Source of the DNA: Crossaster papposus
Lineage: Eukaryota > Echinodermata > Asteroidea > Velatida > Solasteridae
Assembly: GCA_037893245.1 (NCBI GenBank)
Contig: JBAIAA010001510.1
Location: 28,873-92,872 of the forward strand
Length of the DNA stretch: 64,000 nucleotides
Direction of reading: 5' to 3'
Part shown: in pieces, positions 1 to 64,000 of the stretch
Layout of the letters: every line of letters starts with the position of its first letter
Numbering within the stretch: position 1 is the first letter of the stretch
Position numbers and translations under genes: made by a program
The notes under the pieces: model-generated
What the model was told of the DNA's origin: nothing
Databases searched by the model: none
Seen by the model: the letters and a program-made list of their open reading frames with translations, nothing else

Positions 1-3000
1 TCTTTCCCTTTACATATTTCTTATGCACACTTCTTTCCCTTTACATATTTCTTATGCACACTTCTTTCCCTTTACATATTTCTTATGCACACTTCTTTCC
101 CTTTACATATTTCTTATGCACACTTCTTTCCCTTTACATATTTCTTATGCACACTTCTTTCCCTTTACATATTTCTTATGCACACTTCTTTCCCTTTACA
201 TATTTCTTATGCACACTTCTTTCCCTTTACATATTTCTTATGCACACTTCTTTCCCTTTACATATTTCTTATGCACACTTCTTTCCCTTTACATATTTCT
301 TATGCACACTTCTTTCCCTTTACATATTTCTTATGCACACTTCTTTCCCTTTACATATTTCTTATGCACACTTCTTTCCCTTTACATATTTCTTATGCAC
401 ACTTCTTTCCCTTTACATATTTCTTATGCACACTTCTTTCCCTTTACATATTTCTTATGCACACTTCTTTCCCTTTACATATTTCTTATGCACACTTCTT
501 TCCCTTTACATATTTCTTATGCACACTTCTTTCCCTTTACATATTTCTTATGCACACTTCTTTCCCTTTACATATTTCTTATGCACACTTCTTTCCCTTT
601 ACATATTTCTTATGCACACTTCTTTCCCTTTACATATTTCTTATGCACACTTCTTTCCCTTTACATATTTCTTATGCACACTTCTTTCCCTTTACATATT
701 TCTTATGCACACTTCTTTCCCTTTACATATTTCTTATGCACACTTCTTTCCCTTTACATATTTCTTATGCACACTTCTTTCCCTTTACATATTTCTTATG
801 CACACTTCTTTCCCTTTACATATTTCTTATGCACACTTCTTTCCCTTTACATATTTCTTATGCACACTTCTTTCCCTTTACATATTTCTTATGCACACTT
901 CTTTCCCTTTACATATTTCTTATGCACACTTCTTTCCCTTTACATATTTCTTATGCACACTTCTTTCCCTTTACATATTTCTTATGCACACTTCTTTCCC
1001 TTTACATATTTCTTATGCACACTTCTTTCCCTTTACATATTTCTTATGCACACTTCTTTCCCTTTACATATTTCTTATGCACACTTCTTTCCCTTTACAT
1101 ATTTCTTATGCACACTTCTTTCCCTTTACATATTTCTTATGCACACTTCTTTCCCTTTACATATTTCTTATGCACACTTCTTTCCCTTTACATATTTCTT
1201 ATGCACACTTCTTTCCCTTTACATATTTCTTATGCACACTTCTTTCCCTTTACATATTTCTTATGCACACTTCTTTCCCTTTACATATTTCTTATGCACA
1301 CTTCTTTCCCTTTACATATTTCTTATGCACACTTCTTTCCCTTTACATATTTCTTATGCACACTTCTTTCCCTTTACATATTTCTTATGCACACTTCTTT
1401 CCCTTTACATATTTCTTATGCACACTTCTTTCCCTTTACATATTTCTTATGCACACTTCTTTCCCTTTACATATTTCTTATGCACACTTCTTTCCCTTTA
1501 CATATTTCTTATGCACACTTCTTTCCCTTTACATATTTCTTATGCACACTTCTTTCCCTTTACATATTTCTTATGCACACTTCTTTCCCTTTACATATTT
1601 CTTATGCACACTTCTTTCCCTTTACATATTTCTTATGCACACTTCTTTCCCTTTACATATTTCTTATGCACACTTCTTTCCCTTTACATATTTCTTATGC
1701 ACACTTCTTTCCCTTTACATATTTCTTATGCACACTTCTTTCCCTTTACATATTTCTTATGCACACTTCTTTCCCTTTACATATTTCTTATGCACACTTC
1801 TTTCCCTTTACATATTTCTTATGCACACTTCTTTCCCTTTACATATTTCTTATGCACACTTCTTTCCCTTTACATATTTCTTATGCACACTTCTTTCCCT
1901 TTACATATTTCTTATGCACACTTCTTTCCCTTTACATATTTCTTATGCACACTTCTTTCCCTTTACATATTTCTTATGCACACTTCTTTCCCTTTACATA
2001 TTTCTTATGCACACTTCTTTCCCTTTACATATTTCTTATGCACACTTCTTTCCCTTTACATATTTCTTATGCACACTTCTTTCCCTTTACATATTTCTTA
2101 TGCACACTTCTTTCCCTTTACATATTTCTTATGCACACTTCTTTCCCTTTACATATTTCTTATGCACACTTCTTTCCCTTTACATATTTCTTATGCACAC
2201 TTCTTTCCCTTTACATATTTCTTATGCACACTTCTTTCCCTTTACATATTTCTTATGCACACTTCTTTCCCTTTACATATTTCTTATGCACACTTCTTTC
2301 CCTTTACATATTTCTTATGCACACTTCTTTCCCTTTACATATTTCTTATGCACACTTCTTTCCCTTTACATATTTCTTATGCACACTTCTTTCCCTTTAC
2401 ATATTTCTTATGCACACTTCTTTCCCTTTACATATTTCTTATGCACACTTCTTTCCCTTTACATATTTCTTATGCACACTTCTTTCCCTTTACATATTTC
2501 TTATGCACACTTCTTTCCCTTTACATATTTCTTATGCACACTTCTTTCCCTTTACATATTTCTTATGCACACTTCTTTCCCTTTACATATTTCTTATGCA
2601 CACTTCTTTCCCTTTACATATTTCTTATGCACACTTCTTTCCCTTTACATATTTCTTATGCACACTTCTTTCCCTTTACATATTTCTTATGCACACTTCT
2701 TTCCCTTTACATATTTCTTATGCACACTTCTTTCCCTTTACATATTTCTTATGCACACTTCTTTCCCTTTACATATTTCTTATGCACACTTCTTTCCCTT
2801 TACATATTTCTTATGCACACTTCTTTCCCTTTACATATTTCTTATGCACACTTCTTTCCCTTTACATATTTCTTATGCACACTTCTTTCCCTTTACATAT
2901 TTCTTATGCACACTTCTTTCCCTTTACATATTTCTTATGCACACTTCTTTCCCTTTACATATTTCTTATGCACACTTCTTTCCCTTTACATATTTCTTAT

Positions 3001-6000
3001 GCACACTTCTTTCCCTTTACATATTTCTTATGCACACTTCTTTCCCTTTACATATTTCTTATGCACACTTCTTTCCCTTTACATATTTCTTATGCACACT
3101 TCTTTCCCTTTACATATTTCTTATGCACACTTCTTTCCCTTTACATATTTCTTATGCACACTTCTTTCCCTTTACATATTTCTTATGCACACTTCTTTCC
3201 CTTTACATATTTCTTATGCACACTTCTTTCCCTTTACATATTTCTTATGCACACTTCTTTCCCTTTACATATTTCTTATGCACACTTCTTTCCCTTTACA
3301 TATTTCTTATGCACACTTCTTTCCCTTTACATATTTCTTATGCACACTTCTTTCCCTTTACATATTTCTTATGCACACTTCTTTCCCTTTACATATTTCT
3401 TATGCACACTTCTTTCCCTTTACATATTTCTTATGCACACTTCTTTCCCTTTACATATTTCTTATGCACACTTCTTTCCCTTTACATATTTCTTATGCAC
3501 ACTTCTTTCCCTTTACATATTTCTTATGCACACTTCTTTCCCTTTACATATTTCTTATGCACACTTCTTTCCCTTTACATATTTCTTATGCACACTTCTT
3601 TCCCTTTACATATTTCTTATGCACACTTCTTTCCCTTTACATATTTCTTATGCACACTTCTTTCCCTTTACATATTTCTTATGCACACTTCTTTCCCTTT
3701 ACATATTTCTTATGCACACTTCTTTCCCTTTACATATTTCTTATGCACACTTCTTTCCCTTTACATATTTCTTATGCACACTTCTTTCCCTTTACATATT
3801 TCTTATGCACACTTCTTTCCCTTTACATATTTCTTATGCACACTTCTTTCCCTTTACATATTTCTTATGCACACTTCTTTCCCTTTACATATTTCTTATG
3901 CACACTTCTTTCCCTTTACATATTTCTTATGCACACTTCTTTCCCTTTACATATTTCTTATGCACACTTCTTTCCCTTTACATATTTCTTATGCACACTT
4001 CTTTCCCTTTACATATTTCTTATGCACACTTCTTTCCCTTTACATATTTCTTATGCACACTTCTTTCCCTTTACATATTTCTTATGCACACTTCTTTCCC
4101 TTTACATATTTCTTATGCACACTTCTTTCCCTTTACATATTTCTTATGCACACTTCTTTCCCTTTACATATTTCTTATGCACACTTCTTTCCCTTTACAT
4201 ATTTCTTATGCACACTTCTTTCCCTTTACATATTTCTTATGCACACTTCTTTCCCTTTACATATTTCTTATGCACACTTCTTTCCCTTTACATATTTCTT
4301 ATGCACACTTCTTTCCCTTTACATATTTCTTATGCACACTTCTTTCCCTTTACATATTTCTTATGCACACTTCTTTCCCTTTACATATTTCTTATGCACA
4401 CTTCTTTCCCTTTACATATTTCTTATGCACACTTCTTTCCCTTTACATATTTCTTATGCACACTTCTTTCCCTTTACATATTTCTTATGCACACTTCTTT
4501 CCCTTTACATATTTCTTATGCACACTTCTTTCCCTTTACATATTTCTTATGCACACTTCTTTCCCTTTACATATTTCTTATGCACACTTCTTTCCCTTTA
4601 CATATTTCTTATGCACACTTCTTTCCCTTTACATATTTCTTATGCACACTTCTTTCCCTTTACATATTTCTTATGCACACTTCTTTCCCTTTACATATTT
4701 CTTATGCACACTTCTTTCCCTTTACATATTTCTTATGCACACTTCTTTCCCTTTACATATTTCTTATGCACACTTCTTTCCCTTTACATATTTCTTATGC
4801 ACACTTCTTTCCCTTTACATATTTCTTATGCACACTTCTTTCCCTTTACATATTTCTTATGCACACTTCTTTCCCTTTACATATTTCTTATGCACACTTC
4901 TTTCCCTTTACATATTTCTTATGCACACTTCTTTCCCTTTACATATTTCTTATGCACACTTCTTTCCCTTTACATATTTCTTATGCACACTTCTTTCCCT
5001 TTACATATTTCTTATGCACACTTCTTTCCCTTTACATATTTCTTATGCACACTTCTTTCCCTTTACATATTTCTTATGCACACTTCTTTCCCTTTACATA
5101 TTTCTTATGCACACTTCTTTCCCTTTACATATTTCTTATGCACACTTCTTTCCCTTTACATATTTCTTATGCACACTTCTTTCCCTTTACATATTTCTTA
5201 TGCACACTTCTTTCCCTTTACATATTTCTTATGCACACTTCTTTCCCTTTACATATTTCTTATGCACACTTCTTTCCCTTTACATATTTCTTATGCACAC
5301 TTCTTTCCCTTTACATATTTCTTATGCACACTTCTTTCCCTTTACATATTTCTTATGCACACTTCTTTCCCTTTACATATTTCTTATGCACACTTCTTTC
5401 CCTTTACATATTTCTTATGCACACTTCTTTCCCTTTACATATTTCTTATGCACACTTCTTTCCCTTTACATATTTCTTATGCACACTTCTTTCCCTTTAC
5501 ATATTTCTTATGCACACTTCTTTCCCTTTACATATTTCTTATGCACACTTCTTTCCCTTTACATATTTCTTATGCACACTTCTTTCCCTTTACATATTTC
5601 TTATGCACACTTCTTTCCCTTTACATATTTCTTATGCACACTTCTTTCCCTTTACATATTTCTTATGCACACTTCTTTCCCTTTACATATTTCTTATGCA
5701 CACTTCTTTCCCTTTACATATTTCTTATGCACACTTCTTTCCCTTTACATATTTCTTATGCACACTTCTTTCCCTTTACATATTTCTTATGCACACTTCT
5801 TTCCCTTTACATATTTCTTATGCACACTTCTTTCCCTTTACATATTTCTTATGCACACTTCTTTCCCTTTACATATTTCTTATGCACACTTCTTTCCCTT
5901 TACATATTTCTTATGCACACTTCTTTCCCTTTACATATTTCTTATGCACACTTCTTTCCCTTTACATATTTCTTATGCACACTTCTTTCCCTTTACATAT

Positions 6001-6160
6001 TTCTTATGCACACTTCTTTCCCTTTACATATTTCTTATGCACACTTCTTTCCCTTTACATATTTCTTATGCACACTTCTTTCCCTTTACATATTTCTTAT
6101 GCACACTTCTTTCCCTTTACATATTTCTTATGCACACTTCTTTCCCTTTACATATTTCTT
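1..6160 (+). repeat. Homogeneous monomer block H1
   Basis: About 199 consecutive 31-bp monomers in which I see no substitution or indel. No 36-bp unit is present. The block ends at a monomer near 6161 that has lost 2 bp (ATGCACCTTC instead of ATGCACACTTC). Such identity over 6 kb suggests recent amplification of a single monomer or short template. The true copy number depends on how the assembler handled identical units. Confidence 0.93.
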
Positions 6161-6790
6161 ATGCACCTTCTTTCCCTTTACATATTTCTTATGCACACTT
6201 CTTTCCCTTTACATATTTCTTATGCACACTTCTTTCCCTTTACATATTTCTTATGCACACTTCTTTCCCTTTACATATTTCTTATGCACACTTCTTTCCC
6301 TTTACATATTTCTTATGCACACTTCTTTCCCTTTACATATTTCTTATGCACACTTCTTTCCCTTTACATATTTCTTATGCACACTTCTTTCCCTTTACAT
6401 ATTTCTTATGCACACTTCTTTCCCTTTACATATTTCTTATGCACACTTCTTTCCCTTTACATATTTCTTATGCACACTTCTTTCCCTTTACATATTTCTT
6501 ATGCACACTTCTTTCCCTTTACATATTTCTTATGCACACTTCTTTCCCTTTACATATTTCTTATGCACACTTCTTTCCCTTTACATATTTCTTATGCACA
6601 CTTCTTTCCCTTTACATATTTACTCGAGCTTTTCCCTTCATATTTCTTATGCACACTTCTTTCCCTTTACATATTTCTTATGCACACTTCTTTCCCTTTA
6701 CATATTTCTTATGCACACTTCATATTTCTTATGCACACTTCTTTCCCTTTACATATTTATTATGAACACTTCTTTCCCTTTACATATTTC
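6161..6790 (+). repeat. Junction zone with truncated and chimeric monomers
   Basis: Four irregularities follow each other here, separated by normal monomers. There is a 2-bp deletion at about 6166. A 24-bp chimeric unit lies at 6622-6645. A monomer near 6708-6727 lacks 11 bp of its pyrimidine tract (ACTTCATATTTC). A monomer at about 6748-6765 carries two substitutions (TTTATTATGAAC). This clustering marks the edge between the homogeneous block to the left and the insert-bearing domain to the right, as expected where unequal exchange or replication slippage has ended. Confidence 0.85.
6622..6645 (+). repeat. 24-bp chimeric unit: 36-mer start joined to 31-mer end
   Basis: The unit begins ACTCGAG like the 36-bp insert, then continues CTTTTCCCTTCATATTT, which matches the second half of the 31-bp monomer with small deletions. 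It is the leftmost CTCGAG in the window and lies about 1.7 kb upstream of the first complete insert. It can be read as a recombinant between the two unit types or as a heavily eroded insert; the monomer-like right half favours recombination. Confidence 0.75.
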
Positions 6791-8319
6791 TTATGCACAC
6801 TTCTTTCCCTTTACATATTTCTTATGCACACTTCTTTCCCTTTACATATTTCTTATGCACACTTCTTTCCCTTTACATATTTCTTATGCACACTTCTTTC
6901 CCTTTACATATTTCTTATGCACACTTCTTTCCCTTTACATATTTCTTATGCACACTTCTTTCCCTTTACATATTTCTTATGCACACTTCTTTCCCTTTAC
7001 ATATTTCTTATGCACACTTCTTTCCCTTTACATATTTCTTATGCACACTTCTTTCCCTTTACATATTTCTTATGCACACTTCTTTCCCTTTACATATTTC
7101 TTATGCACACTTCTTTCCCTTTACATATTTCTTATGCACACTTCTTTCCCTTTACATATTTCTTATGCACACTTCTTTCCCTTTACATATTTCTTATGCA
7201 CACTTCTTTCCCTTTACATATTTCTTATGCACACTTCTTTCCCTTTACATATTTCTTATGCACACTTCTTTCCCTTTACATATTTCTTATGCACACTTCT
7301 TTCCCTTTACATATTTCTTATGCACACTTCTTTCCCTTTACATATTTCTTATGCACACTTCTTTCCCTTTACATATTTCTTATGCACACTTCTTTCCCTT
7401 TACATATTTCTTATGCACACTTCTTTCCCTTTACATATTTCTTATGCACACTTCTTTCCCTTTACATATTTCTTATGCACACTTCTTTCCCTTTACATAT
7501 TTCTTATGCACACTTCTTTCCCTTTACATATTTCTTATGCACACTTCTTTCCCTTTACATATTTCTTATGCACACTTCTTTCCCTTTACATATTTCTTAT
7601 GCACACTTCTTTCCCTTTACATATTTCTTATGCACACTTCTTTCCCTTTACATATTTCTTATGCACACTTCTTTCCCTTTACATATTTCTTATGCACACT
7701 TCTTTCCCTTTACATATTTCTTATGCACACTTCTTTCCCTTTACATATTTCTTATGCACACTTCTTTCCCTTTACATATTTCTTATGCACACTTCTTTCC
7801 CTTTACATATTTCTTATGCACACTTCTTTCCCTTTACATATTTCTTATGCACACTTCTTTCCCTTTACATATTTCTTATGCACACTTCTTTCCCTTTACA
7901 TATTTCTTATGCACACTTCTTTCCCTTTACATATTTCTTATGCACACTTCTTTCCCTTTACATATTTCTTACATATTTCTTATGCACACTTCTTTCCCTT
8001 TACATATTTCTTATGCACACTTCTTTCCCTTTACATATTTCTTATGCACACTTCTTTCCCTTTACATATTTCTTATGCACACTTCTTTCCCTTTACATAT
8101 TTCTTATGCACACTTCTTTCCCTTTACATATTTCTTATGCACACTTCTTTCCCTTTACATATTTCTTATGCACACTTCTTTCCCTTTACATATTTCTTAT
8201 GCACACTTCTTTCCCTTTACATATTTCTTATGCACACTTCTTTCCCTTTACATATTTCTTATGCACACTTCTTTCCCTTTACATATTTATTATGCACACT
8301 TCTTTCCCTTTACATATTT
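6791..8319 (+). repeat. Near-homogeneous monomers with one 20-bp deletion
   Basis: Normal monomers except one at about 7969-7979, where 20 bp are missing so that CTTACATATTTC follows the previous ACATATTT directly. The last monomer but one before the first full insert has C to A in the TTTC/TTATG junction (TTTATTATG), a change that recurs immediately before several inserts further on (8911, 9570). This suggests that insert and flanking variant monomer spread together as one block. Confidence 0.85.
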
Positions 8320-10710
8320 AACTCGAGGGCTTGTCCCGACATCATGTGTTTATTTCTTATGCACACTTCTTTCCCTTTACATATTTCTTATGCACACTTC
8401 TTTCCCTTTACATATTTCTTATGCACACTTCTTTCCCTTTACATATTTCTTATGCACACTTCTTTCCCTTTACATATTTCTTATGCACACTTCTTTCCCT
8501 TTACATATTTCTTATGCACACTTCTTTCCCTTTACATATTTCTTATGCACACTTCTTTCCCTTTACATATTTCTTATGCACACTTCTTTCCCTTTACATA
8601 TTTCTTATGCACACTTCTTTCCCTTTACATATTTCTTATTCACACTTCTTTCCCTTTACATATTTCTTATGCACACTTCTTTCCCTTTACATATTTCTTA
8701 TGCACACTTCTTTCCCTTTACATATTTCTTATGCACACTTCTTTCCCTTTACATATTTCTTATGCACACTTCTTTCCCTTTACATATTTAACTCGAGGGC
8801 TTGTCCCGACATCATGTGTTTATTTCTTATGCACACTTCTTTCCCTTTACATATTTCTTATGCACACTTCTTTCCCTTTACATATTTCTTATGCACACTT
8901 CTTTCCCTTTACATATTTATTATGCACACTTCTTTCCCTTTACATATTTAACTCGAGGGCTTGTCCCGACATCATGTGTTTATTTCTTATGCACACTTCT
9001 TTCCCTTTACATATTTCTTATGCACACTTCTTTCCCTTTACATATTTCTTATGCACACTTCTTTCCCTTTACATATTTCTTATGCACACTTCTTTCCCTT
9101 TACATATTTCTTATGCACACTTCTTTCCCTTTACATATTTCTTATGCACACTTCTTTCCCTTTACATATTTCTTATGCACACTTCTTTCCCTTTAAATAT
9201 TTCTTATGCACACTTCTTTCCCTTTACATATTTCTTATGCACACTTCTTTCCCTTTACATATTTCTTATGCACACTTCTTTCCCTTTACATATTTCTTAT
9301 GCACACTTCTTTCCCTTTACATATTTCTTATGCACACTTCTTTCCCTTTACATATTTCTTATGCACACTTCTTTCCCTTTACATATTTCTTATGCACACT
9401 TCTTTCCCTTTACATATTTCTTATGCACACTTCTTTCCCTTTACATATTTCTTATGCACACTTCTTTCCCTTTACATATTTCTTATGCACACTTCTTTCC
9501 CTTTACATATTTCTTATGCACACTTCTTTCCCTTTACATATTTCTTATGCACACTTCTTTCTCTTTACATATTTATTATGCACACTTCTTTCCCTTTACA
9601 TATTTAACTCGAGGGCTTGTCCCGACATCATGTGTTTATTTCTTATGCACACTTCTTTCCCTTTACATATTTCTTATGCACACTTCTTTCCCTTTACATA
9701 TTTCTTATGCACATTTCTTTCCCTTTACATATTTCTTATGCACACTTCTTTCCCTTTACATATTTCTTATGCACACTTCTTTCCCTTTACATATTTCTTA
9801 TGCACACTTCTTTCCCTTTACATATTTCTTATGCACACTTCTTTCCCTTTACATATTTCTTATGCACACTTCTTTCCCTTTACATATTTCTTATGCACAC
9901 TTCTTTCCCTTTACATATTTCTTATTCACACTTCTTTCCCTTTACATATTTCTTATGCACACTTCTTTCCCTTTACATATTTCTTATGCACACTTCTTTC
10001 CCTTTACATATTTCTTATGCACACTTCTTTCCCTTTACATATTTCTTATGCACACTTCTTTCCCTTTACATATTTAACTCGAGGGCTTGTCCCGACATCA
10101 TGTGTTTATTTCTTATGCACACTTCTTTCCCTTTACATATTTCTTATGCACACTTCTTTCCCTTTACATATTTCTTATGCACACTTCTTTCCCTTTACAT
10201 ATTTCTTATGCACACTTCTTTCCCTTTACATATTTCTTATGCACACTTCTTTCCCTTTACATATTTCTTATGCACACTTCTTTCCCTTTACATATTTCTT
10301 ATGCACACTTCTTTCCCTTTACATATTTCTTAGGCACACTTCTTTCCCTTTACATATTTCTTATGCACACTTCTTTCCCTTTACATATTTCTTATGCACA
10401 CTTCTTTCCCTTTACATATTTCTTATGCACACTTCTTTCCCTTTACATATTTCTTATGCACACTTCTTTCCCTTTACATATTTCTTATGCACACTTCTTT
10501 CCCTTTACATATTTCTTATGCACACTTCTTTCCCTTTACATATTTAACTCGAGGGCTTGTCCCGACATCATGTGTTTATTTCTTATGCACACTTCTTTCC
10601 CTTTACATATTTCTTATGCACACTTCTTTCCCTTTATTATTTCTTATGCACACTTCTTTCCCTTTACATATTTAACTCGAGGGCTTGTCCCGACATCATG
10701 TGTTTATTTC
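8320..10710 (+). repeat. Haplotype A domain: seven 36-bp inserts
   Basis: Complete 36-bp units start at 8320, 8790, 8950, 9606, 10076, 10546 and 10674. All begin AACTCGAGGG and carry the A core GTCCCGAC. The intervening stretches are 14, 4, 20, 14, 14 and 3 monomers; the last is 1 bp short because one monomer reads CTTTATTATTTC. The repeated 470-bp spacing (8320, 9606 and 10076 to their next insert) and shared private variants (TTATTCACAC at 8637 and 9923) show that blocks of one insert plus its monomers were duplicated. Single-base variants also occur at 9196, 9562, 9714 and 10333. Confidence 0.92.
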
Positions 10711-13478
10711 TTATGCACACTTTTTTTCCTTTACATATTTCTTATGCACACTTCTTTCCCTTTACATATTTCTTATGCACACTTCTTTCCCTTTACATAT
10801 TTCTTATGCACACTTCTTTCATTTTACATATTTCTTATGCACACTTCTTTCCCTTTACATATTTCTTATGCACACTTCTTTCCCTTTACATATTTCTTAT
10901 GCACACTTCTTTCCCTTTACATATTTCTTATGCACACTTCTTTCCCTTTACATATTTCTTATGCACACTTCTTTCCCTTTACATATTTCTTATGCACACT
11001 TCTTTCCCTTTACATATTTCTTATGCACACTTCTTTCCCTTTACATATTTCTTATGCACACTTCTTTCCCTTTACATATTTATTATGCACACTTCTTTCC
11101 CTTTACATATTTATTATGCACACTTCTTTCCCTTTACATATTTCTTATGCACACTTCTTTCCCTTTACATATTTCTTATGCACACTTCTTTCCCTTTACA
11201 TATTTCTTATGCACACTTCTTTCCCTTTACATATTTCTTATGCACACTTCTTTCCCTTTACATATTTCTTATGCACACTTCTTTCCCTTTACATATTTCT
11301 TATGCACACTTCTTTCCCTTTACATATTTCTTATGCACACTTCTTTCCCTTTACATATTTATTATGCACACTTCTTTCCCTTTACATATTTCTTATGCAC
11401 ACTTCTTTCCCTTTACATATTTCTTATGCACACTTCTTTCCCTTTACATATTTCTTATGCACACTTCTTTCCCTTTACATATTTCTTATGCACACTTCTT
11501 TCCCTTTACATATTTAACTCGAGGGCTTGTTCCCACATCATGTGTTTATTTCTTATGCACACTTCTTTCCCTTTACATATTTCTTATGCACACTTCTTTC
11601 CCTTTACATATTTCTTATGCACACTTCTTTCCCTTTACATATTTCTTATGCACACTTCTTTCCCTTTACATATTTCTTATGAACACTTCTTTCCCTTTAC
11701 ATATTTCTTATGCACACTTCTTTCCCTTTACATATTTCTTATGCACACTTCTTTCCCTTTACATATTTCTTATGCACACTTCTTTCCCTTTACATATTTC
11801 TTATGCACACTTCTTTCCCTTTACATATTTCTTATGCACACTTCTTTTCCTTTACATATTTCTTATGCACACTTCTTTCCCTTTACATATTTCTTATGCA
11901 CACTTCTTTCCCTTTACATATTTCTTATGCACACTTCTTTCCCTTTACATATTTCTTATGCACACTTCTTTCCCTTTACATATTTCTTATGCACACTTCT
12001 TTCCCTTTACATATTTCTTATGCACACTTCTTTCCCTTTACATATTTCTTATGCACACTTCTTTCCCTTTACATATTTCTTATGCACACTTCTTTTCCTT
12101 TACATATTTCTTATGCACACTTCTTTCCCTTTACATATTTCTTATGCACACTTCTTTCCCTTTACATATTTCTTATGCACACTTCTTTCCCTTTACATAT
12201 TTCTTATGCACACTTTTTTCCCTTTACATATTTCTTATGCACACTTCTTTCCCTTTACATATTTCTTATGCACACTTCTTTCCCTTTACATATTTCTTAT
12301 GCACACTTCTTTCCCTTTACATATTTATTATGCACACTTCTTTCCCTTTACATATTTCTTATGCACACTTCTTTCCCTTTACATATTTCTTATGCACACT
12401 TCTTTCCCTTTACATATTTCTTATGCACACTTCTTTCCCTTTACATATTTCTTATGCACACTTCTTTCCCTTTACATATTTCTTATGCACACTTCTTTCC
12501 CTTTACATATTTCTTATGCACACTTCTTTCCCTTTACATATGTCTTATGCACACTTCTTTCCCTTTACATATTTCTTATGCACACTTCTTTCCCTTTACA
12601 TATTTCTTATGCACACTTCTTTCCCTTTACATATTTCTTATGCACACTTCTTTCCCTTTACATATTTCTTATGCACACTTCTTTCCCTTTACATATTTCT
12701 TATGCACACTTCTTTCCCTTTACATATTTCTTATGCACACTTCTTTCCCTTTACATATTTCTTATGCACACTTCTTTCCCTTTACATATTTCTTATGCAC
12801 ACTTCTTTCCCTTTACATATTTCTTATGCACACTTCTTTCCCTTTACATATTTCTTATGCACACTTCTTTCCCTTTACATATTTCTTATGCACACTTCTT
12901 TCCCTTTACATATTTCTTATGCACACTTCTTTCCCTTTACATATTTCTTATGCACACTTCTTTCCCTTTACATATTTCTTATGCACACTTCTTTCCCTTT
13001 ACATATTTATTATGCACACTTCTTTCCCTTTACATATTTATTATGCACACTTCTTTCCCTTTACATATTTATTATGCACACTTCTTTCCCTTTACATATT
13101 TAACTCGAGGGCTTGTCCCGACATCATGTGTTTATTTCTTATGCACACTTCTTTCCCTTTACATATTTCTTATGCACACTTCTTTCCCTTTACATATTTC
13201 TTATGCACACTTCTTTCCCTTTACATATTTCTTATGCACACTTCTTTCCCTTTACATATTTCTTATGCACACTTCTTTCCCTTTACATATTTCTTATGCA
13301 CACTTCTTTCCCTTTACATATTTCTTATGCACACTTCTTTCCCTTTACATATTTCTTATGCACACTTCTTTCCCTTTACATATTTCTTATGCACACTTCT
13401 TTCCCTTTACATATTTCTTATGCACACTTCTTTCCCTTTACATATTTCTTATGCACACTTCTTTCCCTTTACATATTT
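10711..13478 (+). repeat. Transition zone from haplotype A to B inserts
   Basis: Two inserts lie here: haplotype B at 11516 and haplotype A at 13102, with 26, 50 and 11 monomers in the three gaps starting from 10674. Monomers are more diverged than elsewhere, with many TTTATTATG variants, CTTTTTTTCC at 10721, CTTTCATTTT at 10819 and several CTTCTTTTCC forms. The insert at 11516 is followed 163 bp later by a TATGAACAC monomer, the signature of the 1431-bp block further right, so this zone already contains a relative of that block. Confidence 0.85.
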
Positions 13479-15410
13479 AACTCGAGGGCTTGTTCCCACA
13501 TCATGTGTTTATTTCTTATGCACACTTCTTTCCCTTTACATATTTCTTATGCACACTTCTTTCCCTTTACATATTTCTTATGCACACTTCTTTCCCTTTA
13601 CATATTTCTTATGCACACTTCTTTCCCTTTACATATTTCTTATGCACACTTCTTTCCCTTTACATATTTCTTATGCACACTTCTTTCCCTTTACATATTT
13701 CTTATGCACACTTCTTTCCCTTTACATATTTCTTATGCACACTTCTTTCCCTTTACATATTTCTTATGCACACTTCTTTCCCTTTACATATTTCTTATGC
13801 ACACTTCTTTCCCTTTACATATTTCTTATGCACACTTCTTTCCCTTTACATATTTCTTATGCACACTTCTTTCCCTTTACATATTTCTTATGCACACTTC
13901 TTTCCCTTTACATATTTCTTATGCACACTTCTTTCCCTTTACATATTTCTTATGCACACTTCTTTCCCTTTACATATTTAACTCGAGGGCTTGTTCCCAC
14001 ATCATGTGTTTATTTCTTATGCACACTTCTTTCCCTTTACATATTTATTATGCACACTTCTTTCCCTTTACATATTTCTTATGCACACTTCTTTCCCTTT
14101 ACATATTTCTTATGTACACTTCTTTCCCTTTACATATCTCTTATGAACACTTCTTTCTCTTTACATATTTCTTATGCACACTTATTTCCCTTTACATATT
14201 TCTTATGCACACTTCTTTCCCTTTACATATTTCTTATGCACACTTCTTTCCCTTTACATATTTCTTATGCACACTTCTTTCCCTTTACATATTTCTTATG
14301 CACACTTCTTTCCCTTTACATATTTCTTATGCACACGTTTTTCCCTTTACATATTTCTTATGCACACTTCTTTCCCTTTACATATTTCTTATGCACACTT
14401 TTTTCCCTTTACATATTTCTTATGCACACTTCTTTCCCTTTACATATTTCTTATGCACACTTCTTTCCCTTTACATATTTCTTATGCACACTTCTTTCCC
14501 TTTACATATTTCTTATGCACACTTCTTTCCCTTTACATATTTATTATGCACACTTCTTTCCCTTTACATATTTATTATGCACACTTCTTTCCCTTTACAT
14601 ATTTATTATGCACACTTCTTTCCCTTTACATATTTATTATGCACACTTCTTTCCCTTTACATATTTCTTATGCACACTTCTTTCCCTTTACATATTTCTT
14701 ATGCACACTTCTTTCCCTTTACATATTTCTTATGCACACTTCTTTCCCTTTACATATTTCTTATGCACACTTCTTTCCCTTTACATATTTCTTATGCACA
14801 CTTCTTTCCCTTTACATATTTCTTATGCACACTTCTTTCCCTTTACATATTTCTTATGCACACTTCTTTCCCTTTACATATTTCTTATGCACACTTCTTT
14901 CCCTTTACATATTTCTTATGCACACTTCTTTCCCTTTACATATTTCTTATGCACACTTCTTTCCCTTTACATATTTCTTATGCACACTTCTTTCCCTTTA
15001 CATATTTCTTATGAACACTTCTTTCCCTTTACATATTTCTTATGCACACTTCTTTCCCTTTACATATTTCTTATGCACACTTCTTTCCCTTTACATATTT
15101 CTTATGCACACTTCTTTCCCTTTACATATTTCTTATGCACACTTCTTTCCCTTTACATATTTCTTATGCACACTTCTTTCCCTTTACATATTTCTTATGC
15201 ACACTTCTTTCCCTTTACATATTTCTTATGCACACTTCTTTCCCTTTACATATTTCTTATGCACACTTCTTTCCCTTTACATATTTCTTATGCACACTTC
15301 TTTCCCTTTACATATTTCTTATGCACACTTCTTTCCCTTTACATATTTCTTATGCACACTTCTTTCCCTTTACATATTTCTTATGCACACTTCTTTCCCT
15401 TTACATATTT
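13479..15410 (+). repeat. 1932-bp higher-order repeat, copy 1 (S + L blocks)
   Basis: The unit consists of a short block S (one insert plus 15 monomers, 501 bp, 13479-13979) and a long block L (one insert plus 45 monomers, 1431 bp, 13980-15410). L carries a fixed order of variant monomers measured from its insert: TATGTACAC at +132, TATGAACAC with TTCTCT at +163, CACTTATTTCC next, CACACGTTTTTCC near +357, four TTTATTATG monomers near +570 to +660, and a second TATGAACAC near +1032. Both inserts are haplotype B. This copy lacks the CTTCTTCCCC variant found at the end of S in the other copies. Confidence 0.93.
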
Positions 15411-16660
15411 AACTCGAGGGCTTGTTCCCACATCATGTGTTTATTTCTTATGCACACTTCTTTCCCTTTACATATTTCTTATGCACACTTCTTTCCCTTT
15501 ACATATTTCTTATGCACACTTCTTTCCCTTTACATATTTCTTATGCACACTTCTTTCCCTTTACATATTTCTTATGCACACTTCTTTCCCTTTACATATT
15601 TCTTATGCACACTTCTTTCCCTTTACATATTTCTTATGCACACTTCTTTCCCTTTACATATTTCTTATGCACACTTCTTTCCCTTTACATATTTCTTATG
15701 CACACTTCTTTCCCTTTACATATTTCTTATGCACACTTCTTTCCCTTTACATATTTCTTATGCACACTTCTTTCCCTTTACATATTTCTTATGCACACTT
15801 CTTTCCCTTTACATATTTCTTATGCACACTTCTTTCCCTTTACATATTTCTTATGCACACTTCTTTCCCTTTACATATTTCTTATGCACACTTCTTCCCC
15901 TTTACATATTTAACTCGAGGGCTTGTTCCCACATCATGTGTTTATTTCTTATGCACACTTCTTTCCCTTTACATATTTCTTATGCACACTTCTTTCCCTT
16001 TACATATTTCTTATGCACACTTCTTTCCCTTTACATATTTCTTATGTACACTTCTTTCCCTTTACATATTTCTTATGAACACTTCTTTCTCTTTACATAT
16101 TTCTTATGCACACTTATTTCCCTTTACATATTTCTTATGCACACTTCTTTCCCTTTACATATTTCTTATGCACACTTCTTTCCCTTTACATATTTCTTAT
16201 GCACACTTCTTTCCCTTTACATATTTCTTATGCACACTTCTTTCCCTTTACATATTTCTTATGCACACGTTTTTCCCTTTACATATTTCTTATGCACACT
16301 TCTTTCCCTTTACATATTTCTTATGCACACTTTTTTCCCTTTACATATTTCTTATGCACACTTCTTTCCCTTTACATATTTCTTATGCACACTTCTTTCC
16401 CTTTACATATTTCTTATGCACACTTCTTTCCCTTTACATATTTCTTATGCACACTTCTTTCCCTTTACATATTTCTTATGCACACTTCTTTCCCTTTACA
16501 TATTTCTTATGCACACTTCTTTCCCTTTACATATTTCTTATGCACACTTCTTTCCCTTTACATATTTCTTATGCACACTTCTTTCCCTTTACATATTTCT
16601 TATGCACACTTCTTTCCCTTTACATATTTCTTATGCACACTTCTTTCCCTTTACATATTT
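15411..16660 (+). repeat. Higher-order repeat copy 2, L block truncated
   Basis: S is complete (15411-15911) and ends with the CTTCTTCCCC variant monomer. L (15912-16660) is only 749 bp, an insert plus 23 monomers instead of 45. Its left half keeps the usual markers up to CACACGTTTTTCC at about 16269, but the run of four TTTATTATG monomers and the second TATGAACAC are missing. The loss is 682 bp, exactly 22 monomers, consistent with an in-register unequal crossover. Confidence 0.9.
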
Positions 16661-18091
16661 AACTCGAGGGCTTGTTCCCACATCATGTGTTTATTTCTTA
16701 TGCACACTTCTTTCCCTTTACATATTTATTATGCACACTTCTTTCCCTTTACATATTTCTTATGCACACTTCTTTCCCTTTACATATTTCTTATGTACAC
16801 TTCTTTCCCTTTACATATCTCTTATGAACACTTCTTTCTCTTTACATATTTCTTATGCACACTTATTTCCCTTTACATATTTCTTATGCACACTTCTTTC
16901 CCTTTACATATTTCTTATGCACACTTCTTTCCCTTTACATATTTCTTATGCACACTTCTTTCCCTTTACATATTTCTTATGCACACTTCTTTCCCTTTAC
17001 ATATTTCTTATGCACACGTTTTTCCCTTTACATATTTCTTATGCACACTTCTTTCCCTTTACATATTTCTTATGCACACTTTTTTCCCTTTACATATTTC
17101 TTATGCACACTTCTTTCCCTTTACATATTTCTTATGCACACTTCTTTCCCTTTACATATTTCTTATGCACACTTCTTTCCCTTTACATATTTCTTATGCA
17201 CACTTCTTTCCCTTTACATATTTATTATGCACACTTCTTTCCCTTTACATATTTATTATGCACACTTCTTTCCCTTTACATATTTATTATGCACACTTCT
17301 TTCCCTTTACATATTTATTATGCACACTTCTTTCCCTTTACATATTTCTTATGCACACTTCTTTCCCTTTACATATTTCTTATGCACACTTCTTTCCCTT
17401 TACATATTTCTTATGCACACTTCTTTCCCTTTACATATTTCTTATGCACACTTCTTTCCCTTTACATATTTCTTATGCACACTTCTTTCCCTTTACATAT
17501 TTCTTATGCACACTTCTTTCCCTTTACATATTTCTTATGCACACTTCTTTCCCTTTACATATTTCTTATGCACACTTCTTTCCCTTTACATATTTCTTAT
17601 GCACACTTCTTTCCCTTTACATATTTCTTATGCACACTTCTTTCCCTTTACATATTTCTTATGCACACTTCTTTCCCTTTACATATTTCTTATGAACACT
17701 TCTTTCCCTTTACATATTTCTTATGCACACTTCTTTCCCTTTACATATTTCTTATGCACACTTCTTTCCCTTTACATATTTCTTATGCACACTTCTTTCC
17801 CTTTACATATTTCTTATGCACACTTCTTTCCCTTTACATATTTCTTATGCACACTTCTTTCCCTTTACATATTTCTTATGCACACTTCTTTCCCTTTACA
17901 TATTTCTTATGCACACTTCTTTCCCTTTACATATTTCTTATGCACACTTCTTTCCCTTTACATATTTCTTATGCACACTTCTTTCCCTTTACATATTTCT
18001 TATGCACACTTCTTTCCCTTTACATATTTCTTATGCACACTTCTTTCCCTTTACATATTTCTTATGCACACTTCTTTCCCTTTACATATTT
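16661..18091 (+). repeat. L block (1431 bp), haplotype B
   Basis: An L block without its own S block. It has all the L markers at the same offsets (+132, +163, +357, the four TTTATTATG monomers and the late TATGAACAC). It also carries a TTTATTATG monomer two units after the insert and TACATATCTC before TATGAACAC, both shared with the L blocks at 13980 and 23919 but not with those at 18593 and 25851. L blocks therefore come in at least two subtypes. Confidence 0.91.
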
Positions 18092-20023
18092 AACTCGAGG
18101 GCTTGTTCCCACATCATGTGTTTATTTCTTATGCACACTTCTTTCCCTTTACATATTTCTTATGCACACTTCTTTCCCTTTACATATTTCTTATGCACAC
18201 TTCTTTCCCTTTACATATTTCTTATGCACACTTCTTTCCCTTTACATATTTCTTATGCACACTTCTTTCCCTTTACATATTTCTTATGCACACTTCTTTC
18301 CCTTTACATATTTCTTATGCACACTTCTTTCCCTTTACATATTTCTTATGCACACTTCTTTCCCTTTACATATTTCTTATGCACACTTCTTTCCCTTTAC
18401 ATATTTCTTATGCACACTTCTTTCCCTTTACATATTTCTTATGCACACTTCTTTCCCTTTACATATTTCTTATGCACACTTCTTTCCCTTTACATATTTC
18501 TTATGCACACTTCTTTCCCTTTACATATTTCTTATGCACACTTCTTTCCCTTTACATATTTCTTATGCACACTTCTTCCCCTTTACATATTTAACTCGAG
18601 GGCTTGTTCCCACATCATGTGTTTATTTCTTATGCACACTTCTTTCCCTTTACATATTTCTTATGCACACTTCTTTCCCTTTACATATTTCTTATGCACA
18701 CTTCTTTCCCTTTACATATTTCTTATGTACACTTCTTTCCCTTTACATATTTCTTATGAACACTTCTTTCTCTTTACATATTTATTATGCACACTTATTT
18801 CCCTTTACATATTTCTTATGCACACTTCTTTCCCTTTACATATTTCTTATGCACACTTCTTTCCCTTTACATATTTCTTATGCACACTTCTTTCCCTTTA
18901 CATATTTCTTATGCACACTTCTTTCCCTTTACATATTTCTTATGCACACGTTTTTCCCTTTACATATTTCTTATGCACACTTCTTTCCCTTTACATATTT
19001 CTTATGCACACTTTTTTCCCTTTACATATTTCTTATGCACACTTCTTTCCCTTTACATATTTCTTATGCACACTTCTTTCCCTTTACATATTTCTTATGC
19101 ACACTTCTTTCCCTTTACATATTTCTTATGCACACTTCTTTCCCTTTACATATTTATTATGCACACTTCTTTCCCTTTACATATTTATTATGCACACTTC
19201 TTTCCCTTTACATATTTATTATGCACACTTCTTTCCCTTTACATATTTATTATGCACACTTCTTTCCCTTTACATATTTCTTATGCACACTTCTTTCCCT
19301 TTACATATTTCTTATGCACACTTCTTTCCCTTTACATATTTCTTATGCACACTTCTTTCCCTTTACATATTTCTTATGCACACTTCTTTCCCTTTACATA
19401 TTTCTTATGCACACTTCTTTCCCTTTACATATTTCTTATGCACACTTCTTTCCCTTTACATATTTCTTATGCACACTTCTTTCCCTTTACATATTTCTTA
19501 TGCACACTTCTTTCCCTTTACATATTTCTTATGCACACTTCTTTCCCTTTACATATTTCTTATGCACACTTCTTTCCCTTTACATATTTCTTATGCACAC
19601 TTCTTTCCCTTTACATATTTCTTATGAACACTTCTTTCCCTTTACATATTTCTTATGCACACTTCTTTCCCTTTACATATTTCTTATGCACACTTCTTTC
19701 CCTTTACATATTTCTTATGCACACTTCTTTCCCTTTACATATTTCTTATGCACACTTCTTTCCCTTTACATATTTCTTATGCACACTTCTTTTCCTTTAC
19801 ATATTTCTTATGCACACTTCCTTCCCTTTACATATTTCTTATGCACACTTCCTTCCCTTTACATATTTCTTATGCACACTTCTTTCCCTTTACATATTTC
19901 TTATGCACACTTCTTTCCCTTTACATATTTCTTATGCACACTTCTTTCCCTTTACATATTTCTTATGCACACTTCTTTCCCTTTACATATTTCTTATGCA
20001 CACTTCTTTCCCTTTACATATTT
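18092..20023 (+). repeat. 1932-bp higher-order repeat, complete copy
   Basis: S at 18092-18592 ends with the CTTCTTCCCC variant; L at 18593-20023 has the full marker series. The late part of L carries CTTTTCC and two CTTCCTTCCC monomers near 19790-19857, shared with the copy at 25350 but absent from copy 1. A private TTTATTATG change lies at 18784. Confidence 0.92.
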
Positions 20024-23000
20024 AACTCGAGGGCTTGTTCCCACATCATGTGTTTATTTCTTATGCACACTTCTTTCCCTTTACATATTTCTTATGCACA
20101 CTTCTTTCCCTTTACATATTTCTTATGCACACTTCTTTCCCTTTACATATTTCTTATGCACACTTCTTTCCCTTTACATATTTCTTATGAACACTTCTTT
20201 CTCTTTACATATTTCTTATGCACACTTCTTTCCCTTTACATATTTCTTATGCACACTTCTTTCCCTTTACATATTTCTTATGCACACTTCTTTCCCTTTA
20301 CATATTTCTTATGCACACTTCTTTCCCTTTACATATTTCTTATGCACACTTCTTTCCCTTTACATATTTCTTATGCACACTTCTTTCCCTTTACATATTT
20401 CTTATGCACACTTCTTTCCCTTTACATATTTCTTATACACACTTCTTTCCCTTTACATATTTCTTATGCACACTTCTTTCCCTTTACATATTTCTTATGC
20501 ACACTTCTTTCCCTTTACATATTTCTTATGCACACTTCTTTCCCTTTACATATTTCTTATGCACACTTCTTTCCCTTTACATATTTATTATGCACACTTC
20601 TTTCCCTTTACATATTTATTATGCACACTTCTTTCCCTTTACATATTTATTATGCACACTTCTTTCCCTTTACATATTTATTATGCACACTTCTTTCCCT
20701 TTACATATTTCTTATGCACACTTCTTTCCCTTTACATATTTCTTATGCACACTTCTTTCCCTTTACATATTTCTTATGCACACTTCTTTCCCTTTACATA
20801 TTTCTTATGCACACTTCTTTCCCTTTACATATTTCTTATGCACACTTCTTTCCCTTTACATATTTCTTATGCACACTTCTTTCCCTTTACATATTTCTTA
20901 TGCACACTTCTTTCCCTTTACATATTTCTTATGCACACTTCTTTCCCTTTACATATTTCTTATGCACACTTCTTTCCCTTTACATATTTCTTATGCACAC
21001 TTCTTTCCCTTTACATATTTCTTATGCACACTTCTTTCCCTTTACATATTTCTTATGAACACTTCTTTCCCTTTACATATTTCTTATGCACACTTCTTTC
21101 CCTTTACATATTTCTTATGCACACTTCTTTCCCTTTACATATTTCTTATGCACCCTTCTTTCCCTTTACATATTTCTTATGCACACTTCTTTCCCTTTAC
21201 ATATTTCTTATGCACACTTCTTTTCCTTTACATATTTCTTATGCACACTTCTTTCCCTTTACATATTTCTTATGCACACTTCTTTCCCTTTACATATTTC
21301 TTATGCACACTTCTTTCCCTTTACATATTTCTTATGCACACTTCTTTCCCTTTACATATTTCTTATGCACACTTCTTTCCCTTTACATATTTCTTATGCA
21401 CACTTCTTTCCCTTTACATATTTCTTATGCACACTTCTTTCCCTTTACATATTTCTTATGCACACTTCTTTCCCTTTACATATTTCTTATGCACACTTCT
21501 TTCCCTTTACATATTTCTTATGCACACTTCTTTCCCTTTACATATTTCTTATGCACACTTCTTTCCCTTTACATATTTCTTATGCACACTTCTTTCCCTT
21601 TACATATTTCTTATGCACACTTCTTTCCCTTTACATATTTCTTATGCACACTTCTTTCCCTTTACATATTTCTTATGCACACTTCTTTCCCTTTACATAT
21701 TTCTTATGCACACTTCTTTCCCTTTACATATTTCTTATGCACACTTCTTTCCCTTTACATATTTAACTCGAGGGCTTGTCCCGACATCATGTGTTTATTT
21801 CTTATGCACACTTCTTTCCCTTTACATATTTCTTATGCACACTTCTTTCCCTTTACATATTTCTTATGCACACTTCTTTCCCTTTACATATTTCTTATGC
21901 ACACTTCTTTCCCTTTACATATTTCTTATGCACACTTCTTTCCCTTTACATATTTCTTATGCACACTTCTTTCCCTTTACATATTTCTTATGCACACTTC
22001 TTTCCCTTTACATATTTCTTATGCACACTTCTTTCCCTTTACATATTTCTTATGCACACTTCTTTCCCTTTACATATTTCTTATGCACACTTCTTTCCCT
22101 TTACATATTTCTTATGCACACTTCTTTCCCTTTACATATTTAACTCGAGGGCTTGTTCCCACATCATGTGTTTATTTCTTATGCACACTTCTTTCCCTTT
22201 ACATATTTCTTATGCACACTTCTTTCCCTTTACATATTTCTTATGCACACTTCTTTCCCTTTACATATTTCTTATGCACACTTCTTTCCCTTTACATATT
22301 TCTTATGCACACTTCTTTCCCTTTACATATTTCTTATGCACACTTCTTTCCCTTTACATATTTCTTATGCACACTTCTTTCCCTTTACATATTTCTTATG
22401 CACACTTCTTTCCCTTTACATATATCTTATGCACACTTCTTTCCCTTTACATATTTCTTATGCACACTTCTTTCCCTTTACATATTTCTTATGCACACTT
22501 CTTTCCCTTTACATATTTCTTATGCACACTTCTTTCCCTTTACATATTTCTTATGCACACTTCTTTCCCTTTACATATTTCTTATGCACACTTCTTTCCC
22601 TTTACATATTTCTTATGCACACTTCTTTCCCTTTACATATTTCTTATGCACACTTCTTTCCCTTTACATATTTCTTATGCACACTTCTTTCCCTTTACAT
22701 ATTTAACTCGAGGGCTTGTTCCCACATCATGTGTTTATTTATTATGCACACTTCTTTCCCTTTACATATTTCTTATGCACACTTCTTTCCCTTTACATAT
22801 TTCTTATGCACACTTCTTTCCCTTTACATATTTCTTATGCACACTTCTTTCCCTTTACATATTTCTTATGAACACTTCTTTCTCTTTACATATTTCTTAT
22901 GCACACTTCTTTCCCTTTACATATTTCTTATGCACACTTCTTTCCCTTTACATATTTCTTATGCACACTTCTTTCCCTTTACATATTTCTTATGCACACT

Positions 23001-23918
23001 TCTTTCCCTTTACATATTTCTTATGCACACTTCTTTCCCTTTACATATTTCTTATGCACACGTCTTTCCCTTTACATATTTCTTATGCACACTTCTTTCC
23101 CTTTACATATTTCTTATGCACACTTCTTTCCCTTTACATATTTCTTATGCACACTTCTTTCCCTTTACATATTTCTTATGCACACTTCTTTCCCTTTACA
23201 TATTTCTTATGCACACTTCTTTCCCTTTACATATTTCTTATGCACACTTCTTTCCCTTTACATATTTATTATGCACACTTCTTTCCCTTTACATATTTAT
23301 TATGCACACTTCTTTCCCTTTACATATTTATTATGCACACTTCTTTCCCTTTACATATTTCTTATGCACACTTCTTTCCCTTTACATATTTCTTATGCAC
23401 ACTTCTTTCCCTTTACATATTTCTTATGCACACTTCTTTCCCTTTACATATTTCTTATGCACACTTCTTTCCCTTTACATATTTCTTATGCACACTTCTT
23501 TCCCTTTACATATTTCTTATGCACACTTCTTTCCCTTTACATATTTCTTATGCACACTTCTTTCCCTTTACATATTTCTTATGCACACTTCTTTCCCTTT
23601 ACATATTTCTTATGCACACTTCTTTCCCTTTACATATTTCTTATGCACACTTCTTTCCCTTTACATATTTCTTATGCACACTTCTTTCCCTTTACATATT
23701 TCTTATGCACACTTCTTTCCCTTTACATATTTCTTATGAACACTTCTTTCCCTTTACATATTTCTTATGCACACTTCTTTCCCTTTACATATTTCTTATG
23801 CACACTTCTTTCCCTTTACATATTTCTTATGCACACTTCTTTCCCTTTACATATTTCTTATGCACACTTCTTTCCCTTTACATATTTCTTATGCACACTT
23901 CTTTCCCTTTACATATTT
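20024..23918 (+). repeat. Derived higher-order segment, four inserts of uneven spacing
   Basis: Inserts start at 20024 (B), 21765 (A), 22142 (B) and 22705 (B), followed by 55, 11, 17 and 38 monomers. Those at 20024 and 22705 have the TATGAACAC monomer at +163 and a run of TTTATTATG monomers, so both are L derivatives: the first extended by ten monomers, the second shortened by seven. The A insert at 21765 followed by 11 monomers and a B insert repeats the arrangement at 13102-13479, so an A-to-B junction was copied along with the block. Confidence 0.88.
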
Positions 23919-25349
23919 AACTCGAGGGCTTGTTCCCACATCATGTGTTTATTTCTTATGCACACTTCTTTCCCTTTACATATTTATTATGCACACTTCT
24001 TTCCCTTTACATATTTCTTATGCACACTTCTTTCCCTTTACATATTTCTTATGTACACTTCTTTCCCTTTACATATCTCTTATGAACACTTCTTTCTCTT
24101 TACATATTTCTTATGCACACTTATTTCCCTTTACATATTTCTTATGCACACTTCTTTCCCTTTACATATTTCTTATGCACACTTCTTTCCCTTTACATAT
24201 TTCTTATGCACACTTCTTTCCCTTTACATATTTCTTATGCACACTTCTTTCCCTTTACATATTTCTTATGCACACGTTTTTCCCTTTACATATTTCTTAT
24301 GCACACTTCTTTCCCTTTACATATTTCTTATGCACACTTTTTTCCCTTTACATATTTCTTATGCACACTTCTTTCCCTTTACATATTTCTTATGCACACT
24401 TCTTTCCCTTTACATATTTCTTATGCACACTTCTTTCCCTTTACATATTTCTTATGCACACTTCTTTCCCTTTACATATTTATTATGCACACTTCTTTCC
24501 CTTTACATATTTATTATGCACACTTCTTTCCCTTTACATATTTATTATGCACACTTCTTTCCCTTTACATATTTATTATGCACACTTCTTTCCCTTTACA
24601 TATTTCTTATGCACACTTCTTTCCCTTTACATATTTCTTATGCACACTTCTTTCCCTTTACATATTTCTTATGCACACTTCTTTCCCTTTACATATTTCT
24701 TATGCACACTTCTTTCCCTTTACATATTTCTTATGCACACTTCTTTCCCTTTACATATTTCTTATGCACACTTCTTTCCCTTTACATATTTCTTATGCAC
24801 ACTTCTTTCCCTTTACATATTTCTTATGCACACTTCTTTCCCTTTACATATTTCTTATGCACACTTCTTTCCCTTTACATATTTCTTATGCACACTTCTT
24901 TCCCTTTACATATTTCTTATGCACACTTCTTTCCCTTTACATATTTCTTATGAACACTTCTTTCCCTTTACATATTTCTTATGCACACTTCTTTCCCTTT
25001 ACATATTTCTTATGCACACTTCTTTCCCTTTACATATTTCTTATGCACACTTCTTTCCCTTTACATATTTCTTATGCACACTTCTTTCCCTTTACATATT
25101 TCTTATGCACACTTCTTTCCCTTTACATATTTCTTATGCACACTTCTTTCCCTTTACATATTTCTTATGCACACTTCTTTCCCTTTACATATTTCTTATG
25201 CACACTTCTTTCCCTTTACATATTTCTTATGCACACTTCTTTCCCTTTACATATTTCTTATGCACACTTCTTTCCCTTTACATATTTCTTATGCACACTT
25301 CTTTCCCTTTACATATTTCTTATGCACACTTCTTTCCCTTTACATATTT
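23919..25349 (+). repeat. L block, copy of 16661-18091
   Basis: Same 1431-bp length and same marker offsets as the L block 7,258 bp upstream, including the early TTTATTATG monomer (16727 and 23985) and TACATATCTC before TATGAACAC. It is the left part of the large duplicated segment described in the findings. Confidence 0.92.
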
Positions 25350-27281
25350 AACTCGAGGGCTTGTTCCCACATCATGTGTTTATTTCTTATGCACACTTCT
25401 TTCCCTTTACATATTTCTTATGCACACTTCTTTCCCTTTACATATTTCTTATGCACACTTCTTTCCCTTTACATATTTCTTATGCACACTTCTTTCCCTT
25501 TACATATTTCTTATGCACACTTCTTTCCCTTTACATATTTCTTATGCACACTTCTTTCCCTTTACATATTTCTTATGCACACTTCTTTCCCTTTACATAT
25601 TTCTTATGCACACTTCTTTCCCTTTACATATTTCTTATGCACACTTCTTTCCCTTTACATATTTCTTATGCACACTTCTTTCCCTTTACATATTTCTTAT
25701 GCACACTTCTTTCCCTTTACATATTTCTTATGCACACTTCTTTCCCTTTACATATTTCTTATGCACACTTCTTTCCCTTTACATATTTCTTATGCACACT
25801 TCTTTCCCTTTACATATTTCTTATGCACACTTCTTCCCCTTTACATATTTAACTCGAGGGCTTGTTCCCACATCATGTGTTTATTTCTTATGCACACTTC
25901 TTTCCCTTTACATATTTCTTATGCACACTTCTTTCCCTTTACATATTTCTTATGCACACTTCTTTCCCTTTACATATTTCTTATGTACACTTCTTTCCCT
26001 TTACATATTTCTTATGAACACTTCTTTCTCTTTACATATTTCTTATGCACACTTATTTCCCTTTACATATTTCTTATGCACACTTCTTTCCCTTTACATA
26101 TTTCTTATGCACACTTCTTTCCCTTTACATATTTCTTATGCACACTTCTTTCCCTTTACATATTTCTTATGCACACTTCTTTCCCTTTACATATTTCTTA
26201 TGCACACGTTTTTCCCTTTACATATTTCTTATGCACACTTCTTTCCCTTTACATATTTCTTATGCACACTTTTTTCCCTTTACATATTTCTTATGCACAC
26301 TTCTTTCCCTTTACATATTTCTTATGCACACTTCTTTCCCTTTACATATTTCTTATGCACACTTCTTTCCCTTTACATATTTCTTATGCACACTTCTTTC
26401 CCTTTACATATTTATTATGCACACTTCTTTCCCTTTACATATTTATTATGCACACTTCTTTCCCTTTACATATTTATTATGCACACTTCTTTCCCTTTAC
26501 ATATTTATTATGCACACTTCTTTCCCTTTACATATTTCTTATGCACACTTCTTTCCCTTTACATATTTCTTATGCACACTTCTTTCCCTTTACATATTTC
26601 TTATGCACACTTCTTTCCCTTTACATATTTCTTATGCACACTTCTTTCCCTTTACATATTTCTTATGCACACTTCTTTCCCTTTACATATTTCTTATGCA
26701 CACTTCTTTCCCTTTACATATTTCTTATGCACACTTCTTTCCCTTTACATATTTCTTATGCACACTTCTTTCCCTTTACATATTTCTTATGCACACTTCT
26801 TTCCCTTTACATATTTCTTATGCACACTTCTTTCCCTTTACATATTTCTTATGCACACTTCTTTCCCTTTACATATTTCTTATGAACACTTCTTTCCCTT
26901 TACATATTTCTTATGCACACTTCTTTCCCTTTACATATTTCTTATGCACACTTCTTTCCCTTTACATATTTCTTATGCACACTTCTTTCCCTTTACATAT
27001 TTCTTATGCACACTTCTTTCCCTTTACATATTTCTTATGCACACTTCTTTTCCTTTACATATTTCTTATGCACACTTCCTTCCCTTTACATATTTCTTAT
27101 GCACACTTCCTTCCATTTACATATTTCTTATGCACACTTCTTTCCCTTTACATATTTCTTATGCACACTTCTTTCCCTTTACATATTTCTTATGCACACT
27201 TCTTTCCCTTTACATATTTCTTATGCACACTTCTTTCCCTTTACATATTTCTTATGCACACTTCTTTCCCTTTACATATTT
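25350..27281 (+). repeat. 1932-bp higher-order repeat, copy of 18092-20023
   Basis: S (25350-25850) ends with CTTCTTCCCC; L (25851-27281) has all usual markers and the late CTTTTCC / CTTCCTTCC monomers. It differs from the copy at 18092 at two places I could find: C instead of A at 26042 (A at 18784) and CTTCCATTT at 27115 (C at 19857). Confidence 0.92.
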
Positions 27282-27550
27282 AACTCGAGGGCTTGTTCCC
27301 ACATCATGTGTTTATTTCTTATGCACACTTCTTTCCCTTTACATATTTCTTATGCACACTTCTTTCCCTTTACATATTTCTTATGCACACTTCTTTCCCT
27401 TTACATATTTCTTATGCACACTTCTTTCCCTTTACATATTTCTTATGAACACTTCTTTCTCTTTACATATTTCTTATGCACACTTCTTTCCCTTTACATA
27501 TTTCTTATGCACACTTCTTTCCCTTTACATATTTCTTATGCACACTTCCT
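27282..27550 (+). repeat. Truncated L block at edge of homogeneous array
   Basis: A haplotype B insert at 27282-27317 is followed by TATGAACAC at +163 as in other L blocks. About 100 bp later a single-base insertion (CTTCCTTTCCC at about 27546) occurs, and from there on all monomers are consensus. The homogeneous array has therefore replaced, or expanded into, the rest of an L block here. Confidence 0.87.
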
Positions 27551-29922
27551 TTCCCTTTACATATTTCTTATGCACACTTCTTTCCCTTTACATATTTCTT
27601 ATGCACACTTCTTTCCCTTTACATATTTCTTATGCACACTTCTTTCCCTTTACATATTTCTTATGCACACTTCTTTCCCTTTACATATTTCTTATGCACA
27701 CTTCTTTCCCTTTACATATTTCTTATGCACACTTCTTTCCCTTTACATATTTCTTATGCACACTTCTTTCCCTTTACATATTTCTTATGCACACTTCTTT
27801 CCCTTTACATATTTCTTATGCACACTTCTTTCCCTTTACATATTTCTTATGCACACTTCTTTCCCTTTACATATTTCTTATGCACACTTCTTTCCCTTTA
27901 CATATTTCTTATGCACACTTCTTTCCCTTTACATATTTCTTATGCACACTTCTTTCCCTTTACATATTTCTTATGCACACTTCTTTCCCTTTACATATTT
28001 CTTATGCACACTTCTTTCCCTTTACATATTTCTTATGCACACTTCTTTCCCTTTACATATTTCTTATGCACACTTCTTTCCCTTTACATATTTCTTATGC
28101 ACACTTCTTTCCCTTTACATATTTCTTATGCACACTTCTTTCCCTTTACATATTTCTTATGCACACTTCTTTCCCTTTACATATTTCTTATGCACACTTC
28201 TTTCCCTTTACATATTTCTTATGCACACTTCTTTCCCTTTACATATTTCTTATGCACACTTCTTTCCCTTTACATATTTCTTATGCACACTTCTTTCCCT
28301 TTACATATTTCTTATGCACACTTCTTTCCCTTTACATATTTCTTATGCACACTTCTTTCCCTTTACATATTTCTTATGCACACTTCTTTCCCTTTACATA
28401 TTTCTTATGCACACTTCTTTCCCTTTACATATTTCTTATGCACACTTCTTTCCCTTTACATATTTCTTATGCACACTTCTTTCCCTTTACATATTTCTTA
28501 TGCACACTTCTTTCCCTTTACATATTTCTTATGCACACTTCTTTCCCTTTACATATTTCTTATGCACACTTCTTTCCCTTTACATATTTCTTATGCACAC
28601 TTCTTTCCCTTTACATATTTCTTATGCACACTTCTTTCCCTTTACATATTTCTTATGCACACTTCTTTCCCTTTACATATTTCTTATGCACACTTCTTTC
28701 CCTTTACATATTTCTTATGCACACTTCTTTCCCTTTACATATTTCTTATGCACACTTCTTTCCCTTTACATATTTCTTATGCACACTTCTTTCCCTTTAC
28801 ATATTTCTTATGCACACTTCTTTCCCTTTACATATTTCTTATGCACACTTCTTTCCCTTTACATATTTCTTATGCACACTTCTTTCCCTTTACATATTTC
28901 TTATGCACACTTCTTTCCCTTTACATATTTCTTATGCACACTTCTTTCCCTTTACATATTTCTTATGCACACTTCTTTCCCTTTACATATTTCTTATGCA
29001 CACTTCTTTCCCTTTACATATTTCTTATGCACACTTCTTTCCCTTTACATATTTCTTATGCACACTTCTTTCCCTTTACATATTTCTTATGCACACTTCT
29101 TTCCCTTTACATATTTCTTATGCACACTTCTTTCCCTTTACATATTTCTTATGCACACTTCTTTCCCTTTACATATTTCTTATGCACACTTCTTTCCCTT
29201 TACATATTTCTTATGCACACTTCTTTCCCTTTACATATTTCTTATGCACACTTCTTTCCCTTTACATATTTCTTATGCACACTTCTTTCCCTTTACATAT
29301 TTCTTATGCACACTTCTTTCCCTTTACATATTTCTTATGCACACTTCTTTCCCTTTACATATTTCTTATGCACACTTCTTTCCCTTTACATATTTCTTAT
29401 GCACACTTCTTTCCCTTTACATATTTCTTATGCACACTTCTTTCCCTTTACATATTTCTTATGCACACTTCTTTCCCTTTACATATTTCTTATGCACACT
29501 TCTTTCCCTTTACATATTTCTTATGCACACTTCTTTCCCTTTACATATTTCTTATGCACACTTCTTTCCCTTTACATATTTCTTATGCACACTTCTTTCC
29601 CTTTACATATTTCTTATGCACACTTCTTTCCCTTTACATATTTCTTATGCACACTTCTTTCCCTTTACATATTTCTTATGCACACTTCTTTCCCTTTACA
29701 TATTTCTTATGCACACTTCTTTCCCTTTACATATTTCTTATGCACACTTCTTTCCCTTTACATATTTCTTATGCACACTTCTTTCCCTTTACATATTTCT
29801 TATGCACACTTCTTTCCCTTTACATATTTCTTATGCACACTTCTTTCCCTTTACATATTTCTTATGCACACTTCTTTCCCTTTACATATTTCTTATGCAC
29901 ACTTCTTTCCCTTTACATATTT
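27551..29922 (+). repeat. Homogeneous monomer block H2
   Basis: About 76 consecutive consensus monomers with no substitution or indel that I can see, ending at the decayed insert at 29923. Confidence 0.92.
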
Positions 29923-29956
29923 ACTCGAGGCTTGTTCCCACATCATGTCTTTATTT
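29923..29956 (+). repeat. Degenerate 34-bp insert, solitary
   Basis: Reads ACTCGAGG then CTTGTTCCCACATC then ATGTCTTTATTT. It has lost one A and one G relative to the 36-mer and has G to C in ATGTC. The core is haplotype B. It is the only insert between 27317 and 43720, alone inside about 10.9 kb of consensus monomers. Without the second A the usual TAA stop is lost, so forward frames read through it. Confidence 0.9.
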
Positions 29957-32900
29957 CTTATGCACACTTCTTTCCCTTTACATATTTCTTATGCACACTT
30001 CTTTCCCTTTACATATTTCTTATGCACACTTCTTTCCCTTTACATATTTCTTATGCACACTTCTTTCCCTTTACATATTTCTTATGCACACTTCTTTCCC
30101 TTTACATATTTCTTATGCACACTTCTTTCCCTTTACATATTTCTTATGCACACTTCTTTCCCTTTACATATTTCTTATGCACACTTCTTTCCCTTTACAT
30201 ATTTCTTATGCACACTTCTTTCCCTTTACATATTTCTTATGCACACTTCTTTCCCTTTACATATTTCTTATGCACACTTCTTTCCCTTTACATATTTCTT
30301 ATGCACACTTCTTTCCCTTTACATATTTCTTATGCACACTTCTTTCCCTTTACATATTTCTTATGCACACTTCTTTCCCTTTACATATTTCTTATGCACA
30401 CTTCTTTCCCTTTACATATTTCTTATGCACACTTCTTTCCCTTTACATATTTCTTATGCACACTTCTTTCCCTTTACATATTTCTTATGCACACTTCTTT
30501 CCCTTTACATATTTCTTATGCACACTTCTTTCCCTTTACATATTTCTTATGCACACTTCTTTCCCTTTACATATTTCTTATGCACACTTCTTTCCCTTTA
30601 CATATTTCTTATGCACACTTCTTTCCCTTTACATATTTCTTATGCACACTTCTTTCCCTTTACATATTTCTTATGCACACTTCTTTCCCTTTACATATTT
30701 CTTATGCACACTTCTTTCCCTTTACATATTTCTTATGCACACTTCTTTCCCTTTACATATTTCTTATGCACACTTCTTTCCCTTTACATATTTCTTATGC
30801 ACACTTCTTTCCCTTTACATATTTCTTATGCACACTTCTTTCCCTTTACATATTTCTTATGCACACTTCTTTCCCTTTACATATTTCTTATGCACACTTC
30901 TTTCCCTTTACATATTTCTTATGCACACTTCTTTCCCTTTACATATTTCTTATGCACACTTCTTTCCCTTTACATATTTCTTATGCACACTTCTTTCCCT
31001 TTACATATTTCTTATGCACACTTCTTTCCCTTTACATATTTCTTATGCACACTTCTTTCCCTTTACATATTTCTTATGCACACTTCTTTCCCTTTACATA
31101 TTTCTTATGCACACTTCTTTCCCTTTACATATTTCTTATGCACACTTCTTTCCCTTTACATATTTCTTATGCACACTTCTTTCCCTTTACATATTTCTTA
31201 TGCACACTTCTTTCCCTTTACATATTTCTTATGCACACTTCTTTCCCTTTACATATTTCTTATGCACACTTCTTTCCCTTTACATATTTCTTATGCACAC
31301 TTCTTTCCCTTTACATATTTCTTATGCACACTTCTTTCCCTTTACATATTTCTTATGCACACTTCTTTCCCTTTACATATTTCTTATGCACACTTCTTTC
31401 CCTTTACATATTTCTTATGCACACTTCTTTCCCTTTACATATTTCTTATGCACACTTCTTTCCCTTTACATATTTCTTATGCACACTTCTTTCCCTTTAC
31501 ATATTTCTTATGCACACTTCTTTCCCTTTACATATTTCTTATGCACACTTCTTTCCCTTTACATATTTCTTATGCACACTTCTTTCCCTTTACATATTTC
31601 TTATGCACACTTCTTTCCCTTTACATATTTCTTATGCACACTTCTTTCCCTTTACATATTTCTTATGCACACTTCTTTCCCTTTACATATTTCTTATGCA
31701 CACTTCTTTCCCTTTACATATTTCTTATGCACACTTCTTTCCCTTTACATATTTCTTATGCACACTTCTTTCCCTTTACATATTTCTTATGCACACTTCT
31801 TTCCCTTTACATATTTCTTATGCACACTTCTTTCCCTTTACATATTTCTTATGCACACTTCTTTCCCTTTACATATTTCTTATGCACACTTCTTTCCCTT
31901 TACATATTTCTTATGCACACTTCTTTCCCTTTACATATTTCTTATGCACACTTCTTTCCCTTTACATATTTCTTATGCACACTTCTTTCCCTTTACATAT
32001 TTCTTATGCACACTTCTTTCCCTTTACATATTTCTTATGCACACTTCTTTCCCTTTACATATTTCTTATGCACACTTCTTTCCCTTTACATATTTCTTAT
32101 GCACACTTCTTTCCCTTTACATATTTCTTATGCACACTTCTTTCCCTTTACATATTTCTTATGCACACTTCTTTCCCTTTACATATTTCTTATGCACACT
32201 TCTTTCCCTTTACATATTTCTTATGCACACTTCTTTCCCTTTACATATTTCTTATGCACACTTCTTTCCCTTTACATATTTCTTATGCACACTTCTTTCC
32301 CTTTACATATTTCTTATGCACACTTCTTTCCCTTTACATATTTCTTATGCACACTTCTTTCCCTTTACATATTTCTTATGCACACTTCTTTCCCTTTACA
32401 TATTTCTTATGCACACTTCTTTCCCTTTACATATTTCTTATGCACACTTCTTTCCCTTTACATATTTCTTATGCACACTTCTTTCCCTTTACATATTTCT
32501 TATGCACACTTCTTTCCCTTTACATATTTCTTATGCACACTTCTTTCCCTTTACATATTTCTTATGCACACTTCTTTCCCTTTACATATTTCTTATGCAC
32601 ACTTCTTTCCCTTTACATATTTCTTATGCACACTTCTTTCCCTTTACATATTTCTTATGCACACTTCTTTCCCTTTACATATTTCTTATGCACACTTCTT
32701 TCCCTTTACATATTTCTTATGCACACTTCTTTCCCTTTACATATTTCTTATGCACACTTCTTTCCCTTTACATATTTCTTATGCACACTTCTTTCCCTTT
32801 ACATATTTCTTATGCACACTTCTTTCCCTTTACATATTTCTTATGCACACTTCTTTCCCTTTACATATTTCTTATGCACACTTCTTTCCCTTTACATATT

Positions 32901-35900
32901 TCTTATGCACACTTCTTTCCCTTTACATATTTCTTATGCACACTTCTTTCCCTTTACATATTTCTTATGCACACTTCTTTCCCTTTACATATTTCTTATG
33001 CACACTTCTTTCCCTTTACATATTTCTTATGCACACTTCTTTCCCTTTACATATTTCTTATGCACACTTCTTTCCCTTTACATATTTCTTATGCACACTT
33101 CTTTCCCTTTACATATTTCTTATGCACACTTCTTTCCCTTTACATATTTCTTATGCACACTTCTTTCCCTTTACATATTTCTTATGCACACTTCTTTCCC
33201 TTTACATATTTCTTATGCACACTTCTTTCCCTTTACATATTTCTTATGCACACTTCTTTCCCTTTACATATTTCTTATGCACACTTCTTTCCCTTTACAT
33301 ATTTCTTATGCACACTTCTTTCCCTTTACATATTTCTTATGCACACTTCTTTCCCTTTACATATTTCTTATGCACACTTCTTTCCCTTTACATATTTCTT
33401 ATGCACACTTCTTTCCCTTTACATATTTCTTATGCACACTTCTTTCCCTTTACATATTTCTTATGCACACTTCTTTCCCTTTACATATTTCTTATGCACA
33501 CTTCTTTCCCTTTACATATTTCTTATGCACACTTCTTTCCCTTTACATATTTCTTATGCACACTTCTTTCCCTTTACATATTTCTTATGCACACTTCTTT
33601 CCCTTTACATATTTCTTATGCACACTTCTTTCCCTTTACATATTTCTTATGCACACTTCTTTCCCTTTACATATTTCTTATGCACACTTCTTTCCCTTTA
33701 CATATTTCTTATGCACACTTCTTTCCCTTTACATATTTCTTATGCACACTTCTTTCCCTTTACATATTTCTTATGCACACTTCTTTCCCTTTACATATTT
33801 CTTATGCACACTTCTTTCCCTTTACATATTTCTTATGCACACTTCTTTCCCTTTACATATTTCTTATGCACACTTCTTTCCCTTTACATATTTCTTATGC
33901 ACACTTCTTTCCCTTTACATATTTCTTATGCACACTTCTTTCCCTTTACATATTTCTTATGCACACTTCTTTCCCTTTACATATTTCTTATGCACACTTC
34001 TTTCCCTTTACATATTTCTTATGCACACTTCTTTCCCTTTACATATTTCTTATGCACACTTCTTTCCCTTTACATATTTCTTATGCACACTTCTTTCCCT
34101 TTACATATTTCTTATGCACACTTCTTTCCCTTTACATATTTCTTATGCACACTTCTTTCCCTTTACATATTTCTTATGCACACTTCTTTCCCTTTACATA
34201 TTTCTTATGCACACTTCTTTCCCTTTACATATTTCTTATGCACACTTCTTTCCCTTTACATATTTCTTATGCACACTTCTTTCCCTTTACATATTTCTTA
34301 TGCACACTTCTTTCCCTTTACATATTTCTTATGCACACTTCTTTCCCTTTACATATTTCTTATGCACACTTCTTTCCCTTTACATATTTCTTATGCACAC
34401 TTCTTTCCCTTTACATATTTCTTATGCACACTTCTTTCCCTTTACATATTTCTTATGCACACTTCTTTCCCTTTACATATTTCTTATGCACACTTCTTTC
34501 CCTTTACATATTTCTTATGCACACTTCTTTCCCTTTACATATTTCTTATGCACACTTCTTTCCCTTTACATATTTCTTATGCACACTTCTTTCCCTTTAC
34601 ATATTTCTTATGCACACTTCTTTCCCTTTACATATTTCTTATGCACACTTCTTTCCCTTTACATATTTCTTATGCACACTTCTTTCCCTTTACATATTTC
34701 TTATGCACACTTCTTTCCCTTTACATATTTCTTATGCACACTTCTTTCCCTTTACATATTTCTTATGCACACTTCTTTCCCTTTACATATTTCTTATGCA
34801 CACTTCTTTCCCTTTACATATTTCTTATGCACACTTCTTTCCCTTTACATATTTCTTATGCACACTTCTTTCCCTTTACATATTTCTTATGCACACTTCT
34901 TTCCCTTTACATATTTCTTATGCACACTTCTTTCCCTTTACATATTTCTTATGCACACTTCTTTCCCTTTACATATTTCTTATGCACACTTCTTTCCCTT
35001 TACATATTTCTTATGCACACTTCTTTCCCTTTACATATTTCTTATGCACACTTCTTTCCCTTTACATATTTCTTATGCACACTTCTTTCCCTTTACATAT
35101 TTCTTATGCACACTTCTTTCCCTTTACATATTTCTTATGCACACTTCTTTCCCTTTACATATTTCTTATGCACACTTCTTTCCCTTTACATATTTCTTAT
35201 GCACACTTCTTTCCCTTTACATATTTCTTATGCACACTTCTTTCCCTTTACATATTTCTTATGCACACTTCTTTCCCTTTACATATTTCTTATGCACACT
35301 TCTTTCCCTTTACATATTTCTTATGCACACTTCTTTCCCTTTACATATTTCTTATGCACACTTCTTTCCCTTTACATATTTCTTATGCACACTTCTTTCC
35401 CTTTACATATTTCTTATGCACACTTCTTTCCCTTTACATATTTCTTATGCACACTTCTTTCCCTTTACATATTTCTTATGCACACTTCTTTCCCTTTACA
35501 TATTTCTTATGCACACTTCTTTCCCTTTACATATTTCTTATGCACACTTCTTTCCCTTTACATATTTCTTATGCACACTTCTTTCCCTTTACATATTTCT
35601 TATGCACACTTCTTTCCCTTTACATATTTCTTATGCACACTTCTTTCCCTTTACATATTTCTTATGCACACTTCTTTCCCTTTACATATTTCTTATGCAC
35701 ACTTCTTTCCCTTTACATATTTCTTATGCACACTTCTTTCCCTTTACATATTTCTTATGCACACTTCTTTCCCTTTACATATTTCTTATGCACACTTCTT
35801 TCCCTTTACATATTTCTTATGCACACTTCTTTCCCTTTACATATTTCTTATGCACACTTCTTTCCCTTTACATATTTCTTATGCACACTTCTTTCCCTTT

Positions 35901-38466
35901 ACATATTTCTTATGCACACTTCTTTCCCTTTACATATTTCTTATGCACACTTCTTTCCCTTTACATATTTCTTATGCACACTTCTTTCCCTTTACATATT
36001 TCTTATGCACACTTCTTTCCCTTTACATATTTCTTATGCACACTTCTTTCCCTTTACATATTTCTTATGCACACTTCTTTCCCTTTACATATTTCTTATG
36101 CACACTTCTTTCCCTTTACATATTTCTTATGCACACTTCTTTCCCTTTACATATTTCTTATGCACACTTCTTTCCCTTTACATATTTCTTATGCACACTT
36201 CTTTCCCTTTACATATTTCTTATGCACACTTCTTTCCCTTTACATATTTCTTATGCACACTTCTTTCCCTTTACATATTTCTTATGCACACTTCTTTCCC
36301 TTTACATATTTCTTATGCACACTTCTTTCCCTTTACATATTTCTTATGCACACTTCTTTCCCTTTACATATTTCTTATGCACACTTCTTTCCCTTTACAT
36401 ATTTCTTATGCACACTTCTTTCCCTTTACATATTTCTTATGCACACTTCTTTCCCTTTACATATTTCTTATGCACACTTCTTTCCCTTTACATATTTCTT
36501 ATGCACACTTCTTTCCCTTTACATATTTCTTATGCACACTTCTTTCCCTTTACATATTTCTTATGCACACTTCTTTCCCTTTACATATTTCTTATGCACA
36601 CTTCTTTCCCTTTACATATTTCTTATGCACACTTCTTTCCCTTTACATATTTCTTATGCACACTTCTTTCCCTTTACATATTTCTTATGCACACTTCTTT
36701 CCCTTTACATATTTCTTATGCACACTTCTTTCCCTTTACATATTTCTTATGCACACTTCTTTCCCTTTACATATTTCTTATGCACACTTCTTTCCCTTTA
36801 CATATTTCTTATGCACACTTCTTTCCCTTTACATATTTCTTATGCACACTTCTTTCCCTTTACATATTTCTTATGCACACTTCTTTCCCTTTACATATTT
36901 CTTATGCACACTTCTTTCCCTTTACATATTTCTTATGCACACTTCTTTCCCTTTACATATTTCTTATGCACACTTCTTTCCCTTTACATATTTCTTATGC
37001 ACACTTCTTTCCCTTTACATATTTCTTATGCACACTTCTTTCCCTTTACATATTTCTTATGCACACTTCTTTCCCTTTACATATTTCTTATGCACACTTC
37101 TTTCCCTTTACATATTTCTTATGCACACTTCTTTCCCTTTACATATTTCTTATGCACACTTCTTTCCCTTTACATATTTCTTATGCACACTTCTTTCCCT
37201 TTACATATTTCTTATGCACACTTCTTTCCCTTTACATATTTCTTATGCACACTTCTTTCCCTTTACATATTTCTTATGCACACTTCTTTCCCTTTACATA
37301 TTTCTTATGCACACTTCTTTCCCTTTACATATTTCTTATGCACACTTCTTTCCCTTTACATATTTCTTATGCACACTTCTTTCCCTTTACATATTTCTTA
37401 TGCACACTTCTTTCCCTTTACATATTTCTTATGCACACTTCTTTCCCTTTACATATTTCTTATGCACACTTCTTTCCCTTTACATATTTCTTATGCACAC
37501 TTCTTTCCCTTTACATATTTCTTATGCACACTTCTTTCCCTTTACATATTTCTTATGCACACTTCTTTCCCTTTACATATTTCTTATGCACACTTCTTTC
37601 CCTTTACATATTTCTTATGCACACTTCTTTCCCTTTACATATTTCTTATGCACACTTCTTTCCCTTTACATATTTCTTATGCACACTTCTTTCCCTTTAC
37701 ATATTTCTTATGCACACTTCTTTCCCTTTACATATTTCTTATGCACACTTCTTTCCCTTTACATATTTCTTATGCACACTTCTTTCCCTTTACATATTTC
37801 TTATGCACACTTCTTTCCCTTTACATATTTCTTATGCACACTTCTTTCCCTTTACATATTTCTTATGCACACTTCTTTCCCTTTACATATTTCTTATGCA
37901 CACTTCTTTCCCTTTACATATTTCTTATGCACACTTCTTTCCCTTTACATATTTCTTATGCACACTTCTTTCCCTTTACATATTTCTTATGCACACTTCT
38001 TTCCCTTTACATATTTCTTATGCACACTTCTTTCCCTTTACATATTTCTTATGCACACTTCTTTCCCTTTACATATTTCTTATGCACACTTCTTTCCCTT
38101 TACATATTTCTTATGCACACTTCTTTCCCTTTACATATTTCTTATGCACACTTCTTTCCCTTTACATATTTCTTATGCACACTTCTTTCCCTTTACATAT
38201 TTCTTATGCACACTTCTTTCCCTTTACATATTTCTTATGCACACTTCTTTCCCTTTACATATTTCTTATGCACACTTCTTTCCCTTTACATATTTCTTAT
38301 GCACACTTCTTTCCCTTTACATATTTCTTATGCACACTTCTTTCCCTTTACATATTTCTTATGCACACTTCTTTCCCTTTACATATTTCTTATGCACACT
38401 TCTTTCCCTTTACATATTTCTTATGCACACTTCTTTCCCTTTACATATTTCTTATGCACACTTCTT
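29957..38466 (+). repeat. Homogeneous monomer block H3, longest in the window
   Basis: About 274 consecutive consensus monomers (8.5 kb) with no visible variant. It ends at the first single-base deletion (CTTCTTTCCTTT at about 38467), which opens the indel-rich zone. No insert and no higher-order structure can be seen. Real copy number may differ, since no read shorter than the block could anchor inside it. Confidence 0.93.
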
Positions 38467-40500
38467 TCCTTTACATATTTCTTATGCACACTTCTTTCCC
38501 TTTACATATTTCTTATGCACACTTCTTTCCCTTTACATATTTCTTATGCGCACTTCTTTCCCTTTACATATTTCTTATGCGCACTTCTTTCCCTTTACAT
38601 ATTTCTTATGCCACTTCTTTCCCTTTACATATTTCTTATGCGCACTTCTTTCCCTTTACATATTTCTTATGCGCACTTCTTTCCCTTTACATATTTCTTA
38701 TGCACACTTCTTTCCCTTTACATATTTCTTATGCACACTTCTTTCCCTTTACATATTTCTATGCACACTTCTTTCCCTTTACATATTTCTTATGCACACT
38801 TCTTTCCCTTTACATATTTCTTATGCACACTTCTTTCCCTTTACATATTTCTTATGCACACTTCTTTTCCCTTTACATATTTCTTATGCACACTTCTTTC
38901 CCTTTACATATTTCTTATGCACACTTCTTTCCCTTTACATATTTCTTATGCACACTTCCTTCCCTTTACATATTTCTTATGCACACTTCTTTCCCTTTAC
39001 ATATTTCTTATGCACACTTCTTTCCCTTTACATATTTCTTATGCACACTTCTTTCCCTTTACATATTTCTTATGCACACTTCTTTCCCTTTACATATTTC
39101 TTATGCACACTTCTTTCCCTTTACATATTTCTTATGCACACTTCTTTCCCTTTACATATTTTCTTATGCACACTTCTTTCCCTTTACATATTTCTTATGC
39201 ACACTTCTTTCCCTTTACATATTTCTTATGCACACTTCTTTCCCTTTACATATTTCTTATGCACACTTCTTTCCCTTTACATATTTCTTATGCACACTTC
39301 TTTCCCTTTACATATTTCTTATGCACACTTCTTTCCCTTTACATATTTCTTATGCACACTTCTTTCCCTTTACATATTTCTTATGCACACTTCTTTCCCT
39401 TTACATATTTCTTATGCACACTTCTTTCCCTTTACATATTTCTTATGCACACTTCTTTCCCTTTACATATTTCTTATGCACACTTCTTTCCCTTTACATA
39501 TTTCTTATGCACACTTCTTTCCCTTTACATATTTCTTATGCACACTTCTTTCCCTTTACATATTTCTTATGCACACTTCTTTCCCTTTACATATTTCTTA
39601 TGCACACTTCTTTCCCTTTACATATTTCTTATGCACACTTCTTTCCCTTTACATATTTCTTATGCACACTTCTTTCCCTTTACATATTTCTTATGCACAC
39701 TTCTTTCCCTTTACATATTTCTTATGCACACTTCTTTCCCTTTACATATTTCTTATGCACACTTCTTTCCCTTTACATATTTCTTATGCACACTTCTTTC
39801 CCTTTACATATTTCTATGCACACTTCTTTCCCTTTACATATTTCTTATGCACACTTCTTTCCTTTACATATTCTTATGCACACTTCTTCCCTTTACATAT
39901 TCTTATGCACACTTCTTTCCCTTTACATATTTCTTATGCACACTTCTTTCCCTTTACATATTTCCTTATGCACACTTCTTTCCCCTTTACATATTTCTTA
40001 TGCACACTTCTTTCCCTTTACATATTTCTTATGCACACTTCTTTCCCTTTACATATTTCTTATGCACACTTCTTTCCCCTTTACATATTTCTTATGCACA
40101 CTTCTTTCCCTTTACATATTTCTTATGCACACTTCTTTCCCTTTACATATTTCTTAGGCACACTTCTTTCCCTTTACATATTTATTATGCACACTTCCTT
40201 TCCCTTTACATATTTCTTATGCACACTTCCTTCCCTTTACATATTTCTTATGCACACTTCTTTCCTTTACATATTTCTTATGCAACACTTCTTTCCCTTT
40301 ACATATTTCTTATGCACACTTCTTTCCCTTTACATATTTCTTATGCACACTTCTTTCCCTTTACATATTTCTTATGCACACTTCTTTCCCTTTACATATT
40401 TCTTATGCACACTTCTTTCCTTTACATATTTCTTATGCACACTTCTTTCCCTTTACATATTTCTTATGCGCACTTCTTTCCCCTTTACATATTTCTTATG
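38467..40500 (+). repeat. Indel-rich monomer zone
   Basis: At least fourteen one- or two-base indels occur in about 2 kb, against almost none in the 10 kb to the left. Examples: TTATGCCACTT at 38608, TTTCTATGC at 38758 and 39812, CTTTTCCC at 38865, ATTTTCTTATG at 39160, missing bases at 39863, 39870, 39888 and 39900, ATTTCCTTATG at 39961, CTTTCCCCTTT at 39983 and 40077, TTCCTTTCCC at 40198, CTTTCCTTT at 40264 and 40420, and TATGCAACAC at 40284. Most change the length of a C or T run or of TT. This pattern fits low consensus quality at an assembly join as well as true decay. Confidence 0.88.
38546..38699 (+). repeat. GCGC cassette 1 (five monomers, one broken)
   Basis: Monomers at 38546, 38577, 38638 and 38669 read ATGCGCAC instead of ATGCACAC; the middle one at 38608 reads ATGCCAC, the same variant with a base lost. 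The change A to G creates a CpG and a HhaI site (GCGC) absent from the consensus. Confidence 0.92.
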
Positions 40501-40651
40501 CGCACTTCTTTCCCTTTACATATTTCTTATGCGCACTTCTTTCCCTTTACATATTTCTTATGCGCACTTCTTTCCCTTTACATATTTCTTATGCGCACTT
40601 CTTTCCCTTTACATATTTCTTATGCGCACTTCTTTCCCTTTACATATTTCT
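40466..40651 (+). repeat. GCGC cassette 2 (six monomers)
   Basis: Six consecutive ATGCGCAC monomers start at 40466 and are followed by a TTTCTCATG monomer (T to C at 40651-40655). A monomer with TTAGGCAC lies ten units upstream at 40156. The same three-part order (TTAGG, ten units, six GCGC units) recurs at 42451 and 45693, and the TTTCTCATG tail recurs at 42946 and 48745. Confidence 0.93.
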
Positions 40652-40870
40652 CATGCACACTTCTTTCCCTTTACATATTTCTTATGCACACTTCTTTCCC
40701 TTTACATATTTCTTATGCACACTTCTTTCCCTTTACATATTTCTTATGCACACTTCTTTCCCTTTACATATTTCTTATGCACACTTCTTTCCCTTTACAT
40801 ATTTCTTATGCACACTTCTTTCCCTTTACATATTTCTTATGCACACTTCTTTCCCTTTACATATTTCTTA

Positions 40871-40935
40871 TGCGCACTTCTTTCCCTTTACATATTTCGT
40901 ATGCGCACTTCTTTCCCTTTACATATTTCTCATGC
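40871..40935 (+). repeat. Short GCGC cassette (two monomers)
   Basis: Two ATGCGCAC monomers, the second preceded by TTTCGTATG, followed by the TTTCTCATG tail monomer at about 40930. It looks like the right-hand end of a six-unit cassette that has lost four units. Confidence 0.9.
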
Positions 40936-40959
40936 ACACTTCTTTCCCTTTACATATTT

Positions 40960-42440
40960 ATTATGCACACTTCTTTCCCTTTACATATTTCTTATGCACA
41001 CTTCTTTCCCTTTACATATTTCTTATGCACACTTCTTTCCCTTTACATATTTCTTATGCACACTTCTTTCCCTTTACATATTTCTTATGCACACTTCTTT
41101 CCCTTTACATATTTCTTATGCACACTTCTTTCCCTTTACATATTTCTTATGCACACTTCTTTCCCTTTACATATTTCTTATGCACACTTCTTTCCCTTTA
41201 CATATTTCTTATGCACACTTCTTTCCCTTTACATATTTCTTATGCACACTTCTTTCCCTTTACATATTTCTTATGCACACTTCTTTCCCTTTACATATTT
41301 CTTATGCACACTTCTTTCCCTTTACATATTTCTTATGCACACTTCTTTCCCTTTACATATTTCTTATGCACACTTCTTTCCCTTTACATATTTCTTATGC
41401 ACACTTCTTTCCCTTTACATATTTCTTATGCACACTTCTTTCCCTTTACATATTTCTTATGCACACTTCTTTCCCTTTACATATTTCTTATGCACACTTC
41501 TTTCCCTTTACATATTTCTTATGCACACTTCTTTCCCTTTACATATTTCTTATGCACACTTCTTTCCCTTTACATATTTCTTATGCACACTTCTTTCCCT
41601 TCACATATTTCTTATGCACACTTCTTTCCCTTTACATATTTCTTATGCACACTTCTTTCCCTTTACATATTTCTTATGCACACTTCTTTCCCTTTACATA
41701 TTTCTTATGCACACTTCTTTCCCTTTACATATTTCTTATGCACACTTCTTTCCCTTTACATATTTCTTATGCACACTTCTTTCCCTTTACATATTTCTTA
41801 TGCACACTTCTTTCCCTTTACATATTTCTTATGCACACTTCTTTCCCTTTACATATTTCTTATGCACACTTCTTTCCCTTTACATATTTCTTATGCACAC
41901 TTCTTTCCCTTTACATATTTCTTATGCACACTTCTTTCCCTTTACATATTTCTTATGCACACTTCTTTCCCTTTACATATTTCTTATGCACACTTCTTTC
42001 CCTTTACATATTTCTTATGCACACTTCTTTCCCTTTACATATTTCTTATGCACACTTCTTTCCCTTTACATATTTCTTATGCACACTTCTTTCCCTTTAC
42101 ATATTTCTTATGCACACTTCTTTCCCTTTACATATTTCTTATGCACACTTCTTTCCCTTTACATATTTCTTATGCACACTTCTTTCCCTTTACATATTTC
42201 TTATGCACACTTCTTTCCCTTTACATATTTCTTATGCACACTTCTTTCCCTTTACATATTTCTTATGCACACTTCTTTCCCTTTACATATTTCTTATGCA
42301 CACTTCTTTCCCTTTACATATTTCTTATGCACACTTCTTTCCCTTTACATATTTCTTATGCACACTTCTTTCCCTTTACATATTTCTTATGCACACTTCT
42401 TTCCCTTTACATATTTCTTATGCACACTTCTTTCCCTTTA
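40960..42440 (+). repeat. Homogeneous monomer block H4
   Basis: About 47 monomers that match the consensus except one substitution at 41602 (CCCTTCACAT). The block separates a TTTATTATG monomer at about 40958 from the TTAGGCAC monomer at 42451. Confidence 0.88.
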
Positions 42441-42761
42441 CATATTTCTTAGGCACACTTCTTTCCCTTTACATATTTATTATGCACACTTCTTTCCCTT
42501 TACATATTTCTTATGCACACTTCCTTCCCTTTACATATTTCTTATGCACACTTCTTTTCCTTTACATATTTCTTATGCACACTTCTTTCCCTTTACATAT
42601 TTCTTATGCACACTTCTTTCCCCTTTACATATTTCTTATGCACACTTCTTTCCCTTTACATATTTCTTATGCACACTTCTTTCCCTTTACATATTTCTTA
42701 TGCACACTTCTTTCCCTTTACATATTTCTTATGCACACTTCTTTCCCTTTACATATTTCTT

Positions 42762-42947
42762 ATGCGCACTTCTTTCCCTTTACATATTTCTTATGCGCAC
42801 TTCTTTCCCTTTACATATTTCTTATGCGCACTTCTTTCCCTTTACATATTTCTTATGCGCACTTCTTTCCCTTTACATATTTCTTATGCGCACTTCTTTC
42901 CCTTTACATATTTCTTATGCGCACTTCTTTCCCTTTACATATTTCTC
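42762..42947 (+). repeat. GCGC cassette 3 (six monomers)
   Basis: Six ATGCGCAC monomers at 31-bp steps from 42762, closed by the TTTCTCATG tail at 42946. The tail and the upstream TTAGGCAC monomer are each offset by 2,295 bp from their counterparts at 40651 and 40156. Confidence 0.93.
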
Positions 42948-43719
42948 ATGCACACTTCTTTCCCTTTACATATTTCTTATGCACACTTCTTTCCCTTTAC
43001 ATATTTCTTATGCACACTTCTTTCCCTTTACATATTTCTTATGCACACTTCTTTCCCTTTACATATTTCTTATGCACACTTCTTTCCCTTTACATATTTC
43101 TTATGCACACTTCTTTCCCTTTACATATTTCTTATGCACACTTCTTTCCCTTTACATATTTCTTATGCACACTTCTTTCCCTTTACATATTTCTTATGCA
43201 CACTTCTTTCCCTTTACATATTTCTTATGCACACTTCTTTCCCTTTACATATTTCTTATGCACACTTCTTTCCCTTTACATATTTCTTATGCACACTTCT
43301 TTCCCTTTACATATTTCTTATGCACACTTCTTTCCCTTTACATATTTCTTATGCACACTTCTTTCCCTTTACATATTTCTTATGCACACTTCTTTCCCTT
43401 TACATATTTCTTATGCACACTTCTTTCCCTTTACATATTTCTTATGCACACTTCTTTCCCTTTACATATTTCTTATGCACACTTCTTTCCCTTTACATAT
43501 TTCTTATGCACACTTCTTTCCCTTTACATATTTCTTATGCACACTTCTTTCCCTTTACATATTTCTTATGCACACTTCTTTCCCTTTACATATTTCTTAT
43601 GCACACTTCTTTCCCTTTACATATTTCTTATGCACACTTCTTTCCCTTTACATATTTCTTATGCACACTTCTTTCCCTTTACATATTTCTTATGCACACT
43701 TCTGTCCCTTTACATATTT

Positions 43720-44419
43720 AACTCGAGGGCTTGTCCAGACATCATGTGTTTATTTCTTATGCACACTTCTTTCCCTTTACATATTTCTTATGCACACTTC
43801 TTTCCCTTTACATATTTCTTATGCACACTTCTTTCCCTTTACATATTTCTTATGCACACTTCTTTCCCTTTATTATTTCTTATGCACACTTCTTTCCCTT
43901 TACATATTTAACTCGAGGGCTTGTCCCGACATCATGTGTTTATTTCTTATGCACACTTCTTTCCCTTTACATATTTCTTATGCACACTTCTTTCCCTTTA
44001 CATATTTCTTATGCACACTTCTTTCCCTTTACATATTTCTTATGCACACTTCTTTCCCTTTACATATTTCTTATGCACACTTCTTTCCCTTTACATATTT
44101 CTTATGCACACTTCTTTCCCTTTACATATTTCTTATGCACACTTCTTTCCCTTTACATATTTCTTATGCACACTTCTTTCCCTTTACATATTTAACTCGA
44201 GGGCTTGTCCCGACATCATGTGTTTATTTCTTATGCACACTTCTTTCCCTTTACATATTTCTTATGCACACTTCTTTCCCTTTACATATTTCTTATGCAC
44301 ACTTCTTTCCCTTTACATATTTCTTATGCACACTTCTTTCCCTTTATTATTTCTTATGCACACTTCTTTCCCTTTACATATTTAACTCGAGGGCTTGTCC
44401 CGACATCATGTGTTTATTT
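43720..44419 (+). repeat. Four-insert haplotype A cluster, copy 1
   Basis: Inserts start at 43720, 43910, 44194 and 44384, separated by 5, 8 and 5 monomers. The five-monomer gaps each contain one monomer missing a base (CTTTATTATTTC), giving 190-bp spacing. The first insert has C to A in the core (GTCCAGAC). Confidence 0.93.
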
Positions 44420-46002
44420 CTTATGCACACTTCTTTCCCTTTACATATTTCGTATGCACACTTCTTTCCCTTTACATATTTCTTATGCACACTTCTTTCC
44501 CTTTACATATTTCTTATGCACACTTCTTTCCCTTTACATATTTCTTATGCACACTTCTTTCCCTTTACATATTTCTTATGCACACTTCTTTCCCTTTACA
44601 TATTTCTTATGCACACTTCTTTCCCTTTACATATTTCTTATGCACACTTCTTTCCCTTTACATATTTCTTATGCACACTTCTTTCCCTTTACATATTTCT
44701 TATGCACACTTCTTTCCCTTTACATATTTCTTATGCACACTTCTTTCCCTTTACATATTTATTATGCACACTTCTTTCCCTTTACATATTTCTTATGGAC
44801 ACTTCTTTCCCTTTACATATTTCTTATGCACACTTCTTTCCCTTTACATATTTCTTATGCACACTCCTTTCCCTTTACATATTTCTTATGCACACTTCTT
44901 TCCCTTTACATATTTCTTATGCACACTTCTTTCCTTTACATATTTCTTATGCACACTTCTTTCCCTTTACATATTTCTTATGCACACTTCTTTCCCTTTA
45001 CATATTTCTTATGCACACTTCTTTCCCTTTACATATTTCTTATGCACACTTCTTTCCCTTTACATATTTCTTATGCACACTTCCTTCCCTTTACATATTT
45101 CTTATGCACACTTTTTTCCCTTTACATATTTCTTATGCACACTTCTTTCCCTTTACATATTTCTTATGCACACTTCTTTCCCTTTACATATTTCTTATGC
45201 ACACTTCTTTCCCTTTACATATTTCTTATGCACACTTCTTTCCCTTTACATATTTCCTATGCACACTTCTTTCCCTTTACATATTTCTTATGCACACTTC
45301 TTTCCCTTTACATATTTCTTATGCACACTTCTTTCCCTTTACATATTTCTTATGCACACTTCTTTCCCTTTACATATTTCTTATGCACACTTCTTTCCCT
45401 TTACATATTTCTTATGCACACTTCTTTCCCTTTACATATTTCTTATGCACACTTCTTTCCCTTTACATATTTCTTATGCACACTTCTTTCCCTTTACATA
45501 TTTCTTATGCACACTTCTTTCCCTTTACATATTTCTTATGCACACTTCTTTCCCTTTACATATTTCTTAGGCACACTTCTTTCCCTTTACATATTTATTA
45601 TGCACACTTCTTTCCCTTTACATATTTCTTATGCACACTTCTTTCCCTTTACATATTTCTTATGCACACTTCTTTCCCTTTACATATTTCTTAGGCACAC
45701 TTCTTTCCCTTTACATATTTATTATGCACACTTCTTTCCCTTTACATATTTCTTATGCACACTTCCTTCCCTTTACATATTTATTATGCACACTTCTTTT
45801 CCTTTACATATTTCTTATGCACACTTCTTTCCCTTTACATATTTCTTATGCACACTTCTTTCCCTTTACATATTTCTTATGCACACTTCTTTCCCTTTAC
45901 ATATTTCTTATGCACACTTCTTTCCCTTTACATATTTCTTATGCACACTTCTTTCCCTTTACATATTTCTTATGCACACTTCTTTCCCTTTACATATTTC
46001 TT

Positions 46003-46188
46003 ATGCGCACTTCTTTCCCTTTACATATTTCTTATGCGCACTTCTTTCCCTTTACATATTTCTTATGCGCACTTCTTTCCCTTTACATATTTCTTATGCG
46101 CACTTCTTTCCCTTTACATATTTCTTATGCGCACTTCTTTCCCTTTACATATTTCTTATGCGCACTTCTTTCCCTTTACATATTTCTT
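46003..46188 (+). repeat. GCGC cassette 4 (six monomers)
   Basis: Six ATGCGCAC monomers from 46003, ten units after TTAGGCAC at 45693. Unlike cassettes 2, 3 and 5, no TTTCTCATG monomer follows. Confidence 0.92.
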
Positions 46189-46959
46189 ATGCACACTTCT
46201 TTCCCTTTACATATTTCTTATGCACACTTCTTTCCCTTTACATATTTCTTATGCACACTTCTTTCCCTTTACATATTTCTTATGCACACTTCTTTCCCTT
46301 TACATATTTCTTATGCACACTTCTTTCCCTTTACATATTTCTTATGCACACTTCTTTCCCTTTACATATTTCTTATGCACACTTCTTTCCCTTTACATAT
46401 TTCTTATGCACACTTATTTCCCTTTACATATTTCTTATGCACACTTCTTTCCCTTTACATATTTCTTATGCACACTTCTTTCCCTTTACATATTTCTTAT
46501 GCACACTTCTTTCCCTTTACATATTCTTATGCACACTTCTTTCCCTTTACATATTTCTTATGCACACTTCTTTCCCTTTACATATTTCTTATGCACACTT
46601 CTTTCCCTTTACATATTTCTTATGCACACTTCTTTCCCTTTACATATTTCTTATGCACACTTCTTTCCCTTTACATATTTCTTATGCACACTTCTTTCCC
46701 TTTACATATTTCTTATGCACACTTCTTTCCCTTTACATATTTCTTATGCACACTTCTTTCCCTTTACATATTTCTTATGCACACTTCTTTCCCTTTACAT
46801 ATTTCTTATGCACACTTCTTTCCCTTTACATATTTCTTATGCACACTTCTTTCCCTTTACATATTTCTTATGCACACTTCTTTCCCTTTACATATTTCTT
46901 ATGCACACTTCTTTCCCTTTACATATTTCTTATGCACACTTCTGTCCCTTTACATATTT

Positions 46960-47659
46960 AACTCGAGGGCTTGTCCCGACATCATGTGTTTATTTCTTAT
47001 GCACACTTCTTTCCCTTTACATATTTCTTATGCACACTTCTTTCCCTTTACATATTTCTTATGCACACTTCTTTCCCTTTACATATTTCTTATGCACACT
47101 TCTTTCCCTTTATTATTTCTTATGCACACTTCTTTCCCTTTACATATTTAACTCGAGGGCTTGTCCCGACATCATGTGTTTATTTCTTATGCACACTTCT
47201 TTCCCTTTACATATTTCTTATGCACACTTCTTTCCCTTTACATATTTCTTATGCACACTTCTTTCCCTTTACATATTTCTTATGCACACTTCTTTCCCTT
47301 TACATATTTCTTATGCACACTTCTTTCCCTTTACATATTTCTTATGCACACTTCTTTCCCTTTACATATTTCTTATGCACACTTCTTTCCCTTTACATAT
47401 TTCTTATGCACACTTCTTTCCCTTTACATATTTAACTCGAGGGCTTGTCCCGACATCATGTGTTTATTTCTTATGTACACTTCTTTCCCTTTACATATTT
47501 CTCATGCACACTTCTTTCCCTTTACATATTTCTTATGCACACTTCTTTCCCTTTACATATTTCTTATGCACACTTCTTTCCCTTTATTATTTCTTATGCA
47601 CACTTCTTTCCCTTTACATATTTAACTCGAGGGCTTGTCCCGACATCATGTGTTTATTT
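46960..47659 (+). repeat. Four-insert haplotype A cluster, copy 2
   Basis: Inserts start at 46960, 47150, 47434 and 47624 with the same 190/284/190-bp spacing as the cluster 3,240 bp upstream, including the same two shortened monomers. This identical spacing is the clearest mark of the duplication. Confidence 0.94.
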
Positions 47660-48560
47660 CTTATGCACACTTCTTTCCCTTTACATATTTCGTATGCACA
47701 CTTCTTTCCCTTTACATATTTCTTATGCACACTTCTTTCCCTTTACATATTTCTTATGCACACTTCTTTCCCTTTACATATTTCTTATGCACACTTCTTT
47801 CCCTTTACATATTTCTTATGCACACTTCTTTCCCTTTACATATTTCTTATGCACACTTCTTTCCCTTTACATATTTCTTATGCACACTTCTTTCCCTTTA
47901 CATATTTCTTATGCACACTTCTTTCCCTTTACATATTTCTTATGCACACTTCTTTCCCTTTACATATTTCTTATGCACACTTCTTTCCCTTTACATATTT
48001 ATTATGCACACTTCTTTCCCTTTACATATTTCTTATGAACACTTCTTTCCCTTTACATATTTCTTATGCACACTTCTTTCCCTTTACATATTTCTTATGC
48101 ACACTTCTTTCCCTTTACATATTTCTTATGCACACTTCTTTCCCTTTACATATTTCTTATGCACACTTCTTTCCTTTACATATTTCTTATGCACACTTCT
48201 TTCCCTTTACATATTTCTTATGCACACTTCTTTCCCTTTACATATTTCTTATGCACACTTCTTTCCCTTTACATATTTCTTATGCACACTTCTTTCCCTT
48301 TACATATTTCTTATGCACACTTCCTTCCCTTTACATATTTCTTATGCACACTTCTTTCCCTTTACATATTTCTTATGCACACTTCTTTCCCTTTACATAT
48401 TTCTTATGCACACTTCTTTCCCTTTACATATTTCTTATGCACACTTCTTTCCCTTTACATATTTCTTATGCACACTTCTTTCCCTTTACATATTTCTTAT
48501 GCACACTTCTTTCCCTTTACATATTTCTTATGCACACTTCTTTTCCTTTACATATTTCTT

Positions 48561-48746
48561 ATGCGCACTTCTTTCCATTTACATATTTCTTATGCGCACT
48601 TCTTTCCCTTTACATATTTCTTATGCGCACTTCTTTCCCTTTACATATTTCTTATGCGCACTTCTTTCCCTTTACATATTTCTTATGCGCACTTCTTTCC
48701 CTTTACATATTTCTTATGCGCACTTCTTTCCCTTTACATATTTCTC
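48561..48746 (+). repeat. GCGC cassette 5 (six monomers)
   Basis: Six ATGCGCAC monomers from 48561, closed by TTTCTCATG at 48745. The first also has CTTTCCATTT. There is no TTAGGCAC monomer ten units upstream, so this cassette has been recombined away from its usual left flank. Confidence 0.92.
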
Positions 48747-51700
48747 ATGCACACTTCTTTCCCTTTACATATTTCTTATGCACACTTCTTTCCCTTTACA
48801 TATTTCTTATGCACACTTCTTTCCCTTTACATATTTCTTATGCACACTTCTTTCCCTTTACATATTTCTTATGCACACTTCTTTCCCTTTACATATTTCT
48901 TATGCACACTTCTTTCCCTTTACATATTTCTTATGCACACTTCTTTCCCTTTACATATTTCTTATGCACACTTCTTTCCCTTTACATATTTCTTATGCAC
49001 ACTTCTTTCCCTTTACATATTTCTTATGCACACTTCTTTCCCTTTACATATTTCTTATGCACACTTCTTTCCCTTTACATATTTCTTATGCACACTTCTT
49101 TCCCTTTACATATTTCTTATGCACACTTCTTTCCCTTTACATATTTCTTATGCACACTTCTTTCCCTTTACATATTTCTTATGCACACTTCTTTCCCTTT
49201 ACATATTTCTTATGCACACTTCTTTCCCTTTACATATTTCTTATGCACACTTCTTTCCCTTTACATATTTCTTATGCACACTTCTTTCCCTTTACATATT
49301 TCTTATGCACACTTCTTTCCCTTTACATATTTCTTATGCACACTTCTTTCCCTTTACATATTTCTTATGCACACTTCTTTCCCTTTACATATTTCTTATG
49401 CACACTTCTTTCCCTTTACATATTTCTTATGCACACTTCTTTCCATTTACATATTTCTTATGCACACTTCTTTCCCTTTACATATTTCTTATGCACACTT
49501 CTTTCCCTTTACATATTTCTTATGCACACTTCTTTCCCTTTACATATTTCTTATGCACACTTCTTTCCCTTTACATATTTCTTATGCACACTTCTTTCCC
49601 TTTACATATTTCTTATGCACACTTCTTTCCCTTTACATATTTCTTATGCACACTTCTTTCCCTTTACATATTTCTTATGCACACTTCTTTCCCTTTACAT
49701 ATTTCTTATGCACACTTCTTTCCCTTTACATATTTCTTATGCACACTTCTTTCCCTTTACATATTTCTTATGCACACTTCTTTCCCTTTACATATTTCTT
49801 ATGCACACTTCTTTCCCTTTACATATTTCTTATGCACACTTCTTTCCCTTTACATATTTCTTATGCACACTTCTTTCCTTTACATATTTCTTATGCACAC
49901 TTCTTTCCCTTTACATATTTCTTATGCACACTTCTTTCCCTTTACATATTTCTTATGCACACTTCTTTCCCTTTACATATTTCTTATGCACACTTCTTTC
50001 CCTTTACATATTTCTTATGCACACTTCTTTCCCTTTACATATTTCTTATGCACACTTCTTTCCCTTTACATATTTCTTATGCACACTTCTTTCCCTTTAC
50101 ATATTTCTTATGCACACTTCTTTCCCTTTACATATTTCTTATGCACACTTCTTTCCCTTTACATATTTCTTATGCACACTTCTTTCCCTTTACATATTTC
50201 TTATGCACACTTCTTTCCCTTTACATATTTCTTATGCACACTTCTTTCCCTTTACATATTTCTTATGCACACTTCTTTCCCTTTACATATTTCTTATGCA
50301 CACTTCTTTCCCTTTACATATTTCTTATGCACACTTCTTTCCCTTTACATATTTCTTATGCACACTTCTTTCCCTTTACATATTTCTTATGCACACTTCT
50401 TTCCCTTTACATATTTCTTATGCACACTTCTTTCCCTTTACATATTTCTTATGCACACTTCTTTCCCTTTACATATTTCTTATGCACACTTCTTTCCCTT
50501 TACATATTTCTTATGCACACTTCTTTCCCTTTACATATTTCTTATGCACACTTCTTTCCCTTTACATATTTCTTATGCACACTTCTTTCCCTTTACATAT
50601 TTCTTATGCACACTTCTTTCCCTTTACATATTTCTTATGCACACTTCTTTCCCTTTACATATTTCTTATGCACACTTCTTTCCCTTTACATATTTCTTAT
50701 GCACACTTCTTTCCCTTTACATATTTCTTATGCACACTTCTTTCCCTTTACATATTTCTTATGCACACTTCTTTCCCTTTACATATTTCTTATGCACACT
50801 TCTTTCCCTTTACATATTTCTTATGCACACTTCTTTCCCTTTACATATTTCTTATGCACACTTCTTTCCCTTTACATATTTCTTATGCACACTTCTTTCC
50901 CTTTACATATTTCTTATGCACACTTCTTTCCCTTTACATATTTCTTATGCACACTTCTTTCCCTTTACATATTTCTTATGCACACTTCTTTCCCTTTACA
51001 TATTTCTTATGCACACTTCTTTCCCTTTACATATTTCTTATGCACACTTCTTTCCCTTTACATATTTCTTATGCACACTTCTTTCCCTTTACATATTTCT
51101 TATGCACACTTCTTTCCCTTTACATATTTCTTATGCACACTTCTTTCCCTTTACATATTTCTTATGCACACTTCTTTCCCTTTACATATTTCTTATGCAC
51201 ACTTCTTTCCCTTTACATATTTCTTATGCACACTTCTTTCCCTTTACATATTTCTTATGCACACTTCTTTCCCTTTACATATTTCTTATGCACACTTCTT
51301 TCCCTTTACATATTTCTTATGCACACTTCTTTCCCTTTACATATTTCTTATGCACACTTCTTTCCCTTTACATATTTCTTATGCACACTTCTTTCCCTTT
51401 ACATATTTCTTATGCACACTTCTTTCCCTTTACATATTTCTTATGCACACTTCTTTCCCTTTACATATTTCTTATGCACACTTCTTTCCCTTTACATATT
51501 TCTTATGCACACTTCTTTCCCTTTACATATTTCTTATGCACACTTCTTTCCCTTTACATATTTCTTATGCACACTTCTTTCCCTTTACATATTTCTTATG
51601 CACACTTCTTTCCCTTTACATATTTCTTATGCACACTTCTTTCCCTTTACATATTTCTTATGCACACTTCTTTCCCTTTACATATTTCTTATGCACACTT

Positions 51701-52617
51701 CTTTCCCTTTACATATTTCTTATGCACACTTCTTTCCCTTTACATATTTCTTATGCACACTTCTTTCCCTTTACATATTTCTTATGCACACTTCTTTCCC
51801 TTTACATATTTCTTATGCACACTTCTTTCCCTTTACATATTTCTTATGCACACTTCTTTCCCTTTACATATTTCTTATGCACACTTCTTTCCCTTTACAT
51901 ATTTCTTATGCACACTTCTTTCCCTTTACATATTTCTTATGCACACTTCTTTCCCTTTACATATTTCTTATGCACACTTCTTTCCCTTTACATATTTCTT
52001 ATGCACACTTCTTTCCCTTTACATATTTCTTATGCACACTTCTTTCCCTTTACATATTTCTTATGCACACTTCTTTCCCTTTACATATTTCTTATGCACA
52101 CTTCTTTCCCTTTACATATTTCTTATGCACACTTCTTTCCCTTTACATATTTCTTATGCACACTTCTTTCCCTTTACATATTTCTTATGCACACTTCTTT
52201 CCCTTTACATATTTCTTATGCACACTTCTTTCCCTTTACATATTTCTTATGCACACTTCTTTCCCTTTACATATTTCTTATGCACACTTCTTTCCCTTTA
52301 CATATTTCTTATGCACACTTCTTTCCCTTTACATATTTCTTATGCACACTTCTTTCCCTTTACATATTTCTTATGCACACTTCTTTCCCTTTACATATTT
52401 CTTATGCACACTTCTTTCCCTTTACATATTTCTTATGCACACTTCTTTCCCTTTACATATTTCTTATGCACACTTCTTTCCCTTTACATATTTCTTATGC
52501 ACACTTCTTTCCCTTTACATATTTCTTATGCACACTTCTTTCCCTTTACATATTTCTTATGCACACTTCTTTCCCTTTACATATTTCTTATGCACACTTC
52601 TTTCCCTTTACATATTT
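48747..52617 (+). repeat. Homogeneous monomer block H5
   Basis: About 125 monomers matching the consensus, with two exceptions: CTTTCCATTT at 49445 and a missing C at about 49878. From 49879 to 52617 (88 monomers) I see no variant. The block runs directly into a triplet of haplotype B inserts. Confidence 0.92.
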
Positions 52618-52787
52618 AACTCGAGGGCTTGTTCCCACATCATGTGTTTATTTCTTATGCACACTTCTTTCCCTTTACATATTTAACTCGAGGGCTTGTT
52701 CCCACATCATGTGTTTATTTCTTATGCACACTTCTTTCCCTTTACATATTTAACTCGAGGGCTTGTTCCCACATCATGTGTTTATTT
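52618..52787 (+). repeat. Triplet of haplotype B inserts (67-bp dimer units)
   Basis: Inserts at 52618, 52685 and 52752, each separated from the next by a single 31-bp monomer, so a 67-bp period (36 + 31) repeats here. An identical triplet occurs at 54281. This is the densest arrangement of the 36-mer and shows what an ancestral 36/31 dimer array could look like. Confidence 0.94.
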
Positions 52788-54280
52788 CTTATGCACACTT
52801 CTTTCCCTTTACATATTTCTTATGCACACTTCTTTCCCTTTACATATTTCTTATGCACACTTCTTTCCCTTTACATATTTCTTATGCACACTTCTTTCCC
52901 TTTACATATTTCTTATGCACACTTCTTTCCCTTTACATATTTCTTATGCACACTTCTTTCCCTTTACATATTTCTTATGCACACTTCTTTCCCTTTACAT
53001 ATTTCTTATGCACACTTCTTTCCCTTTACATATTTCTTATGCACACTTCTTTCCCTTTACATATTTCTTATGCACACTTCTTTCCCTTTACATATTTCTT
53101 ATGCACACTTCTTTCCCTTTACATATTTCTTATGCACACTTCTTTCCCTTTACATATTTCTTATGCACACTTCTTTCCCTTTACATATTTAACTCCAGGG
53201 CTTGTCCCGACATCATGTGTTTATTTCTTATGCACACTTCTTTCCCTTTACATATTTCTTATGCACACTTCTTTCCCTTTACATATTTCTTATGGCACAC
53301 TTCTTTCCCTTTACATATTTCTTATGCACACTTCTTTCCCTTTACATATTTCTTATGCACACTTCTTTCCCTTTACATATTTCTTATGCACACTTCTTTC
53401 CCTTTACATATTTCTTATGCACACTTCTTTCCCTTTACATATTTCTTATGCACACTTCTTTCCCTTTACATATTTCTTATGCACACTTCTTCTCCTTTAC
53501 ATATTTCTTATGCACACTTCTTTCCCTTTACATATTTCTTATGCACACTTCTTTCCCTTTACATATTTCTTATGCACACTTCTTTCCCTTTACATATTTC
53601 TTATGCACACTTCTTTCCCTTTACATATTTCTTATGCACACTTCTTTCCCTTTACATATTTCTATGCACACTTCTTTCCCTTTACATATTTCTTATGCAC
53701 ACTTCTTTCCCTTTACATATTTCTTATGCACACTTCTTTCCCTTTACATATTTCTTATGCACACTTCTTTCCCTTTACATATTTCTTATGCACACTTCTT
53801 TCCCTTTACATATTTCTTATGCACACTTCTTTCCCTTTACATATTTCTTATGCACACTTCTTTCCCTTTACATATTTCTTATGCACACTTCTTTCCCTTT
53901 ACATATTTCTTATGCACACTTCTTTCCCTTTACATATTTCTTATGCACACTTCTTTCCCTTTACATATTTCTTATGCACACTTCTTTCCCTTTACATATT
54001 TCTTATGCACACTTCTTTCCCTTTACATATTTCTTATGCACACTTCTTTCCCTTTACATATTTCTTATGCACACTTCTTTCCCTTTACATATTTCTTATG
54101 CACACTTCTTTCCCTTTACATATTTCTTATGCACACTTCTTTCCCTTTACATATTTCTTATGCACACTTCTTTCCCTTTACATATTTCTTATGCACACTT
54201 CTTTCCCTTTACATATTTCTTATGCACACTTCTTTCCCTTTACATATTTCTTATGCACACTTCTTTCCCTTTACATATTT
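52788..54280 (+). repeat. Monomers between the two insert triplets, one haplotype A insert
   Basis: Thirteen monomers, an insert at 53191-53226, then 34 monomers. The insert is haplotype A, the only one in the right-hand B domain, and its XhoI site is broken (AACTCCAGGG). The 34-monomer stretch has a 1-bp gain (TATGGCACAC at about 53295), a 1-bp loss (TTTCTATGC at about 53664) and CTTCTTCTCC at 53491. Confidence 0.9.
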
Positions 54281-54450
54281 AACTCGAGGGCTTGTTCCCA
54301 CATCATGTGTTTATTTCTTATGCACACTTCTTTCCCTTTACATATTTAACTCGAGGGCTTGTTCCCACATCATGTGTTTATTTCTTATGCACACTTCTTT
54401 CCCTTTACATATTTAACTCGAGGGCTTGTTCCCACATCATGTGTTTATTT
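54281..54450 (+). repeat. Second triplet of haplotype B inserts
   Basis: Inserts at 54281, 54348 and 54415, each separated by one monomer, same phase and core as the triplet 1,663 bp upstream. It is followed by 26 monomers, whereas the first triplet is followed by 13, so only the triplet itself is shared. Confidence 0.94.
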
Positions 54451-55256
54451 CTTATGCACACTTCTTTCCCTTTACATATTTCTTATGCACACTTCTTTCC
54501 CTTTACATATTTCTTATGCACACTTCTTTCCCTTTACATATTTCTTATGCACACTTCTTTCCCTTTACATATTTCTTATGCACACTTCTTTCCCTTTACA
54601 TATTTCTTATGCACACTTCTTTCCCTTTACATATTTCTTATGCACACTTCTTTCCCTTTACATATTTCTTATGCACACTTCTTTCCCTTTACATATTTCT
54701 TATGCACACTTCTTTCCCTTTACATATTTCTTATGCACACTTCTTTCCTTTTACATATTTCTTATGCACACTTCTTTCCCTTTACATATTTCTTATGCAC
54801 ACTTCTTTCCCTTTACATATTTTGTATGCACACTTCTTTCCCTTTACATATTTCTTATGCACACTTCTTTCCCTTTACATATTTCTTATGCACACTTCTT
54901 TCCCTTTACATATTTCTTATGCACACTTCTTTCCCTTTACGTATTTCTTATGCACACTTCTTTCCCTTTACATATTTCTTATGCACACTTCTTTCCCTTT
55001 ACATATTTCTTATGCACACTTCTTTCCCTTTACATATTTCTTATGCACACTTCTTTCCCTTTACATATTTCTTATGCACACTTCTTTCCCTTTACATATT
55101 GCCTATGCACACTTCTTTCCCTTTACATATTTCTTATGCACACTTCTTTCCCTTTACATATTTCTTATGCACACTTCTTTCCCTTTACATATTTCTTATG
55201 CACACTTCTTTCCCTTTACATATTTCTTATGCACACTTCTTTCCCTTTACATATTT

Positions 55257-55359
55257 AACTCGAGGGCTTGTTCACACATCATGTGTTTATTTCTTATGCA
55301 CACTTCTTTCCCTTTACATATTTAACTCGAGGGCTTGTTCCCACATCATGTGTTTATTT
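55257..55359 (+). repeat. Doublet of haplotype B inserts
   Basis: Inserts at 55257 and 55324 with one monomer between. The first has C to A in the core (GTTCACAC), the B-side counterpart of the change at 43720. Two monomers with an extra C (TTTCCTTATG) follow at about 55733 and 56415, and TTTCGTATG monomers occur at 55390, 55857, 56539 and 57099. Confidence 0.93.
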
Positions 55360-57469
55360 CTTATGCACACTTCTTTCCCTTTACATATTTCGTATGCACA
55401 CTTCTTTCCCTTTACATATTTCTTATGCACACTTCTTTCCCTTTACATATTTCTTATGCACACTTCTTTCCCTTTACATATTTCTTATGCACACTTCTTT
55501 CCCTTTACATATTTCTTATGCACACTTCTTTCCCTTTACATATTTCTTATGCACACTTCTTTCCCTTTACATATTTCTTATGCACACTTCTTTCCCTTTA
55601 CATATTTCTTATGCACACTTCTTTCCCTTTACATATTTCTTATGCACAATTCTTTCCCTTTACATCTTTCTTATGCACACTTCTTTCCCTTTACATATTT
55701 CTTATGCACACTTCTTTCCCTTTACATATTTCCTTATGCACACTTCTTTCCCTTTACATATTTATTATGCACACTTCTTTCCCTTTACATATTTCTTATG
55801 CACACTTCTTTCCCTTTACATATTTCTTATGCACACTTCTTTCCCTTTACATATTTCGTATGCACACTTCTTTCCCTTTACATATTTCTTATGCACACTT
55901 CTTTCCCTTTACATATTTCTTATGCACACTTCTTTCCCTTTACATATTTCTTATGCACACTTTTTTCCCTTTACATATTTCTTATGCACACTTCTTTCCC
56001 TTTACATATTTCTTATGCACACTTCTTTCCCTTTACATATTTCTTATGCACACTTCTTTCCCTTTACATATTTCTTATGCACACTTCTTTCCCTTTACAT
56101 ATTTCTTATGCACACTTCTTTCCCTTTACATATTTATTATGCACACTTCTTTCCCTTTACATATTTCTTATGCACACTTCTTTCCCTTTACATATTTCTT
56201 ATGCACACTTCTTTCCCTTTACATATTTCTTATGCACACTTCTTTCCCTTTACATATTTCTTATGCACACTTCTTTCCCTTTACATATTTCTTATGCACA
56301 CTTCTTTCCCTTTACATATTTCTTATGCACACTTCTTTCCCTTTACATATTTCTTATGCACACTTCTTTCCCTTTACATATTTCTTATGCACACTTCTTT
56401 CCCTTTACATATTTCCTTATGCACACTTCTTTCCCTTTACATATTTCTTATGCACACTTCTTTCCCTTTACATATTTCTTATGCACACTTCTTTCCCTTT
56501 ACATATTTCTTATGCACACTTCTTTCCCTTTACATATTTCGTATGCACACTTCTTTCCCTTTACATATTTCTTATGCACACTTCTTTCCCTTTACATATT
56601 TCTTATGCACACTTCTTTCCCTTTACATATTTCTTATGCACACTTCTTTCCCTTTACATATTTCTTATGCACACTTCTTTCCCTTTACATATTTCTTATG
56701 CACACTTCTTTCCCTTTACATATTTCTTATGCACACTTCTTTCCCTTTACATATTTCTTATGCACACTTCTTTCCCTTTACATATTTCTTATGCACACTT
56801 CTTTCCCTTTACATATTTCTTATGCACACTTCTTTCCCTTTACATATTTCTTATGCACACTTCTTTCCCTTTACATATTTCTTATGCACACTTCTTTCCC
56901 TTTACATATTTCTTATGCACACTTCTTTCCCTTTACATATTTATTATGCACACTTTTTTCCCTTTACATATTTCTTATGCACTCTTCTTTCCCTTTACAT
57001 ATTTCTTATGCACACTTCTTTCCCTTTACATATTTCTTATGCACACTTCTTTCCCTTTACATATTTCTTATGCACACTTCTTTCCCTTTACATATTTCGT
57101 ATGCACACTTCTTTCCCTTTACATATTTCTTATGCACACTTCTTTCCCTTTACATATTTCTTATGCACACTTCTTTCCCTTTACATATTTCTTATGCACA
57201 CTTCTGTCCCTTTACATATTTCTTATGCACACTTCTTTCCCTTTACATATTTCTTATGCACACTTCTTTCCCTTTACATATTTCTTATGCACACTTCTTT
57301 CCCTTTACATATTTCTTATGCACACTTCTGTCCCTTTACATATTTCTTATGCACACTTCTTTCCCTTTACATATTTCTTATGCACACTTCTTTCCCTTTA
57401 CATATTTCTTATGCACACTTCTTTCCCTTTACATATTTCTTATGCACACTTCTTTCCCTTTACATATTT

Positions 57470-60393
57470 AACTCGAGGGCTTGTTCCCACATCATGTGTT
57501 TATTTCTTATGCACACTTCTTTCCCTTTACATATTTAACTCGAGGGCTTGTTCCCACATCATGTGTTTATTTCTTATGCACACTTCTTTCCCTTTACATA
57601 TTTCTTATGCACACTTCTTTCCCTTTACATATTTTTTATGCACACTTCTTTCCCTTTACATATTTCTTATGCACACTTCTTTCCCTTTACATATTTCTTA
57701 TGCACACTTCTTTCCCTTTACATATTTCTTATGCACACTTCTTTCCCTTTACATATTTCTTATGCACACTTCTTTCCTTTTACATATTTCTTATGCACAC
57801 TTCTTTCCCTTTACATATTTCTTATGCACACTTCTTTCCCTTTACATATTTCTTATGCACACTTCTTTCCCTTTACATATTTCTTATGCACACTTCTTTC
57901 CCTTTACATATTTCTTATGCACACTTCTTTCCCTTTACATATTTCTTATGCACACTTCTTTCCCTTTACATATTTCTTATGCACACTTCTTTCCCTTTAC
58001 ATATTTCTTATGCACACTTCTTTCCCTTTACATATTTCTTATGCACACTTCTTTCCCTTTACATATTTCTTATGCACACTTCTTTCCCTTTACATATTTC
58101 TTATGCACACTTCTTTCCCTTTACATATTTCTTATGCACACTTCTTTCCCTTTACATATTTCTTATGCACACTTCTTTCCCTTTACATATTTCTTATGCA
58201 CACTTCTTTCCCTTTACATATTTCTTATGCACACTTCTTTCCCTTTACATATTTCTTATGCACACTTCTTTCCCTTTACATATTTCTTATGCACACTTCT
58301 TTCCCTTTACATATTTCTTATGCACACTTCTTTCCCTTTACATATTTCTTATGCACACTTCTTTCCCTTTACATATTTCTTATGCACACATCTTTCCCTT
58401 TACATATGTCTTATGCACACTTCTTTCCCTTTACATATGTCTTATGCACACTTCTTTCCCTTTACATATGTCTTATGCACACTTCTTTCCCTTTACATAT
58501 GTCTTATGCACACTTCTTTCCCTTTACATATTTCTTATGCACACTTCTTTCCCTTTACATATTTCTTATGCACACTTCTTTCCCTTTACATATTTCTTAT
58601 GCACACTTCTTTCCCTTTACATATTTCTTATGCACACTTCTTTCCCTTTACATATTTCTTATGCACACTTCTTTCCCTTTACATATTTATTATGCACACT
58701 TCTTTCCCCTTACATATTTATTATGCACACTTCTTTCCCTTTACATATTTATTATGCACACTTCTTTCCCTTTACATATTTCTTATGCACACTTCTTTCC
58801 CTTTACATATTTTTTATGCACACTTCTTTCCCTTGACATATTTCTTATGCACACTTCTTTCCCTTTACATATTTCTTATGTACACTTCTTTCCCTTTACA
58901 TATTTCTTATGCACACTTCTTTCCCTTTACATATTTCTTATGCACACTTCTTTCCCTTTACATATTTCTTATGCACACTTCTTTCCCTTTACATATTTCT
59001 TATGCACACTTCTTTCCCTTTACATATTTCTTATGCACACTTCTTTCCCTTTACATATTTCTTATGCACACTTCTTTCCCTTTACATATTTCTTATGCAC
59101 ACTTCTTTCCCTTTACATATTTCTTATGCACACTTCTTTCCCTTTACATATTTCTTATGCACACTTCTTTCCCTTTACATATTTCTTATGCACACTTCTT
59201 TCCCTTTACATATTTCTTATGCACACTTCTTTCCCTTTACATATTTCTTATGCACACTTCTTTCCCTTTACATATTTCTTATGCACACTTCTTTCCCTTT
59301 ACATATTTCTTATGCACACTTCTTTCCCTTTACATATTTCTTATGCACACTTCTTTCCCTTTACATATTTCTTATGCACACTTCTTTCCCTTTACATATT
59401 TCTTATGCACACTTCTTTCCCTTTACATATTTCTTATGCACACTTCTTTCCCTTTACATATTTCTTATGCACACTTCTTTCCCTTTACATATTTCTTATG
59501 CACACTTCTCTCCCTTTACATATTTCTTATGCACACTTCTTTCCCTTTACATATTTCTTATGCACACTTCTTTCCCTTTACATATTTCTTATGCACACTT
59601 CTTTCCCTTTACATATTTCTTATGCACACTTCTTTCCCTTTACATATTTCTTATGCACACTTCTTTCCCTTTACATATTTCTTATGCACACTTCTTTCCC
59701 TTTACATATTTCTTATGCACACTTCTTTCCCTTTACATATTTCTTATGCACACTTCTTTCCCTTTACATATTTCTTATGCACACTTCTTTCCCTTTACAT
59801 ATTTCTTATGCACACTTCTTTCCCTTTACATATTTATTATGCACACTTTTTTCCCTTTACATATTTCTTATGCACTCTTCTTTCCCTTTACATATTTCTT
59901 ATGCACACTTCTTTCCCTTTACATATTTCTTATGCACACTTCTTTCCCTTTACATATTTCTTATGCACACTTCTTTCCCTTTACATATTTCTTATGCACA
60001 CTTCTTTCCCTTTACATATTTCTTATGCACACTTCTTTCCCTTTACATATTTCTTATGCACACTTCTTTCCCTTTACATATTTCTTATGCACACTTCTGT
60101 CCCTTTACATATTTCTTATGCACACTTCTTTCCCTTTACATATTTCTTATGCACACTTCTTTCCCTTTACATATTTCTTATGCACACTTCTTTCCCTTTA
60201 CATATTTCTTATGCACACTTCTGTCCCTTTACATATTTCTTATGCACACTTCTTTCCCTTTACATATTTCTTATGCACACTTCTTTCCCTTTACATATTT
60301 CTTATGCACACTTCTTTCCCTTTACATATTTCTTATGCACACTTCTTTCCCTTTACATATTTCTTATGCACACTTCTTTCCCTTTACATATTT
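57470..60393 (+). repeat. 2,924-bp higher-order repeat, copy 1
   Basis: Opens with a doublet of haplotype B inserts (57470 and 57537). Marker order: an ATTTTTTATG monomer, a CACACATCTTT monomer at 58382 followed by four monomers with ACATATGTC (an 8-bp palindrome ACATATGT), TTTATTATG monomers with CCCCTTACAT at about 58706, ATTTTTTATG at 58816, CCCTTGACAT at about 58833, CACTTTTTTCC and GCACTCTTC at 59874, and two CTTCTGTCCC monomers 124 bp apart (60099, 60223). It equals two inserts plus 92 monomers. Confidence 0.91.
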
Positions 60394-62731
60394 AACTCGA
60401 GGGCTTGTTCCCACATCATGTGTTTATTTCTTATGCACACTTCTTTCCCTTTACATATTTAACTCGAGGGCTTGTTCCCACATCATGTGTTTATTTCTTA
60501 TGCACACTTCTTTCCCTTTACATATTTCTTATGCACACTTCTTTCCCTTTACATATTTTTTATGCACACTTCTTTCCCTTTACATATTTCTTATGCACAC
60601 TTCTTTCCCTTTACATATTTCTTATGCACACTTCTTTCCCTTTACATATTTTTTATGCACACTTCTTTCCCTTTACATATTTCTTATGCACACTTCTTTC
60701 CCTTTACATATTTCTTATGCACACTTCTTTCCCTTTACATATTTCTTATGCACACTTCTTTCCCTTTACATATTTCTTATGCACACTTCTTTCCCTTTAC
60801 ATATTTCTTATGCACACTTCTTTCCCTTTACATATTTCTTATGCACACTTCTTTCCCTTTACATATTTCTTATGCACACTTCTTTCCCTTTACATATTTC
60901 TTATGCACACTTCTTTCCCTTTACATATTTCTTATGCACACTTCTTTCCCTTTACATATTTCTTATGCACACTTCTTTCCCTTTACATATTTCTTATGCA
61001 CACTTCTTTCCCTTTACATATTTCTTATGCACACTTCTTTCCCTTTACATATTTCTTATGCACACTTCTTTCCCTTTACATATTTCTTATGCACACTTCT
61101 TTCCCTTTACATATTTCTTATGCACACTTCTTTCCCTTTACATATTTCTTATGCACACTTCTTTCCCTTTACATATTTCTTATGCACACTTCTTTCCCTT
61201 TACATATTTCTTATGCACACTTCTTTCCCTTTACATATTTCTTATGCACACTTCTTTCCCTTTACATATTTCTTATGCACACTTCTTTCCCTTTACATAT
61301 TTCTTATGCACACATCTTTCCCTTTACATATGTCTTATGCACACTTCTTTCCCTTTACATATGTCTTATGCACACTTCTTTCCCTTTACATATGTCTTAT
61401 GCACACTTCTTTCCCTTTACATATTTCTTATGCACACTTCTTTCCCTTTACATATTTCTTATGCACACTTCTTTCCCTTTACATATTTCTTATGCACACT
61501 TCTTTCCCTTTACATATTTCTTATGCACACTTCTTTCCCTTTACATATTTCTTATGCACACTTCTTTCCCTTTACATATTTATTATGCACACTTCTTTCC
61601 CCTTACATATTTATTATGCACACTTCTTTCCCTTTACATATTTATTATGCACACTTCTTTCCCTTTACATATCTCTTATGCCCACTTCTTTCCCTTTACA
61701 TATTTTTTATGCACACTTCTTTCCCTTGACATATTTCTTATGCACACTTCTTTCCCTTTACATATTTCTTATGTACACTTCTTTCCCTTTACATATTTCT
61801 TATGCACACTTCTTTCCCTTTACATATTTCTTATGCACACTTCTTTCCCTTTACATATTTCTTATGCACACTTCTTTCCCTTTACATATTTCTTATGCAC
61901 ACTTCTTTCCCTTTACATATTTCTTATGCACACTTCTTTCCCTTTACATATTTCTTATGCACACTTCTTTCCCTTTACATATTTCTTATGCACACTTCTT
62001 TCCCTTTACATATTTCTTATGCACACTTCTTTCCCTTTACATATTTCTTATGCACACTTCTTTCCCTTTACATATTTCTTATGCACACTTCTTTCCCTTT
62101 ACATATTTCTTATGCACACTTCTTTCCCTTTACATATTTCTTATGCACACTTCTTTCCCTTTACATATTTCTTATGCACACTTCTTTCCCTTTACATATT
62201 TCTTATGCACACTTCTTTCCCTTTACATATTTCTTATGCACACTTCTTTCCCTTTACATATTTCTTATGCACACTTCTTTCCCTTTACATATTTCTTATG
62301 CACACTTCTTTCCCTTTACATATTTCTTATGCACACTTCTTTCCCTTTACATATTTCTTATGCACACTTCTTTCCCTTTACATATTTCTTATGCACACTT
62401 CTTTCCCTTTACATATTTCTTATGCACACTTCTTTCCCTTTACATATTTCTTATGCACACTTCTTTCCCTTTACATATTTCTTATGCACACTTCTTTCCC
62501 TTTACATATTTCTTATGCACACTTCTTTCCCTTTACATATTTCTTATGCACACTTCTTTCCCTTTACATATTTCTTATGCACACTTCTTTCCCTTTACAT
62601 ATTTCTTATGCACACTTCTTTCCCTTTACATATTTCTTATGCACACTTCTTTCCCTTTACATAGTTCTTATGCACACTTCTTTCCCTTTACATATTTCTT
62701 ATGCACACTTCTTTCCCTTTACATATTTCTT
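60394..62731 (+). repeat. Higher-order repeat copy 2, cut short
   Basis: Insert doublet at 60394 and 60461, CACACATCTTT at 61306 (offset 2,924 from copy 1), then only three ACATATGTC monomers instead of four, so all later markers are offset by 2,893 bp: ATTTTTTATG at 61709, CCCTTGACAT at about 61726. Private variants include TCTCTTATGCCCAC near 61672. No new insert doublet follows; the marker series restarts at 62732 instead. Confidence 0.89.
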
Positions 62732-64000
62732 ATGCACACATCTTTCCCTTTACATATGTCTTATGCACACTTCTTTCCCTTTACATATTTCTTATGCACA
62801 CTTCTTTCCCTTTACATATTTCTTATGCACACTTCTTTCCCTTTACATATTTCTTATGCACACTTCTTTCCCTTTACATATTTCTTATGCACACTTCTTT
62901 CCCTTTACATATTTCTTATGCACACTTCTTTCCCTTTACATATTTCTTATGCACACTTCTTTCCCTTTACATATTTCTTATGCACACTTCTTTCCCTTTA
63001 CATATTTATTATGCACACTTCTTTCCCTTTACATATTTCTTATGCACACTTCTTTCCCTTTACATATTTATTATGCACACTTCTTTCCCTTTACATATTT
63101 ATTATGCACACTTCTTTCCCTTTACATATTTATTATGCACACTTCTTTCCCTTTACATATTTATTATGCACACTTCTTTCCCTTTACATATTTCTTATGC
63201 ACACTTCTTTCCCTTTACATATTTCTTATGCACACTTCTTTCCCTTTACATATTTCTTATGCACACTTCTTTCCCTTTACATATTTCTTATGCACACTTC
63301 TTTCCCTTTACATATTTCTTATGCACACTTCTTTCCCTTTACATATTTCTTATGCACACTTCTTTCCCTTTACATATTTCTTATGCACACTTCTTTCCCT
63401 TTACATATTTCTTATGCACACTTCTTTCCCTTTACATATTTCTTATACACACTTCTTTCCCTTTACATATTTCTTATGCACAATTCTTTCCTTTTACATA
63501 TTTCTTATGCACACTTCTTTCCCTTTACATATTTCTTATGCACACTTCTTTCCCTTTACATATTTCTTATGCACACTTCTTTCCCTTTACATATTTCTTA
63601 TGCACACTTCTTTCCCTTTATATATTTATTATGCACACTTTTTTCCCTTTACATATTTCTTATGCACTCTTCTTTCCCTTTACATATTTCTTATGCACAC
63701 TTCTTTCCCTTTACATATTTCTTATGCACACTTCTTTCCCTTTACATATTTCTTATGCACACTTCTTTCCCTTTACATATTTCTTATGCACACTTCTTTC
63801 CCTTTACATATTTCTTATGCACACTTCTTTCCCTTTACATATTTCTTATGCACACTTCTTTCCCTTTACATATTTCTTATGCACACTTCTTTCCCTTTAC
63901 ATATTTCTTATGCACACTTCTGTCCCTTTACATATTTCTTATGCACACTTCTTTCCCTTTACATATTTCTTATGCACACTTCTTTCCCTTTACATATTTC
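62732..64000 (+). repeat. Higher-order repeat copy 3, diverged, cut by window edge
   Basis: CACACATCTTT appears again at 62732, 1,426 bp (46 monomers) after copy 2, followed by a single ACATATGTC monomer. Five TTTATTATG monomers near 63006-63165 lack the CCCCTTACAT form. Further right come CACTTTTTTCC with GCACTCTTC (63666) and CTTCTGTCCC (63922), as at 59874 and 60099. A TTTATATATTT variant lies near 63621. The series continues past the window. Confidence 0.86.

Follow-up and report, generated by a model that had tools for sequence, protein, structure and literature searches.

Can a unit that always occupies the same position in a satellite array be taken as one of its constituents? The question arises in a window of 64,000 bases (the whole stretch of DNA analyzed; coordinates are on its forward strand), where a tandem array of 31-bp units, A, contains scattered 36-bp units, B, all entering at one monomer joint. 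The first-pass annotation of this DNA held that B is a constituent unit of the satellite and not a late insertion. Our results indicate instead that B is probably a foreign segment that was joined to the array once, at the motif TATTT, and was then carried into three domains of higher-order repeats (HORs) by in-register exchange.

A 31-bp satellite array contains a rare second unit

The array of unit A (CTTATGCACACTTCTTTCCCTTTACATATTT) occupies positions 1 to 64000 in one orientation and continues past both window ends. TRF reported a period of 31 bp, 2056.6 copies, and 96% matches across the 64 kb. Tandem-repeat decomposition with A and B as templates yielded 2059 units, of which 2013 were A (both end units incomplete) and 46 were B. 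Consensus A was matched exactly by 1743 A units. With the two end units dropped, the 31-bp length was kept by 1976 of 2011 A units, and only three deviated by more than 2 bp. GC content is about 32%. With short tandem monomers in a single orientation over tens of kilobases, the array has the form of a satellite with HORs. Identical consensus A units form pure runs of 198 units at 20 to 6157, 274 units at 29957 to 38450 (the longest), and 88 units at 49890 to 52617; the maximum run in 2000 permutations was 79 units, versus the 274 observed. Adjoining this longest run, the region at 38 to 42 kb holds 18 of the 34 single-base indels of A units.

The B units comprise 45 full 36-mers, whose number and span (8320 to 60496) agree with the first-pass annotation, and a degenerate 34-bp copy absent from that count. 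The degenerate copy (29923 to 29956) has lost one A and one G, carries a G-to-C change, and sits between A runs of 76 and 274 identical units. B accounts for 1654 of the 64,000 bases and is clumped into three domains. A search with the first 15 bases of B, allowing up to 3 mismatches, gave 45 matches, against 0.02 expected by chance. Positions 16 and 19 of B are fully linked and define two subtypes, TC (T..C; n = 28) and CG (C..G; n = 18). Within the window, B-specific 8-mers were absent outside B units on both strands, and no B fragments were found at other phases. The sole extra B-like piece, at the same joint, is a 24-bp unit with CTCGAG and small deletions (6622 to 6645). It resembles a hybrid in which positions 1 to 8-13 of B (its 5′ end) run into positions 11-16 to 31 of A (its 3′ half); the chimera alignment scored 17, the best among the many joins tried, versus scores of 8.5 with B and 6.5 with A.

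Exact searches of the B pattern in contigs of viruses and prokaryotes gave no hit, and blastn of positions 8200 to 8400 against phages and plasmids (the latter with the low-complexity filter on) returned no match. No Rfam family reached its gathering score within 8000 to 12000. Among the matches listed, no description of the 31/36-bp satellite or its sequence words was recognized in the open-access literature.

All full-length B units share one joint and one phase

The full 36-mers enter at the same joint throughout the window. As first described, the left flank is ACATATTT at 45 of 45 full copies; the right flank is CTTATG at 44 of 45 and ATTATG at the copy at 22705. The proposed spacing of 36 + 31n bp was exact in 35 of the 44 gaps between successive full copies. 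All values of n listed earlier were recovered, and neighboring B units, with the 34-bp copy included, add 68, 82, 84, 91, 160, and 444; spacing is irregular, with n ranging from 1 to 444. The nine off-register gaps deviate by 1 to 3 bp modulo 31, and all are explained by visible indels in A units and, for the 16,438-bp gap, by the 34-bp copy. With 35 of 44 gaps exact, the remainder explained, and flanks shared between copies, B behaves as variant units do when exchange preserves their register.

The phase lock is expected equally from one insertion duplicated with its flanks and from sequence-targeted insertion, so phase cannot separate the two. It also carries a caution for the first-pass conclusion. 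One insertion that is then duplicated yields an identical phase lock, and therefore a constituent origin does not follow from it; phase lock alone leaves an old constituent indistinguishable from a single insertion amplified later.

Shared flanks support a single origin and in-register spread

Flanking units were compared between B copies of the same sequence, with a neighboring B scored as informative. Partners sharing at least one, at least two, and at least three informative flank units were found for 38, 26, and 11 of the 46 copies, respectively. In a control that randomly re-inserted 45 B units (omitting 29923), the corresponding maxima were 21, 9, and 6, with a mean of 7.7 for at least one shared unit, and 0 of 500 repeats reached any of the observed values. 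One flank marker, an A unit with C25 lost and an A26T change (10613 to 10642), precedes a CG-subtype B by two units; it recurs in a like position at 43849, 44323, 47089, and 47563, so that all 5 of 5 marker copies are placed alike. Grouping by flank haplotype at the loosest setting gives 18 clusters for the 46 copies, 8 of them single copies, and for this reason the B copies are not 45 independent observations. Since flank-variant sharing far exceeds random re-insertion, a single origin with in-register duplication and exchange, as the first-pass annotation had proposed, is well supported. B may have arrived separately a few times. A toy simulation run with arbitrary parameters lost 291 of 300 single insertions, and only 9 attained 46 copies. 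Drift alone would therefore be unlikely to spread a given insertion, but not unlikely to spread one among many.

B units lie in three HOR domains separated by pure 31-mer blocks. Domain 1 (8320 to 27317) carries 24 B units, 9 of subtype CG and 15 of subtype TC, starting at 8320, 8790, 8950, 9606, 10076, 10546, 10674, 11516, 13102, 13479, 13980, 15411, 15912, 16661, 18092, 18593, 20024, 21765, 22142, 22705, 23919, 25350, 25851, and 27282. A 1932-bp HOR at 13980 to 15911 consists of B plus 45 A units (1431 bp) and then B plus 15 A units (501 bp); more copies start at 16661 and 23919, and related partial copies are found at about 18593, 20024, and 25851. The near-identical multi-monomer blocks of an HOR are evident here as identical stretches of 85, 78, and 73 units, each with 17 to 20 informative units that include 3 B units. 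Domain 2 (43720 to 47659) contains 8 B units, all of subtype CG (43720 with one extra change), at 43720, 43910, 44194, 44384, 46960, 47150, 47434, and 47624, in a nested 190/284/190-bp pattern that recurs at 3240 bp.

Domain 3 (52618 to 60496) has 13 B units, namely, a single copy at 53191 and 12 copies in 67-bp B-A-B doublets and triplets (52618/52685/52752, 54281/54348/54415, 55257/55324, 57470/57537, and 60394/60461). TRF called four of these five stretches as 67-bp arrays. The best repeat lags were 233, 104, and 93 units for domains 1, 2, and 3, respectively, the last being weaker (10 of 90 informative positions match). A marker with C1A and C14T changes was also observed 527 and 558 bp upstream of the doublets at 57,470 and 60,394, with a third occurrence at 63,628. 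This would tentatively place another B-A-B doublet shortly beyond the window, starting at about 64,155 to 64,186; the prediction is weak, since the marker spacings are unequal, at 2,893 bp and then 3,792 bp (second marker to 63,628).

B resembles A only at the TATTT of the joint

Alignment of B with A did no better than 500 to 5000 shuffles, whether the two were compared in register (P = 0.35 to 0.98), through all rotations, or locally with both strands, and the sole likeness of the two units is five 3′ bases, TATTT. This motif stands ahead of the first B (8315 to 8319) and is repeated as its final five bases (8351 to 8355), an arrangement present at all 45 full copies. The 36-mer can thus be read as a 31-bp core, AACTCGAGGGCTTGTTCCCACATCATGTGTT, between two TATTT motifs that form a 5-bp direct repeat. 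Joints between A units without B have TATTT once, as expected for a target-site duplication; a microhomology join predicts the same. The first-pass annotation had named target-site duplications as evidence against its reading, and the TATTT on both sides of the core may be a weak instance of one (P = 0.0096 for a terminal 5-bp match of shuffled inserts at random phases, noticed post hoc); the match could be due to chance. The length of the core, 31 = 36 − 5, could also make B a monomer of another 31-bp family. Read by eye, the ends of B are complementary over 3 bp only (AAC...GTT).

Two A-B-A stretches folded no better than shuffles (z = −0.68 and −0.31), and B was rejected as a foldback. A stretch of two A units folded modestly better than shuffles (z = −3.23; matched by 4 of 200 shuffles), an effect of its CATA...TATG. 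A dyad formed by the B 3′ end and the next A (P = 0.04) was likewise rejected, as its 6 of 8 matches equal those of the A-A joint.

B as a probable foreign segment amplified with its neighbors

In the explanation we favor, B would have joined the 31-bp array a single time, where two monomers meet, via the TATTT common to both; it would have come in through a microhomology join or as an insertion of 31 bp accompanied by a 5-bp target-site duplication. Later unequal exchange or duplication, with the 31-bp registers aligned, would have copied B along with its neighbors, and in phase because register-keeping pairing would be favored. Such copying may have built the local HORs of 1932, 3240, and about 2920 bp as well as the 67-bp B-A doublets and triplets, and recent homogenization (or assembly) may have left the pure blocks between HORs. 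The phase lock would be inherited and not intrinsic to B, with a selected function unnecessary. B presumably predates the HOR duplications that carry it, and "late" is relative. As points against, the founding insertion itself is not visible, and the scatter of the copies over 18 clusters leaves descent from one origin only partly traced.

The view of B as a constituent rather than a late insertion lacks support: the phase lock is ambiguous, B lacks homology to A, TATTT is repeated around its core, and B is rare and clumped. A once-common B in an original composite satellite would, however, leave the same present picture. Descent from such a composite (e.g., A-B, 67 bp) or from a much-diverged monomer, later diluted by A expansion, seems unlikely to us. 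It would be in keeping with the 67-bp doublets and triplets at five places, with the occurrence of B in all three heterogeneous domains, and with the 6622 unit, where B and A are fused at matching positions; but homology to A is missing in register, rotated, and locally, the doublets are confined to the right-hand domain, and the hybrid is a single noisy copy. Also unlikely, in our view, is a scenario in which an unrecognized small mobile element, or targeted repair at the hairpin-prone monomer joint (CATA-TTTCT-TATG), produced B as a micro-insertion of exactly one monomer length (31 bp) flanked by a 5-bp target-site duplication, and B now seeds a new 67-bp satellite that is starting to take over the right-hand domain. 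Repeated insertion of a small non-autonomous element, or a homing-like step, targeted to ATTT|CTTATG predicts the phase lock and would fit the TATTT direct repeat at the copies, yet it is very improbable given flank variants common to copies far above random re-insertion and a 36-bp sequence whose ends, complementary over 3 bp as read by eye, do not suggest a recognizable element.

We consider it very improbable that selection maintains B as a site of protein binding or methylation. B does hold 62 of the 108 CpGs in the window, consensus A having none, and it carries CTCGAG, to which subtype TC adds an 11-bp palindrome, CACATCATGTG (best palindrome arm 5, P = 0.04, versus arm 4, P = 0.19, for CG, both against shuffles). 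Against this, B spacing is irregular, and B shows no deficit of private variants relative to A; the direction is toward more in B, with 3 of 45 full B units versus 41 of 2010 A units, giving P = 0.07, or P = 0.17 versus A outside pure runs. Adding the 34-bp copy gives 4 of 46 (P = 0.017 versus all A; P = 0.06 versus A outside pure runs). The figure of 2010, fixed by hand, is 2013 minus three odd units and includes the two incomplete end units. That part of the pattern reflects assembly, with consensus filling and poor polishing behind the pure runs and odd units, is barely credible. The three changes of the 34-bp B amid 76 and 274 flawless A units, the indel cluster beside the 274-unit run, and the extra small deletions of the 6622 unit would suit it, but the 45 full B units, their common joint, and their shared flank variants are all unaffected.

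Comparison with known satellites

Amplification of a single joined segment would be ordinary satellite evolution, of which this array is an unusually clear example. One window would capture the route of a non-monomer segment into a satellite, including motif join, co-duplication, subtype divergence, HOR growth, and an incipient composite dimer, and B units with their linked variants can serve as markers for ordering exchange events. In alpha satellite, variants of units are inherited in register. Unequal crossover as a mode of satellite evolution goes back to Smith 1976, as cited in PMC9859433. As in the alpha satellite HORs described there, near-identical multi-monomer repeats occur here, and homogeneous and variable blocks meet at sharp transitions; unlike alpha satellite, the monomer is 31 bp and not 171 bp, the marker unit B is not a diverged monomer, and spacing is irregular over most of the array.

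The joining of unlike satellite units at a short common motif recalls the complex HORs of Meloidogyne, which have been attributed tentatively to cut-and-paste insertion, illegitimate recombination, or both (PMC3694981), although the motifs described there are 17 and 20 bp, one of them CENP-B-box-like, whereas here there is TATTT only. Human HSat1A, with 17-bp A and 25-bp B units (PMC9909926), is likewise short and AT rich, with two unit types and longer repeats of up to several kilobases. Its units alternate, whereas our B makes up 46 of 2059 units and alternates with A in five short stretches only (12 of 46 B; other gaps, n of 3 to 444). The Chionographis monomers Chio1 and Chio2 (23 and 28 bp; PMC10264360) are similarly short, 5 bp apart in length, and intermingled, with an HOR cluster. 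They are, however, described as one sequence whose two forms differ by one substitution and a 5-bp deletion and occur in both orientations, while A and B are not detectably related, aligning no better than shuffles, and keep a single orientation. Cervid satellite I (PMC7288315) shares a base-unit length of 31 bp; it differs in its 0.7- to 1-kb monomers and in its GC content, given as 54% in three table rows, against about 32% here.

Composition of the array

A single 31-bp satellite fills positions 1-64000 of the window (Tandem Repeats Finder; 2056.6 copies, 96% matches). Dynamic-programming decomposition of the window, using as templates both the 31-bp monomer (A) and the 36-bp XhoI-bearing unit (B), yielded 2059 units, 2013 A and 46 B, with the two end units incomplete. 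The A consensus, CTTATGCACACTTCTTTCCCTTTACATATTT (31 bp), is matched exactly by 1743 of the 2013 A units. Full 36-mers account for 45/46 B copies; the remaining copy, at 29923-29956, is degenerate and 34 bp long. Positions 16 and 19 of B always change together and define two subtypes, TC (T..C; 28 copies) and CG (C..G; 18 copies). The unit at 6622-6645, classed as A by the decomposition, is hybrid-like, with a 5′ part from B and a 3′ part from A; its alignment score was 8.5 as B, 6.5 as A, and 17 as a chimera, the last being the best among many chimeras tried in a search without a null.

The 36-bp unit enters at one monomer junction

The first-pass annotation had described B as phase-locked to A, and tabulating the phase of every B in the two-template decomposition confirmed this. 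B enters at one monomer junction: the left flank is ACATATTT in 45/45 full copies, and the right flank is CTTATG in 44/45 and ATTATG in 1/45. Spacing follows 36+31n exactly in 35 of the 44 gaps between full copies. The nine other gaps deviate, modulo 31, by −1 (five), −2 (two), +2 (one), and +3 (one); as the annotation had proposed, visible indels in A units between the copies explain each one, the 16,438-bp gap only when the 34-bp degenerate B is also counted. Across both strands of the window, B-specific 8-mers were confined to B units.

In-register copying is the rule across the whole array and is not peculiar to B. With the two end units dropped, 1976/2011 A units are 31 bp long, and only three are off by more than 2 bp: the hybrid-like unit at 6622-6645 (24 bp), an 11-bp deletion at 6708-6727 (20 bp), and an 11-bp duplication at 7937-7978 (42 bp). 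These three units all fall within 1.4 kb. Since the whole array keeps register, B would be phase-locked whether it was original or inserted once.

The A-A joint CATATTTCTTATG (e.g., 8003-8015) is a short dyad, CATA-TTTCT-TATG, with a z of −3.23 for the two-unit fold; the loop of this dyad is the B entry point.

Higher-order domains and pure runs

All 45 full B copies sit in three heterogeneous domains. Domain 1 (8.3-27.6 kb; 24 B) carries a 1932-bp repeat of B+45A followed by B+15A, seen as identical blocks of 85, 78, and 73 units that hold 3 B apiece. Domain 2 (38.5-49.9 kb; 8 B, all CG) shows a nested 190/284/190 pattern that recurs at 3240 bp, and at a lag of 104 units 19/114 informative positions match. 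Domain 2 also has recurrent short blocks in which five to six A8G units follow one another, within 40495-40866, 42759-43161, 45876-46185, and 48589-49425; the A8G unit contains GCGCAC and is the chief CpG source within A. In domain 3 (52.6-64 kb; 13 B), 67-bp doublets and triplets hold 12/13 B, and the repeat is weaker, at about 2.9 kb (lag of 93 units, 10/90 matching). An A unit with C1A and C14T precedes the last two B-A-B doublets, at 57,470 and 60,394, and is seen a third time from 63628, where it is truncated by the window end. A further doublet is tentatively predicted past that end, near 64,155-64,186.

Between and before the domains lie runs of identical A of 198 (20-6157), 37, 76 (27567-29922), 274 (29957-38450), and 88 (49890-52617) units. 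When the units were permuted 2000 times, no run was longer than 79, a length that the runs of 274, 198, and 88 exceed. The pure runs could stem from recent homogenization or local expansion or from assembly consensus filling. The degenerate B at 29923 has three changes, while the 76 A before it and the 274 A after it have none. Single-base indels in A are concentrated (18/34) within 38-42 kb, directly past the 274-unit run, and this cluster (38451-42000) possibly reflects low consensus quality. Little should be built on the odd units at 6.6-8.0 kb and 29.9 kb; the 45 full B copies are untouched by these concerns.

Evidence that B was duplicated with its neighbors

Random independent insertions are ruled out, as the annotation held. 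Repeated targeted insertion would likewise produce phase lock, but the flank variants common to B copies speak against it as the main route. When copies were grouped by shared informative flank units, with neighboring B counted as informative, the 46 B fell into 18 clusters at the loosest setting of at least one shared unit (10 multi-copy, 8 single), 30 at two shared units, and 39 at three; the 45 copies are thus not 45 independent observations. As a control, B units were removed and 45 were reinserted within the same three domains at junctions chosen at random (29923 copy excluded; 500 repeats). A flank-sharing partner at one or more units was observed for 38/46 B versus a control mean of 7.7 (maximum, 21), for 26 versus 2.3 (maximum, 9) at two units, and for 11 versus 1.4 (maximum, 6) at three. 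Sharing so far above the control indicates that B duplicated along with its neighbors. In 5/5 cases, at 10.6 kb and 43.8-47.6 kb, a further marker (−C25, A26T) is followed two units downstream by a CG-subtype B.

The annotation had concluded from the phase lock that B is a constituent of the satellite and not a late insertion. The lock is real, but this conclusion does not follow, because phase is uninformative, B is unlike A, and a weak candidate for a target-site duplication is present. Aligned with A in register, B did no better than mononucleotide shuffles (P 0.35 for TC, 0.53 for CG), nor did B without its last five bases (P 0.91 and 0.98, respectively; dinucleotide shuffles were similar), and B again did no better than its shuffles when every rotation was tried or when both strands were aligned locally. 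The sole match is terminal: TATTT ends B and TATTT precedes B, a weak example of the target-site duplication that the annotation had named as evidence against its reading. Ambiguity of at least 5 bases had a P of 0.0096 (shuffled inserts, random phases), to be discounted since the match was spotted post hoc. The sequence can be read either as an insertion trace, a 31-bp core with a 5-bp direct repeat, or as a join at 5-bp microhomology. Lack of B-A similarity, together with TATTT at both ends, leads us to favor a single insertion over an original constituent; B would have entered the array once and then amplified together with its flanking units.

Drift and variation in B

In a toy neutral simulation of in-register duplication and deletion with arbitrary parameters, 9/300 single insertions reached 46 copies and 291 were lost. 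Private variants occur in 3/45 full B versus 41/2010 A (three odd units dropped; P 0.07; P 0.17 versus A outside pure runs), or in 4/46 B with the 34-bp copy added (P 0.017 and 0.06, respectively); all comparisons lean to more variants in B, not fewer. B holds 62 of the window's 108 CpGs in 1654/64000 bases, CTCGAG is kept in 45/46 B (absent from the 53191 copy), and the palindrome in B spans 11 bp in TC (P 0.04) and 9 bp in CG (P 0.19). No evidence of selection on B was seen in private variants, CpG, CTCGAG, or the palindrome.

Relation to known satellites

The array exemplifies concerted evolution in a higher-order-repeat satellite, a kind of array that suggests a eukaryotic source. No earlier description of the A/B satellite appeared among the matches listed for sequence words and unit length in the portions of the open-access literature available. 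The nearest in kind are alpha-satellite higher-order repeats (PMC9859433), Meloidogyne higher-order repeats, in which unlike satellites are joined at short motifs (PMC3694981), HSat1A (PMC9909926), and Chio1/2 (PMC10264360). The A/B array differs from the last three of these in arrangement or in how its units are related.
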